From IMG/VR virus record IMGVR_UViG_3300037847_005729, positions 1 through 64,000 of that record: a DNA stretch of 64,000 nt; one strand, written 5' to 3'. A program made the position numbers and the translations under genes. The notes beneath the pieces were generated by a model. That model was not told the DNA's origin, searched no databases, and saw only the letters and a list, made by a program, of their open reading frames with translations. The DNA is from a virus. Positions 1 through 64,000 of this stretch are shown piece by piece (position 1 is the first letter of the stretch; the number at the start of each line of letters is the position of its first letter).

Positions 1-626
1 TTTGGAAGAATCATCCTGGAGATGACACACAATTTGATTTTAGTAATATAAATGCCGCTATATCTTTGAATAATGCCAATTATGGAGTTTGGGCTAGATT
101 TGCGCACGCCTTAAACACAACATCTGATTATATTTGTGTTTTCGATGATGATACTATACCCGGTGAAAACTGGTTCAAGAACTGCATTAACTGTATTGAA
201 AATGAAAATAATGGTCTTTATGGAACTATAGGAGTAAATTTTAATGATTTAGACTATAAATCATATGTTAGACATGGTTGGGACAACCCGAACGAAAAAA
301 CAGAGCAGGTTGATATAGTTGGACACTCTTGGTTTTTTCATAGAGATTTACTAAGTGCTTTTTGGCGAGAAACCCAACCACCATTATCTAGGATTTGTGG
401 AGAAGATATGCATTTTTCTTATGCCATACAAAAATATATGAATTTAAATACTTATGTTCCTCCACACCCTAAAGACGATCAATCAATGTGGGGAAGCCAG
501 CCAACCACAGCATACCAATATGGTGTTGATAATAATGCAATATCTATCAACCATCATCAAGAAGCTTTTGGAGCATCATTAAAACATTATTATAATAAAG
601 GTTTTAAATTACAAAACGTAAAATGA
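1..626 (+). CDS. Glycosyltransferase, GT-A-like, 5' end outside the window
   Basis: The frame is open from base 3, so the N-terminus lies off the window; the TTG at 66 is only an internal codon. The visible ~207 residues include CVFDDDTIPGENWF, a DxD-type metal/nucleotide-sugar motif of GT-A enzymes, and later GEDMHFSYAIQ, an acidic segment placed where GT2-like enzymes carry their catalytic base. Family-level inference: transfer of a sugar from a nucleotide donor to a surface glycan, in the cytoplasm or at the inner membrane. The stop overlaps the next start as ATGA, so it is translationally coupled to the epimerase gene. Donor and acceptor cannot be read from sequence. Confidence 0.75.
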   Translation, partial: WKNHPGDDTQFDFSNINAAISLNNANYGVWARFAHALNTTSDYICVFDDDTIPGENWFKNCINCIENENNGLYGTIGVNFNDLDYKSYVRHGWDNPNEKTEQVDIVGHSWFFHRDLLSAFWRETQPPLSRICGEDMHFSYAIQKYMNLNTYVPPHPKDDQSMWGSQPTTAYQYGVDNNAISINHHQEAFGASLKHYYNKGFKLQNVK

Positions 627-1615
627 AAACTTTAGTTGTTTACGGAACCAGACCAGAATTTTTAAAAGTCAAACCTATATTATTAGCTGATAAAAATATA
701 GATAGTTTATTTGTAAAACAACATACAGACATTATAGATTTTGGTAATAGTAAACATTCTATTGATGTTGAATCTACAACAGGAGATAGATTAAACGATA
801 TTTTTCAACAAATATTTTTAAAAGCATCTAAGATTATAAAACAATATGATAATATTGTAATTCAAGGTGATACAGCCACAGTTGCAGGTATTGCGATATC
901 AGCTTTTAATTTAAAGAAAAAAATATTTTATGTTGAATCTGGTTTAAGAAGCTATGATTTACAAAACCCATATCCAGAGGAGGGTTATAGACAGATGGTT
1001 TCAAGAATAGCTGATGTAAATTTTTGTCCTACTGAACTTTCTGCGCAAAATTTAGAAAAAGAACAAGCTTTAGGTAAAATTTTTGTAGTTGGAAATACAG
1101 TTTTAGATAATATACTAGAAGAAAAACAAAAATGTGTTTATGGTTGGAAGGTTTTAGTTACCTTGCACAGATCAGAAAATTTATCTATTCTAGATAAGTG
1201 GCTACACGAAATAGAAAACTTAGCTAAAAGAAATAAAGAATTAGAATTTATTCTACCAGTTCACCCAAACCCTAAAATAAAAGAGATTACAAAAAATCTC
1301 AAATATATTAAATGTATAGACCCTTTAGAACACCACGATTTAATAAATATTTTAAAACAATGCCTTTTAGTTATTACAGATTCTGGTGGCATACAAGAGG
1401 AAAGTTGTTTCTTTAACAAAAAAACTATAGTCTGTAGAAAAGTTACAGAAAGACCGGAGGGTATAGAAACTGGTCATATTCATTTATGTGAAGATCCAAA
1501 AGATTTATCTACTATATTTGAATTACAAAGAAAAAATTTTATAATAGATGCAGAGTGCCCTTATGGGGATGGAAAATCAGCAAATCGAATAGTTAAAATT
1601 ATAAATGAAACCTAA
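623..1615 (+). CDS. wecB: UDP-N-acetylglucosamine 2-epimerase
   Basis: Non-hydrolysing UDP-GlcNAc 2-epimerase family, which interconverts UDP-GlcNAc and UDP-ManNAc in cell-surface polysaccharide synthesis. Visible signatures in order: GTRPEFLKVKPI near the N-terminus, VIQGDTATVAG, the VESGLRSYDLQNPYPEE segment, TLHRSEN near residue 180, LPVHPNP, and the UDP-binding DSGGIQEES near 252 followed by TERPEG. Its 330 residues are slightly short of the usual ~370, but all motifs are present. It overlaps the flanking genes by 4 and 11 nt. It could supply a ManNAc-type donor for neighbouring transferases; a related hydrolysing epimerase cannot be excluded. Confidence 0.93.
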   Translation: MKTLVVYGTRPEFLKVKPILLADKNIDSLFVKQHTDIIDFGNSKHSIDVESTTGDRLNDIFQQIFLKASKIIKQYDNIVIQGDTATVAGIAISAFNLKKKIFYVESGLRSYDLQNPYPEEGYRQMVSRIADVNFCPTELSAQNLEKEQALGKIFVVGNTVLDNILEEKQKCVYGWKVLVTLHRSENLSILDKWLHEIENLAKRNKELEFILPVHPNPKIKEITKNLKYIKCIDPLEHHDLINILKQCLLVITDSGGIQEESCFFNKKTIVCRKVTERPEGIETGHIHLCEDPKDLSTIFELQRKNFIIDAECPYGDGKSANRIVKIINET

Positions 1616-2573
1616 AGATGTCATAGCAATCGTAGCTTACAATAAGCCAGATCTATTGTATTTATATTTAGAGCAAATTTTTTCAGAGCCTACAATATTA
1701 GACTATGAAATACAGATACATACAGAGGAGGGTTATGATAAAGAACAAGATGAAGTTATAGCTAAATACTCTAAAAAATATCCTAAAGCTAGGATTAGAC
1801 AAATTGTAAAAGAAAAACTAAAAGATTGTCCTTTGCCAGGTTTTTACAATATTTTGTCAACATATTTGATGGCTTCTCAAAACTTAGGTGACGATAATTT
1901 TGTAATTGTTGGAGAAGAAGATATTTTACCAACAAAAGACTACATTAGATACAATAAATACATTTACGATAATTTTTTAAAAAAGTATCCTAGAATTTTA
2001 GGAGCGGCCCATAAAAGAAGACCAGAAGCTGAAAAAGATGGAGATGGAGAGATCTTAATAGGTGACTACCAATGCACGTCTTTGTCTGTTGTTTCTGTCA
2101 GAGCTATTAATAAATATTTTGAAAAGTGGTTATCAGACTACGATTTATACTTAAATCCCGTAGAGTATTACAATAAACATTTTTTTGAGTCTAGAATATC
2201 TCCTACTGACCATACTCATCATGATGGGACAATAGAAAGAATCATGGATATCAATAAACTTTTTGTTTTAAAACCAGATCAAGCTAGATCTATGCATGTT
2301 GGATTATCTGGAGTTTTTTGTAAAGGTGAGCCACCAAAAGGTACTTTTGAAGAAAGAATAGCTCAGTGGAGAGAGTTAATTAAAGATGGAGACAAACTAA
2401 GATCGTTGTCTAATTTACCAGAAGACTTGGTTGTGACAGATCCAGAAGGTCCAGAATGGGACAAATTAGAATTAGATTTAGATCGCACTAAAGCGAAGGC
2501 AAGCAGTTGGTGGTACGATCACAATAATGAGTTTGATGAATATATTAGATGGTTAGATTTGGGTAAAAAATGA
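1605..2573 (+). CDS. Putative glycosyltransferase (GT-A-like)
   Basis: A 322-residue protein beginning MKPKDVIAIVAYNKPDLLYLY, the usual first beta-strand of a nucleotide-sugar transferase. FVIVGEEDILPTKDYI near residue 100 looks like the metal-binding acidic motif of GT-A enzymes, most like the EDD-type motif of GT13 (GnT-I) proteins. The C-terminal ~100 residues are highly charged. It overlaps the epimerase upstream by 11 nt and the SDR downstream by 4 nt (ATGA). A role in assembling a surface glycan is inferred from motif and context; the exact family is uncertain. Confidence 0.6.
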   Translation: MKPKDVIAIVAYNKPDLLYLYLEQIFSEPTILDYEIQIHTEEGYDKEQDEVIAKYSKKYPKARIRQIVKEKLKDCPLPGFYNILSTYLMASQNLGDDNFVIVGEEDILPTKDYIRYNKYIYDNFLKKYPRILGAAHKRRPEAEKDGDGEILIGDYQCTSLSVVSVRAINKYFEKWLSDYDLYLNPVEYYNKHFFESRISPTDHTHHDGTIERIMDINKLFVLKPDQARSMHVGLSGVFCKGEPPKGTFEERIAQWRELIKDGDKLRSLSNLPEDLVVTDPEGPEWDKLELDLDRTKAKASSWWYDHNNEFDEYIRWLDLGKK

Positions 2574-3421
2574 GTAAAAGAATTATAGTTACAGGTGGTG
2601 CTGGATTTATTGGATATAACTTATGTAAAAAGCTATCCGAAGATAAATCTAATTTTATTATATCCTTAGATAATTATAGCACAGGCGATGTCTCTAATCA
2701 CGTAGATGGTGTTTCATACATGGATATAGATGTTTCTAAAGATAGAATAAAATCTTTAATAGAGGGCGCAGACGTTGTTTTTCATTTAGCGGCTTTAGCT
2801 AGAATACAACCATCTTTTAGAATACCAAAAGAATATTTTTACAACAATGTTTTATCGACACTTAATTTAGTAGAAGCTTGTGTGGAATATGATATTCCAA
2901 TGATATTTTCTGGATCTTCTTCGCATCACAGCGGTAAATACAAAAATCCATATACATTTTCAAAAGAAATAGGAGAAGAAATATTAGTTTTATATTCAAA
3001 AATATTTGATTTAAGACAATCAACTGCTAGATTTTATAATGTTTATGGTCCTCGTCAATTAGAAACAGGCGGATATGAAACAGTCATAGGTAAATGGGAT
3101 AAAGCCAGAAGAGATAATACAGATATTGTGATTTATGGCGATGGTTCCAAGGAAAGAGATTTCACACATGTTTTCGATATAGTAGATGGTTTAATTAAAA
3201 TATGGGAAAAAAGTGCTTATGGCCACACATTTGAATTAGGTAGAGGTCAAAAATTTTCTTTAAAACAGGTTGCAGAAATGTATAATAAACCAGATAAAGT
3301 TAAATATGAAGATGATAAACCAGGAGAAGCTCAAATGACTCTTTGTGATAGTAGTTTAGCACAAGAAGTTTTGGGTTGGACTCCAAAATTAAATTTAGAA
3401 GATTGGATAAAAAATGGGTAA
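2570..3421 (+). CDS. NAD-dependent epimerase/dehydratase (extended SDR, GalE-like)
   Basis: Extended short-chain dehydrogenase acting on a sugar nucleotide. It shows the Rossmann GGAGFIGYN at residues 8-16, an acidic residue ending beta-2 (LDNYSTGD), VFHLAALARIQPS, the SGSSSHHSG segment and the catalytic NPYTFSKE (YxxxK) near residue 126. RFYNVYGPRQ and DFTHVFDIVDGL are typical of UDP-glucose 4-epimerase and UDP-GlcNAc C4-epimerase relatives. At 283 residues it is shorter than GalE (~330). It is one of three extended SDRs in the operon, so several modified sugar nucleotides are probably made. Substrate unknown. Confidence 0.85.
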   Translation: MSKRIIVTGGAGFIGYNLCKKLSEDKSNFIISLDNYSTGDVSNHVDGVSYMDIDVSKDRIKSLIEGADVVFHLAALARIQPSFRIPKEYFYNNVLSTLNLVEACVEYDIPMIFSGSSSHHSGKYKNPYTFSKEIGEEILVLYSKIFDLRQSTARFYNVYGPRQLETGGYETVIGKWDKARRDNTDIVIYGDGSKERDFTHVFDIVDGLIKIWEKSAYGHTFELGRGQKFSLKQVAEMYNKPDKVKYEDDKPGEAQMTLCDSSLAQEVLGWTPKLNLEDWIKNG

Positions 3422-4427
3422 AAAAGTTATATTAACAGGCGCGAATGGTTTTGTAGGCCATCATATTTTAGAACATTTTCTTAAATATACAGATTGGGAA
3501 ATTTATTGTCTCGATAAGCTTAGTTATGCTAGTGCTGGACACGATAGAATTAGAGACATCGATGCTTTTGATGATAAAAGAGTAAAAATTTTTACAACAG
3601 ATTTATCTAGAAAATTTGAAGAAGGACTAATTCAAGAATTGGGAGACATAAATTACATTTTTCACGTAGCTGCCGACTCTCATGTAGATAATTCTATTTT
3701 AGACCCAGTGCCTTTTATCAAAAACAATGTAATGTCTACGGTAAATATTTTAGAATACGCTAAAAAATTAAAGAATCTTGAAAAATTTATTTACTTTTCA
3801 ACAGATGAAGTTTATGGTTCTGCACCTGTTGGTAAAAACTACAAAGAGGGTGAAAGATTTAACTGTGGTAACCCATATTCAGCTTCTAAAGGTGCTGCAG
3901 AATGCGTTTGTCAATCATATGCAAATACATATCAAATGCCTATTATAGTTACAAATACAATGAATGTAATAGGAGAAAGACAACATCCAGAAAAATTTGT
4001 TCCAAAAGTAATTAGAAAAGTTTTGGCTGGAGAACCAATCACAATACATAGTAATAAACAAAAAACTAAAGCTGGTAGCAGATTTTATATCCATGCACGA
4101 AATATCGCTGATGCTTTGCTACATATTATAAATAATTGTGATGAAACTTTAGATAATTATGACTCGTCTATGGGTAGGTTTAATATTGTTGGAGAAGAAG
4201 AAACAGATAATTTAGAGTTAGCACAAATGATAGCCGACATTTTAGGTAAAGAATTAAAATATGAAATGGTAGATTTTCATAGTCAAAGACCAGGTCATGA
4301 TTTGAGATATGCTTTAGACGGAGAAAAAATGAAGTCATTAGGATGGAAACACCCAGTTGAGTTTAGAGATTCTTTAAAGAAAACAATTGAATGGACACTG
4401 GAAAACGAAAAATGGCTGAAAATTTAA
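3414..4427 (+). CDS. dTDP-glucose 4,6-dehydratase-like SDR
   Basis: RmlB-like extended SDR. GANGFVGHHILEHF is the N-terminal dinucleotide site, FHVAADSHVDNSILDP the usual RmlB segment, FSTDEVYGSAP carries the Asp-Glu pair used for 4,6-dehydration, and NPYSASKGAAE the YxxxK. RFYIHARNIADALLHI and RPGHDLRYALDGEKM near the C-terminus are also typical. The length of 337 fits the family. It would make a 4-keto-6-deoxy sugar nucleotide; whether the base is dTDP, UDP or CDP is not resolvable. It overlaps upstream by 8 nt and downstream by 16 nt. Confidence 0.88.
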   Translation: MGKKVILTGANGFVGHHILEHFLKYTDWEIYCLDKLSYASAGHDRIRDIDAFDDKRVKIFTTDLSRKFEEGLIQELGDINYIFHVAADSHVDNSILDPVPFIKNNVMSTVNILEYAKKLKNLEKFIYFSTDEVYGSAPVGKNYKEGERFNCGNPYSASKGAAECVCQSYANTYQMPIIVTNTMNVIGERQHPEKFVPKVIRKVLAGEPITIHSNKQKTKAGSRFYIHARNIADALLHIINNCDETLDNYDSSMGRFNIVGEEETDNLELAQMIADILGKELKYEMVDFHSQRPGHDLRYALDGEKMKSLGWKHPVEFRDSLKKTIEWTLENEKWLKI

Positions 4428-5128
4428 CAAAAGATTTTACAGAAGAAATTTATAAACTTTTTGATAAGTTTCAAAACAACGATACTTTTTGTTTTTCTAA
4501 ATTTGCCGATGGTGAATGGGCTGCTATGCTTAATGAAAATTTAAACAATAGTGAATTTGAGAATACACCTAATACACCCCAATCTTACAGAAATGAATTA
4601 ATCAATGCGATAAGATTTAAGGATCCAGATTATTACATAGGCACTTGTTGTCACTGTTGTAATGGTGATAGAGCAGATAAAATGAGACAATTTTGTGGTC
4701 AAGATTTTGATCACATGACATTTGCTAATGTTTTTGTTAATGCTAATTACGACATATACAAAGAAACATTTTTAAAAGAATACTCTAACCATGATGTTCA
4801 TATAGTAGCTAATGAAAGATCTACTTTTGATGATCTGCCATTTAAACCAGAAAAAATTTATCCGATAGGTTTTAGTGCTTGGGTTAACAATCATAATTTA
4901 ATTGATGAAATTAAACAAGCGAACTTGTCTAATAAATTATTTTTATTTTGTGCTGGCCCCTTTGGCAATCTTTTAGCTCATCAACTGTTTGAAGCTAACA
5001 AAAACAATAAATACATTGATGCAGGCTCTACATTAAATCCGTGGTTAAAATCAGAGGGATTTAGGAGAGATTACTATATCGAAGGTTACCAATCTAAATT
5101 TACCAACTTAACTTGCACATGGGAGTAG
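4412..5128 (+). CDS. GT-D fold glycosyltransferase-like protein
   Basis: About 238 residues. FCFSKFADGEWAAML matches the '(F/Y)xRFGDGE' N-terminal signature of GT-D fold transferases (formerly DUF1792), and LFLFCAGPFGNLLAHQLF followed by KYIDAGST matches the C-terminal 'xxxGPAGxxLAxxL...xDIGs' region. A Cys-rich patch (TCCHCCNG) is unusual. The ATG at 4412 (MAENLTKD) is preferred to 4391, because 4391 would extend the overlap with the upstream gene to 37 nt without any ribosome site. It sits in the glycan operon. The family call is moderately firm, the sugar specificity unknown. Confidence 0.6.
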   Translation: MAENLTKDFTEEIYKLFDKFQNNDTFCFSKFADGEWAAMLNENLNNSEFENTPNTPQSYRNELINAIRFKDPDYYIGTCCHCCNGDRADKMRQFCGQDFDHMTFANVFVNANYDIYKETFLKEYSNHDVHIVANERSTFDDLPFKPEKIYPIGFSAWVNNHNLIDEIKQANLSNKLFLFCAGPFGNLLAHQLFEANKNNKYIDAGSTLNPWLKSEGFRRDYYIEGYQSKFTNLTCTWE

Positions 5129-5808
5129 CAAACATAGTTTATACACACTCTGATTATTTTGATGTTTTAGAAGTTTTTTTAGAACAACAAAAAACGTTTG
5201 GAATAGATAACATTACAATTTTTTCAGACAAAAATTTTAACAAAACTCACAAACATATTATCTATGATTCTGATTTAAGCTACACAGAAAAATTAAAAAG
5301 CTGTTTAGAGCAATTAGATGAAGAATTTGTTTTATATCAACATGAAGATATGTTTTTGTACAGCAAACCTAACTTTAAAAAAATTGCAGAGTATTTAAAT
5401 ATCCTACAAAAAGATAATTTTGATTTTGTTAGACTTTCCAGAACTGGTAATTGTATTTTAACACAATCAGATTCGTCATTCTGTTTATGGGAGATAGACC
5501 CAGAATCAGAGGATTTTTTTGCTGTTCAGCCAAGCATTTGGAAGCGTGAAAGTTTAATTAAATTTTTAGAAGAATCTGGAAATTCAACAATCTGGGATTT
5601 AGAACTTAACTCTGGAAAAATAAATTCATCTATTAGGGGTTTATTACATTATGACGCAGAGCCACCTAGAGGCGGACACTTTGATTCTTTTGTTTGGCCA
5701 TACGTTGCGACAGCTATTGTTAAAGGAAAATGGAATTTTAAAGAATATGCTTTAGAATTAGGTGATATAGATAAAGTAAAACAATCAAAGAGAGGTCAAT
5801 TTTTATGA
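5119..5808 (+). CDS. Putative glycosyltransferase
   Basis: Begins MGVANIVYTHSDYFDVLEVF, and near residue 70 has FVLYQHEDMFLYSKP, a strand followed by an acidic turn like the metal motif of GT-A enzymes. PPRGGHFDSFVWPYVATAI near the C-terminus resembles a conserved element of small marine-phage and cyanobacterial transferases of unknown specificity. ATG 5119 is preferred over the TTG two codons upstream; it overlaps the previous gene by 10 nt and the carbamoyltransferase by 4 nt. Function is inferred mainly from the motif and from position in the operon. Confidence 0.5.
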   Translation: MGVANIVYTHSDYFDVLEVFLEQQKTFGIDNITIFSDKNFNKTHKHIIYDSDLSYTEKLKSCLEQLDEEFVLYQHEDMFLYSKPNFKKIAEYLNILQKDNFDFVRLSRTGNCILTQSDSSFCLWEIDPESEDFFAVQPSIWKRESLIKFLEESGNSTIWDLELNSGKINSSIRGLLHYDAEPPRGGHFDSFVWPYVATAIVKGKWNFKEYALELGDIDKVKQSKRGQFL

Positions 5809-7367
5809 AAATAGTAGGATTAGCTTGCGGTGCACATGATACAGCTTATTGCATATTTGAAGATGGTAAAACAGTCATACATGAAGAATATGAAAGATTT
5901 TCCAGAATAAAAGAAGAACAAGGTGACGTTTTAAAATTTGTTTTTGACAGAAACCCAGATTTAAAAGATGTTGATTATTTCACACATTTCTTTATGAGAT
6001 GGAGAGGTGGATTAAACAATATGTACAGAGAAAGTTTTGCTAAAATGTCTTCTACTGGAGCTAAATATTTAGAAATATCACACCACAAGGCGCATGCAGC
6101 TAATGCTTTCTTTTCATCAAATTTTAAAGATGCTTTTATAATATCTATTGATGGTGGTGGAGAGGAATGCGATGATTGGCAAAGCAAAACACACGAGACA
6201 GCTTTAGCTTTTTACTCTGGTAAAGATAATAAAGTAGAAAAAATAGAGGATAATTTTTATAACGTAAATGTTGGTCACGCATGGTCAATGATGACAAAAG
6301 AAGTTTTTGGTTTGTCCTCTGGGCCTCCGATTGGTAATCAATGTGGTACTGTTATGGCTATGGGTGCAGTTGCTAAAAATCCAAATAGATTTATTAAAGA
6401 AATGAGGGAATATTTAATGTTCCGACACACAAATAATTTTGCATATTATTCAACTTTAACAGAAGAAGAAAAATTTGATCTAGCAGGTTCTTTACAAAAA
6501 GCTACAGAAGAGTATGTTTTAGATTTAATAGGTCAATATATGCCAGAATCAACAGAAAATGTTTGTGTTGTGGGCGGTGTAGCTCTTAATGGTTTACTTA
6601 ATCAAGCTATATTAAATAAATTTGATAATGTAAAAAATATTTATATACCTCCAGTTCCTTATGACGCTGGTCTTGCCATGGGTTGCTGTCAATATATTTA
6701 TTATCATATGCACGATAATCCTAGAAAAATTACAGGCAAAAACGAAAGTCCTTATTTAGGTTGTGAATATAAAATTAAAGATGTAAAATCAGCGATAGAA
6801 AAAGAAGAAAGAGTTGAAAGTAGAGTAATTGAAGATGAAGATGAGGTAATAAATTTACTTTTAGATCAAAAAATTATATCTATATTTAATCGTGCATCAG
6901 AGTCCGGTAGACGAGCATTAGGAAACCGTAGCATTTTGGCAGATCCAAGATCTGAGGATATGAAAGATATCATAAATGAAAAAGTTAAACATAGGCAGTG
7001 GTTTAGACCTTTTGCTCCAGTGATACTTAAAGATTACATATCCGATTGGTTTGAAACTAATGTTGAATCTCCATACATGAATATTATTTCACCATTTAAA
7101 GAAAATAAAAAAAGCAAAGTTCCAGCTGTTGTTCATCACGATGGAACAGGTAGATTTCAATCTGTAAGAAAATCAGATAATTCTTGGTTGCATAGTTTTT
7201 TAACAAAGTGGAATGAAGCATCTGGAGTGCCTATTTTACTTAATACTAGCTTTAATGATAGGGAGCCTATAGTAGAAACACCAGAACACGCAATCAATTG
7301 TTTTTTGAAAACAGATATTGACTTTTTATATTTTCCACAGTATAAAATTTTAGTACAAAAAAAATGA
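5805..7367 (+). CDS. Carbamoyltransferase (NodU/CmcH family)
   Basis: Full-length (520 aa) O-carbamoyltransferase, which uses carbamoyl phosphate and ATP to carbamoylate a hydroxyl, classically on a sugar. The N-terminal ASKHA-type Kae1-like domain shows ISHHKAHAANAFF near residue 92, IISIDGGGEE and CVVGGVALNG near 256. The C-terminal YrdC-like/carbamoyltransferase domain shows ESGRRALGNRSILADPR near 368, KHRQWFRPFAP and LLNTSFNDREPIVETP. Nod-factor, novobiocin and cephamycin enzymes belong here. In this operon a carbamoylated glycan sugar is the natural product. ATGA overlaps on both sides. Confidence 0.92.
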   Translation: MKIVGLACGAHDTAYCIFEDGKTVIHEEYERFSRIKEEQGDVLKFVFDRNPDLKDVDYFTHFFMRWRGGLNNMYRESFAKMSSTGAKYLEISHHKAHAANAFFSSNFKDAFIISIDGGGEECDDWQSKTHETALAFYSGKDNKVEKIEDNFYNVNVGHAWSMMTKEVFGLSSGPPIGNQCGTVMAMGAVAKNPNRFIKEMREYLMFRHTNNFAYYSTLTEEEKFDLAGSLQKATEEYVLDLIGQYMPESTENVCVVGGVALNGLLNQAILNKFDNVKNIYIPPVPYDAGLAMGCCQYIYYHMHDNPRKITGKNESPYLGCEYKIKDVKSAIEKEERVESRVIEDEDEVINLLLDQKIISIFNRASESGRRALGNRSILADPRSEDMKDIINEKVKHRQWFRPFAPVILKDYISDWFETNVESPYMNIISPFKENKKSKVPAVVHHDGTGRFQSVRKSDNSWLHSFLTKWNEASGVPILLNTSFNDREPIVETPEHAINCFLKTDIDFLYFPQYKILVQKK

Positions 7368-7999
7368 AAAATTGCGTAGTTATTCAAGGTCCAGTTTTTG
7401 ATAATGATAGAATGGAAAAATCTTGGGAGGGTTTTGACATTATACATTCTACTTGGGAAGACGAAAAAATAAATTCTAATCACGAGGTTTTATACAATCA
7501 AAAACCTAAAGATGCTGGTTTTAGAAATGTTAATTATCAAGTTACAAGCAGTTTAGCTGGACTAAAAAAAGCCAAAGAAAAAGGATTTGATTTTTGCTTA
7601 AAATGGAGATCTGATTATGTACCCTCTAACGCAGATAACCTTTTTAAAATGTTTAATAAGGAAGCTTTAAATTTTATTGCTTGGAGTGACCATGATGGCG
7701 GTTACTTAATTGATTATTTTTTTGCTGGTAAAACCGACTATTTGATAGAAATTTTTGAAACTATGCAAGAATTAGAAGAAACATGCAAACGCTATTTTCC
7801 GGAGCAAAAACTAACAATAGCTACAAGACAGCTAGTTGAAGAAAAATGTTTAAAAGCAAATTATATTTTAAATAAATTTGACGACAGCAATGATTGTATG
7901 TTTATTAGACCAGGAGATGATTATAATACATCTAATACAGTTTGGCAGAACGACAAGCACTGGCAAAATGATTTAACAAAACAAAACAGATGGGCATGA
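7364..7999 (+). CDS. WavE-like LPS glycosyltransferase
   Basis: Starts MKNCVVIQGPVF, continues with FDIIHSTWEDEK and then NVNYQVTSSLAGLKKAKEKG followed by FCLKWRSDYV. These three blocks in this order match the WavE lipopolysaccharide-synthesis family (VIQGPv...STWe...N.nrQi.s...Gl..a....lK.RsD), which builds LPS core or O-antigen in Vibrio and relatives. At 211 aa it is shorter than full WavE proteins (~300), so the C-terminal part may be reduced. ATGA overlaps on both sides put it in the operon. Donor sugar unknown. Confidence 0.65.
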   Translation: MKNCVVIQGPVFDNDRMEKSWEGFDIIHSTWEDEKINSNHEVLYNQKPKDAGFRNVNYQVTSSLAGLKKAKEKGFDFCLKWRSDYVPSNADNLFKMFNKEALNFIAWSDHDGGYLIDYFFAGKTDYLIEIFETMQELEETCKRYFPEQKLTIATRQLVEEKCLKANYILNKFDDSNDCMFIRPGDDYNTSNTVWQNDKHWQNDLTKQNRWA

Positions 8000-10149
8000 A
8001 TTTAATTTTTCCAGTAGCTGGTGAGGCCATTAGATTTGGCGGTACATTTAAACCATTTTTAAAAATTGGTGATATAAGTTTTATTGAAAGTACGATAAAT
8101 ACATCTTTCAAAAAATGGATAGACAGTGGGGATATTACTAAAATATATTTTATATGCACCAAAGCTCAAGAAAAAGAATACGATGTTACAAAAAACATAA
8201 ACGATTTCTTTCCGCTTTACAACCCACAAGTAATCGTTATAGATGAAAAAACAGATGGCCCATATCAAACCCTTAAATTAGGTATTGAAAAAGCTAAAAT
8301 TACGGGCAAATCAATCGTTTGTGATTGCGACCATGCTTTGGATGTAGATCACATACTTAATACCGACAAAAAAGATATTGACTGTATTATACCCACCTGG
8401 GATATACACAAAGACGAATGGATGAATTGGTCTAAAATTATTTTAGATAAAAATAAACCCAAGATGATTTGCGAAAAAGAAAGGATCGATAGTGAGGATT
8501 ATGATGTTAAGGGTATTATTGGTTGCATTTACTTTAAACAGATAGAAAAACAATTTAAATCTAAAGAAAAATTGTATGTCTCGGAGTCTTTACAAGATTT
8601 AATTTACTCTAATAGTAAAATTGAAACATATAACCCTAAGTGGGCAGATTTTTATGGCGATGAAAAAATGTTAGAAAATCACGTCAATAATTTAAGAAAA
8701 AAAATGTCTATCTTTTGTGATATAGACGGCGTGTTATTAAAACACAATCCTCATTCTACTTCAAACATAGAGGACAACGAAACAATTTTCGGTTTTGAAA
8801 AGTTACGAGAGTGGAAAAACGATGGTCATAAAATAATTATAACGACAGCAAGAAATAAAAAATATATAAAGGAAACCAAAAAACTTTTAGATCATTATGA
8901 TATACCATATGATGATATAGTTACAAGTTTAACAGCAGGGCCAAGAGTTTTAATTAATGATAGCAAACCATCCAAACCATTTACAAATCAAGTGGTTCCT
9001 ATAGAACTACAAAGAGATTTAGGTTTAAAGGATGCAAATCTAGACTTTGTTTTTCATAACTATGATTCAAAAATACAAAAAGAATTTGAAGGTGGGTCTT
9101 TTGCTAAAATATACTTATTAGAAAATAATGTTGTAAGAAAAGTAGCGATTAAAGACCAGTTTTTACCGCCTATCGCAGGACCTATGGTTGGTGCAAATGT
9201 TTTAGCTTGGTCAGATAGGACTTGGGAAGTAAATGTTAGTAATATGACAAAAGTTTCATATCAAGATAGAATGGCTAGACAAAGACAAGACATGTTACGT
9301 TTTAACTTCTTATGGCCAGGTTCAGCACCACAGGTTATTAGTTATAAAGATAGTGCTTCTAGTTACAGTTATGATATGGAATACTTAGATGGTTACCAAA
9401 CATTATCCTCAATAACTGATCAAAATGAACTAAAAAAAGCAGTTGGTTATGTTTTAAAAGGTATGAAAGAAAACATATATTGTGTATCTAAAGAAATCAA
9501 CGGATCTACCTGGATACAAGATTGGATTAGTAGAAAATTATATACTAAATTTAATCAATTTTTGTTTGTTAATAATAACGGCTTCCACTTCCTTAAATCT
9601 TGGCACCCATTAATACAATCTGACATTGTTACTATTAACAATAAAAAATATTTTGGATTAAAAACCGCTATTCACAAAATAGATAAACGTTTAATTATGC
9701 CAAAATCTATTAGACCAATACATGGAGATTTTACATATCAAAATATAATGTGGAATGGTACTCAAACTAAACTTATAGACCCAGATGGCTCAGATATTTT
9801 CGATTGTGCCGAGCAAGATTTAGCTAAAATGTGCCAATTTGCTTTTGCGCGTTTTGATGAATGGAAAGATGATGTTTACGCTACCGTAAACAAAGATGGA
9901 ACTTATAGTTGCACAGAAGAATTTTTTAACATAGATTTAGAAAATGATGTTACTAAACATATAATAAAACAATGGTCATTAATTCTAAATGATGACGAAT
10001 CTACAGTAGTAAACAAAGGTATATTTTACCTAGCTGCTTATTTCCTTAGATTTACTCCATTTAGAGCGGGTTTAGGTCATAATCATGCACTTTTTGCTTT
10101 AATAATGTCCGTTGTATACTTTAATAAATTAATAAAAAATGAAAACTAA
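7996..10149 (+). CDS. Nucleotidyltransferase-HAD-kinase triple fusion
   Basis: Three catalytic domains in 717 residues. Residues ~1-235: NTP-transferase fold, starting NLIFPVAGEAIRFGGTFKPF (a G-rich loop like LAAGxGxR plus the KP lysine). Residues ~237-335: HAD domain with FCDIDGVLL, IIITTARNKKYI and VLINDSKPS. Residues ~350-717: aminoglycoside/choline-kinase-like domain with GGSFAKIYLLENNVVRKVAI, the catalytic PIHGDFTYQNIMWN near 575 and the metal motif LIDPDGS. The set resembles phosphorylate-then-activate chemistry as in LicA/LicC choline pathways, but the substrate is unknown. ATG 7996 is chosen for its ATGA overlap; 7990 is also possible. Confidence 0.8.
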   Translation: MNLIFPVAGEAIRFGGTFKPFLKIGDISFIESTINTSFKKWIDSGDITKIYFICTKAQEKEYDVTKNINDFFPLYNPQVIVIDEKTDGPYQTLKLGIEKAKITGKSIVCDCDHALDVDHILNTDKKDIDCIIPTWDIHKDEWMNWSKIILDKNKPKMICEKERIDSEDYDVKGIIGCIYFKQIEKQFKSKEKLYVSESLQDLIYSNSKIETYNPKWADFYGDEKMLENHVNNLRKKMSIFCDIDGVLLKHNPHSTSNIEDNETIFGFEKLREWKNDGHKIIITTARNKKYIKETKKLLDHYDIPYDDIVTSLTAGPRVLINDSKPSKPFTNQVVPIELQRDLGLKDANLDFVFHNYDSKIQKEFEGGSFAKIYLLENNVVRKVAIKDQFLPPIAGPMVGANVLAWSDRTWEVNVSNMTKVSYQDRMARQRQDMLRFNFLWPGSAPQVISYKDSASSYSYDMEYLDGYQTLSSITDQNELKKAVGYVLKGMKENIYCVSKEINGSTWIQDWISRKLYTKFNQFLFVNNNGFHFLKSWHPLIQSDIVTINNKKYFGLKTAIHKIDKRLIMPKSIRPIHGDFTYQNIMWNGTQTKLIDPDGSDIFDCAEQDLAKMCQFAFARFDEWKDDVYATVNKDGTYSCTEEFFNIDLENDVTKHIIKQWSLILNDDESTVVNKGIFYLAAYFLRFTPFRAGLGHNHALFALIMSVVYFNKLIKNEN

Positions 10150-10825
10150 AATATATTACGATGGAGTAAACATTAAAGAATTTATAGACCAAGTTGATGG
10201 AGTAACAACTAACACTTCTTATATTGCATCAGCTGGTATTACTAACTATAATAAATTTATTGATGAATCTGTAGAAGCTGCAAAAGGTAAGCCAATATCT
10301 TTTCAAGTTACAGAGACAGATATGCATTCGATAGTTAATCAAGCTAAACATATTGCCACAAAAGGAGAAAATGTTTATGTAAAAATACCTATTGTCTTAC
10401 CAAATGGTGAGTCAACTAAAGAGCTTATAAGAGATTTGCATATTTCTGGCATAAAAGTAAATATCACTTGTATTCATACCGTTCAACAAACAATTGATGC
10501 TTGTGCTGCCGTTATATACAACAAAACACCATCAATTATATCTTTGTTTGCTGGCGGTGTTTTTGATTCTGGAAACGATCCTAAAAAAATGTTTGATCTT
10601 GCTTACGATTTAATTGGTCATCATGAAAACATAGAAATCTTATATGCTGGTTGTCAAAGAGTTTACTCTATTCCAGAAGCAAATAATTGGAAATCTGATA
10701 TAATTACCGTGCCAGACGCTGTAATGAAAAAATTAAACAGAATGGAATATAATGAGCTAGAAACATCTATTAAAAAATCAATGTTGTTTTTTGAAGATGG
10801 GTCTAAATTAGATTTTATATTATGA
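10139..10825 (+). CDS. Transaldolase / fructose-6-phosphate aldolase-like enzyme
   Basis: A 228-residue (beta/alpha)8 class I aldolase of the TalC/FSA type. GVTTNTSYIASAG corresponds to the family's GVTTNPSL, NVYVKIPIV near residue 82 carries the Schiff-base lysine in the KIP motif, and GIKVNITCIHTVQQT matches the GI.vN.T...s..Qa strand. The usual Pro after TTN is replaced by Thr. The family transfers or condenses dihydroxyacetone units. Cyanophages carry TalC as a metabolic gene, but here it sits inside a glycan operon, so making a sugar precursor is as likely. It overlaps upstream by 11 nt and downstream by 4 nt. Confidence 0.8.
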   Translation: MKTKIYYDGVNIKEFIDQVDGVTTNTSYIASAGITNYNKFIDESVEAAKGKPISFQVTETDMHSIVNQAKHIATKGENVYVKIPIVLPNGESTKELIRDLHISGIKVNITCIHTVQQTIDACAAVIYNKTPSIISLFAGGVFDSGNDPKKMFDLAYDLIGHHENIEILYAGCQRVYSIPEANNWKSDIITVPDAVMKKLNRMEYNELETSIKKSMLFFEDGSKLDFIL

Positions 10826-11634
10826 GAACTGCTGTATGCTTGCATGGTTTAGTCAAAAGTGTTAATGTAGCATCAAATGGCGCCTATGACGAAAAATTTG
10901 CCACTCTTTTGAGCAAAATTAAAGATTGTGATATTTTTATACACAGTTGGGATTGGGAAATTATGGATGAGCTGATCGATATTTTTAAACCAATCAAATA
11001 TCAATTTCAACCTCAGTATAAATTTACAAAAGAAACTTACAAGTTAAAGGATAAAAACTTTGGAGCTACTCATTCAGCGGCTCAAGGAGATTTATTTAAA
11101 ACACTAAGTTTTCTTAAATCTAGGCAAATATCAATAGATTTAAAATCTAAATACGAAGAAGAAAACAACTTTAAATACGATTGTGTTTTAGTATGTAGAT
11201 TTGACGTAGGTCACCATAAGTCTGGACTAAATAAAACAAGTCATTTACATTTTGACCCAAATCAAGATATGAGTCGTATGTATCAAGCTTATTGGGATCA
11301 AACTAACGCTGGAGCCTCAGATCATTGGTTTTATAGTAACTCAGATAACATAAATAATCTTGCTACCTTATACGATAATGTTTTAGATTATCTTTCAGAA
11401 GATAGTGAATATACAGATTGGTGCAAAAATGGTTGGCCATTAAGTGATGCTTACAACGAGTTTTCTGGCGAGCTTTTTAAATTTACATCTAATAGAAGTG
11501 AAAATTTAATGAAATATGTTAAGGACGATGTTATTTTAGTAAACAACCACTGTCTCTACAAATATCATCTTATGAAAAATGATATGTGGGAAGATGGAAA
11601 CTCAGTATTTGTAAACAAACAGCTTTGGGTATGA
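10822..11634 (+). CDS. Putative glycosyltransferase-like protein
   Basis: 270 residues. RTAVCLHGLVKSV opens like the first beta-strand of a transferase domain, CDIFIHSWDWEIMDEL follows, and YDCVLVCRFDVGHHKSG near residue 130 resembles the 'kxRpD' strand of WavE-type and similar LPS transferases. SDHWFYSNSDNIN and WPLSDAYNEFSGELF look like acceptor-site elements of that group. No family was recognised with certainty. It sits between the transaldolase and the HAD/nucleotidyltransferase fusion with ATGA overlaps on both sides, consistent with a glycan role. Confidence 0.5.
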   Translation: MRTAVCLHGLVKSVNVASNGAYDEKFATLLSKIKDCDIFIHSWDWEIMDELIDIFKPIKYQFQPQYKFTKETYKLKDKNFGATHSAAQGDLFKTLSFLKSRQISIDLKSKYEEENNFKYDCVLVCRFDVGHHKSGLNKTSHLHFDPNQDMSRMYQAYWDQTNAGASDHWFYSNSDNINNLATLYDNVLDYLSEDSEYTDWCKNGWPLSDAYNEFSGELFKFTSNRSENLMKYVKDDVILVNNHCLYKYHLMKNDMWEDGNSVFVNKQLWV

Positions 11635-12986
11635 GAAAACTTGTAATATTTGATTTAGATGGCGTTTTAATCAGCGCAAAAGATATACATTACGAGGCTT
11701 TAAATACTGCTATCAGAGAAGTTGGTGAAGAGTATGTTATTACAAAAAATGAACACTTAAATTTTTATGATGGACTAAAAACAACTAGTAAATTAGAAAA
11801 ATTAACACAAGATAAAGGTTTACCAATACAAAGTCATCAAAAAATATGGAAACAAAAACAAAAAATTACCCAAGAGAAACTTGAAGAGTTAAAACCAAGC
11901 AACAACCTAACCGAAACATTTAAATATATAAAATCTAAAGGTTGCAAAATAGCCTGTTGTTCTAATTCTATTAGACGAACAATATATACAGCTTTATCTA
12001 AAATAGGAGCTATGGAATTTTTTGATCTCGTTATTTCAAATGAAGACGTAAAAAACCAAAAACCACATCCAGAGATGTATTGGGACGCAATGTCTTCCCT
12101 ATCTTTTACGCCAGAGGAAACGGTTATCGTTGAAGACTCTCCACATGGTCTTTTAGCAGCACAAAGATGTGGATGCGATTGTTTAAGGGTCAAAAGTCCA
12201 GACGAAGTTACTGTAGAAAAAATGTCATCACTTTTAACAAAAGAATCTTTTATAATGAATACAAAATGGCAAGATAAAAACTTAAACGTTCTAATCCCTA
12301 TGGCTGGGGCAGGAAGTAGATTTGAAAAAGCTGGATACACATTTCCTAAACCTTTGATTGAAGTAAATGGAGAACCTATGATTCAAGTTGTTGTAAACAA
12401 TTTAGATATGGAGGCTAATCATATATTTATTGCTCAAAAAGCGCACAAAGAAAAATATAATCTAGATTCCATGTTGAACTTAGTTTCTCCAGGCTGTGAC
12501 ATAGTAGAAGTTGATGGCCTTACAGAGGGTGCTGCCTGCACAACACTGTTAGCTAAAGAATTAATTAACAACGACAATCCTTTAATTATAGCAAACTCAG
12601 ATCAATTTGTAGAGTGGAATACGAGCGAGTTTATGTATAAAATGCAAGAACAAAACGCAGACGCTGGTATTCTTACGTTTAAATCAACACACCCAAAATG
12701 GTCATTTGCTAAAGTAAATGAAGATGGTGATGTTATTGAAGTTGCAGAAAAAAATCCTATATCAGACGTTGCTACTGTTGGTATTTATTATTGGAAAAGA
12801 GGTTCTGATTATGTAAAGTATGCAGAACAAATGATTGCAAAAAACATAAGACACAACAATGAATTTTATGTTTGTCCAGTATTTAATCAAGCTATCGAAG
12901 ATGGTTTAAAAGTTAAAACATTTGATATTGAAAAAATGTGGGGTTTAGGTACTCCAGAAGATTTAAAAACATTTTTAGAAAGATGA
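11631..12986 (+). CDS. HAD phosphatase-nucleotidyltransferase fusion
   Basis: 451 residues, two domains. Residues 1-~205: HAD hydrolase of the phosphoglycolate phosphatase/beta-PGM type, with VIFDLDGVLIS, CCSNSIRR, the KPHPEMYWDA loop and VIVEDSPHGLLAA. Residues ~209-451: sugar/alditol-phosphate nucleotidyltransferase with VLIPMAGAGSRFEKAG, FPKPLIEVNGEPMI and IIANSDQFVEW for the metal site. The domain order is the reverse of the 7996 gene. Together they suggest dephosphorylation and nucleotide activation of a glycan building block. ATG 11631 gives the 4-nt ATGA overlap; the upstream in-frame extension lies wholly inside the previous gene. Confidence 0.82.
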   Translation: MRKLVIFDLDGVLISAKDIHYEALNTAIREVGEEYVITKNEHLNFYDGLKTTSKLEKLTQDKGLPIQSHQKIWKQKQKITQEKLEELKPSNNLTETFKYIKSKGCKIACCSNSIRRTIYTALSKIGAMEFFDLVISNEDVKNQKPHPEMYWDAMSSLSFTPEETVIVEDSPHGLLAAQRCGCDCLRVKSPDEVTVEKMSSLLTKESFIMNTKWQDKNLNVLIPMAGAGSRFEKAGYTFPKPLIEVNGEPMIQVVVNNLDMEANHIFIAQKAHKEKYNLDSMLNLVSPGCDIVEVDGLTEGAACTTLLAKELINNDNPLIIANSDQFVEWNTSEFMYKMQEQNADAGILTFKSTHPKWSFAKVNEDGDVIEVAEKNPISDVATVGIYYWKRGSDYVKYAEQMIAKNIRHNNEFYVCPVFNQAIEDGLKVKTFDIEKMWGLGTPEDLKTFLER

Positions 12987-13402
12987 AAATAATATCGCAC
13001 AGAGGTAATCTAATGGGTAAATCTGATTACGAAAATGACCCAAAACAAATTAAAGCCTGTTTAAGTTTAGGTATAGATTGTGAAATTGATTTGTGGGTAA
13101 AAGATAATAAATATTGGCTTGGTCACGATGAGCCTAAGTATGAAATTAAAAGAAGTTTCTTACAACAACCAGGTTTATGGATTCATTGTAAAAACTTAGA
13201 GGCGCTGGAAAAAGCTCCACCAAAAACAAATTATTTTTGGCATCAAACAGACGATTTTACGTTGACATCTAAAGGTTATATTTGGACTTTTCCAGGAAAA
13301 AATGTTGGAAAAAAATCTGTCATAGTTGATAATAGTGAAGATTGGGATACGAATAGTTACAATTGTTTTGCTATTTGTACAGATTATGTTTTAAAGAAAT
13401 GA
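12983..13402 (+). CDS. GDPD-like phosphodiesterase domain protein
   Basis: 139 residues. KIISHRGNLMG (HRG being the entry motif of glycerophosphodiester phosphodiesterases), GIDCEIDLWVKDNKYWLGHD (the ExD...GHD metal-binding block) and WIHCKNLEAL are all visible. The protein is about half the length of a typical GDPD TIM barrel, matching short relatives found in capsule and O-antigen clusters. It may cleave or transfer a phosphodiester-linked substituent; this is inference. The start at 12983 overlaps the previous stop as ATGA and the next gene as ATGA. Confidence 0.65.
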   Translation: MKIISHRGNLMGKSDYENDPKQIKACLSLGIDCEIDLWVKDNKYWLGHDEPKYEIKRSFLQQPGLWIHCKNLEALEKAPPKTNYFWHQTDDFTLTSKGYIWTFPGKNVGKKSVIVDNSEDWDTNSYNCFAICTDYVLKK

Positions 13403-14448
13403 AAAAAGCGATAGTTACAGGTGTTACGGGTCAAGTCGGTTCTTACATGGCCGAGTTTTTATTAAAATTTACAGATGTAGAAGTGTATGGTGCAATTCGC
13501 AGGTTGAGCGTACCAAATCACAAACATATAGAACATTTAAAACTAGATCCTAAGTTTCATTTGATTGAAATGGATTTAGGAGACGAGCATAGTATCAATG
13601 CTTGTATTGAAGAAATTAAACCAGACTATTTTATGAACTTTGCTGCAAATTCTTTTGTTGGCTTAAGTTGGAAGATGCCGGTTAATCATTTTCAAAATAA
13701 CACAATGGGAGTGTTGCATCAATTAGAAGCTATTAGAAAACATTGTCCTCACTGTCGTTATTACAATGCAGGTTCTTCAGAAGAGTTTGGTGATGTAATT
13801 TATAGCCCACAAGATCTTAAACACCCATCTAGACCTCGAAGCCCTTATGGCGCTTCTAAAGTAGCTGCAAGACAAATTGTTAAAGTGTGGCGTGATTCTT
13901 ATAATTTATTTGCTATTCAAGGTTATTTATTTAATCACGAATCAGAGCGTCGTGGTGAAGAGTTTGTTACAAGAAAAATCACAATGAATGTGGCTAGAAT
14001 TAAAAAGCAGTTAGATAACAATAAAAAGCCAGACTTTTTTGAATTAGGTAACCTAGAGGCTAAAAGAGATTGGAGTCACTCAGAAGATTTTGTTAGAGCT
14101 GTTTGGTTAATGTTAAAACAAGATAAACCCAAAGATTATTTGTTAGCATCTGGAGAAACGCATTCTGTGAGAGAATTTGTTGAAAAATCTTTTGAATACG
14201 CTGGTATAGAAACCAGATGGCATGATGAAGATAACCCAATGGATACCAAACTTATGTGTTCAAAAACTGGAGCTATTTTGTTAAAAATCAATAGAGATTT
14301 TTACCGTCCAGCAGAAGTAGAATTATTATTAGGTGACGCTTCTGAAGCCGAAAAAGATTTAAATTGGGAAAAACATGTTGACTTTTCTACATTAGTACGT
14401 AGAATGGTAGATAATGATATTAAAGAATCGTCAAGATGTAATAGCTAG
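13399..14448 (+). CDS. gmd: GDP-mannose 4,6-dehydratase
   Basis: 349-residue extended SDR closest to Gmd, which converts GDP-mannose to GDP-4-keto-6-deoxymannose, precursor of fucose, rhamnose and perosamine donors. Signatures: AIVTGVTGQVGSYMAEFL at the N-terminus, AANSFVGLSWKMP, YNAGSSEEFGD (catalytic Ser-Glu), RPRSPYGASKVAA (YxxxK), GYLFNHESERRGEEFVTRKI (the Gmd NHESPRRG.EFVTRKI block) and WSHSEDFVRAVWLM. Start 13399 makes the ATGA overlap; the upstream extension in frame is not needed. It is the last clear sugar enzyme of the left operon. Confidence 0.93.
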   Translation: MKKAIVTGVTGQVGSYMAEFLLKFTDVEVYGAIRRLSVPNHKHIEHLKLDPKFHLIEMDLGDEHSINACIEEIKPDYFMNFAANSFVGLSWKMPVNHFQNNTMGVLHQLEAIRKHCPHCRYYNAGSSEEFGDVIYSPQDLKHPSRPRSPYGASKVAARQIVKVWRDSYNLFAIQGYLFNHESERRGEEFVTRKITMNVARIKKQLDNNKKPDFFELGNLEAKRDWSHSEDFVRAVWLMLKQDKPKDYLLASGETHSVREFVEKSFEYAGIETRWHDEDNPMDTKLMCSKTGAILLKINRDFYRPAEVELLLGDASEAEKDLNWEKHVDFSTLVRRMVDNDIKESSRCNS

Positions 14449-14758
14449 ATTGATTGAAGTACCAGATAAAGGTACTAGAGCTTTTTGGAAAAAGGAAATG
14501 GCCTTGTTAAAAAAGCTAGAATCTAGATATTCGTTAGATTTTTTAAAAAACTTGACTTTTCATACAAAGTATGACAGTCTTGCTGTTCTTGCTTCAAAAG
14601 CATTAAAAGAAACATTAGACAGAAAATGGCAATATTTCAATTATCAACCAAAAAAAGACCCATTTGATCAATTTATGGATCAAGGCAAAAAGTTCGGTGA
14701 TGATTATCAGAAAGAAGCTAATAAATTTAAAAATACAAAAAAATTCCTAAATGAGTGA
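14414..14758 (+). CDS. Hypothetical protein
   Basis: 114 residues, lysine-rich and predicted largely helical, with no recognised family. FWKKEMALLKKLESRYSLDF and the C-terminal DDYQKEANKFKN read as amphipathic helices; no membrane segment or catalytic motif is visible. It overlaps gmd by 35 nt and the RecA-like gene by 8 nt, so it links the glycan operon to the recombination genes. A helper of the recombinase, such as a mediator of UvsY type, is possible from position only. Confidence 0.6.
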   Translation: MILKNRQDVIARLIEVPDKGTRAFWKKEMALLKKLESRYSLDFLKNLTFHTKYDSLAVLASKALKETLDRKWQYFNYQPKKDPFDQFMDQGKKFGDDYQKEANKFKNTKKFLNE

Positions 14759-15863
14759 TATAGATTCAGAAATATTAGACAAGTTTCTCAAAGCTAAAAA
14801 AGACGATCATTACAATTTTGAGAAATCAATTGATTACAAAGCATCAAGTGGCTCACTGCAACTTGATTTAAACCTAAATGGTGGATTCGGACCAGGCCTA
14901 CACAGATTTGTAGGAATGAATGAAGGTGGTAAAACTAGTGCCGCTTTAGAGGTAATGAAAAACATGCTTAATACACAAAAAGAAGCAAAAGGTTTTTATA
15001 TTAAAGCTGAAGGTCGTTTATCTAACGAAATGGTAGCTAGATCTGGCGTTAAGTTTGTATACGACGCAAAAGAATGGAAAACTGGCACTTGCTTCGTGTT
15101 TGAAAGTAATATTTACGAGGTTGTCGTGGACGCAATTAAGACTTTGGTAGAACAAAATGAAGACGAACATCAGTATTGTTTTATTTTAGATTCGGTAGAT
15201 GGTTTAATTTCTAAACAAGATATAGATAAATCTTTCTACGATTCTAATAAAGTTGCAGGTGGCGCTGTAATTGCAGCTAACTTTATGAAAAGAATGTCCA
15301 TATCTCTTGCAAAAAGGGGTCATATGGCCATTTTTATTAGTCAAGTGAGGGCAGACATCAAACTAGACCCATACACAAAAGCTCCGATACGTCAGACGTC
15401 AGCAACGGGTGGTAATGCATTATTGCACTTCGCCAACTACATTATAGAGTTTGAGCCAAGGTTTAAATCAGACCTAATTTTACAAAATCCATCAATTAAA
15501 CAGCCAGATCCTAAAACAAACCCTATTATTGGTCATTGGGCTAAGGCTACTATCAAAAAATCACCCAACGAAAAGACAAACAACACTATTTCATACCCAA
15601 TTAGATATGGTAGAGTTGGTGGAAAATCAGTTTGGGTAGAGAAAGAATTAGTAGATTTGCTTTATATGTGGGAATTTGTTACCAAAAAAGGCGCTTGGAT
15701 CACAATTGAAGAAGAATTTAGAGAATTGGTAGCTGAATCAGCTTCAGACCTACCAGAAAAGATACAAGGAGAAGCTAATTTATTCAAATTAATTGAAGAA
15801 AATGAAGCTTTGTGTGCTTTCTTGATCAATTATTTCAAAACAAACATAGCCGAACTAGTGTAA
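14751..15863 (+). CDS. RecA/UvsX-like strand-exchange recombinase
   Basis: 370 residues. The Walker A RFVGMNEGGKTSAAL (about 50-64), ATPase glutamate region FYIKAEGRLS, Walker B CFILDSVDGLI near 142, IFISQVRADIK and the L2-like TSATGGNALLHFANYIIE are in RecA-superfamily order. The L1/L2 spacing and length fit phage UvsX-type proteins that promote homologous pairing in recombination-dependent replication. The N-terminus lacks a long oligomerisation helix. The last codons and stop read GTG TAA and coincide with an AGTGTAA box serving the next gene. Confidence 0.9.
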   Translation: MSDIDSEILDKFLKAKKDDHYNFEKSIDYKASSGSLQLDLNLNGGFGPGLHRFVGMNEGGKTSAALEVMKNMLNTQKEAKGFYIKAEGRLSNEMVARSGVKFVYDAKEWKTGTCFVFESNIYEVVVDAIKTLVEQNEDEHQYCFILDSVDGLISKQDIDKSFYDSNKVAGGAVIAANFMKRMSISLAKRGHMAIFISQVRADIKLDPYTKAPIRQTSATGGNALLHFANYIIEFEPRFKSDLILQNPSIKQPDPKTNPIIGHWAKATIKKSPNEKTNNTISYPIRYGRVGGKSVWVEKELVDLLYMWEFVTKKGAWITIEEEFRELVAESASDLPEKIQGEANLFKLIEENEALCAFLINYFKTNIAELV

Positions 15864-15899
15864 AGGCTATCTAGCCCTCAGTAGGGGTTGATTTAAGTT
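15857..15899 (+). promoter_or_regulatory. AGTGTAA box and structured leader before the beta-barrel gene
   Basis: AGTGTAA at 15857-15863 overlaps the recombinase stop codon and matches boxes found just upstream of many starts in this window. Unlike those it lies ~36 nt before the ATG. The gap holds two short mutually exclusive hairpins, GGCT/AGCC (15865-15876) and CCCT/AGGG (15875-15886), which share bases. A regulated 5' leader is a possibility, not shown. Confidence 0.45.
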
Positions 15900-16610
15900 A
15901 TGGAAATACTAAAGAAAAATAAGATTAAAGTAGGACTTGTTGTCGCAGCTATTGCGGCTTTTTTCCTTTTCGGGGGCAAAGCAGAAGCACAAGACCTAGA
16001 ACAAACGGTAAAGTCTTGGGACATTGACGTAGAAGTAGGTAACTACGAAAAACGTATTGATGGCGGACTTTACGGATCTGCAGACGTTGAATATGTAAAG
16101 GCGTCTTCAGAGCTAGGAGTAATTGGTGGTTTATCACTTATTGGTTCAATTGAGCAAGTAAAAGCTGATGAAGAGGAGTTATATGGTACTATTGGTACTA
16201 ACCTTTCTACATTTATCGGTGATATTGCTACAGAACTATACATTACTTCTATTGATGATGTAAATGCTTATGAGTTAGTTAGTTCTTATGCGGTAAACTT
16301 GTTTGGTATTGATTCACTTGTTTCTGTTACAACAGAGGAAGGTGGTCAATATACAGCAGATATTGCAGTAGGAACAGACCTAGATATCACTGAGCATTTT
16401 GCTATCGCAGTTGGATTAGAGTACGGTCAGTCATTTCAATATGAAACAGACTACAGCTATACTTTAGCTACAATTGGTGTTCAAACAACACTAGATCAGC
16501 TTGCAGTGTTCGCTAATTTAAATTATCTAAACAATGATTTAAATACAGCTCAAGGCACTAACGGAGAGTGGGAATCAACCGCCGACTTTGGGGTCGCTTT
16601 CAACTTTTAA
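15900..16610 (+). CDS. Outer-membrane beta-barrel (porin-like) protein with signal peptide
   Basis: 236 residues. The N-terminus MEILKKNKIKVG, a hydrophobic core (LVVAAIAAFFLF) and GGKAEAQ form a Sec signal peptide, with likely cleavage after AEA. The mature part alternates polar and hydrophobic residues in ~10-residue strands, and the protein ends in Phe (FGVAFNF), the BAM-recognition feature of outer-membrane barrels. This suggests a small 8-10 strand barrel in the host outer membrane. It is a single transcription unit with its own box upstream and an intrinsic terminator downstream. Superinfection exclusion or receptor masking is possible; function unproven. Confidence 0.8.
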   Translation: MEILKKNKIKVGLVVAAIAAFFLFGGKAEAQDLEQTVKSWDIDVEVGNYEKRIDGGLYGSADVEYVKASSELGVIGGLSLIGSIEQVKADEEELYGTIGTNLSTFIGDIATELYITSIDDVNAYELVSSYAVNLFGIDSLVSVTTEEGGQYTADIAVGTDLDITEHFAIAVGLEYGQSFQYETDYSYTLATIGVQTTLDQLAVFANLNYLNNDLNTAQGTNGEWESTADFGVAFNF

Positions 16611-16624
16611 CTTGAAAATAACCG

Positions 16625-16655
16625 AGCCCTCTCTATAATAGGAGAGGGCTTTTTT
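16625..16655 (+). terminator. Rho-independent terminator after the beta-barrel gene
   Basis: Nine-base-pair stem AGCCCTCTC / GAGAGGGCT around an 8-nt loop, with a run of six T from 16650 to 16655. The next start codon follows immediately at 16656. Confidence 0.92.
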
Positions 16656-17063
16656 ATGAATTTTTTAACTTTATACGGCAAAGAAAAACCTATTAGAAAT
16701 CCACATAGGTATAAAATTAAGTGGAATGGTAAATCTAGGAGTAAATTCCAAAGAAATGTTAAAAAATATCTGTATAAACATTGGAGATATCACGCCGTAT
16801 ATGAAGAATTTAAAGTAGCAGGAACACAACTTACTTTAGATTTTTACAATCATACAGAAAAAATAGCGATAGAGGTGCAGGGCGCACAACATTTACAGTT
16901 TGTTAAGCATTTTCATAAAACTAGAGCTAATTTTTTAAGACAAATACGCAGAGATGACAAAAAAATGGATTTTTGCGAAATAAATGGTATAAAACTGATA
17001 CAAATTTACCCAGATGATGAATTATCAGAAGAATATTTTGATAACCTATTGATATCAGTGTAA
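16656..17063 (+). CDS. DUF559/Vsr-like PD-(D/E)XK endonuclease
   Basis: 135 residues. After a basic N-terminus (KSRSKFQRNVKKYLYKHW), LTLDFYNHTEKIAIEVQGAQ gives the D...ExQ active-site pattern of the PD-(D/E)XK fold (Asp, then Glu-x-Gln), and RQIRRDDKKMDFCEINGIKL matches the 'R.RD..K...l...Gi...ri' tail of DUF559, Vsr and related phage nucleases. Probably a small DNA nuclease or nicking enzyme. Its ATG sits directly behind the terminator T-run, so expression must come from read-through or a promoter not seen. Confidence 0.72.
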   Translation: MNFLTLYGKEKPIRNPHRYKIKWNGKSRSKFQRNVKKYLYKHWRYHAVYEEFKVAGTQLTLDFYNHTEKIAIEVQGAQHLQFVKHFHKTRANFLRQIRRDDKKMDFCEINGIKLIQIYPDDELSEEYFDNLLISV

Positions 17064-17071
17064 ATATACTT
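17057..17071 (+). promoter_or_regulatory. AGTGTAA box 8 nt before start
   Basis: AGTGTAA (17057-17063, including the preceding stop TAA), then eight A/T-rich bases and ATG 17072. One of ten copies in the window with nearly constant spacing to the start codon; probable phage-specific promoter. Confidence 0.5.
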
Positions 17072-17314
17072 ATGAGTTCAGATCCCATATTCAAAAAATA
17101 CGAGGTTCCGACAAAAATAGTTAATGATTTGTACGAATCCTCTGGCAAATCTGGTGCTTATAAGGGTATAATAGTTGCATATTGTACAGAAAGTGGCGAA
17201 CCAGTTGTTTTTTCTAGGTGTGATAGCAAAATTACAGAAATGGGTTTAAAAAAGTGTCTTGAAGAGTTTTTGGCACCTTTAGAAATCACAGACGAAATAG
17301 CAGATCAAGAATAA
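17072..17314 (+). CDS. Hypothetical protein
   Basis: 80 residues, mixed alpha/beta, no recognised family. YKGIIVAYCTESGEPVVF reads as two beta-strands with a turn, and the C-terminus is acidic. It lies between the small nuclease and the helicase promoter, with an AGTGTAA box directly before its start. Confidence 0.55.
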   Translation: MSSDPIFKKYEVPTKIVNDLYESSGKSGAYKGIIVAYCTESGEPVVFSRCDSKITEMGLKKCLEEFLAPLEITDEIADQE

Positions 17315-17337
17315 TAATTAAATTTGCCGTAAAACAC

Positions 17338-17371
17338 TTGACTTTTTAAATAAGCCACGTAGTATGGCGTG
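17338..17371 (+). promoter_or_regulatory. Sigma70-like promoter of the helicase gene, leaderless
   Basis: TTGACT (17338-17343), 16 nt, TAGTAT (17360-17365), then 6 nt to ATG 17372. Initiation 6-8 nt after the -10 would place the mRNA 5' end on the start codon. Same geometry as twelve other sites in the window. Confidence 0.75.
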
Positions 17372-18886
17372 ATGATGTATAGTTATGAGATTGAAAAACA
17401 GGTATTAGCCGCACTCATACAAAAACCTAAAGATTTTATAGATTATTTTACATTCTTAAAGTCTGATGATTTTTATGATAAAAACTCCCTTTTAAACAAA
17501 ACTATTTTCCTATCCTTAAAAAACGCTGTAGTAAAAGGGGAAAGCATAGATGAAGTTATTCTATGTCAAAGATTACAAGACTTGGGGATAAGTTTTGAAG
17601 ACGATATTAATTTATCAGATTACATACAATCACTTTCTATAAGAAAAATACAATCACAATCTAAGATAGAAAGCTTAATAAGAGAGTTAAGAAAACTCAC
17701 TGTTAGGAGAGAAATATCGGCCACAGCTGACACGATATCTAAAAAAATGAAGTCTATGTCTGCTGAAAAATCTTATAATGAAATTGTAGACACGGCTGAT
17801 AAACTTTACAACTCTCAAATAAATTTATTTGAAAATGGTGTTGATACGCCATCTAATATCTATGATGAAATGGAAGATTTCATAGAGGAACGTGGCAATA
17901 ATCCGATTGAGGAATTTGGCTTTATGGGGCCTCACGAAAAAATTAATGACATATATGGTTCTTTATTAAGGCCTGGAAATATCACTGTCATAGTAGCTAG
18001 ATCTGGTGTAGGTAAAACACAGTTTTGTATGGATTATGCTACTAAAACCGCAGCCAAATACGATGTTCCAGTTTTACATTTTGATAATGGAGAAATGAGT
18101 AAAGAAGAGCTTGTTATTAGGCAGTGTGCTGCTTTGTCTGGTGTACCTGCTCATTTATTAGAAAGTGGCAAATGGAGACAAGCTGGAGATGATACAGTTG
18201 CTAGAGTTAGAAGTGTTTGGGCTAAAGTTAAAAAATTAAAATTTTACTACTATAATGTTGGTGGGTTAGAAGTTGATAATATAATTAACACACTAAAAAG
18301 ATTTTACTATTCAAAAGTTGGAAGAGGCAACAAGATGATTTTTTCTTTTGATTATATCAAAACTTCATCTGAAAAATCTAATAAAAACGAGTGGCAAGTT
18401 GTAGGTGAGATGGTTGATAAATTTAAAAAATGTATTCAAAAAGAGATATTAGAGGACGGCAATCCAGTCATACCAATGATTACATCTGTTCAAAGTAATA
18501 GATATGGAATCACAAACAATAGAAACGCACAAAATATAATTGATGATGAATCTGTTGTCTCTTTGTCGGACAGAATAGTACATTTTTGTTCTCATATGTT
18601 TATACTTAGGAGCAAATCAAATGATGAAATTATAGATGAGCATGATTCTTTTGGCACACATAAACTAATTAATATTAAGTCAAGACACTTAGGTAAAGAT
18701 ATAGCTGGTGCGGTAGAGCCAGTTAGAGTTGGAGATAATCTTCGTAAAAACTTTATCAACTTAGAGTTTAAAAACTTTTGCATAACAGAAAAAGGTGACC
18801 TTAGAGATATAGTTAATTTTACAGAAAATCAAGAAAACTTAGAATTAACAGATCCACAAGATATTCCAAATTTTGATTCACTATGA
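17372..18886 (+). CDS. Replicative DNA helicase, DnaB/gp41 type
   Basis: About 504 residues. The N-terminal DnaB-N-like domain opens YEIEKQVLAALIQKPKDF. The RecA-fold motor has Walker A VIVARSGVGKTQF near 207, then LHFDNGEMSKEELVIRQ (H1a-like), IFSFDYIKT as Walker B, and MITSVQSNR with the glutamine sensor motif. This matches DnaB/T4 gp41-type ring helicases that unwind 5'-3' ahead of the polymerase. The promoter geometry favours ATG 17372 or 17375 over the GTG at 17369. It overlaps the primase gene by 4 nt, the usual helicase-primase pairing. Confidence 0.9.
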   Translation: MMYSYEIEKQVLAALIQKPKDFIDYFTFLKSDDFYDKNSLLNKTIFLSLKNAVVKGESIDEVILCQRLQDLGISFEDDINLSDYIQSLSIRKIQSQSKIESLIRELRKLTVRREISATADTISKKMKSMSAEKSYNEIVDTADKLYNSQINLFENGVDTPSNIYDEMEDFIEERGNNPIEEFGFMGPHEKINDIYGSLLRPGNITVIVARSGVGKTQFCMDYATKTAAKYDVPVLHFDNGEMSKEELVIRQCAALSGVPAHLLESGKWRQAGDDTVARVRSVWAKVKKLKFYYYNVGGLEVDNIINTLKRFYYSKVGRGNKMIFSFDYIKTSSEKSNKNEWQVVGEMVDKFKKCIQKEILEDGNPVIPMITSVQSNRYGITNNRNAQNIIDDESVVSLSDRIVHFCSHMFILRSKSNDEIIDEHDSFGTHKLINIKSRHLGKDIAGAVEPVRVGDNLRKNFINLEFKNFCITEKGDLRDIVNFTENQENLELTDPQDIPNFDSL

Positions 18887-19920
18887 AATACAGAGATTCT
18901 TTAGAAAAATTAGGTTATGTATTAAAAGACCACGGCAATCATTGGCGAACTAGTGCTGTTTATAGAAATGGAAAAACTAGTACATCTGTTATAATATATA
19001 AAAACACTGGTGTATGGAGAGATTTTGGTATAGACTCTACTCCATTACCATTTAAAGTTTTAGTAGAAAAAACGCTTAATACAAAAGACCCTAAAATATT
19101 AAAACAATATGTTTCAGATTCAGCAGTTGATACAGAAACATATCAACCTAAAGAAGAAAAAATACAGATGGAAAAAATATACCCCAAATCATATTTAGAA
19201 AAACTTTTACCTATAAGAAATTTTTATCAAAAGAAAAATATCTCAACAGAGACTCAAGAATTATTTATGTGCGGATATGCTGGAAATGGTAAAATGTATC
19301 GTCGTATTGTTTTTCCAATTTTTAATTTAGATAATCAAATACATGGTTTTTCTGGTCGCACTGTCGTAGAGGGAGATAATATACCGAAATGGAAACATTT
19401 GGGTAGAAAAACAGATTGGGTTTATCCACATCACCTTGCTCACGACCACATTGATAAGCAAGGAGAAGTTATTTTAGTAGAAAGTATTGGCGACTGTATG
19501 GCTCTTTATGAAGCTGGATTTAAAAATGTTTTGATGCTCGCTGGTTTAGATATCTCATCTAAAGTAATGTCGTATCTTAATACTTTTAATTTAGATAAAA
19601 TCATTGTAGCAATGAACAATGATAAAAACAAAGAAACTAACTCTGGTGGTATAGCTTCAGTTAAAACCGTTGCAAAATTATCTCAAATATATGATTTAAA
19701 TGTCATATCCATTAATCCACCATTACTTAATGACTTTGGAGATATGTTACATGGTGATCCTCCTAATACTGATATATTTTCAAGTTGGTACGCAAGAAAA
19801 GATAAATGGAACTTAGGAGATGAAAAAACACAAGATTGGATAAAATCTAAAATAGAAAACAACGAATCATTAAATAAAAACGGTTCTTGTAAAAAATTAA
19901 TTAAAATTTTAAATTCGTGA
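18883..19920 (+). CDS. DNA primase (TOPRIM, DnaG-like)
   Basis: 345 residues, without an evident N-terminal CxxC zinc finger. GNGKMYRRIVFPIFNLDNQI corresponds to the DnaG core that precedes TOPRIM, and the TOPRIM domain follows with VILVESIGDCMALYEAGF (Glu motif) and KIIVAMNNDKNKE in place of DxD. The Asp of the canonical DxD appears as NNDKN, so metal binding is slightly altered. Next to the helicase it probably forms the phage primosome. Shorter than bacterial DnaG (~580), with no long C-terminal DnaB-binding domain. Confidence 0.85.
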   Translation: MKYRDSLEKLGYVLKDHGNHWRTSAVYRNGKTSTSVIIYKNTGVWRDFGIDSTPLPFKVLVEKTLNTKDPKILKQYVSDSAVDTETYQPKEEKIQMEKIYPKSYLEKLLPIRNFYQKKNISTETQELFMCGYAGNGKMYRRIVFPIFNLDNQIHGFSGRTVVEGDNIPKWKHLGRKTDWVYPHHLAHDHIDKQGEVILVESIGDCMALYEAGFKNVLMLAGLDISSKVMSYLNTFNLDKIIVAMNNDKNKETNSGGIASVKTVAKLSQIYDLNVISINPPLLNDFGDMLHGDPPNTDIFSSWYARKDKWNLGDEKTQDWIKSKIENNESLNKNGSCKKLIKILNS

Positions 19921-20084
19921 AAAAGGTAGTAATATGGAGAGTTCTCTCAATAGTTCTTTGTACCCTAATGGCCAGACTCTGGTTTGGGGATTGGCATGTT
20001 ACCCTTTTTGGTATTTTCATTTCGTTTGTTATGACTATAGTTCATTATTATTTCGAAAAAATTTGGGACATTTATGGAAGTTAA
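19917..20084 (+). CDS. DUF2061-like small membrane protein
   Basis: 55 residues, GTG start overlapping the primase stop as GTGA and overlapping the next gene by 11 nt. The sequence has VIWRVLSIVLCTLMARLWFG, then a second hydrophobic segment (VTLFGIFISFVMTIVHYYFE) and ends KIWDIYGS. The pattern 'WR..S...T....W..G', a second helix and 'HY..EKiW' matches the two-helix inner-membrane family DUF2061. Function unknown. Confidence 0.7.
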   Translation: MKKVVIWRVLSIVLCTLMARLWFGDWHVTLFGIFISFVMTIVHYYFEKIWDIYGS

Positions 20085-21063
20085 ATTATCAGCGAGCCGT
20101 ATAAAAACCGCACAATCTTGTAGTTGGTTATACTGGTCTAAATATATTCAACATTTACCAGACACCAACAATGATGGTGCAAGACGTGGTAGTATATGTC
20201 ATAATGTTTTTGAACACTTAGCAAAGCAAAACACCAAAAAAGCTTTTAACAAAATAGTTAAAGAACAAGATCCATTTGCAGACAAAACTGTTAAAGATAT
20301 GATGTTGTCTGAAGCATCTGCAGAAGGGATAGATGACGATTCAAATATGACACTTATGAAAGAAATGATTCTAAATGGTTTAGATTGTAACTTTCATGGT
20401 GAAGATTTAGGTATACCAACAGAAAGTTATGCAGAGCTAGAATTTGATATAGAAAAAAATGGTTACCGTATTAGGGGTTACATTGATCAACTTTTCTTAT
20501 ACAAAGAAAAAAAAGTAGCCTTAGTAAGAGATTTTAAAACATCTAAAAAAATATTTGAAGGCAAAGAAAAAGAAGATAATTTACAAGACTACATTTATTG
20601 TTTGGCTGTAAAACATTTATTTCCAGAGTATGTAAATAGAAATGCAGAGTTTCTTTTCCTTAAATTTAATTTAAAGAAAGAGGGTTTGTTAAAAATGAAG
20701 CCTTTAGACGAAGATGACTTAGAAGGTTTTGAATTACAATTAGCTAACATACAAGAATATTTAGAAAACTTTGATGAAGTAGATGCACATTCTAATTTTG
20801 CACATGACAGAGGTTTCCCAGATGATGGTTCTTTTGGTGGTAGATTACAGTGTGGTTTTGCAAAAGAAAAAGGTCAGTTAAAAAAGGATGGGTCTGTAAT
20901 GTGGCATTGTCCATACAAATTTGATTTTTGGTATGTCACGATTTTAAACAAAGAAGGAGAGTTTCATGCTTCATGCTTCCAAGATGAGTTTGACAAAAGC
21001 ATGGTTCCCGAAGGAGGCAGTCACTCAATAAAATACTACAAAGGTTGTCCAAAACATTTATGA
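20074..21063 (+). CDS. Cas4/RecB-family PD-(D/E)XK exonuclease
   Basis: 329 residues. LSASRIKTAQSCSWLYWSKY is the N-terminal Cys-containing helix of RecB/Cas4/AddB-type nucleases, GSICHNVFEHL supplies the motif I His, and RIRGYIDQLFL...VALVRDFKTSKK supplies the GxxD...(D)xK active site; LQDYIYCLAVKHLF matches the QLxxY helix. Three further Cys (LQCGF, WHCPYKF, YKGCPKHL) near the C-terminus could complete an iron-sulphur cluster, as in Cas4. A DNA end-processing role in replication/recombination is inferred from neighbours; there are no CRISPR genes here. Confidence 0.8.
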   Translation: MEVKLSASRIKTAQSCSWLYWSKYIQHLPDTNNDGARRGSICHNVFEHLAKQNTKKAFNKIVKEQDPFADKTVKDMMLSEASAEGIDDDSNMTLMKEMILNGLDCNFHGEDLGIPTESYAELEFDIEKNGYRIRGYIDQLFLYKEKKVALVRDFKTSKKIFEGKEKEDNLQDYIYCLAVKHLFPEYVNRNAEFLFLKFNLKKEGLLKMKPLDEDDLEGFELQLANIQEYLENFDEVDAHSNFAHDRGFPDDGSFGGRLQCGFAKEKGQLKKDGSVMWHCPYKFDFWYVTILNKEGEFHASCFQDEFDKSMVPEGGSHSIKYYKGCPKHL

Positions 21064-21536
21064 AAAAATTTAAAGTTACAAAAGACCAACTAGATAGAGC
21101 TAAAAAACTTTTTGATTTCAAAGAGTTAAATAACAGCATTACGAAGGGTGAGGGTAATCTTGCTGGAGCGGTCGGTGAAATTATTGTTAAAGACGTCTAT
21201 AAAGGTAAAGGTGAAAACACTTATGATTATGACACTATAATTAAAGACTATAAGATAGATATAAAAACTAAAAAATTTTCAGATCAATTTCACCCAAATG
21301 AAAACTGGAACTTAAATGTTTCTGATTACAATACTAAACAAAAATGCGATGCTTATTGTTTTGTGGGTGTTAACGAATCTAATACTGTGGCCTATGTTTA
21401 CGGCTTCATGAAAAAGAAAGAGTTTTATGAGAAAGCTGTGTTTGGCAAAAAAGGTCAGATAGACCCCAGAGGCAATGGCAAATGGAGGTTTAAATCAGAC
21501 TGTTATAATATTTTAATTAAAGAATTAAAGATATAG
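21060..21536 (+). CDS. Putative PD-(D/E)XK nuclease
   Basis: 158 residues from ATG 21060 (ATGA overlap with the upstream gene). GNLAGAVGEIIVKDVY supplies the helix with the Glu, and YDYDTIIKDYKIDIKTKKF supplies D-x(n)-(D)xK, the active-site arrangement of small PD-(D/E)XK enzymes. KKEFYEKAVFGKKGQ and the basic C-terminus could contact DNA. Probably a structure- or site-specific nuclease; it lacks any recognised specificity domain. Confidence 0.65.
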   Translation: MKKFKVTKDQLDRAKKLFDFKELNNSITKGEGNLAGAVGEIIVKDVYKGKGENTYDYDTIIKDYKIDIKTKKFSDQFHPNENWNLNVSDYNTKQKCDAYCFVGVNESNTVAYVYGFMKKKEFYEKAVFGKKGQIDPRGNGKWRFKSDCYNILIKELKI

Positions 21537-21538
21537 TA

Positions 21539-21572
21539 TTGACAAATCGACATTACCATCTATATTGGTGAT
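21539..21572 (+). promoter_or_regulatory. Sigma70-like promoter of the polymerase genes, leaderless
   Basis: TTGACA (21539-21544), 16 nt, TATATT (21561-21566), 6 nt, ATG 21573. Best-matching member of the leaderless promoter set within the replication module. Confidence 0.82.
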
Positions 21573-22268
21573 ATGATTCCATTATTTAAGACACATTCGT
21601 CTATAGGCAAAAGCATTTTACGAGTAGATGATGTACACGAGTTAACAAAGGACTTCGAAGAGGTTCACTTTGTTGAAGACAGTATGACGGGTTTTCCAGA
21701 AGCCTTTAGAAAGTTTGAAGATAGGTTACGTTTTGGTTTGCGTTTCTCTGTGTATAATGACGACCAAAGCGAAGAATCAGAAAGTAAAATGATTGCTTTC
21801 GCAAATGGTGATGCTGGTGCAAAAGAATTATATAATCTTTACACCCAACAATCGGACACAAAGATCACAAGGCCTTGGGACTCTACAAAAAATTTACAGT
21901 ATGTTGTACCCTTTTACGATTCTTTCTTACATAAAAATTTAACAACTTTTTCTAACTGTGTTGTCGATTTACCTCGAGATATACCTTTTATTATAGAAGA
22001 TAACAATCTCCCTTTTGATTGTTTGATTGAAGATAAAATATTAAATTACTGCAAGAATCATTTAAACGAAAACTTTAATGCAAAGTCAATATATTATAAA
22101 GACAAAGAAGATGTTTTGGCTTTTCAAACTTATAAATTAATTTGTAACCGCAGGATAGGTAGAACTTATGATCTATCGAACCCTGGACTAGATCACTTTG
22201 GTAGTGACGAATTTTGTTTCGCATCATGGAAGAATTACTTAGGTACAACTTTAAACAACGCTATATAG
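21573..22268 (+). CDS. Separate PHP-domain part of DNA polymerase III alpha
   Basis: 231 residues. IPLFKTHSSIGKSILRVDD resembles the opening of the PHP domain of bacterial PolIII alpha (His-x-x-x-S...), and NPGLDHFGSDEFCFASWKNY near the C-terminus resembles the segment ending PHP domains of DnaE/PolC-type polymerases. The exonuclease and polymerase core follow as separate overlapping genes, so this looks like one piece of a split enzyme. Metal ligands are not all recognisable, so it may be structural rather than catalytic. It has its own leaderless promoter. Confidence 0.6.
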   Translation: MIPLFKTHSSIGKSILRVDDVHELTKDFEEVHFVEDSMTGFPEAFRKFEDRLRFGLRFSVYNDDQSEESESKMIAFANGDAGAKELYNLYTQQSDTKITRPWDSTKNLQYVVPFYDSFLHKNLTTFSNCVVDLPRDIPFIIEDNNLPFDCLIEDKILNYCKNHLNENFNAKSIYYKDKEDVLAFQTYKLICNRRIGRTYDLSNPGLDHFGSDEFCFASWKNYLGTTLNNAI

Positions 22269-22855
22269 TTTTTGATACCGAGACAGAGGGATTAAACTTA
22301 ATTACCTCTAAACCTTGGCAGATAGCTTGGATTGAATGCGAGGGCAAAAAGGTTATCAAGAAACACAATCGCTTTATCAAATGGAAAGATTTAAATGTAT
22401 CTCCAGATGCGGCTCGTGTTACTGGTTTTAATAAAAAACACTATGATAAAGTTGCAGAAGATCCAATGGTTGTTTGGAAAGACTTTGAAAAAGCTTTGTA
22501 TGGCAATAACATTGTTCTTGGTCACAATATTCTTGGTTATGACATTTATATCTTAGGCGTTTGGCTTAGAAAGATGGGCGTAAGAATTAGTTATGAAAAT
22601 TTTATTAGTGAACTTTTAGATACAAATATTTTAGCAAAAGCTATAGCAAAGGGAGATAAAAATCCAGGTAATGAATTACTTGCTTGGCAAATGAGATACC
22701 TTCACTTTAGAGAACGTGGTTTAAAAACAAATCAGAAACATCTATTACAGCATTATAATATTGACTTTGATGAAACAAAGCTACATGATGCTTTATACGA
22801 TATAGAAAAGAACTTCGAAATATTTCAGAAACAAATATGGGAATTAGAAATTTAG
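22226..22855 (+). CDS. DEDDh 3'-5' exonuclease (DnaQ-like proofreading)
   Basis: 209 residues from ATG 22226 (the TTG at 22214 is also in frame). YIVFDTETEGLNL is ExoI with the DxE pair, NIVLGHNILGYDIYIL is ExoII, and KLHDALYDIEKNF is ExoIII with His and Asp: a complete DEDDh active site as in DnaQ epsilon and the PolC exonuclease. It overlaps the PHP gene by 43 nt and the polymerase core by 19 nt, which argues for a proofreading subunit of the same holoenzyme. Confidence 0.88.
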   Translation: MEELLRYNFKQRYIVFDTETEGLNLITSKPWQIAWIECEGKKVIKKHNRFIKWKDLNVSPDAARVTGFNKKHYDKVAEDPMVVWKDFEKALYGNNIVLGHNILGYDIYILGVWLRKMGVRISYENFISELLDTNILAKAIAKGDKNPGNELLAWQMRYLHFRERGLKTNQKHLLQHYNIDFDETKLHDALYDIEKNFEIFQKQIWELEI

Positions 22856-25413
22856 AACCATTTAATCAACCTATGCCAGTTGGCGTAAGACTACCAGAGA
22901 TTGAGGTGGAGCAAAGATTTTACGATGAGTTGGGTATTTCTAACACATCATCTAATTACGACCTGCTTCGTGAGCTGTGCTTAAAAGGTGTTAAGGAAAG
23001 AGGTATTGATAAATTAGAAAACAAACAAGAATATTACGATAGAGTTAAGATGGAGTTGTCCGTTTTGCAAGAGCTTGGGTTTGTGGATTATATACTTTTG
23101 AATTGGGATATTTTGAATTTTTGTCATGAGAATCATATACCAACTGGGCCAGGTCGCGGTTCTGCGGCCGGCTCGTTGGTATTATATTTACTAAAGGTAA
23201 CAAATATTGATCCAATTCAGTACGATTTGTTTTTTGAGCGATTTGTATCTAGAAGCAGAGCTAAAAAGACTATTGTTGACGATATAACGTACCTAGACGG
23301 CTCTTTGTTAGCCGATGTGGATAATGACATCAGTTACAATAGAAGAGCAGAGGTAATCAAATATATTGAAGATAAGCACAAAGGTAAAACTTGTAAAATT
23401 TTAACTCTAAACACATTGAGCAGTAAATTATGTGTAAAGGAGTGCGGTAAGATTGTCGGTGGGTATTCAGAACAAAAAGTAAATGATATAAGTTCTCTAA
23501 TACCTAAACAGTTCGGAAAGGTATTTAAGTTAGACAAAGCTTATGATGAAAGCGAAAAACTTAGACAATTTTGTGACGACAATCCATTAGTATTTAAGAT
23601 AGCCAGAAAACTAGAAGGATTAAATAAGAATACTGGCGTTCATCCATCTGGGATTGCTATTAGTTTCTATAACATAGAACAAGTCATGCCTATGCAGAAA
23701 ACTAATGATGGTAATTATGTCTCTGGATACGACATGAATGATGTAGCATCTCTAATGGTTAAGTTCGACATCTTAGGTTTAAGAACATTATCTGTTGTTC
23801 ACGATACATTAAAACAATTAGATATGGATATTGAAACTATAGATGTTGAGTCAAACAACATATATGAAAACTTCAAATTCATTGAGGCACCAAAGGGTCT
23901 CTTCCAGATTGAGGCGGATACAAACTTCAAGGCAGCTAAGAAAATTGCTCCTCGTAATCTTGAAGAGTTATCTGCCGTGGTTGCTATTGCCCGTCCTGGT
24001 GCTCTTGATTATCTAGATACATACACAAGCTATGTAAAGACTAGCGTGTTCAATTCTGTTCACGAATTTTTTGATGATATACTTTCATATACTGGGGGTA
24101 TTCCTTTGTATCAAGAACAGTTGATGCAAATGGCTGTAAAGGTTGGTTTTACTCTTGACGAAGCGGAACAACTTAGACGAATTGTTGGTAAGAAAAAAGT
24201 AGATCAAATGCCAGCATGGAAAGCTAAAATTGAAGAGAAGATAAGTGAGAATAAATTACAAAAGCAAATTGGCGATGTTTTGTGGAAAGTAGCAGAAGAC
24301 TCTGCAAATTATTCTTTTAACAAATCACACTCTATCAGTTATGCTACTTTAGCCGCAATCACTACATACTTAAAATTTGAACACCCTCAAGAGTTTTTCT
24401 TAAGTTTGTTAAAAATGGCTAAACATGAGCCAGATTCTCATAATGAAATATCTCTTATAAACCAAGAGTTATATCAATTTAATATGAAACTTTTGGCGCC
24501 AGATTTAGCTAAATCAGAGTTAGATTTTTCCATAGAGGGTAGAAATATAAGGTATGGTTTAAATAGTATTAAAGGTGTATCAGAAAAGACTTTAGAAAAT
24601 ATTATAGAGTTTAGAAAAACAAATGGGTCTTTTGAAAACAAATATGATTTGTTTAATTCAGCGAAACAAGCTGGTATAAATATAGGTGTTTTATCTGGCT
24701 TAATACAAGGTGGTTTAGTAGATTCTTATTGTGAAGAAATATCTGGTCATCCTAACAGATGTCGTTTAGTTTTAGAATCTCAATCATTTAATTTATTGAC
24801 TGACAGAGAAAAAAGAAATTATGAACTAATCGGTCATAAATATAATTTTGACATATTGAAATCAATACAAGATTGCGTATCTAATCAACTAGTTGGCGAT
24901 GATAACAAACCAATCATGAAAAAAAGTAGATTTAATACTTTCAAGTCTAAATACGATTCTTATAGAGAAATTTACGATAGAAATAAGAATCACCTTAAGT
25001 TTTCAAATTGGTATTTTGAAAGGAAATATTTAGGCTATAGTCATTCTTGTGATATTAAAGATATATTTAAAGACGAGGGTAGATTAACAGATAGCATAGA
25101 GTTAAAATCAATTGAAAACAACTCCGCTGTAAAGTTTGTTGGGATAGTTGTTGATTCTATTAGTAGAACAAGCTCTAGTGGTAATAAATACCTAAGAATC
25201 GAGGCTCATGATGATAATGGTAAGGTAAACATTATGTTAATGAATAATAGACGTGCTGATAATTTAGATAGATACTATCAGTCTGGAGGTGTAAAACCTA
25301 AAGATGGACAAATTATTTTTGCTTTTGGTAATACTGCAGAAGATGTAATTTTTGCTAATAATTTAATGATTTTAGATGAAAAAATATATACAAGACTAGC
25401 CGATTTAAAATGA
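22837..25413 (+). CDS. dnaE: DNA polymerase III alpha, catalytic core
   Basis: 858 residues, family C polymerase without its PHP domain. Visible: PTGPGRGSAAGSLVLYLL near 103, the catalytic acidic block LADVDNDISYNRR near 160 (matching PDxDxDF), GVHPSGIAIS, SGYDMNDVASLMVKFDILGL (third acidic region), LYQEQLMQMAVKVGFTLDEA, NYSFNKSHSISYATLAAITT, then a helix-hairpin-helix region (IRYGLNSIKGVSEKTLENII) and a C-terminal OB fold (VKFVGIVVDSI...). Phage DNA replication. DnaE is ~1160 aa; the missing N-terminus corresponds to the 21573 gene. Confidence 0.93.
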   Translation: MGIRNLEPFNQPMPVGVRLPEIEVEQRFYDELGISNTSSNYDLLRELCLKGVKERGIDKLENKQEYYDRVKMELSVLQELGFVDYILLNWDILNFCHENHIPTGPGRGSAAGSLVLYLLKVTNIDPIQYDLFFERFVSRSRAKKTIVDDITYLDGSLLADVDNDISYNRRAEVIKYIEDKHKGKTCKILTLNTLSSKLCVKECGKIVGGYSEQKVNDISSLIPKQFGKVFKLDKAYDESEKLRQFCDDNPLVFKIARKLEGLNKNTGVHPSGIAISFYNIEQVMPMQKTNDGNYVSGYDMNDVASLMVKFDILGLRTLSVVHDTLKQLDMDIETIDVESNNIYENFKFIEAPKGLFQIEADTNFKAAKKIAPRNLEELSAVVAIARPGALDYLDTYTSYVKTSVFNSVHEFFDDILSYTGGIPLYQEQLMQMAVKVGFTLDEAEQLRRIVGKKKVDQMPAWKAKIEEKISENKLQKQIGDVLWKVAEDSANYSFNKSHSISYATLAAITTYLKFEHPQEFFLSLLKMAKHEPDSHNEISLINQELYQFNMKLLAPDLAKSELDFSIEGRNIRYGLNSIKGVSEKTLENIIEFRKTNGSFENKYDLFNSAKQAGINIGVLSGLIQGGLVDSYCEEISGHPNRCRLVLESQSFNLLTDREKRNYELIGHKYNFDILKSIQDCVSNQLVGDDNKPIMKKSRFNTFKSKYDSYREIYDRNKNHLKFSNWYFERKYLGYSHSCDIKDIFKDEGRLTDSIELKSIENNSAVKFVGIVVDSISRTSSSGNKYLRIEAHDDNGKVNIMLMNNRRADNLDRYYQSGGVKPKDGQIIFAFGNTAEDVIFANNLMILDEKIYTRLADLK

Positions 25414-26912
25414 GTGATTTTTCCAAATATAATTTAACACCAAGTGCTAAACAAGCCATAGTAGATGCACAAATATACGCAGACACAAAAGGTCATCTCA
25501 AAGTTATTGACTTGCACCTTTTTTATTGCTTATTAGACCAAGAGAATATTAATATAGACCACTGCCTAGATGAATTTGGGATATCCAAGAGTGTTTTACA
25601 AGATACTTTAGATAAAATTTTAGATAGCTATAAAGAGCCTAGAAGAAAAAAGTTTATATTTGCTCCAGAAATATTTGATATACTTGATTTTTCAGTAAAA
25701 ATTGCAAGATTGAGTGATCATGGCGGTGTAGGGGTAGACCATATATTTCTATCAATATTGACTACAAGAGACCAAATAGTTGGTTTTTTAACTGCCTTAC
25801 AGATAGATATTTTAACAATGGTTCCATTCTTTAAGGATATTTTAAGAAATGGGGCAATAAAACAACCGACAGCTAACAAAGCAAAACCAAAATCATCTAA
25901 CTCTGATGGTATAAATGAGTGGTGTGAAAATATAAACGTTAATTTATCTAAAAGAAAAAGACCAGAAATATTCGGAAGAGACAAGGAGATAAGTAGGTGC
26001 TTTGAGATTTTATTAAAGAAAAACAAAAGTAATGTAATACTAGTTGGTGACGCTGGCGTAGGTAAAACTGCGATAGTTGATGGTATAGCCGAAAAAATTA
26101 TTTTTAGATCTTGCCCAGAGCTGTTGCTTGAAAAAGAAATAATATCTCTAAGTTTAACTAATTTAGTTGCTGGATCTATGTATAGAGGTCAAATGGAGGA
26201 AAAAATTAAAAAAGTTCTGTCATTTTTTACCAACAGTGATAAGTATGTTTTATTTATAGACGAAATACATACAATCATAGGAGCGGGTAGCTCTGAGGGT
26301 GGATTGGACGTTGCTAATATTTTAAAACCCGTTTTGTCTAGAGGGGATATTTCCGTGATAGGAGCTACAACTAAAGAAGAATATGATAGATATTTTGGCA
26401 AAGAGTCGGCACTTAAAAGAAGATTTGAAAAAGTTGATGTTAAAGAGCCTACCAAAGAACAATGTGCTAGATTACTAAAAAATACCAAGTTTTCTTACGA
26501 AAAGTTTCATTCTGTTAAGTATTCCGACAAAATGATAGATTTAATTATCGATTTGTGCGACAAATACGAGCCCAAAAAAAGGTTTCCAGATAAAGCTTTT
26601 GATATTTTAGACGAATTAGGATGCAAAACAAAAATTAAAGAGTTTAAAAGACCAAAAGAGATAATAGAAATAGAGGATAAGCTAATAGAAGCAGAGATTA
26701 ATAACAAAACAAAAGAGCCAGAATACAAAAAAAATGAAAAAAAGTTTAAAAATCTAGTTAAAAAGTGGGGCGAAGGCCTATCTAAAAAGGTTTTTGAGGT
26801 TGATTCAGAGTTAATTTACGAGATTTTTGCTGAGAAAATAGGGGCTAATACTAATTCTATCAAGAATTTAGACAATGTTAGACTTGAGGGTGAAATAGGT
26901 TTTGGGGTGTAA
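25410..26912 (+). CDS. Single-ring Clp ATPase (ClpA/ClpC-like)
   Basis: 500 residues. The N-domain has two Clp repeats (LTPSAKQAIVDAQIYADTKG... and FDILDFSVKIARLSDHGGVG with GVDHIFLSIL). The AAA D1 module has IFGRDKEI, Walker A VILVGDAGVGKTAIVDG near 212, YRGQMEEKIKKVL, Walker B YVLFIDEIHTIIGAG near 280, and ATTKEEYDRYF with ALKRRFEKVDV. The second AAA ring of ClpA/B/C and hence the ClpP-binding loop is absent; a Lys-rich tail follows. An unfoldase with phage-specific targets, or a DNA-replication role, are both possible. ATGA overlap with dnaE. Confidence 0.85.
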   Translation: MSDFSKYNLTPSAKQAIVDAQIYADTKGHLKVIDLHLFYCLLDQENINIDHCLDEFGISKSVLQDTLDKILDSYKEPRRKKFIFAPEIFDILDFSVKIARLSDHGGVGVDHIFLSILTTRDQIVGFLTALQIDILTMVPFFKDILRNGAIKQPTANKAKPKSSNSDGINEWCENINVNLSKRKRPEIFGRDKEISRCFEILLKKNKSNVILVGDAGVGKTAIVDGIAEKIIFRSCPELLLEKEIISLSLTNLVAGSMYRGQMEEKIKKVLSFFTNSDKYVLFIDEIHTIIGAGSSEGGLDVANILKPVLSRGDISVIGATTKEEYDRYFGKESALKRRFEKVDVKEPTKEQCARLLKNTKFSYEKFHSVKYSDKMIDLIIDLCDKYEPKKRFPDKAFDILDELGCKTKIKEFKRPKEIIEIEDKLIEAEINNKTKEPEYKKNEKKFKNLVKKWGEGLSKKVFEVDSELIYEIFAEKIGANTNSIKNLDNVRLEGEIGFGV

Positions 26913-26915
26913 TTT

Positions 26916-26930
26916 AGTGTAAAATATATA
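26916..26930 (+). promoter_or_regulatory. AGTGTAA box 8 nt before start
   Basis: AGTGTAA (26916-26922), then AATATATA and ATG 26931. It lies just after the Clp stop codon, which itself reads GTG TAA. Confidence 0.55.
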
Positions 26931-28061
26931 ATGGCAAGTAGAGGTACAAATAATTTTAAAATAGATAATTATTTAAAAGACAATGTTTTTTTGGATCAGT
27001 CGTCTTCATCATTAGAAAACGACACCTTTTCTAAAAAATACGTTCTTTCATTACTAGCTTCTTGTGACGAATTTAAAAATAAGTTTCTCAATTATTTAAA
27101 TATATCTCAAACACTTAAACTTATTGATTCGAATTATCAGTATGATTTATACTCTTTTACAGACCAAACCAAAAAATATTTCTTAAAGGTTGCGACCTAT
27201 ACTGACGACAACCCATTAAAAAATGAGTATGATAAGTTAATAGAAATACATGGTAAAATATCTGTTATAGCACCTTATCCGGTATTATATAAAAAATTAG
27301 ATGATAGTAACAAAACTTGCATATTAATTTTGTCAGCTGAGAACAGTTTTTCTTTCACGGACTTTTGTGATACTGATTTTTACCACAATATAAAAACAAT
27401 AGCTAACACATTTTCAATCCTTCACGAAAAAACAGAAAAAAGTGTTTCACAAGAAAAAACAAAATTATTAGAAAAAGCCACAAACATTTGTGATTTTGAA
27501 AACAATTTGTCTTTTGAAGATTACGATTTCTTAATGGTGAAAAAGTTTTACAATGATTTAATGTCATTTACGCAAACTTTAAAATCAGATCTTGAAACAG
27601 GTTTAAATTCTTTAAACGAAAACAAGGTTTGTATTTGTCATTGTGACATGTCAAGATCTAGAATATTGTACCGTAATCAGTTTGTTAAATTTATAAATTT
27701 TCAAGACAGCCTTTATTTAGATCTATATTTTGATGTAGCTTTATTTATTTTAAATATTGGTTTATACGATACTGATGTGGCAGATACTTTCTTAGAGCAA
27801 TATCATACTTCTCATTCAAGTATTGATGTTGATTTATCAACCTTCAAAACAAAAGTTAATAATTACTGCCTTGTTTTATATAAATTTATTCTGCTTAAAA
27901 ACATATCTTTGCACATATATGAATATATTGTATTCGCTAACACTAGACCAAGTAAATATATTAGATTTGATAAAGTCTATGAATCTATTAGATGTTTAGT
28001 ATCTAATGATTACCCAGATCTACTTACAACTTGTGATGATTTATTTATATGCCATACTTAA
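26931..28061 (+). CDS. Degenerate APH/choline-kinase-like protein
   Basis: 376 residues. YDLYSFTDQTKKYFLKVATY resembles the N-lobe strand and lysine of aminoglycoside-phosphotransferase folds. KVCICHCDMSRSRILYRNQF aligns with the catalytic HGDxxxxNxL loop but has Cys for Gly and Arg for Asn, and FVKFINFQDSLYLDLYFDVA aligns with the (I)DxE/DWE metal motif without the first Asp. So the fold is supported, while activity is doubtful. Compare the intact kinase domain in the 7996 gene. An AGTGTAA box precedes it. Confidence 0.55.
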   Translation: MASRGTNNFKIDNYLKDNVFLDQSSSSLENDTFSKKYVLSLLASCDEFKNKFLNYLNISQTLKLIDSNYQYDLYSFTDQTKKYFLKVATYTDDNPLKNEYDKLIEIHGKISVIAPYPVLYKKLDDSNKTCILILSAENSFSFTDFCDTDFYHNIKTIANTFSILHEKTEKSVSQEKTKLLEKATNICDFENNLSFEDYDFLMVKKFYNDLMSFTQTLKSDLETGLNSLNENKVCICHCDMSRSRILYRNQFVKFINFQDSLYLDLYFDVALFILNIGLYDTDVADTFLEQYHTSHSSIDVDLSTFKTKVNNYCLVLYKFILLKNISLHIYEYIVFANTRPSKYIRFDKVYESIRCLVSNDYPDLLTTCDDLFICHT

Positions 28062-28705
28062 CACATAACTTACCAACGTTTACTTGTTATATTAGAAACG
28101 AGTACTTATTTAATCACGAAAAAGGGTACGGGGATTATACCTTGTGTGACGTTCACTCCGTAACATCTATAGAGAAAAGAGTACCCTTATTTGAATGTTA
28201 CTTAGATAATGGAGTAAATTGGACAAGACGACCAATTACAGCACTATGTTGGAAAAAGTGTGATCCAGTGCCACTAGAAGAAGCTATGTATTGGGATTGC
28301 TTTTCTCCTTATGTAGATGTAGGTATCAGATCTAGATTAAAAGGTCTAAGGGCGATACTTATAACACCTTCAAACAAAAGAGAGTGGGGTGAGTATATGT
28401 TTACTATAGATTGGGGTTGGGAAAACAAATCTATATTAGATACAAATTTTTCAGAACACCCAGAACATAAATGTGCACATATGTTTAAAATGGAAAATGG
28501 AAACTTTTATGCTTATCCAAACAATCGAATCATATGGCACGACGATGCTTGGGTAGAGAAACCGCTAACTAAAAACCCCGGATATCAAATAGATCAAAAT
28601 TTTTATAGTGTAGAAAACAAAAGAATCAAATATACAGATAATTCTTTTATGACTGAGTTCACCGACTTACATTATACAGAAAAAGAATCAAAGAATGAAT
28701 CATAA
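28049..28705 (+). CDS. Hypothetical protein
   Basis: 218 residues rich in aromatic residues, no recognised family. WTRRPITALCWKKCDPV, YWDCFSPYVDVGIRSRL and WGEYMFTIDWGWENKS suggest a soluble beta-rich fold. It overlaps the kinase-like gene by 13 nt and its 3' end overlaps the convergent 28672 gene by 34 nt. No function is proposed. Confidence 0.6.
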   Translation: MPYLTHNLPTFTCYIRNEYLFNHEKGYGDYTLCDVHSVTSIEKRVPLFECYLDNGVNWTRRPITALCWKKCDPVPLEEAMYWDCFSPYVDVGIRSRLKGLRAILITPSNKREWGEYMFTIDWGWENKSILDTNFSEHPEHKCAHMFKMENGNFYAYPNNRIIWHDDAWVEKPLTKNPGYQIDQNFYSVENKRIKYTDNSFMTEFTDLHYTEKESKNES

Positions 28706-29436
28706 GAATTATTTAATTCGCTTACAGATTCTATTTTCTCATCTTGATCTAATAAGTCGAAATATTTTGATTCATCATCGCACCATTTTCTGCCTGTCCA
28801 AAACTCAAATCCTTGAAATGAGCTTTTGTATTTTGCATGAGTTTCATAACTTGGCCCTAAGTATAGATATTTTAAACCCATTTTTTCTGTTAAATTAATT
28901 TCTTCGTAAGTAGAATATCTACCTAGACCTAGAACAGGATTTTTATAGTCCCAACAAAACTGATGAGAAATTAAACTTTCTCCGACTGGCTCAACAACAC
29001 TAAACGCACAATCATCGTACAATATAAAAAAATCTGTGTCGTTATCATAACTTTCCATAAACTCTTTTTCCGACATCATATCTGAAAAATTTTTGTGATT
29101 TATATAATTTAAATAAATTTTATATAATTTTTTAAAATCTGGATTTTGAGTTATATTTATTTTTACATTGTTTTTAGTTATTTTCTTCCTAGCTTTTTTT
29201 TCTGTGCTTGTAATAGAGTATTTACTTAAATTTATTCTAGATTGTCTACTTTGATACCAGACGATTTTGTTGTCCCTCATAAAATCTGTGTCTTGTTTGT
29301 ACCATATGTTTGATGGGCACCAACCATTATCTAATGCCTCTTGTTCTTCGCCTTTATCAACCGTGGCGCTTACTAACATATGTATGAAATCTGTGTCTGC
29401 CTGCTTGCCACAAATATGGTCAAAAAATAACTTCAT
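28672..29436 (-). CDS. GNAT-fold protein, possibly aminoacyl-tRNA-protein transferase-like
   Basis: 254 residues on the minus strand between plus-strand genes. GWCPSNIWYKQDTDFM, QSRQSRINLSKYSITSTEKK and YKIYLNYINHKN recall the layout of arginyl/leucyl-tRNA-protein transferases (ATE/Bpt: Cys-rich start, 'RS.RR..', 'Y..Y...RH'). The later GLGRYSTYEEINLTEKMGLK with YLYLGPSYETHAKYKSSFQG matches the terminal GNAT half (lGyyi....kmnYK..f.P.e...G). If correct it would tag N-termini for degradation. Remote similarity only. An AGTGTAA box lies upstream. Confidence 0.45.
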   Translation of the reverse strand: MKLFFDHICGKQADTDFIHMLVSATVDKGEEQEALDNGWCPSNIWYKQDTDFMRDNKIVWYQSRQSRINLSKYSITSTEKKARKKITKNNVKINITQNPDFKKLYKIYLNYINHKNFSDMMSEKEFMESYDNDTDFFILYDDCAFSVVEPVGESLISHQFCWDYKNPVLGLGRYSTYEEINLTEKMGLKYLYLGPSYETHAKYKSSFQGFEFWTGRKWCDDESKYFDLLDQDEKIESVSELNNSYDSFFDSFSV

Positions 29437-29474
29437 TGTTTAGAATTTTACACTTTATATAGTATAATAAATCA
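29437..29474. promoter_or_regulatory. Divergent promoter region
   Basis: Minus strand: AGTGTAA (complement of 29448-29454), 11 nt before the ATG at 29436. Plus strand: TATAAT (29463-29468), 6 nt before ATG 29475, with only a poor -35. The two signals nearly abut, so the two genes are probably driven by different promoter classes. Confidence 0.5.
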
Positions 29475-29933
29475 ATGCAATACAATTTATACAAACCAAA
29501 TAGTTATAACTCTGGATGTGCTTTTTCTTTCAAAATCATATCTAAAGATAAGGAGGGTAATGAAACAAAACCAAGTTTCTTAATTCAAGGGATAAAGCAA
29601 GCATCTTGGGACAACAATAAAAAAACTGGATCTTTTAGTGCTAATGCAAAAGACCCAGAAAAAAATATTTATATTAAGTTAAATGAACATGAGGTGGGTT
29701 CTTTAATATATTCTATAGAAAAATATATAGAATTTAAAGCTTTTCACTCTTACAAAGACGATAAAACACAAATATCTTTCAAACCTTACGAAAAAAAGAA
29801 TGGTGGCAATGCTTTTTCTTTTTCAATAGTTAAAAATGGCAGTTTAAAATTTGGTTTGGGTATAGAGTTAGGCGAGGCTAGAGCTTTAGTCGTGCTACTA
29901 CAAATGTTCTTAACTCAGTTTTTTAAATACTAA
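29475..29933 (+). CDS. Hypothetical protein, possible ssDNA-binding fold
   Basis: 152 residues with two similar halves: SGCAFSFKIISKDKEG... then FLIQGIKQASWDNNKKTGSF in the first, and GGNAFSFSIVKNGSLKFGLG in the second, ending in a helix (EARALVVLLQMFLTQFF). The strand-rich layout with a terminal helix resembles PUR/Whirly/MRP-type ssDNA- or RNA-binding proteins. That is fold-level inference only; a structure prediction would decide. The location between replication and sugar genes is neutral. Confidence 0.5.
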   Translation: MQYNLYKPNSYNSGCAFSFKIISKDKEGNETKPSFLIQGIKQASWDNNKKTGSFSANAKDPEKNIYIKLNEHEVGSLIYSIEKYIEFKAFHSYKDDKTQISFKPYEKKNGGNAFSFSIVKNGSLKFGLGIELGEARALVVLLQMFLTQFFKY

Positions 29934-29935
29934 TT

Positions 29936-31627
29936 GTGAAAACAGTATTATTTCATTCAAATAGCTCAAAAGCTTTTACTGGATTTGGTAAAAATGCTAA
30001 AAATATTTTAAGATATTTATATAAAACCAAGAAATATAAAATCGTAGAATTTGCAAATGGCGCAACCTGGGATCACCCAGCGTTACAAAATAGACCTTGG
30101 GAAACACAAGGCACTTTACCTAGTAATCCAGCTATATTAGAGCAATTACAGCACAATCCAGAAGCTCAAAGGGACGCTAGTTATGGAGGTATGACAATAG
30201 ACCAAGCCATATCAAAATATAAACCAGATGTTTATATTGGTGTTGAAGACATTTGGGGTTTTAATGGATACTGGAAAAGAAAATGGTGGAATAAAACAAA
30301 CTGTATGATATGGACAACTTTAGATAGTTTACCAATCTTGCCAACTGCGATAGAGGCGGCGCCAGATATAAAAAATTATTATGTTTGGGCTTCTTTTGCA
30401 GAAAAAGAAATGCACAAATTAGGCCATAAAAATGTTAAAACCTTACCAGGTGCTTTAGATACTTCAACATTTTTTAGATTAAGTGATGATGATAGAGTAC
30501 GTTTAAGAGCACAAAACAATTTATCTAATGAGTTTATTATAGGTTTTGTTTTTAGAAACCAACTAAGAAAAAGCGTTCCAAACTTACTAGATGGGTTTCA
30601 AATATTTAAAAAAGAAAATCCAGAATCTAAAGCAAAATTACTTTTGCATACTCACTGGTCTGAAGGATGGGATATACCTAGATTATTAAAAGAAAAAAAT
30701 ATCAATCCAAATGACATCTTAACCACTTATGTTTGTAAAGATTGTAAAAACTACGAGGTAAAACCTTTTGTTGGCGAGAGTCAAGATTGTAAATTTTGTG
30801 GTTCTAAAAAATCAGTTAATACAACTAATATATCTTGTGGTGTTGATGAAAGTCAGCTAAACGAAGTTTATAATTTAATGGATGTTTATTGTCACCCATT
30901 TACTAGTGGCGGTATGGAAATACCTATTTTTGAAGCTAAGTTAACAGAACTACCCACTCTAGTTACTAATTACTCTTGTGGAGAAGATTCATGTACTCCA
31001 GAAAGTGGTGGCTTTGAATTAGACTGGGCAGAGTATAGAGAGCCTGGCACTCAATTTATTAAAGCATCTACCTCTGCGAACAGCATAGCTAGACAACTAA
31101 AAAAGGTTTATAAATTAAAAAAAGATAAACTTAAATTAATTGGATCAAAAGCTAGAGAATTTACCATTAAAAATTATTCAATAGAATCTGTTGGCAAAAG
31201 ATTAGAAAAAATTATAGATGATATGCCAGATGTAAACTGGGATTTTAAGTTTGAAGATGATGGTCAAAAACTAAAAAGTTTAGAGGACTTACTAGACCCA
31301 GGTGACAGGATTGCAATTGTTATACCTCAATCAGACACTGATGTTTTGTTTATCAATAGCATGATTGACAATTTAAAAAGCTTGTATCCAAAACACGACA
31401 TATATATGTTTGTGGATGATAAATTTACATCATATGCAGATGATCACCCATCAGTTCACAAGGTTTTACCATATAAACCAGAACTAGATAACTTATTATT
31501 TTTAGAGGGAAGATTCGAACACAAAGGTTACTTTGATTGTGCTTTTGTGCCACATGTTGGAACTCAAAAATTTCATAACTACCAACACAATGGTAAAGAT
31601 AAAACACAATTTAAATTATACACATGA
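29936..31627 (+). CDS. GT4-like glycosyltransferase with inserted zinc ribbon
   Basis: 563 residues, GTG start. The GT-B fold shows FHSNSSKAFTGFGKNAKNIL, the donor domain IIGFVFRNQLRKSVPNLLDG, and GGMEIPIFEAKLTELPTLV (the E..(x7)E nucleotide-binding block), followed by YSIESVGKRLEKI. An insertion at ~residues 265-300 carries CKDCKNYE and CKFCGSKK, a probable zinc ribbon, unusual inside a GT4 domain. After residue ~450, DRIAIVIPQSDTDVLFINSM resembles the first half of a GT9 (heptosyltransferase) domain that continues in the next gene. Confidence 0.75.
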   Translation: MKTVLFHSNSSKAFTGFGKNAKNILRYLYKTKKYKIVEFANGATWDHPALQNRPWETQGTLPSNPAILEQLQHNPEAQRDASYGGMTIDQAISKYKPDVYIGVEDIWGFNGYWKRKWWNKTNCMIWTTLDSLPILPTAIEAAPDIKNYYVWASFAEKEMHKLGHKNVKTLPGALDTSTFFRLSDDDRVRLRAQNNLSNEFIIGFVFRNQLRKSVPNLLDGFQIFKKENPESKAKLLLHTHWSEGWDIPRLLKEKNINPNDILTTYVCKDCKNYEVKPFVGESQDCKFCGSKKSVNTTNISCGVDESQLNEVYNLMDVYCHPFTSGGMEIPIFEAKLTELPTLVTNYSCGEDSCTPESGGFELDWAEYREPGTQFIKASTSANSIARQLKKVYKLKKDKLKLIGSKAREFTIKNYSIESVGKRLEKIIDDMPDVNWDFKFEDDGQKLKSLEDLLDPGDRIAIVIPQSDTDVLFINSMIDNLKSLYPKHDIYMFVDDKFTSYADDHPSVHKVLPYKPELDNLLFLEGRFEHKGYFDCAFVPHVGTQKFHNYQHNGKDKTQFKLYT

Positions 31628-32757
31628 GTCACGTAGCAGAAGTATATGCAAAAGATTTGGGCGTACAAATCGGCAAACCAAAAATAACAAATCATTTTTA
31701 TCCAGTTCAAAGCGAAAAATATATAGTTTTTCAAGGTGGAACAGAAATGCAATGCAAGCAATATTATTATTGGGATATAGTGTTTAGTTTAATTAAACCA
31801 CACTTGTCTAAAAACAATATTAAAATTGTAGAAATTAGCAACAATCATATTTTAAATACAAAAGGGGTGGATGAAATAATTTCACCTGCCACTAACAGAC
31901 ACAATAATTATATCATATCTAATTCTATTCTTTACATAGGTTTAGATGAGATTTATATGCATGTGGCAAGTCATTATGATAAACCAATTGTAGCGCTGTT
32001 TTCTAATAATTATAAGGAAAATACAAAACCACTGTGGAACAAAGAATCAAAAACTAGTTTGTTAGAGCCAGACTTTAAGGAATTAAAACCTTCTTTTGCC
32101 ACGCAAGAAAACATAGTTAGGATTAATGAAATAAAGCCAGAGAAAGTTGCTCAAAAAATTCTCGACCTATTAAATATAAAAGAAAAAATTGAGTTTAAAA
32201 CCGTGTATGCTGGTCAAACTTTTCACCTTCCCAAAGTAGAAATAGTTCCTAATTTTTTTGCACACTCTCCAGAACTTCAAGATCAAGAGATTATTTTAAG
32301 AGGGGATTTAAATTTTGATGAACAAAAAATTTACGAATGGTCTACGCAATCTATTTTAACACTACATTTAAAAGATAAAATTAGTGATAATTTACTGCAC
32401 GCTATATCCAAGAGAACCAAACACATTATTTTTAAATTAAATGATTTGGATTTAAATTATAATAAATTTTTTAAAAAAATTACTTCGTATAAAATTTCTT
32501 TAATTGTTATAGTAGATAATAAAGAAATCATTAACGATTTAAGAGAAAAATATTTTGATTTTGAGGTTGTAGAAAGACCACAAACAAAGAAATTAGACAA
32601 AAAAGACAACTTAAAATATATTTCTAAGAAAAAATTTATATCAGACGGTAAAATTTATTTCTCAGAATTTTCTTCTAAAATTGTTGACAAAACAGATTTA
32701 TTTGTTAATAATAGCGATTCACAAAAAGAAATAGAAGATTTTTATATATATGAGTAG
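31624..32757 (+). CDS. GT9-like C-terminal domain protein
   Basis: 377 residues, ATGA overlap with the GT4 gene. KYIVFQGGTEMQCKQYYYWD and LYIGLDEIYMHVASHYDKPIV match the donor-binding half of heptosyltransferases (GT9: 'fiGnDsg..HlAaa...P.valf'), with Asp present. The C-terminal ~170 residues are Lys/Asp-rich with no family seen (TLHLKDKISDNLLHAIS). With the tail of the upstream protein it would complete one GT9 fold split over two polypeptides. Substrate unknown. Confidence 0.55.
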   Translation: MSHVAEVYAKDLGVQIGKPKITNHFYPVQSEKYIVFQGGTEMQCKQYYYWDIVFSLIKPHLSKNNIKIVEISNNHILNTKGVDEIISPATNRHNNYIISNSILYIGLDEIYMHVASHYDKPIVALFSNNYKENTKPLWNKESKTSLLEPDFKELKPSFATQENIVRINEIKPEKVAQKILDLLNIKEKIEFKTVYAGQTFHLPKVEIVPNFFAHSPELQDQEIILRGDLNFDEQKIYEWSTQSILTLHLKDKISDNLLHAISKRTKHIIFKLNDLDLNYNKFFKKITSYKISLIVIVDNKEIINDLREKYFDFEVVERPQTKKLDKKDNLKYISKKKFISDGKIYFSEFSSKIVDKTDLFVNNSDSQKEIEDFYIYE

Positions 32758-33490
32758 TCCAGATAAATACAAAAGAAACGAACATGGTCTCCTAGAATCA
32801 GTTGATTATGTTTTTAATGAAGATGGCTCCGTTAACTGGCGTGCCATGATTAAATCAGAGCATTTATACCCAAACAAAGATTGGTTTGAGTACAGAAAGA
32901 TGCCTGTTCCAGAATCTGTAGAAGGTTTAAATGATAATCAATTACTTATCAAGCTAAGTGGTATCAAAGAGCTAGCTAGACTTCGTGGTTTTCACAATGT
33001 TACATATGACATTTCTGAGTCATCTGATAGTCGTGTTGTAGTTCAATGCATGGTTAATTGGATAGAAAACTATGAAAGCAATGGCACACAGACTTTTGCT
33101 TCCATCGCAAACGCCACGACAAACAATACCAATGGTTTTGCGGCTAAATTTTTAGAGTGTATCGCAGAAAATCGTGCTTTTGTCCGTTGCGTTCGTAACT
33201 TTCTTAACATTCATATTGTTGGTGGTGATGAAATAGATAGCTCTAAAGATAAAAACAAACCAATAGATTTATCTAGCAACTCAAAATCGACCGATATTAG
33301 CCCTCAAGGCATCTTAGCTAAGAACTTGAATGATAAGGTAGGTGTAAGCACCTTCGATGGATTTAAAGACTGGTTGCGTGCTTTATATAAAGATGGTAAA
33401 TATGATGGCGATACTGAACAAGTTAAGACTTGGAACAGCTTCAAAGACATTCCAGCTAAAGATTGCAGAAAATTACTTAAATTAATTTAA
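32750..33490 (+). CDS. Hypothetical protein, possibly a recombination helper
   Basis: 246 residues. VVVQCMVNWIENYESNG, TFASIANATTNNTNGFAAKF and CIAENRAFVRCVRNFLNIHI form a conserved-looking core (AENRAFVRCVRNFL recalls annealing and DNA-repair proteins of phages), followed by a low-complexity Ser/Asp linker and a C-terminal domain ending KDCRKLLKLI. A Rad52/ERF-like annealase is one option but no defining motif is seen. Its stop overlaps the convergent gpJ stop region by 9 bp. Confidence 0.5.
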   Translation: MSSPDKYKRNEHGLLESVDYVFNEDGSVNWRAMIKSEHLYPNKDWFEYRKMPVPESVEGLNDNQLLIKLSGIKELARLRGFHNVTYDISESSDSRVVVQCMVNWIENYESNGTQTFASIANATTNNTNGFAAKFLECIAENRAFVRCVRNFLNIHIVGGDEIDSSKDKNKPIDLSSNSKSTDISPQGILAKNLNDKVGVSTFDGFKDWLRALYKDGKYDGDTEQVKTWNSFKDIPAKDCRKLLKLI

Positions 33491-36400
33491 TCCAGTATTT
33501 TTTATCGCAAATGATCCAGTAAGTTTATAAGGCGATTCTGGGTTTTGTATAGCTGTAATCGCTACTTTGTAAGTGCCAACAGCGCTTAAATTGTAAATGT
33601 TGAATGGTGTAACTGGGGGATCGCTACTCTGATCTTTAATAAATTCTTTGAATATATATCTTTGATTTGGAGTCGTTAGGGAAACCCTATATCTATCCTC
33701 CGTTCCATCACTTTGCCCTGTTATTTGTCCAGTAAATTGGATTGAACCGTCTGGAAGAAAACCTGTTCCAGTAATAAATCCTTGTGGCGGTGTAGGAACA
33801 TTTAATTCAAAAGTTGGTGTTCCTATATTAAACCCATAACCAGTGTCCACAAAGTTTAATTCTTCTATTTTTGTAAATTTACCTGTGTTAAATTCTACAG
33901 CGTCTATTTGGTATTGATTTACCTCTCTTTCACTTATAGAGGTTACTCTATAAAATTTTTGATCTCTGTTAGTTAAACTTACATTGAAAGAACTACCAGT
34001 TTGAACTCCTGTTATAAATTCAAAATCATTTTGTTTTGGATCTAATAAAACTTTTGTTAAATGTTCTCCGCTTGCTTTGAAACCAGTTATGTCAAATTCA
34101 CTTAATTGTCTTCTATCTAAATTTTCTATGGCTCTTAAAGGAATATGTTCACTAAATACATCATTATCTGGTCCAACTAAACCTGTTTTAAATGGATCGT
34201 GAGCTATGTCATATAATTTTTGATAATCTGTTTGTTGTAATGTTGTGAATAATTGAATACCCTTTCCAGTATCTATAATACCAGTTTTTACGTCAGAGCT
34301 AATCAAAACAAAATGTGAATCTCCACCAATATCTGGGAAAGTTCCAAGTGGTGCTCCAGTTCCGGTTTGCAGTCCTAAAACTTTTCCATAACTGAGTTCA
34401 AAATTCATTAATTCATCTTCTATTTGTATTATATCACCAGGACTTACAACTAAAGCTTCTTGACCAGCTGTGAATCTAACACTTTCAGTTTCTACTGTAT
34501 TTCCGAATAATATATATCTAGCAAGTCTTTGGGCTTGTCCTCTTGATGTACAACCAAATCCTTCTACTTCGTTTGTAACTAAACCAAATTTTTTGATTCT
34601 ATCTTCGTCTTCAGCGTACTCAGTTTTTACCATAAACTTGTCATCTTTATCTTGGTAAGATACAGCTACTCTTGAGTACCTAGACGATCTTAAAGAATCA
34701 GAGTAGTTAAATTGTCCATCTAAAACATTTTGATTGTTAAATATTGCAGTTGGTTTTTTGGGTTGATCAACTGTAAAGTTAAATGAAGACCCACCCCAAT
34801 AAGGTATAGCTCTAAATGAAGATGCTAAAGTTCCTATTAATTCAAATGCATTAGTTTCATTTGATATGAGTGCGTTAGTAGAAAATCTTGGCTCTAAACC
34901 ACCTTTGCCATCTGATATACCAGAAAAGCCACCATCTTTATCAACACCATCACAGTATCTTCCTAAAGAATAAAGTTTAAATATATCTATGTCTTGTAAG
35001 TCATCTAGTTGCCCTCCAGCTCCGTAAACAGGATTTATCATCATATCATACAAAATCCAAGCTGGATTATCAGACCAACCAGTTTTAAGAGAACCATTGA
35101 ATTCTCCTTCGTATACATTAATCAATTTCTTAGAGCAAAATCCACTCTCATCAATAACTACATTTTTACTAGGGCTATTTGGATTCGTATCAACTGTTAC
35201 AACATCCGTATATTGAGTTCCGCTTTTATCACTTAGTTCAAAGAGGGCTGAAGCACTAACACTAGCATCTAAATTTCCACCATGTTCATTTGGTCCAAAA
35301 AATATAATTTTACTGTGTGCGGGAGAAGTTCCAGTGCCCTCTATAGCCAATATTCTATGCAAGCCATTAACCTTGTTACTAGGTGTGCTTGAGCCTAAAA
35401 CGGAAGCACCCGTTCCAGCTGCGGAGCCCCCACCATTTACACCGTCTACTCGTATAAAAGCACGAGGTCTTAAAATATCTGTAAGTAGTAGATCTCTATC
35501 AAAAGTTACTTCTAAAGCGTGTCCACCACTAAATGCAACTCTTTGTATAGATGGTTTAGATCCATCAGCGTTTAAATAATCTCCAGTAGGTATACCTATC
35601 TCACTAATAAATGGTACAGGATTACTTAAAACTAACCCAGTTGACGCAACAACAGGTATAAATGGAACAACAGATCTCCTATCACCCGCTGTGTAACCCA
35701 CAGTTGGTTTAGTTTCACGAACATTAGTAACCCCTATAAATTGTCCAGTGTTGCCTCCACCATAAAAATAACCAGATAAAGGATCACTATCAACGTGATG
35801 TATTAATGCACCATTTCTTCTTATTTTAAGTTCAGAAAAATAAGCTCCTTCACTTCCTTTCTTTAATAATCCAGTAGCGTTGTGACCAGTTCCAAAAGCT
35901 CCTACTATAAATTTTCCATTTTCAAAAACCATATCTGGTCTATTTTGTAAACTAAACACCTCCCTATAATCATGACCAGTAATATTCAATCGCATTTCAA
36001 CTTTTGTTCCAACAACATTGATTGCACCTCTTAATGTTTTTCCATTTCCATCGTGGAAATTTATTGTACCTACTTGATTTCCAGCTCCAGTTATTTCTTC
36101 AATTATTGATGGTGTTGCATGCCCTTCTCCATTCGAAGCTCTTCCAGAAAAACTACCAGTTGAAAAACACAATCTATTACCTGTAACATAACAAAACATA
36201 TTAGTGTTACTTTCAATTGCTTGACCAGTGATTCCCGTTGCTATTGTAGAAAATATAAATTGTCCACTTTGAGTTGTGTTGTGTGGTTCAATCTGCCTAT
36301 AGTAGCCCGTTCTTGTAGATGAAAACGATAAATCATTTAACTCTCCATCAGTTTTTACTGCGATAACATCTTCTGTTCCACCAGCGTTATTTGGTTCTGC

Positions 36401-39400
36401 ATCAGCCCAAACTTCGTACCTTCTTCCATTGATTACTGTATTACTTAATCTTCCCTCAGAATCAGTGTGTCCGGTTAACCCCGTTGATAGTCTATTAGTT
36501 TGACCACCATCATTTATAAAGAAAAATCCAGTCCTTCTTCCATCTGCTATTGATACAGTATTAGACTCAACACCAGAATCTGCTAAACCTATCCAACCTG
36601 CTTGAAAATGTCCAGTAAACTGATCATGCCACTGAGCGTATTCTTGATCATTATCCCAAATAAGTAAACTAGCACCAGGCACCTCTGTTATTCCAGTGTG
36701 AAATCTAGCTTCGTTAAAGGTTAAGTTTCCTCCTTCGTGTTTGCCAACATAATCATATGTTTTACTGGGGTTATCAGATACCCCTAATCTTACTTCAAAT
36801 TCTATTTCAAAATTGTCTGTACCTTTTAGAAAAATTGTATCTAAATTAGTTAGCGCAAATTTTTCATCTGGTCTTAAAAGTTTTCTTTGACCATAAGATT
36901 TTTCGTCGTTTATAAATCTTTTATCTATACCATTTGTGTCTAAAGGAAAATAATTGCTAGGTATAAGAATTTTTTTCAACCTCATATCGTAAGTTCTCGC
37001 TGGTATATCCGAAAACTGTCTTGCATCTATAGTATTTCCAAAAAGAGATGATAAAGGATATGTAAAATCAGATGCTATATATTCAGTAAAATATGAAAGC
37101 GCAACATCTCTACTTATTAAAATAGACTCAGTTTCAAATTCTTTTTTTCTAACCCTTACAAATCTTTTAACATCTTTCCAAGAATCTTCTGGGAACAGTA
37201 AATCCCCACCACTTATATTAAATCTAGTTAAAATTGATTCTGTAACACCAGTAATATCTGTGGCTTTTATATTTTTTAATTGTCTAGGATTAGGTAAATC
37301 TTCTATTTGCAAAGTGTTCAAATAAGGTCTTGTGACAATCCCATTAAATGAAAACTCTTGAGCTCTATTAAAAGTTGATAAGGCTATATCTTGTAATGAA
37401 GCTCCTTTCGTTAAAGCTGTATCAACTTCTTGTTCAGATAAACCAGCCGATCCAGATTGATTTACTAAATCAAAACCACCGACAGCTGCTGTTACTCCTA
37501 ATGTATTTCTATTTAATCCAAAAACTTGATTGTTAAGGGTAAATGGGCCCGTAAAAGCACCACCAGCAAAACAACCTACACCTTTATAATCACTACCCTC
37601 ATACAATGGGGAACCAGATCCACCAGCTCCTGTTGGGGCTCCACTATGAATTGCAAAAAATTTATTGCCGTGTGTGCCTGCGTTTGTTCTATGAGTGCCA
37701 TGAGGAGGTGGTACAACTGCTCTATCTAAAACTCCTGTTCTAACAAAGGCTTCATTAAATCGAGTTCTTGTGTTACCATTTAAAAGGACTTCTAGTACAG
37801 GTCTTGCAACAAATCCACTACCAGCGGAATATTCTAAATTTCCACCAGCTGCAGCAGCAGAATCCAAATGACCAAAACTACCAGTTCTTATTCCACTCTC
37901 TAACTCTGCATCAATTACTTCGTGTCCACCCTCAAATGAAAAATTAAAAAGTTCTCTTGGGTCTTTACCAGTAACATGACGCCCAAATTCAACCACTACA
38001 GAGGATCTAATATCTATATCATTTGTCGGATCATAAACAAAAGGTGCTACAAAATCATAAGTAGCGCCAACTTGTTTAGTATAAAATATTCCAGAACCAC
38101 TGTTTAATGTTGATGCTTCACCATGCTTCCTAGAATCATTAAGAATTATATCTCCATCAGCGTTTTTAAAAACTAGAGTTTTTCCAGTAAGAGGTAATAA
38201 ACCTGTTATAGTGTCGTGATCTTGATGAACTTCAAAATTATTTATTGTATAAAACATTTGACCCAAATGATCAGTTGTAAAACCGAACTGTCTCATATCA
38301 ACAAGTTTTGGTTCATGACCAGCCTTAAATATATTACTTTGATCAGTGTTAGATGCAAAATTTCCTCCTGTACAAGCATCAAAAGCACTTAGATAATGTA
38401 GCTGTCCAGTTTTTTGACCCTCTGAATTTGTGCCAGTTCCTCTAAGTATTACCCCAGATCCAGATACAACTTCTTGTAAGAAAACTCCACTAGTGCTAAT
38501 TTGAAAAACTGAAAGATCATGCAGTCCAGTTAATGCTGGAAGAGCTCTACCTTTAGTCAATTGTTTAAATTCATTACCGTCTCCTTGGAAAGGTGGAGGA
38601 ATTGACATTTCAGTAGCAGTTTCAAACCCGTACTCTACTATCATAGTTAAATTAGCCGGGGCACTTGTGCCAGCGTTCTCTCCCTCAGCTATCGTGTCTT
38701 CAAGTTTATCAATTTTTATAGTTGGTGTACATTTCGTTACTTCCTTTTGTTGAATTATATGTGTGTGAGAAAATTCTTCTGAGTCCACTGGTAGATTTCC
38801 TTGCCAACCAGCGAAATCTTTTTCATGTCTAATGTCAGCATTTCCTAAACCAGCTTGGGCGCTTCCTGGTGCATCAGTAGAAAACGCCCCTAAGATTTGC
38901 CTATTTACATAATACTCTCTACTACCAGATGAATAATCTGATAATTTATTTTGATATTCACTTCCATTTGTGAATTGTACGTTTACGTTTTCATAATTAT
39001 ACTTTTCTAGTTTGTCGCTAGTGAAAGAAAATTTAATATTATTTTTAGTAAATTCATTCGGATCTCCTAGTTGATAATAACTAGGATTTGTTAAATATAA
39101 TTTAAATCTATCGTATGCTACGGTAAATCTTTCAAATTCCATGTATCCAGTGTTATAACCAGCAGACAAATCTTCTATTGACATAGGGTTACCTTCAGTA
39201 CCACTATGGTTTAAGAAAAATTTACCAGTTTCAAATTGTCCATTTGATCCAGTAATTTCTGCATTACCAACATAAAAAAACATTAATGTTTCCCCAAGTA
39301 AACTTGTTTCTGTTCCATTTCCAAAATAACCCAAAAAACTATAATTTTCTGGACTTTCGTATATTTCTAAAGTTCTTGGATCTTGAAAAGATCTTTTAAA

Positions 39401-40654
39401 CGACCTATCATTTACTGATAATAAACTTTTTGTTTGGTTGATCACTCGACCACTACCATTTATATTTTCCGTTCTAGGAAAAGCTTGTAAAACAGCTTCA
39501 CCACTTGTTCCGAGATCTGCTTGAACTCTAAATCTAGCTAAACAAAATTTCGATAAATAGCTGTCATCGTACAAATTTTCAACCTCTGTTTTTAGAGAGT
39601 TAATATATCTTGTGGCATAGTGCGAATCCGTTGCTTTAAACGAACCGAATCCAGCTACCCCCTCTTCAATAGTCATTAGGTCACTTATAAAATCAGAGGA
39701 GCTTCCCTCTCTTACATCAAACACCCCCTTATTTCTTAACGTGGCGCTAACAAGTTGACCATTTGCATTAGTTCCAAAATCTACGTATGCTTCTATAGTT
39801 CTATCACTAATTCTAATACTAGCGTTGTTATTTGTGTATCTAAAATCGTATGATTCGCCATCGAGTCCTATTACCGTGCCCCTATCTGAATCTAACTCTG
39901 ACGGCTTGTAATTATTGATTCGTTTAACTATATCTTGATAGCTCGGTGTAAAACGAACTACCGGTCCAAATAGATGTCCTGCTCCTATAGGTGAGCCAAA
40001 AATAACTCCATTAGTTGTAACAGTTATGTTATCAGCGGCATCGTCGGAATCACTAGCTCTTATAACAACGCCCGTTATTTCAAGCATATCAACTGTCTTG
40101 TGTCTATTTCCGTAATCAAAACTTGAGGTCGCATTATGACTATTTGGATCTATAAAAACGTCCTGTTGTATAGTAGCAGTGGCTACTGATATTACATCAA
40201 AACCATTTTCTGCCACTGGATTAGCAACATCTCCCATGGCTATTCCATTAGCCGTATCAATGAGATTAGATATAGATTCAAGTTCAGCAACTATACCAGT
40301 TACGGTAGCTCTTCCTATGCTCTCTATACGGGCAAAATCTACATCAAGTTTTTGAAGAACTTTAGAACTAGAAGTTTTTATGGGGGTATCTGTGTAATGG
40401 ACAGCTGATAAAATTTCATAACCATCAGCTTTACTTCCATCTGCTTGAACCGGTCCCTCTACAGGGCCCTCTGAAACCAAATCTAAAACTTGAGCCACAG
40501 ACGTACTTTGGAAAACATTTGTTCCCTCATCTGGTGGAATTAATTTAGCAGTACCTCCAGACTTTGCACTACCTCCACCACCTTTAGATCCAACAATACC
40601 CCCTAGTTTTTTATCTAAGTATTTTTTGTAACTGTTCTGTATTTTTTTTGCCAT
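33482..40654 (-). CDS. J: Tail tip attachment protein, lambda gpJ-like, greatly enlarged
   Basis: 2390 residues against 1132 in lambda J. The gpJ core is recognisable: NVFQSTSVAQVLDLVSEGPV near residue 45, then much later WSDNPAWILYDMMINPVYG near 1865, FELIGTLASSFRAIPYWGG, GQFNYSDSLRSSRYSRVAVS and GCTSRGQAQRLARYILFG near 2040, ending in an Fn3-like domain. Between the first and second blocks lie over 1,000 extra residues rich in Gly/Thr/Asn with LamG/lectin-like stretches (e.g. FSLQNRPDMVFENGKFIVG). It would form the host-contacting central fibre. Start 40654 follows an AGTGTAA box with GGAG. Confidence 0.9.
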   Translation of the reverse strand: MAKKIQNSYKKYLDKKLGGIVGSKGGGGSAKSGGTAKLIPPDEGTNVFQSTSVAQVLDLVSEGPVEGPVQADGSKADGYEILSAVHYTDTPIKTSSSKVLQKLDVDFARIESIGRATVTGIVAELESISNLIDTANGIAMGDVANPVAENGFDVISVATATIQQDVFIDPNSHNATSSFDYGNRHKTVDMLEITGVVIRASDSDDAADNITVTTNGVIFGSPIGAGHLFGPVVRFTPSYQDIVKRINNYKPSELDSDRGTVIGLDGESYDFRYTNNNASIRISDRTIEAYVDFGTNANGQLVSATLRNKGVFDVREGSSSDFISDLMTIEEGVAGFGSFKATDSHYATRYINSLKTEVENLYDDSYLSKFCLARFRVQADLGTSGEAVLQAFPRTENINGSGRVINQTKSLLSVNDRSFKRSFQDPRTLEIYESPENYSFLGYFGNGTETSLLGETLMFFYVGNAEITGSNGQFETGKFFLNHSGTEGNPMSIEDLSAGYNTGYMEFERFTVAYDRFKLYLTNPSYYQLGDPNEFTKNNIKFSFTSDKLEKYNYENVNVQFTNGSEYQNKLSDYSSGSREYYVNRQILGAFSTDAPGSAQAGLGNADIRHEKDFAGWQGNLPVDSEEFSHTHIIQQKEVTKCTPTIKIDKLEDTIAEGENAGTSAPANLTMIVEYGFETATEMSIPPPFQGDGNEFKQLTKGRALPALTGLHDLSVFQISTSGVFLQEVVSGSGVILRGTGTNSEGQKTGQLHYLSAFDACTGGNFASNTDQSNIFKAGHEPKLVDMRQFGFTTDHLGQMFYTINNFEVHQDHDTITGLLPLTGKTLVFKNADGDIILNDSRKHGEASTLNSGSGIFYTKQVGATYDFVAPFVYDPTNDIDIRSSVVVEFGRHVTGKDPRELFNFSFEGGHEVIDAELESGIRTGSFGHLDSAAAAGGNLEYSAGSGFVARPVLEVLLNGNTRTRFNEAFVRTGVLDRAVVPPPHGTHRTNAGTHGNKFFAIHSGAPTGAGGSGSPLYEGSDYKGVGCFAGGAFTGPFTLNNQVFGLNRNTLGVTAAVGGFDLVNQSGSAGLSEQEVDTALTKGASLQDIALSTFNRAQEFSFNGIVTRPYLNTLQIEDLPNPRQLKNIKATDITGVTESILTRFNISGGDLLFPEDSWKDVKRFVRVRKKEFETESILISRDVALSYFTEYIASDFTYPLSSLFGNTIDARQFSDIPARTYDMRLKKILIPSNYFPLDTNGIDKRFINDEKSYGQRKLLRPDEKFALTNLDTIFLKGTDNFEIEFEVRLGVSDNPSKTYDYVGKHEGGNLTFNEARFHTGITEVPGASLLIWDNDQEYAQWHDQFTGHFQAGWIGLADSGVESNTVSIADGRRTGFFFINDGGQTNRLSTGLTGHTDSEGRLSNTVINGRRYEVWADAEPNNAGGTEDVIAVKTDGELNDLSFSSTRTGYYRQIEPHNTTQSGQFIFSTIATGITGQAIESNTNMFCYVTGNRLCFSTGSFSGRASNGEGHATPSIIEEITGAGNQVGTINFHDGNGKTLRGAINVVGTKVEMRLNITGHDYREVFSLQNRPDMVFENGKFIVGAFGTGHNATGLLKKGSEGAYFSELKIRRNGALIHHVDSDPLSGYFYGGGNTGQFIGVTNVRETKPTVGYTAGDRRSVVPFIPVVASTGLVLSNPVPFISEIGIPTGDYLNADGSKPSIQRVAFSGGHALEVTFDRDLLLTDILRPRAFIRVDGVNGGGSAAGTGASVLGSSTPSNKVNGLHRILAIEGTGTSPAHSKIIFFGPNEHGGNLDASVSASALFELSDKSGTQYTDVVTVDTNPNSPSKNVVIDESGFCSKKLINVYEGEFNGSLKTGWSDNPAWILYDMMINPVYGAGGQLDDLQDIDIFKLYSLGRYCDGVDKDGGFSGISDGKGGLEPRFSTNALISNETNAFELIGTLASSFRAIPYWGGSSFNFTVDQPKKPTAIFNNQNVLDGQFNYSDSLRSSRYSRVAVSYQDKDDKFMVKTEYAEDEDRIKKFGLVTNEVEGFGCTSRGQAQRLARYILFGNTVETESVRFTAGQEALVVSPGDIIQIEDELMNFELSYGKVLGLQTGTGAPLGTFPDIGGDSHFVLISSDVKTGIIDTGKGIQLFTTLQQTDYQKLYDIAHDPFKTGLVGPDNDVFSEHIPLRAIENLDRRQLSEFDITGFKASGEHLTKVLLDPKQNDFEFITGVQTGSSFNVSLTNRDQKFYRVTSISEREVNQYQIDAVEFNTGKFTKIEELNFVDTGYGFNIGTPTFELNVPTPPQGFITGTGFLPDGSIQFTGQITGQSDGTEDRYRVSLTTPNQRYIFKEFIKDQSSDPPVTPFNIYNLSAVGTYKVAITAIQNPESPYKLTGSFAIKNTGLN

Positions 40655-40670
40655 TGAATTTAATTACACT
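40655..40670 (-). promoter_or_regulatory. AGTGTAA box 9 nt before the gpJ start
   Basis: On the minus strand GGAGTGTAA ends at 40664, followed by 9 nt and ATG 40654. The overlapping GGAG could alternatively be a Shine-Dalgarno, so the box is less certain here. Confidence 0.4.
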
Positions 40671-41230
40671 CCTGCGCTACCTCCATATCCTTGAGGATTT
40701 TGACCCAAATTAGAATCAACAGAATCTTTATCAATTTGTTTGGTGATTGTTTGAATTACTTGAGAACCTACTCTCAATCTTCCATAACCAACTTGAACTG
40801 GGCTACCTTGATTAGTTGTATTTAATTGTGTTCCGAAAACAAAACTTGTGCTCTCAGCTCTAGCTACCACATCTTGAACATTGTATTGAGGTTTTGGTGA
40901 TAATATATAAGCTACACCAGCAGCAACAAAAGCAGAAACAACTGCATATATAATAAAATCCACACCATGACCAGCGATACTTGGAACCAAATCTATTGTT
41001 TTCATTTTTTGATATTCAAATGCACCATCTACATCATTAATTAATTCATCATTAACAACCATTTCATAATCCATACCATTGAAATGTTGTGTTTTTATTT
41101 CATCTAAAAAGTTTGAATATTTGGTAGACATCGCAGACAAAAAATCAGTCGGCTTGTTTAAATTCACAAATTCAAACTCTTGACCAAATTTTGTGGCTAA
41201 CAAACCATGTAGTCTAATCTTGGTTCTCAT
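40664..41230 (-). CDS. I: Tail assembly protein, lambda gpI-like
   Basis: 188 residues. IRLHGLLATKFGQEFEFVNL opens like lambda TipI (ubiquitin-like N-domain), VPSIAGHGVDFIIYAVVSAFVAAGVAYIL is a hydrophobic segment typical of this family (split here only by length), and VFGTQLNTTNQGSPVQVGYG with GSQVIQTIT matches the conserved 'G..nt..qG.pvPv.YG...vGs.vis' end. It overlaps the gpK-like gene by 17 nt and lies 9 bp before gpJ, the lambda order K-I-J. Confidence 0.85.
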   Translation of the reverse strand: MRTKIRLHGLLATKFGQEFEFVNLNKPTDFLSAMSTKYSNFLDEIKTQHFNGMDYEMVVNDELINDVDGAFEYQKMKTIDLVPSIAGHGVDFIIYAVVSAFVAAGVAYILSPKPQYNVQDVVARAESTSFVFGTQLNTTNQGSPVQVGYGRLRVGSQVIQTITKQIDKDSVDSNLGQNPQGYGGSAGV

Positions 41231-41582
41231 ATAATATATTTTTTAATTTACTTATGTCTTTACAATTTTCTGGTTCATAAATGAAAAATTTTCTAGTTTC
41301 CTTTGAAAATATTATAAATGGTAAACATGAAACTTCAGAACTTTTTTTATCTCTTGTTGATGGTTGCTCAGATCCTTTGGGGTGAGAATGGTAAATTGCT
41401 ATCGGATCATATTTGTTTTTAACATATAGATAATCGTTTGCTGATATTTGAAAAGTATCGCCTTTGTTCTTAGCAATATTTTTGACAGGAACTATATCAA
41501 AATCCTCCTCTCCAAAAACGAAACCACAAACTTCTTCTTCGCTTTTGCAACACTCTTTAATAATCTCTTGTTTAATAGCCAT
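41214..41582 (-). CDS. K: Tail assembly protein, lambda gpK-like JAB/MPN metalloprotease domain
   Basis: 122 residues from ATG 41582 (MAIKQEIIKEC); a longer in-frame extension lies inside the upstream gene and is ignored. EEVCGFVFGEEDFDIVPVKN supplies the Glu, and AIYHSHPKGSEQPSTRDKKS supplies HxHP...S...D, the complete JAMM zinc site of the gpK N-terminal domain. The NlpC/P60 domain of lambda K is missing, so this is the JAB half only. It overlaps gpL by 11 nt and gpI by 17 nt. Confidence 0.88.
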   Translation of the reverse strand: MAIKQEIIKECCKSEEEVCGFVFGEEDFDIVPVKNIAKNKGDTFQISANDYLYVKNKYDPIAIYHSHPKGSEQPSTRDKKSSEVSCLPFIIFSKETRKFFIYEPENCKDISKLKNILYENQD

Positions 41583-42675
41583 AAGTTTCCGTTCCAGGGA
41601 ATCCTCCAAATGGTAAATCCTTTCCGTCGTTAATTCCGTCGTCAAATTCGTCACTATCAAACCTTAACTTACACCCACCCAACCTTTTGGAGCAAACATC
41701 TTGAATCCATAAATCTTGTCTTTTTTCTGGTTTGAAGTCTTCATTGGTTGGAACGTGAGTTTTTTTACACACATAATATGTATAATTAGAAGCAAGAGGG
41801 CTGTAGTTTAACGCTTGAGCTTTAGCGATTCTATCACTTACTTTGAATATATAATCTCCAGCGTGATAAGTATGACTTCCACTATACCACATACCACTAT
41901 TAATAATCACAGCTGATTCATTTCCAGGATCTGCGCCCAACCTAACACCGTGTATTGCATTTTTGCCCGGTTTAGCCGCTTCTGGTGGAAATATACCAGA
42001 ATTTAAAAAATATTTACCAGCAGAGGTGCCTGTTACAAAATAACTATCATTTGTATCTCCAACAGGTCTATCTAAACCATCTGAGAGAGTGCTTGATTTA
42101 TGTCCATACCTACACCCTGCGCCTCTATAAATCCAACTACAATATCTAGACGCAACTTTTCTATTCGGCACGCTAACATTTTCAAGTTCAAAACTAGATA
42201 CTAATTCTAGTTCTACAAATAATTTGTTTTCCGATACTTTTCTGGACACAAAATATTTTTCTTTTGGCAATTTTGCGTTTGGGTTAGCGGCTCCAAATGG
42301 ATTCCCAGCAGGAAAATTAACATCATCTAAAAATTTAACAAAAGTTCTGGTTCTCTCAAACTTAGCGTTATTTAAATTTTCATACTTTCTTAATATAGAG
42401 GACATATACATTCCAGCATTAGATATCCTCACTTTAGGTCTAGGCAATCTTTGATTACCTAAAACTTCAAAACCTTCAGCCTCTATTGGTATTGGCAAAT
42501 ATTCTTGTCCATTGTAAACTATTTTTTGATTTACTCCATTAGTTCCTGGGTGAAAGTGAATTACTGCTTGACTATCGTTATGATAATCGTAGTATAAAGA
42601 AAACAATTCAACCATTGCGGTTGGCTCAATTTCAAAAATATGCCTAACAAGATCGTTATCTAAACCCTTTGCCAT
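41572..42675 (-). CDS. L: Minor tail protein, lambda gpL-like (Fe-S binding)
   Basis: 367 residues. PIPIEAEGFEVLGNQRLPRP is the N-terminal gpL block, VASRYCSWIYRGAGCRYGHK gives the first Cys pair and CSKRLGGCKLRF the second, with PFGGFPG at the end: the four-Cys pattern that binds a [4Fe-4S] cluster in lambda gpL. The ~100 residues between the Cys pairs (SAGKYFLNSGIFPPEAAKPG onward) are longer than in lambda. It belongs to the tail-tip baseplate. First gene of the minus-strand tail operon, directly behind an AGTGTAA box. Confidence 0.88.
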   Translation of the reverse strand: MAKGLDNDLVRHIFEIEPTAMVELFSLYYDYHNDSQAVIHFHPGTNGVNQKIVYNGQEYLPIPIEAEGFEVLGNQRLPRPKVRISNAGMYMSSILRKYENLNNAKFERTRTFVKFLDDVNFPAGNPFGAANPNAKLPKEKYFVSRKVSENKLFVELELVSSFELENVSVPNRKVASRYCSWIYRGAGCRYGHKSSTLSDGLDRPVGDTNDSYFVTGTSAGKYFLNSGIFPPEAAKPGKNAIHGVRLGADPGNESAVIINSGMWYSGSHTYHAGDYIFKVSDRIAKAQALNYSPLASNYTYYVCKKTHVPTNEDFKPEKRQDLWIQDVCSKRLGGCKLRFDSDEFDDGINDGKDLPFGGFPGTETYGY

Positions 42676-42690
42676 AAAATATATTACACA
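42676..42690 (-). promoter_or_regulatory. AGTGTAA-like box 8 nt before the tail operon
   Basis: TGTGTAA on the minus strand (complement of 42684-42690), then TATATTTT and ATG 42675. It heads the L-K-I-J operon, which supports a structural (late) promoter role for this box. Confidence 0.6.
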
Positions 42691-42695
42691 AAAAT

Positions 42696-43160
42696 ATGTA
42701 CTCCTTTAGACTATATAATAAAACAGACTTTGAAAAAATTTTAAATATTTTTTTTAAATTTCAAATGTCTGCTAAAATTAAATCAATGTATGGCGATTAT
42801 ACCCACAAATCACCAATGATGATGTACTCTTACTTGAGGGATAAACTTTCCTTACTAATTAAAGAATCTAATGATATTTATGTGGGAACAATAGATGATG
42901 AGCCTTTTGGAATCGTGTTTTTTAAGGGCGATGTGTTAACTTTAGTGTTTAAAAAGGTTGATTTACCCTTTAACACCAACGTAAAAAAGGTTTTATTAGG
43001 TATAATATCAGATTATAAGAGCAAAACAGGGTCAAAAGTCTACGCTTACCTAACAAAAAGAGAAAAATTTGATAAATATATTGAATTTATGAAAAAAAAG
43101 TTTGACATTTCCGTAAAAGGGGTAGATAATTTTGGTAAAGTAATAATAGAATTTTTATAA
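42696..43160 (+). CDS. Hypothetical protein, weakly GNAT-like
   Basis: 154 residues, divergent from the tail operon with starts only 20 bp apart. The layout of N-terminal helices (FEKILNIFFKFQMSAKIKS), then NDIYVGTIDDEPFGIVFFKG and DVLTLVFKKVDLPFNTNVKK with a final strand recalls the small GNAT-type proteins often found beside phage structural genes. The acetyl-CoA loop motif is not evident, so function is open. Confidence 0.45.
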   Translation: MYSFRLYNKTDFEKILNIFFKFQMSAKIKSMYGDYTHKSPMMMYSYLRDKLSLLIKESNDIYVGTIDDEPFGIVFFKGDVLTLVFKKVDLPFNTNVKKVLLGIISDYKSKTGSKVYAYLTKREKFDKYIEFMKKKFDISVKGVDNFGKVIIEFL

Positions 43161-43161
43161 T

Positions 43162-43362
43162 ATGTCAGATAAATGGGAAGGTAGTCAGTGGACAAAGAAT
43201 CAAAAAGGTGCAATTTGGGCAAAACAATCCAAAAATGGTAAATTTATGTCTGGATATATCAAAATTGGAGATACAGAACACAAAATTGTTATATTCCCAA
43301 ACAAATATAAAAAAAGTAAAGATCAGCCAGAATTTATTGTGTACGAACCATTCAAAAATTAG
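43162..43362 (+). CDS. Small OB-fold-like hypothetical protein
   Basis: 66 residues. GAIWAKQSKNGKFMSGYIKI, then EHKIVIFPNKYKKSKDQPEF, fits the pattern of short DUF736-like/ssDNA-binding phage proteins ('w.k.s..G..y.sG.i...g....i.iFpNkyk....P.f.iy'). Proposed role, binding nucleic acid, is inference. It follows the previous gene by one base. Confidence 0.5.
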   Translation: MSDKWEGSQWTKNQKGAIWAKQSKNGKFMSGYIKIGDTEHKIVIFPNKYKKSKDQPEFIVYEPFKN

Positions 43363-43376
43363 TGTAAATAACACTA
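43361..43376 (+). promoter_or_regulatory. AGTGTAA box 9 nt before start
   Basis: AGTGTAA (43361-43367), 9 nt, ATG 43377. It precedes a virion-type gene and overlaps the stop of the small upstream ORF. Confidence 0.5.
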
Positions 43377-45176
43377 ATGGCAGAAAATCCACACGCATTA
43401 GAGAAGGATATTAAAGGAACTTTTGATAAAGACTTACTTACGGGTAAATTTTTCAATAGTCTTTCGGATAGAATTGTACAGTTGACGGGCTCGTTTTCGA
43501 CAACCGATCACGCTACATTACCAATTTACGAAAAAATAGTACAACAGTATTACAAAAAACTAGAGTCTTTAGGGCTTACTGGGTTTCAAGTTGATACAAA
43601 TATAAATGCTGGATTTAGACCTATTGGTATTACTGGATTTTTAGACCAAGTAGAAAACGAGCTGTTGTTTAACTTCTTTGGTGGTGAGAATAATGCTTAT
43701 ATTTACTCTACAACACTGGTTAATTTAGATTATACTGGTTATGCGATGAGATTGCAAAGAGAGTATGATTACTGCCAAGTAGATGTAAAATATGATGCCA
43801 ATGGTAAAGTCAGTTTAAATTCAGAGTGTGTTCAAGTACCAAGTGGAGGTATGATGGGAGGCTTTGGGTTCGGCACTGGTATTATTGCAGGGGCTAGTGA
43901 TACACTAAGCGGGTTTATTGGTATTGCTGAAGTTTTAGACAATCCCATGGTTTCTCCTGGAAATACAACACATGACATAAATCCAGCACAATATGATGTA
44001 GCTATTGTTAGATGGTATGATCAAGGTGGCACAGTTACAGATGGAAGCAGTGATTTAACTGGTACTGTTTGGTCTGGCACAACAGATCTTCAATTAAGTA
44101 ATTTTGCTGGAGGCGCTTATGATAATTATTTAGAAACAGTCAATCAAACTAACCCTTGGGAAATTATTTATGGACAAACAGGTGCCACTAGTACCAATGT
44201 AATATACCCAGTTTATTATAGAGAAGATTCTGATACCCATTCATTTTTTAAACAAAATATTATAGCACCAAGGCAATTTGGAGCCAATTCTCCTTTTGGT
44301 CTTCGTTGGTGTTTTTTAAATGCAGGCAGTATATCTGATGCTAAAAGTTGGCATATAGGTAAAGGCGCTTCTGACATAAAATATCAAGGAAATTCTAATG
44401 ACGTTATTACAACTGGCACAACTAACAAACCTATGGGCGTGGCAAACTGGCGAATTAAAAAAACTGGTCCAGGAAACAATGGTCCTTTTGATAGTTCTGT
44501 AGATGCAAGCTGGTTTAATCAACAAATAGAAGATAGACCTTTAATTAGGGTTGGTAACGAAAAAACAGGTGCTTTTGTAGATGGAACTTATTTACCCAGT
44601 GCTTTAAATGATTCTGAGTTAGTTGGTTTTGAACAAGACGGAAATGGCAGTAAACTTAAGTCTGTTGCAAGCATACCATTTAAAGGCCAAGGAACAATAT
44701 CTATTGCTTATAAATTAGATTCTATTCCTTTGGGTGCCGAAACTATTTTTACTATTGGTAATAGTCCAGAGAGTTACCAAGCCAGTGTTCTAAGTAATCC
44801 TACATTTGCAGTATTTGGGTCAATTGCACCAGGAGCAGATCAAAGCACCGTTATTCATTTTAGTGGCGATGCGACCAATACAATTATAGGCGATGATTTC
44901 ACACGCACTACAGGTTTTCAACATCTCGTTATGACTGCTGATGCCGATGGCACTAGTTATTACATTGCGTCTGGTGATTCTATTGCATTTGATAATACTG
45001 GATTTTTAGGGACAGGAGTTTTAAATGTTGGTTTTGGCACAAATACTACTAATGCTTCAGATTATCAAGGATTTATACCAGAAATAATGATTTTTGATTC
45101 AGACCCAAAGAGTGATGATAATGAAAAGATAAGATTTACTGGAGGCGTTCACGAAAGATTCAATACATTAGATTAA
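43377..45176 (+). CDS. Probable tail fibre/appendage protein with lectin-like domain
   Basis: 599 residues with the Gly/Thr/Asn-rich composition of phage fibres. The first ~110 residues (KDLLTGKFFNSLSDRIVQLT...) could be the virion-anchoring part. YAMRLQREYDYCQVDVKYDA, then YDVAIVRWYDQGGTVTDGSS and RPLIRVGNEKTGAFVDG follow the layout of arabinofuranosidase/concanavalin-like lectin domains. The C-terminal region (GTISIAYKLDSIPLGAETIF, TGFQHLVMTADADGTSYYI) looks like a LamG/concanavalin fold. Likely binds host surface sugar. It precedes a glycosyltransferase by two bases. Confidence 0.7.
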   Translation: MAENPHALEKDIKGTFDKDLLTGKFFNSLSDRIVQLTGSFSTTDHATLPIYEKIVQQYYKKLESLGLTGFQVDTNINAGFRPIGITGFLDQVENELLFNFFGGENNAYIYSTTLVNLDYTGYAMRLQREYDYCQVDVKYDANGKVSLNSECVQVPSGGMMGGFGFGTGIIAGASDTLSGFIGIAEVLDNPMVSPGNTTHDINPAQYDVAIVRWYDQGGTVTDGSSDLTGTVWSGTTDLQLSNFAGGAYDNYLETVNQTNPWEIIYGQTGATSTNVIYPVYYREDSDTHSFFKQNIIAPRQFGANSPFGLRWCFLNAGSISDAKSWHIGKGASDIKYQGNSNDVITTGTTNKPMGVANWRIKKTGPGNNGPFDSSVDASWFNQQIEDRPLIRVGNEKTGAFVDGTYLPSALNDSELVGFEQDGNGSKLKSVASIPFKGQGTISIAYKLDSIPLGAETIFTIGNSPESYQASVLSNPTFAVFGSIAPGADQSTVIHFSGDATNTIIGDDFTRTTGFQHLVMTADADGTSYYIASGDSIAFDNTGFLGTGVLNVGFGTNTTNASDYQGFIPEIMIFDSDPKSDDNEKIRFTGGVHERFNTLD

Positions 45177-45178
45177 TT

Positions 45179-46255
45179 ATGAAACTAGAAAATAAATTTG
45201 TTATACTGACTTCATTTTATAATTGTGAAGATTACGTAGCTACCTGTATAGATGGTACTTTAAATCAGACATATACTGACTTAGGGGTTATATTTATCAA
45301 CGATGCTTCGGAGGATTCTTCAGAGGATGTTTTATTTGCTAAAATAACTGGCTTAACAGAAACAAGTGCTAATTTTTTCTCTGGTCAACAAAATGGAAAA
45401 GATATTTTCTACATTAGAAATCAAGAAAGAGTTCAATCTCCAGCAGTAAATCAAAAAAATGCTGTCGATAATTATATAAAAGACACTGGTACAATTTGTG
45501 GTATTGTTGACGGAGACGACCACTTACATAGCCCAAAAGCAGTTTCATACGTTATGGAAAATATGCAACCACAGCACTTGATGTATCAATCAACACAAAA
45601 GTTTGCGTACGCAGATGGAGGAGCTAAATGTTATAGGATTAGTAACAAACCACGAGGTCCAGAGCATTTTAACCAACCAATTGTTATAGATGGAGTTACA
45701 TACACTACAAATATGAGAGTGCCAGAATTAAGAGAGCAAGGTTGGCATATGAACCACTTTAGAGCTTTTAGAAAAATACTTTCTGATAACGTTAATACAG
45801 GTAGAAGTTTTTATAATCCAACAGGCGAGTTAATTAAACCAGGAAATGATGTTGCCTATTTTATGCCAATGCAAGATATGGCTGGAGCAGACAGAGTTGT
45901 TACAACTGAAGCTTGCCATTACAGTTATAATTGGGATATCCCACACAACGACCACTATATATATAAAGATAAGCAAGCAAGAGAGGCTGAGTATGTCACA
46001 CGTGCACTTTCTGGAGTTAAATATGCAAAAGGAACTGGAGAACTTGATAGCATACTTGATTGGGCTAACGATGCTACAGGGATGAGAAAAATCTACGAAG
46101 GTCAAGGTAAATATTTTTACTTTACAGGTACAGAGCAATTTGTTTCTGGGGTTAGAGAAGATGGTAAAACAGGTTACTTAATGTTTTATGAAACATCTAG
46201 ATATCCAGATGGTTCTACTGGTTGCTCTACACCATATGATAGATTAGAAATATAA
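45179..46255 (+). CDS. Family 2 glycosyltransferase
   Basis: 358 residues. KFVILTSFYNCEDYVATCID and LGVIFINDASEDSSEDVLF are the N-terminal GT2 strands, GTICGIVDGDDHLHSPKAVS carries the DxD metal motif, and MNHFRAFRKILSDNVN with MPMQDMAGADRVVTTE aligns with the acceptor/catalytic region. Placed directly behind a fibre-like gene and before a methyltransferase; decorating a virion or host glycan is plausible. Full-length domain, no membrane helices seen. Confidence 0.88.
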   Translation: MKLENKFVILTSFYNCEDYVATCIDGTLNQTYTDLGVIFINDASEDSSEDVLFAKITGLTETSANFFSGQQNGKDIFYIRNQERVQSPAVNQKNAVDNYIKDTGTICGIVDGDDHLHSPKAVSYVMENMQPQHLMYQSTQKFAYADGGAKCYRISNKPRGPEHFNQPIVIDGVTYTTNMRVPELREQGWHMNHFRAFRKILSDNVNTGRSFYNPTGELIKPGNDVAYFMPMQDMAGADRVVTTEACHYSYNWDIPHNDHYIYKDKQAREAEYVTRALSGVKYAKGTGELDSILDWANDATGMRKIYEGQGKYFYFTGTEQFVSGVREDGKTGYLMFYETSRYPDGSTGCSTPYDRLEI

Positions 46256-46260
46256 TAATT

Positions 46261-46818
46261 TTGAATAGTTTAGCCGTTTTTATAGCCAAAAATAATTTAA
46301 ATATCATTGAAGGCAAAATTTATTCTGAGCAAAAAAGAAAGATATCAGAATTATTAAAAAATAATAAAAAAATTAATAATATCTTAGAGATCGGCTTTAA
46401 TGCAGGTCACTCAGCTGATTTTTTTCTTTCGCAAAGAGATGATATCAAGGTAACATCTGTTGATATAAACAAACATAACTATGTAATTCCTTGCTCAAAC
46501 TATATTTCTACCAAGTATCCAGATAGACATAATTTAATTTTAGGTGATTCCAGAGAGGTTTTGCCCCAAATAAAAGAAAAGTTTGATTTTATTTTTATAG
46601 ATGGTGGTCACGACGACGATATTCCAGAAAAAGATATAATAAATTGTAGAAAATTGTCAAAAAAACATACAATAGTTATGTTAGATGATTATGAATGTTA
46701 TCACGGTGCAAATGTTGTTAAAGCTTTTGATAAACTTGTTAAAGAAGATTTTGTTATAGAATCAGAAATACCATTTCGTTACGGAACGAGAGGTTGGGTT
46801 TTGTATAAATATGTGTAA
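46261..46818 (+). CDS. Class I SAM-dependent methyltransferase
   Basis: 185 residues, TTG start (no better ATG nearby). NNILEIGFNAGHSADFFLSQ is motif I (SAM-binding ExGxxxGxS), VTSVDINKHNYVIP is motif II, and FDFIFIDGGHDDDIPEKDII is motif IV as in Methyltransf_24 enzymes of sugar and small-molecule pathways. The substrate may be a sugar on the same glycan as the GT2 product. The stop codon lies inside the TGTGTAA box of the next gene. Confidence 0.82.
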   Translation: MNSLAVFIAKNNLNIIEGKIYSEQKRKISELLKNNKKINNILEIGFNAGHSADFFLSQRDDIKVTSVDINKHNYVIPCSNYISTKYPDRHNLILGDSREVLPQIKEKFDFIFIDGGHDDDIPEKDIINCRKLSKKHTIVMLDDYECYHGANVVKAFDKLVKEDFVIESEIPFRYGTRGWVLYKYV

Positions 46819-46826
46819 AATTAATT
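46812..46826 (+). promoter_or_regulatory. AGTGTAA-like box 8 nt before start
   Basis: TGTGTAA (46812-46818, containing the upstream stop TAA), 8 nt, ATG 46827. Confidence 0.5.
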
Positions 46827-47069
46827 ATGAAAGGGAATATAAAGGTAGTTGGAACAAATAAAGGCATGAATAGATTAGCTAAATTGTCTGGAGAAGCCGA
46901 AATAACTCACAAATTCCACCAACTTTACCTAATAAAGTTCCAAAACGAAGTTTTTAACGCAGAAATAAACAAATTTATTATTGGAGACGACTGCATGGAG
47001 TTTGAAGCTTGGATTGGTGGAGAAGATAAAAATTACGGTAAAATAGCTTTTCAGTTCACACCAAATTGA
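46827..47069 (+). CDS. Hypothetical protein
   Basis: 80 residues, predicted beta-rich, no family recognised. HQLYLIKFQNEVFNAEINKF and MEFEAWIGGEDKNYGKIAFQ alternate in strand-like fashion and end in FTPN. A single short gene between two AGTGTAA boxes, so it may be its own late unit. Confidence 0.55.
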   Translation: MKGNIKVVGTNKGMNRLAKLSGEAEITHKFHQLYLIKFQNEVFNAEINKFIIGDDCMEFEAWIGGEDKNYGKIAFQFTPN

Positions 47070-47093
47070 AAAATTTCCAAATAAACTTAGTAT

Positions 47094-47108
47094 AGTGTAA
47101 ATGAAATT
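47094..47108 (+). promoter_or_regulatory. AGTGTAA box 8 nt before start
   Basis: AGTGTAA (47094-47100), ATGAAATT, ATG 47109. The spacing selects 47109 rather than the out-of-frame ATG at 47101 as the start of the coding frame. Confidence 0.6.
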
Positions 47109-47594
47109 ATGTTTGGACTTGTCACGATGCTATTATCGACACTTGGGGCGACTGGGATGGGCAGTATGCTTAAGATTCTTGGTGGCGCTTTTCAAGGCAT
47201 TTCAGAGTCTAGAGCTGCGAAAGAACGTCGTGAGCTTATTAGAGACATGCAAATCCGTGGAATGGACATCGAGTTTCAAAAAATGCTCATTGGTGAAACT
47301 GACAAAGATACTGGCATGTTTACTCGTGCTACTCGTCGTCTTATCGCTTTTATGGGGATGCTCAACTTTGCAATCATCTCGATACTCTGCACCCTCTACC
47401 CTGGAGTCACTCTCGTCACCTTCACCCCCCCAGAAAATAAAGAGCCAACCGAAATCCTCTGGGGACTCATTACTTTCCCGAGTGGAGCAGATATTACCAC
47501 CAGTATTACGACGGGACACATCTCTCTTGTTGCAATCACCACTTTGGGGGCAATCATTGGATTCTATTTCACACCAGGAGGACGCAAAGGATGA
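47109..47594 (+). CDS. Holin-like membrane protein
   Basis: 161 residues with about three hydrophobic segments: near the N-terminus (MFGLVTMLLSTLGATGMGSM), the middle (LIAFMGMLNFAIISILCTL) and the C-terminus (HISLVAITTLGAIIGFYF), separated by a charged amphipathic region (ESRAAKERRELIRDMQIRG). This layout fits a phage holin or other lysis-associated inner-membrane protein. Visibly higher GC and different codon choice from the flanking genes suggest separate acquisition. Its stop overlaps the next microORF as ATGA. Confidence 0.6.
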   Translation: MFGLVTMLLSTLGATGMGSMLKILGGAFQGISESRAAKERRELIRDMQIRGMDIEFQKMLIGETDKDTGMFTRATRRLIAFMGMLNFAIISILCTLYPGVTLVTFTPPENKEPTEILWGLITFPSGADITTSITTGHISLVAITTLGAIIGFYFTPGGRKG

Positions 47595-47677
47595 CAACAA
47601 CAGTAATTAATGAGGAAACTATGCAAAAGCTCCGTGAAAAAGCAGAAGAGCTCGCCAAAAAATATGAAGCCAAATAA
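47591..47677 (+). CDS. 28-residue charged microprotein
   Basis: ATG 47591 overlaps the previous stop (ATGA) and is preceded by AGGAGG at 47577-47582, one of the strongest ribosome sites in the window. The product begins MTTTVINEETMQK and continues as one Lys/Glu-rich helix. Function unknown; the coupling to the holin-like gene suggests a partner role. Confidence 0.6.
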   Translation: MTTTVINEETMQKLREKAEELAKKYEAK

Positions 47678-47683
47678 AACATT

Positions 47684-47968
47684 ATGATAGGAGATATACT
47701 AAACTTTGTAGAACAAATAGGGATTCCAATTGCAAGTGCATTAGCAGTTGGTTGGTTTTTGTTTATTATACTTAAATTTTTATTAGCACAAGTGACAGAT
47801 AGAATTGATGGCATTTCAAAATCTTTATTGTCGCTTGAAAATAAAGTAGATGTAATGAACAACGATATTGTTAAGATTGATGCACAATTTTCGTGTGCGT
47901 TCGGTTGCGAGCCAAATATAGATAGAATTGCGGCAAGCGAAGGTAAAGAAGACGCCCGTGACGATTAA
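47684..47968 (+). CDS. BhlA/holin-like protein: one TM helix plus coiled coil
   Basis: 94 residues. GIPIASALAVGWFLFIILKF is a single transmembrane helix near residue 12; a coiled-coil-like helix follows (ISKSLLSLENKVDVMNNDIV) and the C-terminus is hydrophilic. This is the layout of BhlA/UviB-type bacteriocin-and-phage holins. A second gene with the same plan (48958) lies ~1 kb downstream, so the two are probably paralogues. Function is inferred. Confidence 0.6.
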   Translation: MIGDILNFVEQIGIPIASALAVGWFLFIILKFLLAQVTDRIDGISKSLLSLENKVDVMNNDIVKIDAQFSCAFGCEPNIDRIAASEGKEDARDD

Positions 47969-48707
47969 TTTTGACATTTCTAAATTCGATGAATTAGGTT
48001 ATGTTGTTGTTAAGGATTTTCTTGATACCGATGACTATAATAGTTTATTAGAAGTCGCTAATAAATATTATCAACAATCATTAGATTTAACCGAAGACCA
48101 AGAGGTTGTAGGAGACAGAGGCAAAGGTTTGTTTAGACTCAATTCTCCAAGAAATATGAATAAAATAGAAGGTGCTTGCAACTTTTCTAAAGATTTTTTT
48201 AATCTCAGTAATAATCGCACTTTAACACAAACTGCTAGAAAAATAATGGATACTGATGATAATATAGATGTATACATTTCTAAATTTTTTCCAATGATAC
48301 CTAATGTAGGCATATCAACTTTAATGCACCAAGATAATTTTTATTTCAAAGGTGACCAAAAACAATGCGTAAGTTGTGCTATCTATCTACAAGACACAAA
48401 TAAAGAAAATGGTTGTTTGAGGGTTGTGCCAAGTTCACACAAAAAAGGTATAAAGGCACACACTATAAAATCCGATATTAAAGGTTTACATTGGATTGAC
48501 GAATCTAAGATAAGGGGAGAAATACTAGATTTAGAGTTAGATGCTCCTTACGCTGTATTTTTCAATATAAATTTGATACACGGGTGCTACGAAAATAAAT
48601 CTAATAGAACTAGATTTAGTTTAGCGTGGGAATACATAAAAAGCAAATATACAAATGTACCTAGCAACGAGGGTATTTGGTGCGACAGAAACACATGCCT
48701 TACTTAA
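47958..48707 (+). CDS. Phytanoyl-CoA dioxygenase (PhyH)-like Fe(II)/2OG oxygenase
   Basis: 249 residues from GTG 47958 (an upstream TTG is also possible). FDELGYVVVKDFLDTDDY is the PhyH opening, TLMHQDNFYFKG supplies HxD, CLRVVPSSHKKG the conserved 'GpL.v.PGSHk.G' element, and NINLIHGCYENKSNRTRFSL the distal His and 2-oxoglutarate-binding Arg. The family hydroxylates small molecules or sugars. Such genes recur in marine phages; here the substrate may be a sugar or lipid head group. It overlaps the holin-like gene by 11 nt. Confidence 0.85.
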   Translation: MTINFDISKFDELGYVVVKDFLDTDDYNSLLEVANKYYQQSLDLTEDQEVVGDRGKGLFRLNSPRNMNKIEGACNFSKDFFNLSNNRTLTQTARKIMDTDDNIDVYISKFFPMIPNVGISTLMHQDNFYFKGDQKQCVSCAIYLQDTNKENGCLRVVPSSHKKGIKAHTIKSDIKGLHWIDESKIRGEILDLELDAPYAVFFNINLIHGCYENKSNRTRFSLAWEYIKSKYTNVPSNEGIWCDRNTCLT

Positions 48708-48764
48708 CATACAAATTTGTCACCGAATACTTTGAGACCAAATAAGGTTATTTAACGATTGAAT

Positions 48765-48778
48765 AGTGTAATTTATAT
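48765..48778 (+). promoter_or_regulatory. AGTGTAA box 7 nt before start
   Basis: AGTGTAA (48765-48771), TTTATAT, ATG 48779. Confidence 0.55.
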
Positions 48779-48949
48779 ATGGACGAACAATGGCAATTTA
48801 ATCGCATTTGGGAAAAAATGCAGAAGCGAGTAGATGATTTAGAGCGAAAAGTCTATTGGTTAGAGAAATTTAAACAAGAAACAGAAAAAAAAGAGTATAT
48901 AAGAGCAAATAAAGAAAATATTTTAGAAAAAAAACAAAATAAATTATAA
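48779..48949 (+). CDS. 56-residue coiled-coil protein
   Basis: MDEQWQFNRIWEKMQKRV then a continuous heptad-rich, highly charged helix (DDLERKVYWLEKFKQET). No membrane segment. An AGTGTAA box sits 7 nt upstream and the next membrane-protein gene begins 8 nt after its stop, so it is probably expressed with the lysis-type genes. Confidence 0.6.
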   Translation: MDEQWQFNRIWEKMQKRVDDLERKVYWLEKFKQETEKKEYIRANKENILEKKQNKL

Positions 48950-48957
48950 TAAATAAT

Positions 48958-49236
48958 ATGAGTGGATATGAATTTCAACATTGGGCAGATGTAATTGCCA
49001 AGTTCGGATTCTCGCTAATAGCGTTAATCGGTCTAGGATTCTTTGTGTGGCACATTTGGAAATGGGTTACAACAAAAGTAAATCCTGCTTTGGGTGATGT
49101 GGGTGCTTCATTGGGAAAGCTAAAGAAGCAAATACAATCATTAGATAATGATATGATAAGACTGAATATGAAACTTAAGATTCTTATTCAAGAGCGTCAC
49201 ATTACCGACAAACATAAAGACTCAGATGAAGTCTAA
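48958..49236 (+). CDS. BhlA/holin-like protein, second copy
   Basis: 92 residues. FGFSLIALIGLGFFVWHIWK is a single transmembrane helix, followed by a coiled coil (GKLKKQIQSLDNDMIRLNMK) and a charged end. The plan matches the 47684 product, including the similar NNDIVKID / DNDMIRLN segments. Paired holin-like proteins of this type may act as holin and regulator; this is inference. Confidence 0.6.
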   Translation: MSGYEFQHWADVIAKFGFSLIALIGLGFFVWHIWKWVTTKVNPALGDVGASLGKLKKQIQSLDNDMIRLNMKLKILIQERHITDKHKDSDEV

Positions 49237-49278
49237 AAATCGCTCACAAATAAATAAAATCGCAAATAAGTATATACA

Positions 49279-49560
49279 ATGGAATTATTAACAAACCCAC
49301 TAACTTGGCTCGTAGTTGCAATCATTGGTGTTGCAATCTATGAAACCAAAAAGAGCAAAAATTGCTCAACGAAGTCGTGTGATGCAAATAAGACATCATA
49401 CACGAATAAGCCGACTTATGCAAATTCGGGCTTACCGAAGCAAAAAACTGCTTCTACACCAAAGAAGAAAGCAACTAAAAAGACTGCCAAGAAAAAGGTA
49501 GCTAAGAAAAGGGTTGCCAAGAAAACGACTACTAAAAAGAGTAGTGCTACAAAAAATTAA
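49279..49560 (+). CDS. Membrane-anchored protein with histone H1-like Lys/Ala-rich tail
   Basis: 93 residues. TWLVVAIIGVAIYETKK forms one N-terminal transmembrane helix. After a Ser/Thr/Asn-rich linker, the last ~35 residues are repeats of Lys-Lys-(Ala/Thr/Val) such as KKATKKTAKKKVAKKRVAKK, like histone H1 and bacterial HU/AlgP tails. It could tether DNA or polyphosphate-like polymer to the membrane. The repeats are low complexity, so homology claims are unsafe. Confidence 0.65.
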   Translation: MELLTNPLTWLVVAIIGVAIYETKKSKNCSTKSCDANKTSYTNKPTYANSGLPKQKTASTPKKKATKKTAKKKVAKKRVAKKTTTKKSSATKN

Positions 49561-49575
49561 AAAATTTTAAAAAAA

Positions 49576-49689
49576 ATGGATATTATCAGTTTTTTAATCG
49601 TATTCTTTGTTGGATATTTTGTTGGTAAGAAATGTTGTCTTTTAAGTAAAGCACAAGGTCTTATCAGTAAAATTATCGGAAAAAAGTAA
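49576..49689 (+). CDS. 37-residue membrane microprotein
   Basis: MDIISFLIVFFVGYFVGKK is a single hydrophobic helix with a GxxxG-like spacing, followed by CC and a short amphipathic tail (ISKIIGKK). It lies 15 nt after the H1-tail gene and directly before a palindrome and a terminator. Confidence 0.55.
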   Translation: MDIISFLIVFFVGYFVGKKCCLLSKAQGLISKIIGKK

Positions 49690-49705
49690 AAAAAAATTTT
49701 TCATA

Positions 49706-49732
49706 TAAGTTGTTTGTTTTCAACTACTTACG
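49706..49732. repeat. Single palindromic unit related to the GC-cored elements
   Basis: TAAGTTGTTTG...CAACTACTTACG can pair TAAGT/ACTTA and GTT/AAC, and resembles one arm of the larger palindromes at 59.5-63.0 kb. It sits between the end of one transcription unit and the rIIA promoter. Confidence 0.55.
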
Positions 49733-49763
49733 AAATCGTCTCTGAAAAGAGGCGATTTTTTTT
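49733..49763 (+). terminator. Rho-independent terminator before rIIA
   Basis: Eleven-base-pair stem AAATCGTCTCT / AGAGGCGATTT (one G-T pair), GAAA loop, then further T residues to 49763. It closes the membrane-protein operon immediately upstream of the rIIA promoter. Confidence 0.9.
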
Positions 49764-49774
49764 GTGTTTTCGGT

Positions 49775-49810
49775 TTGACATATCAGAATTTTATGTATCT
49801 AATCGGCACT
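49775..49810 (+). promoter_or_regulatory. Sigma70-like leaderless promoter of rIIA
   Basis: TTGACA (49775-49780), 17 nt, TCTAAT (49798-49803), 7 nt, ATG 49811. It lies inside the in-frame upstream extension of the ORF, which shows that 49811 and not 49775 is the start. Confidence 0.8.
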
Positions 49811-51955
49811 ATGATTATTAAATCCAATAACAAAAACATTACCAAATCAGCAGACTTTAAAGAAAAGTCTTGTTCGATTGACCAAGAGGATATGCGATAT
49901 ATCGCTTCTCTTTTACGGAACAATTATTCTAATCCGTTGTTAGCTACCATTCGTGAGATTATTGCAAATGCACTTGATGTTACTAAAAGCGAAAAGGTAG
50001 ATATTCAATTACCAACCCAAATTGAACCAAACTTTATAGTACGAGATTTTGGGTGTGGTTTGAGTGAGGAAGATATGCTTGGTCTTTATACTAAGTATGG
50101 CAAGTCAACCAAGCGTGACTCCAACGAATCAATCGGTGGTTTCGGCATTGGGCGATTCGCACCTTTATCGTACACAGATTCTTTTATTGTAAGGTCAGTA
50201 CACCAAGGTCACAAACATTCCTATATTATAAGAGTGGACGAACAAGACGATACTATTGTTTCACAGATTGAAAGTCAGCCAACTAAAGAAGCTGATGGAA
50301 TCTATGTGCAAGTAGGAATCAAAAAAGATGACATTGAAGAATTTTTTAAAATTTTTAAAAAAACTTGGTGGTATCGTAAAGATGATATTAAACTACTCAA
50401 TGAAGATTGGGGCGATTTAACATTAGGCGAAGCACAAGAATCCAATGATGTATTTGATTTGTATAAAGAGAATAGTTATTGGCAAGATGTTGCTCACTAT
50501 GGAGACGAGCCTTATGTTCTTATGGGTGGTATTCCATACAAAGTAAACCAAGATGACGAATGGTTTATGTTTAAAAAAGGTCTTGTTTACAAAGCAGAGA
50601 TTGGCGAGTTCAAGTTGCACCATAGTCGTGAGACATTGGAGTACAACCCACAAGTCAAACAAGCTCTCAAGAAAGCATCAGATAAGATATTCGCCAAGCT
50701 CGCTGAAACATTGGGCAGTCAAATGGACAAAGCCAATACTTTCTATGAAGCTAGTGAGATTATGTATAAAGCTATGGAAACTTACAGACAGAGATTTGGT
50801 GCAAAGCTCAAAATTTCTTCTAAGAAGTTTAAAGATGTAAATGGTGTTTTGTTTCCTAAAGATTGGATTGCCAAAGAAACCCACATTACCACTAGAGAAA
50901 ATGGTAACTTGAGTTTTTCTCATTCAAGATATACCTACAATGAAAACGAACCAAGAGAAGATACAATCTATATTGTTGATGATTATCCAAGTCCTCGCTC
51001 TCCAAAGTCAAGATGTTTATTCCTGCACCTTTGGGAAAAAGAAAATCTTAAAGATGGTAACAAAGGTAAGATTATCCTTATCAATTCAGAGGGTATGAAA
51101 GCCGATAGTATTGATGGCACATACGATACCCAAGCGTTGTGTGTTCAGCGAGTCAAAGATTGTAACCACCCAAATGTCAAACTGCTATCAGAGTGCGAGC
51201 GAATCATTGCACCACAGAGAGCTAGGAAGAAAGGTAATGTTAAATCTTTATCAGCTATGGATATTCTAAAGTTTGATTATAGAAACACCCATCACGAGTG
51301 GGCAAACCTAGACACCTATTGGGGAATAGACAAAGATGAAGATTTTGATGACGATAGTAAGACATTCTATTATGTTAATTACTATGCGAACAAAATTACT
51401 TTTGAGCCTTACAGAAAATACCTTGGTGCAGATGGCGAAGTTGAAATTAATCCTTATATGTTCCATAAGAATTTTTTACAAAACATTCCTAGTTTCAAAG
51501 AAAACATTTGGGGTGTTCGTAAAAACCTAAAGAGTCGAATCGAGAAAAGGGATAATTGGATTTGCTTAGATGATGTCTATGAAGATTTGGTCAAGCAAGA
51601 CGAGGGTGTTCAAAACTATGTTAAGTGGTACGAAGAGCGAGAGCTTTTTGATGGGTACGACAAAACCTTGATGGAAGATATTGCTAAGTTTCCAAAAGAT
51701 AACCTTAATGAAATTTTAAAAAATTTATTAAAAAATTATAATGCTTGGAGAACAAAACAATCAAAAGTCTACAATCAAAATTATAATCACGACTATGTGA
51801 TGGAAAGACTCAAGCCACAGAAGTTAAGTGGCGAATCATTAGCGAGGAAGCGAGCTTTCGACAAAGCGTTTCCTATGGCAAAGTATTGCCTTGAGGGTTG
51901 CAGTAGTGACAAAGCAACAAGTATTTCTGATGTGTTAGCGTATATCGGAGAGTAG
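49811..51955 (+). CDS. rIIA: rIIA-like GHKL ATPase
   Basis: 714 residues. The N-terminal GHKL (Hsp90/MutL-type) ATP site is clear: TIREIIANALDVTKSE (N box, near 49), FIVRDFGCGLSEEDMLGLYT (DxGxG) and GGFGIGRFAPL (G2). The rest is a long mixed region as in T4 rIIA (725 aa). In T4, rIIA and rIIB control lysis inhibition and exclusion by prophage-encoded systems and associate with the membrane. The rIIB gene follows after one intervening gene. Leaderless promoter upstream, strong terminator downstream. Confidence 0.85.
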   Translation: MIIKSNNKNITKSADFKEKSCSIDQEDMRYIASLLRNNYSNPLLATIREIIANALDVTKSEKVDIQLPTQIEPNFIVRDFGCGLSEEDMLGLYTKYGKSTKRDSNESIGGFGIGRFAPLSYTDSFIVRSVHQGHKHSYIIRVDEQDDTIVSQIESQPTKEADGIYVQVGIKKDDIEEFFKIFKKTWWYRKDDIKLLNEDWGDLTLGEAQESNDVFDLYKENSYWQDVAHYGDEPYVLMGGIPYKVNQDDEWFMFKKGLVYKAEIGEFKLHHSRETLEYNPQVKQALKKASDKIFAKLAETLGSQMDKANTFYEASEIMYKAMETYRQRFGAKLKISSKKFKDVNGVLFPKDWIAKETHITTRENGNLSFSHSRYTYNENEPREDTIYIVDDYPSPRSPKSRCLFLHLWEKENLKDGNKGKIILINSEGMKADSIDGTYDTQALCVQRVKDCNHPNVKLLSECERIIAPQRARKKGNVKSLSAMDILKFDYRNTHHEWANLDTYWGIDKDEDFDDDSKTFYYVNYYANKITFEPYRKYLGADGEVEINPYMFHKNFLQNIPSFKENIWGVRKNLKSRIEKRDNWICLDDVYEDLVKQDEGVQNYVKWYEERELFDGYDKTLMEDIAKFPKDNLNEILKNLLKNYNAWRTKQSKVYNQNYNHDYVMERLKPQKLSGESLARKRAFDKAFPMAKYCLEGCSSDKATSISDVLAYIGE

Positions 51956-51963
51956 TAATCATA

Positions 51964-52004
51964 GTCGGCTAGGAGTGTGGTAGTTCCTAGCCGACACAAT
52001 TTTT
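51964..52004 (+). terminator. Rho-independent terminator after rIIA
   Basis: Perfect 11-bp stem GTCGGCTAGGA / TCCTAGCCGAC with a 10-nt loop, then ACAATTTTT. The next gene starts at 52012. Confidence 0.88.
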
Positions 52005-52011
52005 AAACATT

Positions 52012-52773
52012 ATGCAATTAGATTTTTTATCCTATACAGAAAGTAAACCCACAGAACAATTATCATTCCTAGATGAAAAGAATAGAGTACATATTAAGAA
52101 ACATAACAAGGCAGATGTCGAAAAGTTCTTCGCTTCAATTACAGAGGACGAAGTTATTGACCATAGTGTTGTATGGGAAAGACTCAAACCCACAAATGAT
52201 GTTGATGTATTTCAGAGGTGGTTGTTTGCCTTTTGTTCAGTCCATACCTCCTACGAGTCCAATATGCGAGGTTATCTTGCGATTAAGGACTTTACAGAAT
52301 GGTTTAACAAAGACGAAGTTCTCTTTGACAAACTTAAAGATAGTGGTGTTGGACTATACAACAACCGAACCAAGTTCATTAGTGAGTTTGCCACAAAATA
52401 TTGGCAGAACCCAAATTTATTTAAATTTAAAAAAAATGAGAAGTGGTCAAAATTCAGAGATGGTCTTGTCAAAGACATTTTAGGATTAGGTCTAGCAAAA
52501 GTATCTTTCGCATTAGAGATGATATACACCTTTGATGTAAAAGTATTTTGTTGCGACACACATTTATTCCAAGCGTATGGTTACGACCAATCACTACACT
52601 TACCAAAGTATCGTGAGTTGGAAAACCATTGGATAGAATTTTCGGCAATGTATAATGTTCCTAGTGCTATTGCTAGGGCGATATATTGGAACAGAAAAAA
52701 AGGCGAGAAAGATTGTTCGTATTGGGCTGATGTCCTTGACAACGACAAGAATTCTTTTAGTATCAAAGTATAA
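52012..52773 (+). CDS. HhH-GPD DNA glycosylase-like protein
   Basis: 253 residues. GLVKDILGLGLAKVSFALEM fits the helix-hairpin-helix with a lysine at the OGG1/EndoIII catalytic position, and KVFCCDTHLFQAYG matches the (P)VDTH catalytic Asp segment of EndoIII/MutY. ATKYWQNPNLFKFKK lies upstream where the family has its preceding helix. Probable base-excision activity or a catalytically altered DNA-bending relative. There is no iron-sulphur loop. It sits between rIIA and rIIB. Confidence 0.62.
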   Translation: MQLDFLSYTESKPTEQLSFLDEKNRVHIKKHNKADVEKFFASITEDEVIDHSVVWERLKPTNDVDVFQRWLFAFCSVHTSYESNMRGYLAIKDFTEWFNKDEVLFDKLKDSGVGLYNNRTKFISEFATKYWQNPNLFKFKKNEKWSKFRDGLVKDILGLGLAKVSFALEMIYTFDVKVFCCDTHLFQAYGYDQSLHLPKYRELENHWIEFSAMYNVPSAIARAIYWNRKKGEKDCSYWADVLDNDKNSFSIKV

Positions 52774-52803
52774 ATTATTAACTAACAAAACAAAAAAATT
52801 CTT

Positions 52804-53667
52804 ATGGCAAATTATCCATATATAGTATCAGAGTCAACTGCGACTCTATTGTATGAGGGCAAACCTTATACTATCGAATCCTCACAACCAAACTTTGAAC
52901 CTTTTAAAAAGGCATTGATGAGTGGGGATTTTGAAACTGCGATAGACTACCTAGATATTCGTAAGCAAGTCGAAGCATTTGCTGATGGAGAGTTGGTAGT
53001 GGACAAAGGTGCAGTTTACTTTCACGGACAGAGACTACACGGAAAAGTTATCGACAAGTTGTTAGACTTGCTTGGTAGTGGATTAGATGTTGGCTCTGCT
53101 TTCGTTAAGTTTGTAAAAAACCTTTTACAGAATCCAAGTAACAATTCTGTTGAAGAGTTGTACGACTTTCTTTCCTATAAACAATTACCGATTGATGATG
53201 ACGGATATGTTATCGGATACAAGGGAGTTTGTAATGACTATTGGAGTCAAAGTGGAAACAAGCACACTATTGTTTTACAAGGTCAAACCAATGAGCGTGG
53301 TCAAATCAAAAATGTTGTTGGGTCAACTATTGAGGTAGCTAGAAATTGTGTTGATGACAATCGTGAAAATGGTTGCTCTCACGGATTGCACATTGGCTCG
53401 TTTGATTATGCAAATGAGTGGGCGAGTGGTGGCAAGCTATTGCTTGTTCGTTTCAACCCAAGAGATGCAGTAAGCGTGCCTAGCGATTGCTCTTGTCAGA
53501 AGTTGCGAGTATGCAAGTATGAGATTCTTGAGGAAGTTGCTAGAGACGAATCAGAAATTGAAGCACCTTATTATAGTGTTTATACAAATGGCGAGACTCG
53601 TGAAGAGGACGAAAACGATTATAATTCAGAAGATAATGATGAGGAATATTATGAAGAAGAAGAATAA
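52804..53667 (+). CDS. rIIB: rIIB-like protein
   Basis: 287 residues. DGYVIGYKGVCNDYWSQSGN, then VARNCVDDNRENGCSHGLHI and GKLLLVRFNPRDAVSVPSD match the conserved C-terminal block of phage rIIB-like proteins ('GyK.v...y.....g....v......v..d....Cs.GLHvgs..YA'). The last ~35 residues are almost all Glu/Asp/Asn. T4 rIIB is 312 aa and works with rIIA in lysis inhibition. No classical promoter is seen directly before it; it may be transcribed with the glycosylase-like gene. Confidence 0.8.
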   Translation: MANYPYIVSESTATLLYEGKPYTIESSQPNFEPFKKALMSGDFETAIDYLDIRKQVEAFADGELVVDKGAVYFHGQRLHGKVIDKLLDLLGSGLDVGSAFVKFVKNLLQNPSNNSVEELYDFLSYKQLPIDDDGYVIGYKGVCNDYWSQSGNKHTIVLQGQTNERGQIKNVVGSTIEVARNCVDDNRENGCSHGLHIGSFDYANEWASGGKLLLVRFNPRDAVSVPSDCSCQKLRVCKYEILEEVARDESEIEAPYYSVYTNGETREEDENDYNSEDNDEEYYEEEE

Positions 53668-53740
53668 GATTGATAGACGGATTTTTCACTTGGTGGGTAA
53701 TGTCTGTGATTTTTATTTGGTGTCTTTATTACTATTGTAG
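53651..53740 (+). CDS. Possible 29-residue hydrophobic microprotein
   Basis: MKKKNKIDRRIFHLVGN followed by CDFYLVSLLLL. A basic start and a hydrophobic end could form a signal-anchor. It overlaps the acidic tail of rIIB in another frame, so it may be chance. A second overlapping frame from ATG 53700 is equally short. Confidence 0.25.
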   Translation: MKKKNKIDRRIFHLVGNVCDFYLVSLLLL

Positions 53741-53742
53741 AG

Positions 53743-53937
53743 ATGATATTTAAGTTTTCCGTAAAAGACGAATACGATAAACCTATTTATAAAGGACAAA
53801 AAACCTTTGAAAAAAATAGCGAGGTAGATGAGCGTAAATGCTTGGATACTTTTGAGGACATTCATTCAGTAGTGTTCGGAACAGATTTTACTGATAAGAG
53901 TATTGAGATAGATGAAGCTATCGACTTATCAGATTAG
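53743..53937 (+). CDS. Small acidic hypothetical protein
   Basis: 64 residues, acidic, no family recognised. FKFSVKDEYDKPIYKGQKTF looks like a beta-hairpin and the C-terminus (KSIEIDEAIDLSD) is acidic. It overlaps the next gene by 26 nt. Confidence 0.5.
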   Translation: MIFKFSVKDEYDKPIYKGQKTFEKNSEVDERKCLDTFEDIHSVVFGTDFTDKSIEIDEAIDLSD

Positions 53938-54232
53938 TTTTACCTTTGGTGGCTTGACGATTCGAGCCACCAAAAAACTAACCCCCAACAAATTTAAAAA
54001 AATTTTAAAAAAAATGCAAAATGCAAATTATATTGTGCGAGACTGCCAATCAAAAAAAGTAGTCAACTTTTATTCAACTAAACTGCCTAAGGCATCAATT
54101 ATGGCTCACGAGTGTCGTAGAGATATGAAAGCTCTAAGTGGTAGAGAACACGAAGTTCTTATTAAGGTTGAGGGACAAGATTATATATTAACAGAGGAGG
54201 AATACAATGGATTGGCTAACACAGAAAATTAA
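53912..54232 (+). CDS. Hypothetical basic protein
   Basis: 106 residues, basic, no family recognised. KKLTPNKFKKILKKMQNANY is encoded in part by a copy of the dispersed AATTTAAAAA repeat (53990-54014). GREHEVLIKVEGQDYILTEE toward the end reads as strands. It overlaps its neighbours on both sides. Confidence 0.5.
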   Translation: MKLSTYQISFTFGGLTIRATKKLTPNKFKKILKKMQNANYIVRDCQSKKVVNFYSTKLPKASIMAHECRRDMKALSGREHEVLIKVEGQDYILTEEEYNGLANTEN

Positions 54233-54422
54233 AGAAACAGAAAAGTGGTTGAGTCAAAACCAACGACAAGCGTCTTTACCTACAATGGAGATTGAAGATG
54301 CTTTGCATAAACAAGAGGTATCTCACAAAAGAGAAATTTTAAGTCTGTTACATCAATTCAGACACCACCCATTATCTACTAACCCAAAACCAAAGGAGAA
54401 AATTGAGCAAAAACATTTCTAG
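54207..54422 (+). CDS. Hypothetical helical protein
   Basis: 71 residues starting MDWLTQKIKETEKWLSQNQR and mostly helical. The start has a perfect Shine-Dalgarno (AGGAGG, seven bases upstream), which is rare in this window and decides the start. It overlaps the previous gene by 26 nt and the next TTG-started ORF by 20 nt. Confidence 0.6.
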   Translation: MDWLTQKIKETEKWLSQNQRQASLPTMEIEDALHKQEVSHKREILSLLHQFRHHPLSTNPKPKEKIEQKHF

Positions 54423-54579
54423 TGTTGACAAGTCTGTCGAAAACGAGTCGTATGGTAAAAAACAAAACGACTTTCTAAATTGGCTTCAAGCAAAACTTGA
54501 AGAAGAAACACAAAAAGAATCATATAAAAATTACTACAAAAATGAGCAAACAAACAGAAAACGGATACCTCGAAGATGA
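54403..54579 (+). CDS. Possible 58-residue protein with TTG start
   Basis: Begins SKNISSVDKSVENESYGKK after the TTG; Lys/Glu-rich. AAGGAG lies four to five bases before the TTG. It overlaps both neighbours in other frames. The ribosome site is the main support. Confidence 0.4.
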   Translation: MSKNISSVDKSVENESYGKKQNDFLNWLQAKLEEETQKESYKNYYKNEQTNRKRIPRR

Positions 54580-54835
54580 GGACGACAATCAAGCACCAAG
54601 CGAGTTGCTAGAGTACCTAGCAGAAGATTGTTTAAAATTAGACGGACTCAACGAGGCAATCGTTGGAGTAACATCACAAGGATACCTAGTTTACGACTAC
54701 GAGAAAATCATAGGAGTATTTATGAAACAAGGAATGGAAAATGACGAAGCTATTGAGTTCTTCGACTACAATGTTCTAGGTCTTGAGGGTAATGGTAATT
54801 GGGTTATAATGAAAAGCAGAGAATATTATGTATAA
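54542..54835 (+). CDS. Hypothetical acidic protein
   Basis: 97 residues from ATG 54542. MSKQTENGYLEDEDDN is an acidic start; LLEYLAEDCLKLDGLNEAIV, then YLVYDYEKIIGVFMKQGMEN look like a small alpha/beta domain. The upstream in-frame ATG (54497) only adds a Lys-rich stretch and overlaps the preceding ORF more. It overlaps the transglycosylase gene by 8 nt. Confidence 0.55.
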   Translation: MSKQTENGYLEDEDDNQAPSELLEYLAEDCLKLDGLNEAIVGVTSQGYLVYDYEKIIGVFMKQGMENDEAIEFFDYNVLGLEGNGNWVIMKSREYYV

Positions 54836-55286
54836 GTTAGAAAAAATTGTCCAAGTTATTGTCCTTATCGCATTTGTTTTGGTGTGTGTTAGGGCTTGCA
54901 CATCTCAAGTGTTCGGTAGCGTTGATGTTATTGATGTTATCGTAGCTATCGAAAAGGTAGAATCGAACAACAATCCTTATGCTATAAACATAAAAGAAAA
55001 TGCTATCGGCTCGTTGCAGATTCGAGAGATTATGATTGCTGATTATAACAGAATCACAAATCAAAACCTGCCACACAATGTTGCATACAATCGTGCTATG
55101 GCTTACATTATAGCATCAGAAATCTTTTCCTATTATATGCAGTTCATTGACAAGCCAAATGCGAAGCACCTAGCTTTCATTTGGAATGGTGGTGGCTCTG
55201 CTTGGAAACGAGTGGATAATCCAAAGAATGACCAAAAGCAAAAAAACCTTGACTTGTATTGGGAGAAAGTCAAACTACACCTATGA
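54828..55286 (+). CDS. Lytic transglycosylase-like endolysin with signal anchor
   Basis: 152 residues. LEKIVQVIVLIAFVLVCVRA is an N-terminal hydrophobic segment (signal or signal-arrest-release type, with Cys at its end). VIVAIEKVESNNNPYAINIK gives the catalytic Glu with S-x-x-x-P/A as in SLT/goose lysozymes, AIGSLQIREIM is the GxxQI motif, and HLAFIWNGGGSAWKR the W-NGG element. It would cleave peptidoglycan in the periplasm at lysis. Likely phage endolysin. The holin-like genes lie 6-7 kb upstream rather than adjacent. Confidence 0.8.
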   Translation: MYKLEKIVQVIVLIAFVLVCVRACTSQVFGSVDVIDVIVAIEKVESNNNPYAINIKENAIGSLQIREIMIADYNRITNQNLPHNVAYNRAMAYIIASEIFSYYMQFIDKPNAKHLAFIWNGGGSAWKRVDNPKNDQKQKNLDLYWEKVKLHL

Positions 55287-55801
55287 ATATATTTTGTTTA
55301 GACCAAGACCCAATACAATCAGCCAAGTGGTTGTGCGACCAACATTGTAACAAGATGGTGTTAGAGTCAGCACAGATGGTTGCCAACTGCTTTACATTGG
55401 AAACACTTGAGTCAGCACCTAAGACACAAAAAGGTACTGCTCGCAAACATTCTTACTACAAGCACCCTTGCTCTATATGGGCAAGGGAAACTATGGGTAA
55501 TCTTGTTTGGCTTCTTAATCATTCTCTTGCTATGGAGATTGAGAGATTAGACAGAGGATTCAAGCCACACTTTTCGGCAGAGTTCTTGCATTGGGCTTTC
55601 AATAATTGGCAATCAGCAGATAATATGAAGTTCCATACAACTCACACCACACCTTTTGCAATCGCCATCAGCGACAATATGACTTGCAGACAAGACCCAA
55701 CATTCGATTCCGTTGACGAAGTCGGCAAGTATCGCTTGTATTATAAACACGACAAACCATTTGCCACTTGGAAGAAAAACAAACCTATGTGGATAATTTA
55801 A
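55283..55801 (+). CDS. Conserved phage protein of unknown function
   Basis: 172 residues from ATG 55283 (ATGA overlap). NIFCLDQDPIQSAKWLCDQH, then CNKMVLESAQMVANCF and HPCSIWARETMGNLVWLLNH are conserved-looking blocks with several His/Cys, recalling a family common in tailed phages ('CDkHv.KM.lEsaQml'). No function is established from sequence; metal binding by the Cys/His cluster is possible. Confidence 0.6.
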   Translation: MNIFCLDQDPIQSAKWLCDQHCNKMVLESAQMVANCFTLETLESAPKTQKGTARKHSYYKHPCSIWARETMGNLVWLLNHSLAMEIERLDRGFKPHFSAEFLHWAFNNWQSADNMKFHTTHTTPFAIAISDNMTCRQDPTFDSVDEVGKYRLYYKHDKPFATWKKNKPMWII

Positions 55802-55819
55802 AAAAATTTAAAAAAATTT
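55795..55819. repeat. Dispersed AATTTAAAAA repeat
   Basis: Two and a half ~11-bp units of AATTTAAAAAA directly before the ATG at 55820. One of about twelve copies between 49.5 and 59.6 kb. Confidence 0.6.
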
Positions 55820-56104
55820 ATGAGTATAGAAATTACAAAATCAGCAGAAGAAACTTACAGAAGAGTATTGCACTCGCTAAATGTTAAGTACAAAGGTCAA
55901 GAAATCCTAGTTGTTATTGATGATGATGACAATGGTGGTAGCGTGAACTTTTATGATATGGAACGAAACGAATTATCTGATTCGGCAGTCGTTGAGGTTT
56001 TACAAGAGTTTTTCTCAGAGTATCGTGAGCCAAGCGAGTTGACTGAGAATAAAAAGTGGTTTTTTGACAAAGAAGATGGATATTGGTGGGAAGATGTGGA
56101 TTGA
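55820..56104 (+). CDS. Hypothetical acidic protein
   Basis: 94 residues, no family recognised. SAEETYRRVLHSLNVKYKGQ, ILVVIDDDDNGGSVNFYDME and a Trp-rich end (KWFFDKEDGYWWEDV). The acidic composition recalls DNA-mimic or host-takeover proteins, but nothing more specific can be said. The dispersed AT repeat lies directly upstream. Confidence 0.5.
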   Translation: MSIEITKSAEETYRRVLHSLNVKYKGQEILVVIDDDDNGGSVNFYDMERNELSDSAVVEVLQEFFSEYREPSELTENKKWFFDKEDGYWWEDVD

Positions 56105-56133
56105 AAAACTAATCCTACCCTTTATTATAGGGT
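56101..56133 (+). promoter_or_regulatory. Sigma70-like leaderless promoter with overlapping inverted repeat
   Basis: TTGAAA (56101-56106), 16 nt, TATTAT (56123-56128), 5 nt, ATG 56134. ACCCT/AGGGT flank the -10, a possible operator. Confidence 0.55.
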
Positions 56134-56343
56134 ATGATTCCTCAAGAAGTATATGGTGTTATGTTTTTTATAGTAGCAGTTATTATATTTAGTCTAGGTT
56201 GTTGGTATCTATGTTGGTGGGTTGACAAAGAGAAAGACTTTGTCGCTCGCAAATGTAGGCAAAAAACTAGACAATATGCTAGACAAGAGAGGAGATACAA
56301 GAGACATTTGAAAGCAAGAAAAGACTTAGGTAAACTATTATGA
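56134..56343 (+). CDS. Small membrane protein with basic tail
   Basis: 69 residues: VYGVMFFIVAVIIFSLGCWY is a transmembrane helix, followed by a strongly basic tail (RKCRQKTRQYARQERRYKRH). One-TM proteins with a basic cytoplasmic tail often occur among phage early genes; function unknown. Its stop overlaps the next start as ATGA. Confidence 0.55.
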   Translation: MIPQEVYGVMFFIVAVIIFSLGCWYLCWWVDKEKDFVARKCRQKTRQYARQERRYKRHLKARKDLGKLL

Positions 56344-56441
56344 TTTGGGGTATTTTGATTATTTTTGGGGTTTTGACCTTATTATATATATCAATCATTA
56401 GATGGCTAGATGCTCTAGGAAAGGAAACAGAAGATGAGTAA
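56340..56441 (+). CDS. 33-residue membrane microprotein
   Basis: Begins MIWGILIIFGVLTLLYISII and ends in a short acidic tail (GKETEDE). ATGA overlap with the upstream gene and an 8-nt overlap with the next support translation. Confidence 0.5.
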   Translation: MIWGILIIFGVLTLLYISIIRWLDALGKETEDE

Positions 56442-56637
56442 TTATGTTTCGTTAAAGTCTGTCGGTTGTTTGTATTTTTTTGATACAGAGACCACTTATC
56501 CTCTTGACAATCGTAACAGAGTATGTTTTACTGAGGGTGTTCACTTGAAAGATGTTGATACATATTGGGTAAAAAAATTAAGTAAAGCAGACAAAAAACT
56601 AATTCAGAAAGATTTAAAAAAATTTAAAAAAATTTGA
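56434..56637 (+). CDS. Hypothetical protein
   Basis: 67 residues. GCLYFFDTETTYPLDNRNRV is strand-like, and the C-terminus (LSKADKKLIQKDLKKFKKI) is encoded partly by the AATTTAAAAA repeat. An AAGGAAACAG stretch precedes its start. No function recognised. Confidence 0.5.
   Translation: MSNYVSLKSVGCLYFFDTETTYPLDNRNRVCFTEGVHLKDVDTYWVKKLSKADKKLIQKDLKKFKKI
56612..56635. repeat. Dispersed AATTTAAAAA repeat, inside a gene end
   Basis: GATTTAAAAAAATTTAAAAA followed by AATTT; it encodes the last residues (LKKFKKI) of the upstream ORF. Confidence 0.55.
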
Positions 56638-56786
56638 TGAACATTCCAAACTCACTAAACAATCACTTTGAATCGGTATTCTTAAATGCCAAAACACCAA
56701 ACAAAAATTACAAATTAAACTTATATGAAACCACCACCAAGAAAAACAGAAGAAGAAATGACAATGAAAGAGTTGCGAGAGCATAA
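56637..56786 (+). CDS. Possible 49-residue protein
   Basis: TGATG overlap with the previous stop; begins MNIPNSLNNHFESVFLNAKT and ends in Arg/Asn-rich residues. It overlaps the 56725 gene by 62 nt in a different frame. Supported only by the coupling. Confidence 0.3.
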   Translation: MNIPNSLNNHFESVFLNAKTPNKNYKLNLYETTTKKNRRRNDNERVARA

Positions 56787-57186
56787 AAAACTCAAAGAAG
56801 CAGAAGCTGAAGCTGACAGAATAGAAGAAGAAGAAAGAGAAAAAGCTATTGTTGGTACTACTGATGTACAGAATTGTCTAATTACAGAAGCCGAACGAGA
56901 TATTAGAATCGTTAAGAGTAAGATTGATGATATGAAAGAAAGATATTATGCTTATGATTCAGAGTATGGATATGTAAACAAACTAGAAAATCTATACGCT
57001 GAGTTGGCAACTGCCGAGCATAAGCTACAAATGATTCGATTATATCCGTTCAATGCACCGATAACCACCGATACATCAAATCGTAATCACGATTGGCATA
57101 AAGAAATGTATCACGAAGCCACAAGTCAGTATGAGAATCTGTCTGACTTACCTCAATCAGAGGATTGGACACACGATTATAATTAA
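56725..57186 (+). CDS. Hypothetical coiled-coil protein
   Basis: 153 residues. The first ~45 are Glu/Lys-rich helix (MTMKELREHKKLKEAEAEAD), followed by AERDIRIVKSKIDDMKERYY, also coiled-coil-like, and a hydrophilic end (NRNHDWHKEMYHEATSQYEN). No catalytic motif or membrane segment; possibly a structural or scaffolding helper. Confidence 0.5.
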   Translation: MKPPPRKTEEEMTMKELREHKKLKEAEAEADRIEEEEREKAIVGTTDVQNCLITEAERDIRIVKSKIDDMKERYYAYDSEYGYVNKLENLYAELATAEHKLQMIRLYPFNAPITTDTSNRNHDWHKEMYHEATSQYENLSDLPQSEDWTHDYN

Positions 57187-57222
57187 TTTAAAAAAGTTTA
57201 TTATAATTTAAAAAAAATTTAA
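57184..57222. repeat. Dispersed AT repeat in the 57187-57340 gap
   Basis: AATTTAAAAAAG...AATTTAAAAAAAATTTAA. The rest of this 154-bp gap holds no ORF; TAAAAT (57328-57333) lies 7 nt before ATG 57341 but without a good -35. Confidence 0.5.
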
Positions 57223-57340
57223 TTACAAATTACTATACAGATATATAAGAGAAAACATTATAAAAAAAAGAAAATGGTTGGAAATGGGTTAAAATGGGTA
57301 ATTATATACCTCGCCCTTACCTAACTATAAAATATGTGCT

Positions 57341-57559
57341 ATGAAAAATGATTTAGAATACTATGTTGGATACGCTTGTTGTATCGTTGTTGGATTATTA
57401 TTGGTTATTCCTTATGCTATTATAAGGGGTTTGTTGGAGTCTGTTGTGTTAATACCTAACATATTAAAGCACTACAAACAGAATCAATATGAAAGAAAGA
57501 TAAAGAACCAAGTAGATGATATAATGAGAGAAGATGAGCCACAAAGACCAATCTTTTAA
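57341..57559 (+). CDS. Small membrane protein
   Basis: 72 residues. YVGYACCIVVGLLLVIPYAI is a transmembrane helix with two Cys, then GLLESVVLIPNIL may be a second short hydrophobic segment, and the C-terminus is charged (QVDDIMREDEPQRPIF). No family recognised. Confidence 0.5.
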   Translation: MKNDLEYYVGYACCIVVGLLLVIPYAIIRGLLESVVLIPNILKHYKQNQYERKIKNQVDDIMREDEPQRPIF

Positions 57560-57565
57560 AACACG

Positions 57566-57601
57566 AATTTAAAAAAATTTATTTAAATTTATTAAAATTT
57601 T
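57566..57601. repeat. Dispersed AT repeat
   Basis: AATTTAAAAAAATTTATTTAAATTT followed by ATTAAAATTTT, in the gap between two membrane-protein genes. Confidence 0.5.
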
Positions 57602-57629
57602 GGGGCATTTTGGGCAATTTTAAAAACTC

Positions 57630-57694
57630 TTGACGAATGAAAAAAAATCCAAATATCGCTTGACAAAGCACACAAATCCAAATATCGTGTTAGT
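57630..57694 (+). promoter_or_regulatory. Tandemly duplicated leaderless promoter
   Basis: TTGACG (57630) and TTGACA (57660) each lead into a direct repeat AATCCAAATATCG (57646-57658 and 57675-57687). The second copy gives TTGACA, 17 nt, TATCGT (57683-57688), 6 nt, ATG 57695. The 29-30 bp duplication suggests either an alternative promoter or a repressor operator pair. Confidence 0.6.
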
Positions 57695-57766
57695 ATGATG
57701 AGTTTAATATATCTATTGATTGGTGTTCTGTGGGTCTTATATAGAGAATGGAAAGCAGAAATTTAA
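57695..57766 (+). CDS. 23-residue membrane microprotein
   Basis: MMSLIYLLIGVLWVLYREWK then AEI. One hydrophobic helix with a charged end. Its start lies 6 nt after a promoter -10, and it overlaps the next gene by 19 nt. Confidence 0.45.
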   Translation: MMSLIYLLIGVLWVLYREWKAEI

Positions 57767-57951
57767 AAAAATTTAAAAAAAATTTAGTCGCCAAATTGAA
57801 ATGTCGCCAAATATTGACTTGGACAAATATGGCAGTCGGTTGTCTTGTCGCATCAATTATCTTGTTCTTTTGTGGTATGGTATCGCACGGAATATTCTTT
57901 GCCGTAGTGTCAAACTCTATGATGAACCTAGCCAAACTAAAAAAAACATAA
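57748..57951 (+). CDS. Small membrane protein
   Basis: 67 residues. The basic start (ESRNLKKFKKNLVAKLKCRQ) is partly encoded by the AT repeat. MAVGCLVASIILFFCGMVSH and GIFFAVVSNSMM form a helical hairpin. No family recognised. Confidence 0.5.
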   Translation: MESRNLKKFKKNLVAKLKCRQILTWTNMAVGCLVASIILFFCGMVSHGIFFAVVSNSMMNLAKLKKT

Positions 57952-57957
57952 GACAAC

Positions 57958-58002
57958 AAATTTAAAAAAATTTAAAAAAACTTTTAAAAATTTAAAAAAA
58001 AA
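57958..58002. repeat. Longest dispersed AT repeat, upstream of a promoter
   Basis: AAATTTAAAAAAATTTAAAA and further units with ~10-11 bp period, ending two bases before a TTGACA. Phased A-tracts here could act as an UP element or bent DNA. Confidence 0.6.
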
Positions 58003-58003
58003 G

Positions 58004-58038
58004 TTGACATACATAAAACATAGTCTATATTGGGTACT
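58004..58038 (+). promoter_or_regulatory. Sigma70-like leaderless promoter
   Basis: TTGACA (58004-58009), 16 nt, TATATT (58026-58031), GGGTACT, ATG 58039. Nearly the same -10 region as the promoter at 21539. Confidence 0.85.
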
Positions 58039-58305
58039 ATGAAAACATTAAACAAAGATGGCACACCTAGAAAAGTAGGTAGTGGCAGAAAGAAAGGGGC
58101 AAACTCATTTGCCAATGTAACACTAGAGGACTTACAACAATTTTGTGGGTCAGCTACCCTTATTCCAATCAGTCGTGTATGGCTTGAGAAGATGGGGGCA
58201 AACATATCATCAGCACCTACTAACATTACAACACAAGAAAAAGAGTTAGATAAGGTTGAAGAAAAAATCTCATTTAAAGTTCACAATTTTGTTGACAACA
58301 ACTAA
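58039..58305 (+). CDS. Small DNA-binding-like protein
   Basis: 88 residues from ATG 58039; the TTG at 58030 lies inside the -10 and is rejected. GTPRKVGSGRKKGANSF is a GRK-rich, AT-hook-like segment, followed by NVTLEDLQQFCGSATLIPIS, which could be a helix-turn-helix-like or SH3-like unit. A regulator or nucleoid-binding protein is plausible. It precedes the RuvB-like gene. Confidence 0.5.
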   Translation: MKTLNKDGTPRKVGSGRKKGANSFANVTLEDLQQFCGSATLIPISRVWLEKMGANISSAPTNITTQEKELDKVEEKISFKVHNFVDNN

Positions 58306-58326
58306 TCATCTGTCATTATCCGTATT
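58292..58326 (+). promoter_or_regulatory. Sigma70-like leaderless promoter of the RuvB-like gene
   Basis: TTGACA (58292-58297), 17 nt, ATTATC (58315-58320), 6 nt, ATG 58327. The -35 lies inside the end of the preceding gene. Confidence 0.65.
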
Positions 58327-59256
58327 ATGAAAACTACCACATATAAAAATCTCGTTGGTCAGAACGAAGTAAAAAAACAACTGACATTCTATTCAGAAGC
58401 ACAAAACAAAAGTGGCGTTGCACCATTCTTAATGTTGAGTGGGGCAAAGGGCTTGGGTAAAACTGAGTTCGCCAAGCGTTATGCTTCTAGTCTCAAGAAC
58501 CAAGACGGCACTACTCGTGCTTTCCTAGAGATTAACTGCTCTACTATCAAGAACGCTAATTCATTCTTTGAGCAGATATTTCTACCTATCGTGATGCACA
58601 ATGAGATTACTATCTTGTTTGATGAAGCTCATATGCTTCCCAAGGACTTGGTAAATGCTTTCCTTACTATATTCAATACAGAAAAGGGAACATACAAAGA
58701 ATTTCATCACGCAGAACAAATTTTTCAGTTTGATTTCAAGAAGCAATGTTTCATCTTTGCTACTACTGAGATGGACAAACTCTTCCCTCCGTTCAAGGAC
58801 AGATTGACAATCGTGGATTTCCGTCCGTATGCAGTCGAAGAGTTGGGGCAAATCATTGGTCTTATCGCATCAGAGATTAAGTTCGGTGAGGGTGTTTTGG
58901 ACGAAGTCGCAGAGACCACTCGTGGCAATGCTCGTTCAGCAGTTATGAGAACCAAAGAGATTATGTTGTATTGTGAGAGAGCCAATCAGAATACATATGA
59001 CCTAAAGGATTGGAAAAAGATGTGTGGTATCCTAGACATCAAACCTCTTGGATTGTCCAACCTAGAAGTCGAGCTTCTCAAGATTCTCCAAGAGCGAGGT
59101 AATTGTTCGTTACAGATGCTATCAGCAGTAACAGGTATGAGCAGAACTGCAATCCAAAAGGAAGCCGAACTTTATCTACTGAAGCGTGGGCTAATGAAGA
59201 TAAATGGTCAGCGTGAGATAAGTGGCAAGGGAATGAATGTCCTAGAGAAGATTTAA
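58327..59256 (+). CDS. RuvB-like AAA+ ATPase
   Basis: 309 residues. NLVGQNEVKKQLTFYSEAQN is the opening RuvB/clamp-loader block, LMLSGAKGLGKTEFAKRYA is Walker A, ITILFDEAHMLPKDLVNAFL is Walker B with sensor region, CFIFATTEMDKLFPPFKDRL sensor I/Arg-finger area, and TRGNARSAVMRTKEIM sensor II. The C-terminal LGLSNLEVELLKILQERGNC with MSRTAIQKEAELYLLKRGLM is a winged helix as in RuvB. It would drive Holliday-junction branch migration or clamp-loader-like work. No RuvA or RuvC is seen nearby. Confidence 0.82.
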   Translation: MKTTTYKNLVGQNEVKKQLTFYSEAQNKSGVAPFLMLSGAKGLGKTEFAKRYASSLKNQDGTTRAFLEINCSTIKNANSFFEQIFLPIVMHNEITILFDEAHMLPKDLVNAFLTIFNTEKGTYKEFHHAEQIFQFDFKKQCFIFATTEMDKLFPPFKDRLTIVDFRPYAVEELGQIIGLIASEIKFGEGVLDEVAETTRGNARSAVMRTKEIMLYCERANQNTYDLKDWKKMCGILDIKPLGLSNLEVELLKILQERGNCSLQMLSAVTGMSRTAIQKEAELYLLKRGLMKINGQREISGKGMNVLEKI

Positions 59257-59294
59257 TGTATGTGTAGTATGTTGTTGTCATAATAAAAATTAGG

Positions 59295-59348
59295 TTCGGC
59301 AGGGTGCGAGCGAATTCATCTCAAACAATACCTGCCGAATCTTTTTTT
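59295..59348 (+). terminator. Terminator after the RuvB-like gene
   Basis: TTCGGCAGG (59295-59303) pairs with CCTGCCGAA (59331-59339); a long 27-nt loop, then TC and seven T. The long loop makes it less classical but the T-run supports termination. Confidence 0.7.
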
Positions 59349-59473
59349 GTGCAAATATAGTCGACAAACCACACCAAACCAAATAAAGCACCAAAATGGC
59401 ACCAAATCAAATAAAGGCTTAATAAGACACATAACCACATATAACATATTATAAAGTTCTGGAAGTAAAAAGT

Positions 59474-59551
59474 CGTAAGTTGTTGATTATCAAGGAGTTG
59501 CAAAACGCGCCCGGTCGGCCGCCGCAAGTCGTTGATTACCAAGCACTTATG
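59474..59551. repeat. GC-cored palindromic element A
   Basis: 78 bp: CGTAAGTTGTTGATTATCAA and following bases form the left arm, a GC-rich core contains CGGCCG, and the right arm GCAAGTCGTTGATTACCAAG ends CACTTATG. The arms are inverted copies of each other and each is itself an imperfect palindrome. Confidence 0.75.
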
Positions 59552-59563
59552 AATGTCAAGCAA

Positions 59564-59588
59564 AAATTTAAAAAAATTTAAAAAAAAA
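59564..59588. repeat. Dispersed AATTTAAAAA repeat
   Basis: AAAATTTAAAAAAATTTAAA plus further A; on the minus strand its reverse complement supplies the T-run of the terminator next to it. Confidence 0.5.
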
Positions 59589-59618
59589 CTCGCCCCTCAG
59601 TTTTTTTGAGAGGCGAGT
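59575..59618 (-). terminator. Rho-independent terminator of the DUF932-like gene
   Basis: On the minus strand ACTCGCC-T-CTCA pairs with TGAG-G-GGCGAGT (one C-A mismatch) around a poly-A loop, followed by a T-run longer than nine. It lies 13 nt after the DUF932-like stop. Confidence 0.85.
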
Positions 59619-59631
59619 CGTAAAGCGTTGG

Positions 59632-60420
59632 CTAGGAGGCGTTTATGACCTCTGCCACCTTTGGCTTGCGAGAGTTCGCATAGGTGTCAAGCACAGAGTG
59701 AAGCGAGCTTGAACGCTTTGCCGTGTTCGTGAGGTTGCCACGATACACATTTGTGAAAGCGTTTGAAAGCGACCACAAGTCACGACCCTCAAAGTCCTCG
59801 TGTTGAGGTGCGTGCCATTGGTTGACAATGTCAGTCACTTGAGTTTTGGAACAAGCCCCATTACGAAAACCACGCACGATTAAGTCGTGTGCGATTCTGT
59901 CGTCAATCTCGGTTTCCTTGTAGGAATCGATACGCTTCTCGGAAGTGACCCAAGACTCGCAAAGCTGACCGATAGCACGACCAAGCAAAGACGGCAAGTC
60001 ACGCATGATGTGCGTAGTGTGCTTGCGACCCAACACGATTTCATTGTTGAAAATCATATTGGTGCAAACGAAAGGTGCATCGCCTGCACAGACCATCGCA
60101 CGAGACGATTTATCGTGTGAGTTGCGAAGCCCAAAGATTGTACCGACCTCGGCATCGTGCTTGCGAGCGATACCCTTGACTTGGAACAAGCCGAAGTAGC
60201 GTTGCCCATAACGATGCAAGGTGTGATGCTCTTGAACGATGTCAAGATTTGGTGTGTTAGCGATAGCCTCACGAAAATCTTTTACAAGACCATCGTGTGA
60301 AACAGGTTGCCATTGTTCGGTAGCCTGTGGTGTTGCAACTTTCTCGACATCTGAGAAGTCGCTTGCCTCGCCTGCACAGACACGCAGGTCGAGTAGTTTT
60401 GGATTTAGTATGTTAACCAT
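59632..60420 (-). CDS. DUF932-like phage/plasmid protein
   Basis: 262 residues from ATG 60420 (MVNILNPKLL); the longer reading starts inside the -10. WQPVSHDGLVKDFREAIANT, then YFGLFQVKGIARKHDAEVGT, IFGLRNSHDKSSRAMVCAGD and FVCTNMIFNNEIVLGRKHTT follow the conserved order of DUF932 proteins found on phages and plasmids. Function of the family is unknown. The gene is clearly richer in G+C than its surroundings, suggesting recent transfer. It has its own leaderless promoter and terminator. Confidence 0.75.
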   Translation of the reverse strand: MVNILNPKLLDLRVCAGEASDFSDVEKVATPQATEQWQPVSHDGLVKDFREAIANTPNLDIVQEHHTLHRYGQRYFGLFQVKGIARKHDAEVGTIFGLRNSHDKSSRAMVCAGDAPFVCTNMIFNNEIVLGRKHTTHIMRDLPSLLGRAIGQLCESWVTSEKRIDSYKETEIDDRIAHDLIVRGFRNGACSKTQVTDIVNQWHAPQHEDFEGRDLWSLSNAFTNVYRGNLTNTAKRSSSLHSVLDTYANSRKPKVAEVINAS

Positions 60421-60455
60421 ACATAAGAACATAGACTATTTGATGTGATTGTCAA
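60421..60455 (-). promoter_or_regulatory. Leaderless promoter of the DUF932-like gene
   Basis: Minus strand: TTGACA (60455-60450), 16 nt, TATGTT (60433-60428), CTTATGT, ATG 60420. Confidence 0.78.
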
Positions 60456-60495
60456 CTAAAAAAACAAAAAAAAGTAAAAAAACTTTGCTGTAAAG

Positions 60496-60512
60496 TTGGC
60501 ACGCTTCTTGTA
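60496..60512 (+). promoter_or_regulatory. Sigma-54-like -24/-12 sequence before palindrome B
   Basis: TTGGCACGCTTCTTGTA: matches the RpoN consensus TTGGCACG-N4-TTGC except T for C in the -12 GC. It shares 15 identical bases with the site at 62544. 22 nt separate TTG from the palindrome in both. The antisense orientation relative to genes suggests a small RNA or fortuitous conservation. Confidence 0.45.
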
Positions 60513-60532
60513 TAAAAACAGCCTTAGAATTA

Positions 60533-60611
60533 CGTAAGTCGTTGATTATCAACGAGTTGCGGCGGCGCCCCCGCCCGCGCGTCGCAAGTCACTGATTATT
60601 AGTAACTTACG
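60533..60611. repeat. GC-cored palindromic element B
   Basis: 79 bp. Left arm CGTAAGTCGTTGATTATCAA with CGAGTTGC, a core of 23 bp nearly all G+C (contains GGCGCC), and right arm GCAAGTCACTGATTATTAGT with AACTTACG. Outer ends CGTAAGT/ACTTACG pair perfectly. It lies 15 bp after the stop of the 60626 gene and before the next minus-strand promoter. Confidence 0.8.
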
Positions 60612-60625
60612 ACACGAAAAAAGTT

Positions 60626-60847
60626 TTACTTTTGGCTTGACATATAGTCATTGATGGTTTTTTGGTCGTTCTCTCTAAACAAGAACCAATCACTAGAGCC
60701 ATAAAAACACCAACCCTCTTTATATTTTCTTATGTATTCAGAAAATGGATTTGTAGAACCTTTTAAAACAAAAGTCATTTCATAAGATTCATCGTGCCAA
60801 CGACTATGAGTTTTTCTTATATGTTTTATTTCTTTAATTGATTGCAT
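60626..60847 (-). CDS. Hypothetical protein
   Basis: 73 residues. IRKTHSRWHDESYEMTFVLK and YKEGWCFYGSSDWFLFREND are strand-like with many aromatic residues; no family recognised. GAAGGGGAAT before the ATG is a usable ribosome site. It follows the 60849 gene by 1 nt in the same operon. Confidence 0.5.
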   Translation of the reverse strand: MQSIKEIKHIRKTHSRWHDESYEMTFVLKGSTNPFSEYIRKYKEGWCFYGSSDWFLFRENDQKTINDYMSSQK

Positions 60848-60848
60848 T

Positions 60849-61037
60849 TTATTCCCCTTCTATTATTAAGTGTGGTCTGCATTTGTACCAACCTCTAAGC
60901 ATTGCCGAACTCCAGTTTTTCGGCTCACTGTCGACCCAAGACCTTGGCTTCTTTTCGTAAAGCTCTATCTCATTTGCGACACGAATTTTTTTCTCTTGTA
61001 AGGTTTCTTTTTTAAATGGTAGTTTATTTTTTTTCAT
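60849..61037 (-). CDS. Hypothetical basic protein
   Basis: 62 residues, Lys/Glu-rich start (MKKNKLPFKKETLQEKKIRV) and a Trp-rich end (WSSAMLRGWYKCRPHLIIEG). No family recognised. TATATA lies just before the start (minus strand) but no -35 is evident. Confidence 0.5.
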   Translation of the reverse strand: MKKNKLPFKKETLQEKKIRVANEIELYEKKPRSWVDSEPKNWSSAMLRGWYKCRPHLIIEGE

Positions 61038-61079
61038 TGTTATATATTAGTAGTAAGATTATTATTGTAGTTAAAAGGA

Positions 61080-61781
61080 TTAAGAGCATTCTAAAACAAA
61101 ACCACTTTCATCTTTTTTTGCAAGCCCTTTTTCAACCAAGCCTACAATTTTGTTTTGTCCGTCTAAGAATCTCAAGTCAGTTTCGTCTCCGTCAATCACT
61201 TCACGACCTTGCCAAGTTTTTGGAAGTCCGTTGCGAAAAACACAAGCGACATTTGCCCCTAATGAAAGCAATTTTTTTGTTTCGTTGTCGTTGCATTCGC
61301 TCCTTGAAAATGTTAAGTGATAGTTGCTAGGAAGTTTTCCGTCTAAGTATTTCTCAACTCGCTTTACTGATTTAGTGTAGTCATAGAATTGAACATCAGA
61401 AAACCAATCCATCAGTTTAAGTCCGTTATACTTTTGAGATTCCCAAGCTATATCGCTAGTTAAGTTAAGTCTAAAGCAAGGCGTCATTCCTTTTTTTGTC
61501 GCTAACTTTACTGCGTTAGAAATTTCTCTAACAAGTTGACGCATAAAATTTTCTTTGTCGTTAAAGAATCTTTTTGTCTTTGCTATTCGAGATTTTTGAA
61601 CATTAGAGAATTTACCACGACCTGCAGTATTTAAGCAAGCCTCAGCACAACCTTTAGAAGCCCAAGCACAAGCATTATGCCCACTCAAGTTAAAAGGTGC
61701 AAGGTGTAAGCCAAAAGTGATAAAGCCTAGCTTTTCCCCTTTGATTGTTTTAGCGTTTCCGTTATTAAGTAGTTTAGTCAT
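61080..61781 (-). CDS. GP88-like phage protein
   Basis: 233 residues. KLGFITFGLHLAPFNLSGHN, then ACAWASKGCAEACLNTAGRG, RIAKTKRFFNDKENFMRQLV and FRLNLTSDIAWESQKYNG match the 'gene product 88' family of mycobacteriophage and other phages ('T.G.hLAP...SG.N.Cp.as.GC...Cl.t.Grg....v...R..rt..f..d'). The Cys cluster suggests metal or Fe-S binding. Function unknown. It has a leaderless promoter. Confidence 0.75.
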   Translation of the reverse strand: MTKLLNNGNAKTIKGEKLGFITFGLHLAPFNLSGHNACAWASKGCAEACLNTAGRGKFSNVQKSRIAKTKRFFNDKENFMRQLVREISNAVKLATKKGMTPCFRLNLTSDIAWESQKYNGLKLMDWFSDVQFYDYTKSVKRVEKYLDGKLPSNYHLTFSRSECNDNETKKLLSLGANVACVFRNGLPKTWQGREVIDGDETDLRFLDGQNKIVGLVEKGLAKKDESGFVLECS

Positions 61782-61817
61782 AGTTTATATAATGGTAGAA
61801 AAGTTAAGCCTTGTCAA
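61782..61817 (-). promoter_or_regulatory. Leaderless promoter of the GP88-like gene
   Basis: Minus strand: TTGACA (61817-61812), 17 nt, CATTAT (61794-61789), ATAAACT, ATG 61781. GCCTTGTC (61808-61815) overlapping the -35 is repeated in inverted form, GACAAGGC, at 61854-61861: a possible operator. Confidence 0.65.
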
Positions 61818-61878
61818 ACCAAAAACCCAAAGAAAGAAAAGAATTTTCGATTCGACAAGGCGACTACGATAACAACAA

Positions 61879-62124
61879 TTAAATTAATTTAAAGTCTCTA
61901 ATTCTAGACTTGTAGAAAGAGCGAACACCACCATCTTTGAAGCTAGAAGCAAAAGAGTAAGTGTTGAACATATCGCCAAAGTCCTCAATGAAATTCATAT
62001 CTATATAGTAAGTACCTAACTCACCATCAGAAGTTTTCTTTGAGTAGACAATTTTTGCCATATTTTTACGCTCGAAAGCCCTACGAAATGCAAGGCGAAT
62101 TTTTTGGAATATATTTAGTTTCAT
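61879..62124 (-). CDS. Hypothetical protein
   Basis: 81 residues from ATG 62124 (MKLNIFQKIRLAFRRAFERK), an amphipathic basic N-terminal helix. AKIVYSKKTSDGELGTYYID follows as strands. The longer in-frame reading extends over the promoter region. AGAGAA precedes the start. No family recognised. Confidence 0.5.
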   Translation of the reverse strand: MKLNIFQKIRLAFRRAFERKNMAKIVYSKKTSDGELGTYYIDMNFIEDFGDMFNTYSFASSFKDGGVRSFYKSRIRDFKLI

Positions 62125-62170
62125 AATTTTTTCTCTGTTAAGATTTTCAATTTTAGATTTATAAGATAGC

Positions 62171-62413
62171 TTATTTCTCAATGATTGTCAAGCCCTTATT
62201 TAAATTTCTCAAGATTTCCTCGCCAACAATTTCGCAAGCTCTTCTTTGGCTTTTTGTTAAGCCACGCTTATCAAATCCGTTTTGTTGTTCGATAACATCA
62301 GCTAGACGCTCGATAGTCCAAACAGCATCATTTAAATGTGCTGGATTTATTTGTTTTGGCTTATAAGAAAAAGCCTTATCAATAATTTTGTCTTTAAGAA
62401 TTTTAATTGTCAT
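62171..62413 (-). CDS. Hypothetical protein, paralogue of the 63694 gene
   Basis: 80 residues from ATG 62413. TIKILKDKIIDKAFSYKPKQ, then GLTKSQRRACEIVGEEILRN align clearly with TIKQTQDEITEKAFSFEPHR and GLTKAQTKACEEIGKKLLEK of the 63694 product, so these are paralogues. Helical, soluble. The function is unknown. Start fixed by its leaderless promoter. Confidence 0.6.
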   Translation of the reverse strand: MTIKILKDKIIDKAFSYKPKQINPAHLNDAVWTIERLADVIEQQNGFDKRGLTKSQRRACEIVGEEILRNLNKGLTIIEK

Positions 62414-62448
62414 AGTATCTACTATATACCATCGCCAAATAAAGTCAA
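62414..62448 (-). promoter_or_regulatory. Leaderless promoter
   Basis: Minus strand: TTGACT (62448-62443), 16 nt, TATAGT (62426-62421), AGATACT, ATG 62413. Confidence 0.78.
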
Positions 62449-62483
62449 GCCCTAATACAGAAAAAAAACAAAAAAAAATGTGT

Positions 62484-62512
62484 GGTAAACAGCTGATAAT
62501 CAAATAGTTACG
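62484..62512. repeat. Diverged single palindromic unit
   Basis: GGTAAACAGCTGATAATCAA with ATAGTTACG resembles one arm of the GC-cored elements (GTAA..C..TGAT.ATCAA..AGTT.CG). It lies in the gap between element C and the 62413 promoter. Confidence 0.45.
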
Positions 62513-62543
62513 TAATAGGGCGAAATAAAATTAAAAAAAAATG

Positions 62544-62560
62544 TTGGCACGCTTCTTGAA
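62544..62560 (+). promoter_or_regulatory. Sigma-54-like -24/-12 sequence before palindrome C
   Basis: TTGGCACGCTTCTTGAA: identical in 15 bases to the site at 60496, with A in place of C in the -12 GC pair, and the same 22-nt spacing to the palindrome. Confidence 0.45.
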
Positions 62561-62580
62561 TCTTACAGCATCAGATTTTT

Positions 62581-62659
62581 CGTAAGTTGTTGTTATTCAA
62601 AGAGTTGCGGCGCGCCCCGGGGTGCGAACCTGCAAGTCGTTGACCTGCAGGCACTTACG
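62581..62659. repeat. GC-cored palindromic element C
   Basis: 79 bp. Left arm CGTAAGTTGTTGTTATTCAA with AGAGTTGC, a core containing GGCGCGCC and CCCCGGGG, and right arm GCAAGTCGTTGACCTGCAGG with CACTTACG. Its right end is 3 bp from the stop of the 62663 gene. Confidence 0.78.
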
Positions 62660-62662
62660 TGA

Positions 62663-62860
62663 TTAGTAACCACACACACCGCGATAGGGTTCGTCCACCC
62701 ACGTACACTCTTCGAGGCGAGCGAGGTTGACGTCCACGCCACCCTCACGCTCGGCGTATGCTTCAGCCATAGCGTCAAGTTCAGCGTCAGAATGATTTGC
62801 CCAAGGGTCGAAAGAAGCAACAGCCTCTTGATTGTCGTTAGTATTATTAATGTTAGCCAT
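62663..62860 (-). CDS. Small acidic hypothetical protein, GC-rich gene
   Basis: 65 residues. ANHSDAELDAMAEAYAEREG is an acidic helix, followed by VNLARLEECTWVDEPYRGVC. No family recognised. The gene is markedly richer in G+C than its surroundings, with codons such as GCG, CGC and CTC that are rare in the left half, suggesting foreign origin. A leaderless promoter gives the start. Confidence 0.55.
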   Translation of the reverse strand: MANINNTNDNQEAVASFDPWANHSDAELDAMAEAYAEREGGVDVNLARLEECTWVDEPYRGVCGY

Positions 62861-62894
62861 GATTACAGTATGGATTATTTGATTTCATTGTCAA
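62861..62894 (-). promoter_or_regulatory. Leaderless promoter
   Basis: Minus strand: TTGACA (62894-62889), 16 nt, CATACT (62872-62867), GTAATC, ATG 62860. Confidence 0.7.
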
Positions 62895-62924
62895 GGGTTT
62901 TTTTAAAAAAAGTTTATTTTTTTT

Positions 62925-63000
62925 TAAGTTGTTGCGTGTCAAGTACTTGCGATTTTGATGGGCCCGCGAGTCGCAAGTCCCTAACAACCAAGGACTTACG
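62925..63000. repeat. GC-cored palindromic element D
   Basis: 76 bp. Left arm TAAGTTGTTGCGTGTCAAGT with ACTTGCG, a core with GGGCCC, and right arm GCAAGTCCCTAACAACCAAG with GACTTACG. Inner ACTTGCGA/TCGCAAGT pair perfectly. No sigma-54-like sequence precedes it. Confidence 0.75.
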
Positions 63001-63040
63001 ACTTGAGTTAGCTCAGACTAACTCGGCTATGACAACAACA

Positions 63041-63154
63041 TTAAAACATATATGAGACAACTGCTTGGATAATGTCAAACTTATTTATTGCAATGCCCGT
63101 GACTGTGGTTATGCATAGGGCAACGATTGTGAATCTGTCAATAATTAATTTCAT
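63041..63154 (-). CDS. 37-residue membrane microprotein
   Basis: MKLIIDRFTIVALCITTVTG followed by IAINKFDII, ending SYMF; one hydrophobic helix. GGAGAA lies 8-9 nt before the ATG, and the gene follows the next upstream microORF by 5 nt. Supported by ribosome site and operon position. Confidence 0.5.
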   Translation of the reverse strand: MKLIIDRFTIVALCITTVTGIAINKFDIIQAVVSYMF

Positions 63155-63159
63155 TTTTT

Positions 63160-63312
63160 TTATTCTCCGATTGGGTAGCCTTGGTCTTTCCAAGATTGTG
63201 TCTGTAATTTTTCTCGCTCGATTTCTCGGTCGAGTCCTATCATTAAGCAGGCGTAGCCTACTGCAAGCATTACTAGTGCTGAAAGAATGTAAATTTTTGT
63301 TTCGTTAGTCAT
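63160..63312 (-). CDS. 50-residue membrane microprotein
   Basis: Begins MTNETKIYILSALVMLAVGY: one hydrophobic helix with a charged amphipathic tail (GLDREIEREKLQTQSWKDQG). It starts 4 nt after the stop of the 63317 gene on the same strand, consistent with co-translation. Function unknown. Confidence 0.55.
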   Translation of the reverse strand: MTNETKIYILSALVMLAVGYACLMIGLDREIEREKLQTQSWKDQGYPIGE

Positions 63313-63316
63313 AGTC

Positions 63317-63673
63317 TTAGTCTCTCATTGAGTAAGCGATTGCCTCGCTTGTTTTGGTTTGGTTTTCGATGTAGTCGTTGATGACTGCAATGTCTGTAAC
63401 TTTGCAACGAGCGATTGCGTCAAGTGTTTCGCCCTCGCAAAGTCTTGTGCCGTTTTTGATGCAACGCTCTTGCAACCAATCTGCCATTTTACCGAACGCT
63501 TTATCCTCTGCTTCTAGAGAATTGTAACGCTCAAGAGTGTGAGTCGTTCCTCTCCAAGACTCGAAAGAATATTTTGTTGTGTCCTCGTCTGCTCGGAAGC
63601 CTACGAACTTCATTACTTCACCCTTTACAGGGTAGAAGCAACCGATTTCTAGAGTATTATTTGATGTTGTCAT
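63317..63673 (-). CDS. Hypothetical protein
   Basis: 118 residues. LEIGCFYPVKGEVMKFVGFR, YSFESWRGTTHTLERYNSLE and a C-terminal helical part (ERCIKNGTRLCEGETLDAIA). Beta then alpha layout, no family recognised. It has a leaderless promoter and heads the small-gene operon with the two membrane microproteins. Confidence 0.55.
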   Translation of the reverse strand: MTTSNNTLEIGCFYPVKGEVMKFVGFRADEDTTKYSFESWRGTTHTLERYNSLEAEDKAFGKMADWLQERCIKNGTRLCEGETLDAIARCKVTDIAVINDYIENQTKTSEAIAYSMRD

Positions 63674-63708
63674 AGTTTATAGAATAGGAATTTTTATGCT
63701 TTTGTCAA
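63674..63708 (-). promoter_or_regulatory. Leaderless promoter
   Basis: Minus strand: TTGACA (63708-63703), 16 nt, TATTCT (63686-63681), ATAAACT, ATG 63673. The 7-nt tail is identical to that of the 61781 promoter. Confidence 0.8.
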
Positions 63709-63930
63709 ACTTTTATTTAACTTTTCTAAAAGTTTTTTTCCAATTTCTTCGCAAGCTTTTGTCTGTGCTTTTGTTAAGCCTTGGTCGCCTAAAGTAAGTT
63801 GACCTTCGATTAGCGTTGCAAGATGTCCGAGATTGTAAGCAACTGATGAAAGGTTGCCGTTGATTCTGTGAGGTTCAAAAGAGAATGCTTTCTCTGTGAT
63901 TTCGTCTTGAGTTTGTTTAATTGTTATCAT
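63694..63930 (-). CDS. Hypothetical protein, paralogue of the 62171 gene
   Basis: 78 residues. ITIKQTQDEITEKAFSFEPH and GLTKAQTKACEEIGKKLLEK match the 62171 product along its length. The promoter of the next unit (63703-63708) lies within the end of this gene. No function known. Confidence 0.6.
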   Translation of the reverse strand: MITIKQTQDEITEKAFSFEPHRINGNLSSVAYNLGHLATLIEGQLTLGDQGLTKAQTKACEEIGKKLLEKLNKSLTKA

Positions 63931-63964
63931 ACTAACACTCTAAAGGATTTCTAAATTCTGTCAA
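63931..63964 (-). promoter_or_regulatory. Leaderless promoter
   Basis: Minus strand: TTGACA (63964-63959), 16 nt, TAGAGT (63942-63937), GTTAGT, ATG 63930. Confidence 0.72.
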
Positions 63965-64000
63965 GTCATTTTGAGAAAGTTTTGCAATTTTTTTTAAAAC

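Follow-up and report, generated by a model that had tools for sequence, protein, structure and literature searches.

The stretch of DNA analysed here (the window: 64,000 of the 64,637 bases of virus record IMGVR_UViG_3300037847_005729, 33% GC) carries a set of sigma70-type promoters placed so close to ATG codons that the predicted +1 is very probably the A of the AUG or a base within 1–2 of it, and the resulting leaderless mRNAs would be read by host ribosomes without a Shine–Dalgarno (SD) sequence. The exact transcription start sites, the timing of expression, the use of the host sigma factor and initiation at a 5'-terminal AUG by host ribosomes are the parts of this explanation that we infer. 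The window encodes a DnaB-like helicase, a primase, an exonuclease, a DnaE-type polymerase and a RecA-like protein, together with lambda-like tail tip proteins, rIIA, a GP88-family protein and a nucleotide-sugar/glycan gene cassette; no tRNAs and no Rfam matches were found in it. A related polymerase occurs on 59 IMG/VR contigs.

Promoter sites and their spacing to start codons

All 13 sites cited in the initial annotation are present when the sequence is read directly, each with a −35 hexamer, a 16–17 nt spacer, a −10 hexamer and an ATG 5–7 nt further on. The −35 is TTGACA or TTGACT, with TTGAAA at site 56101 as the sole departure. The −10 had been described as TAnnnT-like, but CATTAT (58292 and 61817), CATACT (62894) and TCTAAT (49775) are NAnnnT or weaker. 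The likeness noted among the tails before the ATG is also partial: among window sites 79% have T at −1, as against 52% in relatives. The features are given below as −35, spacer length, −10, gap and position of the ATG.

14378–14416, plus strand: extra candidate within the preceding gene, ambiguous owing to coding constraint; TTGACT-16-TAGAAT-8-ATG (14414)
17338–17374, plus strand: predicted leaderless promoter of the DnaB-like helicase gene; TTGACT-16-TAGTAT-6-ATG (17372); promoter adjoins the start in 15 of 42 ortholog loci
21539–21575, plus strand: predicted leaderless promoter of a 231-aa gene upstream of the DNA polymerase gene; TTGACA-16-TATATT-6-ATG (21573); kept in 35 of 45 non-redundant orthologs
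49732–49759, plus strand: terminator-like hairpin directly upstream of the rIIA promoter; consensus match only
49775–49813, plus strand: predicted leaderless promoter of the rIIA-like gene; TTGACA-17-TCTAAT-7-ATG (49811); kept in two relatives, not in G003
56101–56136, plus strand: weak candidate before a 69-aa ORF; TTGAAA-16-TATTAT-5-ATG (56134); not conserved
57660–57697, plus strand: predicted leaderless promoter of a 23-aa ORF; TTGACA-17-TATCGT-6-ATG (57695); ORF and promoter kept in G002
58004–58041, plus strand: predicted leaderless promoter of an 88-aa gene; TTGACA-16-TATATT-7-ATG (58039)
58292–58329, plus strand: predicted leaderless promoter of a RuvB/AAA-like gene; TTGACA-16-CATTAT-7-ATG (58327); kept in 9 of 12 ortholog loci
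60418–60455, minus strand: predicted leaderless promoter of a DUF932 gene; TTGACA-16-TATGTT-7-ATG (60420); kept only in the nearest relative
61779–61817, minus strand: predicted leaderless promoter of a GP88 (PF17338) gene; TTGACA-17-CATTAT-7-ATG (61781); kept in 7 of 10 ortholog loci
62122–62191, minus strand: leadered exception; TTGACA-17-TATCTT, about 38 nt before the ATG (62124)
62411–62448, minus strand: predicted leaderless promoter of an 80-aa gene; TTGACT-16-TATAGT-7-ATG (62413)
62858–62894, minus strand: predicted leaderless promoter of a 65-aa gene; TTGACA-16-CATACT-6-ATG (62860)
63671–63708, minus strand: predicted leaderless promoter of a 118-aa gene; TTGACA-16-TATTCT-7-ATG (63673)
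63928–63964, minus strand: predicted leaderless promoter of a 78-aa gene; TTGACA-16-TAGAGT-6-ATG (63930)

Besides the leadered exception, a second strong promoter that is not leaderless lies at 52736 on the plus strand.

A strict promoter defined from outside (TTGAC[AT], 16–17 nt, NAnnnT) matches the window 28 times, and 14 of these are followed, 6–8 nt after the −10, by an ATG that opens an ORF of 20 aa or more; none has a gap of 2–5 nt, and seven have a gap of 9–40. An excess of such pairs over shuffled sequence had been predicted and is borne out, with 14 pairs at gap 5–8, while 200 dinucleotide-shuffled sequences gave a mean of 0.41 and a maximum of 3 (Poisson P ∼3e-17). Total matches, on the other hand, are only slightly in excess (28 vs 21.2), so the signal resides in the spacing to the ATG rather than in the abundance of the motif. 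A looser scan that allowed one mismatch in the −35 and two in the −10 gave 24 vs 10.4, the weak matches diluting the signal. TTGACA and TATAAT-like hexamers at 16–18 nt spacing are those of the housekeeping sigma70 promoter. Transcription from promoters of this geometry starts about 7 nt past the −10 hexamer, and the predicted +1 therefore falls on the A of the ATG, as the 6–8 nt gap at the 14 sites indicates.

Other features accompany the small genes of the right arm. Many copies of AAATTTAAAAAAATTT-type tracts lie between these genes or at their ends at 54000–60000, and four related, GC-rich imperfect palindromes of ∼85 nt (59470–59552, 60529–60613, 62577–62661 and 62922–63005; layout CGTAAGTYGTTGATTATCAA...GC-rich...GCAAGTCGTTGATTA...ACTTACG) are placed between leaderless genes, three of the four folding far more stably than shuffled sequence (z −3.5 to −4.3). 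The minus-strand leaderless genes at 62171–62413 and 63694–63930 share 71% DNA identity over 79 nt and encode similar proteins; they look like paralogs, which suggests a duplicated promoter–gene cassette.

Conservation in orthologs and related phages

The clearest case is the gene starting at 21573, for which 45 non-redundant orthologs were found by protein similarity. In the 35 orthologs noted above, at protein identities down to ∼37%, a promoter with a score of 9 or more out of 12 lies 5–8 nt before the aligned start, while random start codons on the same contigs gave a chance level of 1.4% each. Among the orthologs that keep the promoter TTGAC is invariant and the spacer columns are mostly variable. 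The protein alignments start at residue 1–3. The promoter is also often kept in orthologs of the GP88, RuvB-like and 58039 genes. A counterpart of the 23-codon ORF behind promoter 57660 can be recognised in G002 (MMSLIYLLIGVLWVLYREWKAEI / MESLIYIIIGIAWVIYNEYFRKI), with a leaderless promoter of its own, and G003 carries a promoter and a 23-codon ORF of weaker similarity at the matching position. Both the alignments of gene 21573 and the conserved 23-aa ORF would place the true protein start at the leaderless Met. Orthologs of the DUF932 gene outside the nearest relative and those of the gene at 56134 lack the promoter, as does rIIA in G003; site 56101 is the weakest, with a promoter in none of five ortholog matches from two relatives.

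Whole-record counts of the promoter-plus-ATG pattern, set against a reversed control, are high in eight related IMG/VR phages (for example, 75 vs 0 in G014, 28 vs 0 in G006, and 18 vs 0 in G001 and G017) and low in others; within the polymerase family itself, G015 (0 vs 1 in the control), G010, G011, G012 and G018 are near control. The eight contribute 185 additional sites with the same spike at 6–7 nt. Across the window and seven relatives the gap is 6–7 in 113 of 131 sites and 8 in 16. The distant relative G014 (IMGVR_UViG_3300029959_000001, 182 kb) has ∼68 leaderless promoters, 56 of them with a gap of exactly 6 nt, and a near-invariant 17-nt spacer; these lie mostly on one strand, from ∼76 kb on (loci L159–L167). 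By the same method no leaderless TTGACA site was found in six reference phages (including Pelagibacter phages, a Cellulophaga phage, Thermus P23-45, T5 and lambda), and four further marine phages gave 0–1 pattern matches.

Translation and the reading of the promoters

The initial annotation had also held that these genes lack SD sequences, and the lack proves to extend across the window. Scored as AGGA, GGAG or GAGG before starts, SD is at background, being present at 5 of 65 chosen genes against 7.5%, and at 5% against 6% in the automatic ORF set. The same method finds it at 61% of ORFs in T5, 43–46% in the Pelagibacter phages HTVC008M and HTVC023P, 68% in HMO-2011 and 53% in P23-45, and at ∼3% in Cellulophaga phiST and 8% in Polaribacter P12002L. 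Relatives of the window phage have low SD, although not zero in all (15% vs 6% in G002). A phage-encoded bS21 was rejected as the cause of SD-free translation, since none was found in the 19 records. Host ribosomes or a phage factor had been offered as alternatives; SD at background window-wide and the failure to find bS21 favour the former.

Since the hexamers match the housekeeping consensus, the most economical reader of the promoters would be host RNA polymerase with its housekeeping sigma. Each unit would yield a leaderless mRNA for its first gene, with SD-independent host ribosomes initiating at the 5'-terminal AUG; for the downstream genes of an operon, which often start within the gene before them, initiation would be SD-free and coupled. 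Many left-arm genes do begin within the preceding gene, and coupled re-initiation may fit them. A host with ribosomes that work without SD would account for the leaderless spacing and the near-absence of SD alike. Spacing, its conservation, homology from the leaderless Met and near-absent SD all strongly uphold the leaderless reading, the exact 5' ends being predicted. Early expression, which had been part of the original proposal, is plausible for the small-gene region.

Transcription could instead start slightly upstream, at a nearby purine, and leave leaders of 1–5 nt that are SD-free but do not strictly have a 5'-terminal AUG. An upstream purine is often present at gaps of 7–8 nt (e.g. GGGTACTATG at 58004), and the clade sites with a gap of 8 would suit such a start; yet gaps cluster at 6–7 and the window has none at 2–5, so that the A of the ATG falls at the usual +1/+2, and the base at −1 is mostly T. 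Short leaders of this kind are unlikely. Alternatively, these ATGs might not be the real starts, the promoters being near or inside genes by chance or serving other RNAs, with translation from a downstream codon. The pattern can indeed mislead: one match in lambda is what we take to be the PR promoter, which has an ATG at +1 although cro itself starts further downstream. The ORF filter and shuffles, homology from residue 1 and the conserved 23-aa ORF make this highly improbable for the sites described here.

That a phage sigma factor reads the promoters, so that the spacing of a phage-specific regulon would reflect the sigma rather than host biology, is quite unlikely. Sigma70 region 2 matches occur in 16 of 19 records, 11 of them above the cut-off, and correspond to proteins of ∼185–265 aa in relatives G001, G002, G004–G009 and G011–G018. 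However, the −35 and −10 are the ordinary housekeeping consensus, the window's own (possibly incomplete) record has no match, and the sigma-encoding relatives G011, G012, G015 and G018 have few or no leaderless sites. The relatives' protein may serve another gene class.

Host, precedents and implications

The near-absence of the ribosome-binding sequence suggests a host with SD-independent ribosomes. Matches to metagenome-assembled genomes were discordant, with polymerase relatives in Flavobacteriaceae, Flavobacteriales, Lokiarchaeota and Woesebacteria bins; protein matches to isolated phages were scattered over many hosts; and a single-sequence genome scan found nothing. Tetranucleotide similarity was uninformative, as relatives differ strongly from the window, partly via CCGG avoidance. 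In G002 (loci L185–L188) CCGG is almost absent, unlike in the window, which suggests restriction-site avoidance there. Pelagibacter-like hosts are disfavoured because their phages use SD, at the 43–46% given above against 5% here. A Bacteroidota host would agree with the lack of SD but not with the leaderless TTGACA layout: 60 Bacteroidota genomes showed no group-wide excess of the pattern. The Bacteroidota element TAnnTTTG occurs 134 times in the window against 108 for the reversed control, an enrichment as mild as that in the positive control phiST (171/127). Of the ORF starts in a 400 kb Patescibacteria sample, 12% have TAnnnT 6 nt upstream, against a background of 2%, and SD is low there; a TATAAT-like box 6–7 nt before the ATG together with low SD usage appears common in the sampled Patescibacteria (loci L223–L242). 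The full pattern exceeds the reversed control in 39 Patescibacteria genomes (G022, G031–G068), but this can happen in any genome whose promoters lie close to ATGs, and the excess is therefore no proof of a host. No literature on leaderless-looking Patescibacteria genes was found among the papers searched. The sampled Patescibacteria share the signature, which is a lead rather than a host assignment. A lead only is likewise offered by the glycan cassette, a long phage-borne series of overlapping sugar-nucleotide/glycan genes at 1–16000 (UDP-GlcNAc 2-epimerase, GDP-mannose dehydratase, carbamoyltransferase and HAD/nucleotidyltransferase among them), which would suit a host bearing surface polysaccharide. 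It is conceivable, though rather doubtful, that an aquatic phage family largely gave up SD initiation and expresses many small genes as separate leaderless units as a result of infecting SD-independent, non-Bacteroidota hosts, possibly Patescibacteria, in whose chromosomes the same leaderless TTGACA/TATAAT layout is seen.

Middle and late transcripts of Thermus phage P23-45 are reportedly leaderless, a systematic use within one phage like that proposed here; P23-45 nevertheless has SD at about half of its ORFs and no TTGACA-type leaderless sites. Bacterial leaderless genes with TANNNT ∼10–12 bp before the start are described in Actinobacteria and Deinococcus-Thermus (PMC3160421, PMC12340547); as in the window, the −10 adjoins the ORF, the predicted +1 is at the start codon and SD is absent, whereas the window phage is low in GC, has a −35 close to the TTGACA consensus and shows SD at background throughout. 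Bacteroidota and their phages lack SD (PMC6847099), and phiST and P12002L resemble the window in this respect; F. johnsoniae transcripts, however, are mostly leadered and phiST has no leaderless TTGACA sites. The strategy had been called unusual for a phage, but predicted leaderless promoters have precedents in mycobacteriophages, namely Corndog PL1 and PR2 (PMC4351075) and Adephagia gene 90 (PMC11373665), where the predicted +1 is likewise the start codon's first base. These accounts describe one or a few such promoters per genome, in contrast to 12–14 per 64 kb here, where the family is uncultured, and as many as 68 in one relative; the open-access papers searched contained no case of family-wide, conserved and nearly SD-free use as dense as this.

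With ∼200 predicted sites in nine phages, the sequence evidence indicates that leaderless expression can be a main, conserved strategy of a phage family, and is not an occasional oddity in this marine one. Precise predicted start sites, corrected gene starts and tiny genes missed by length filters follow from it, and the promoter–ATG signature may provide a way to find SD-independent hosts of uncultured phages.
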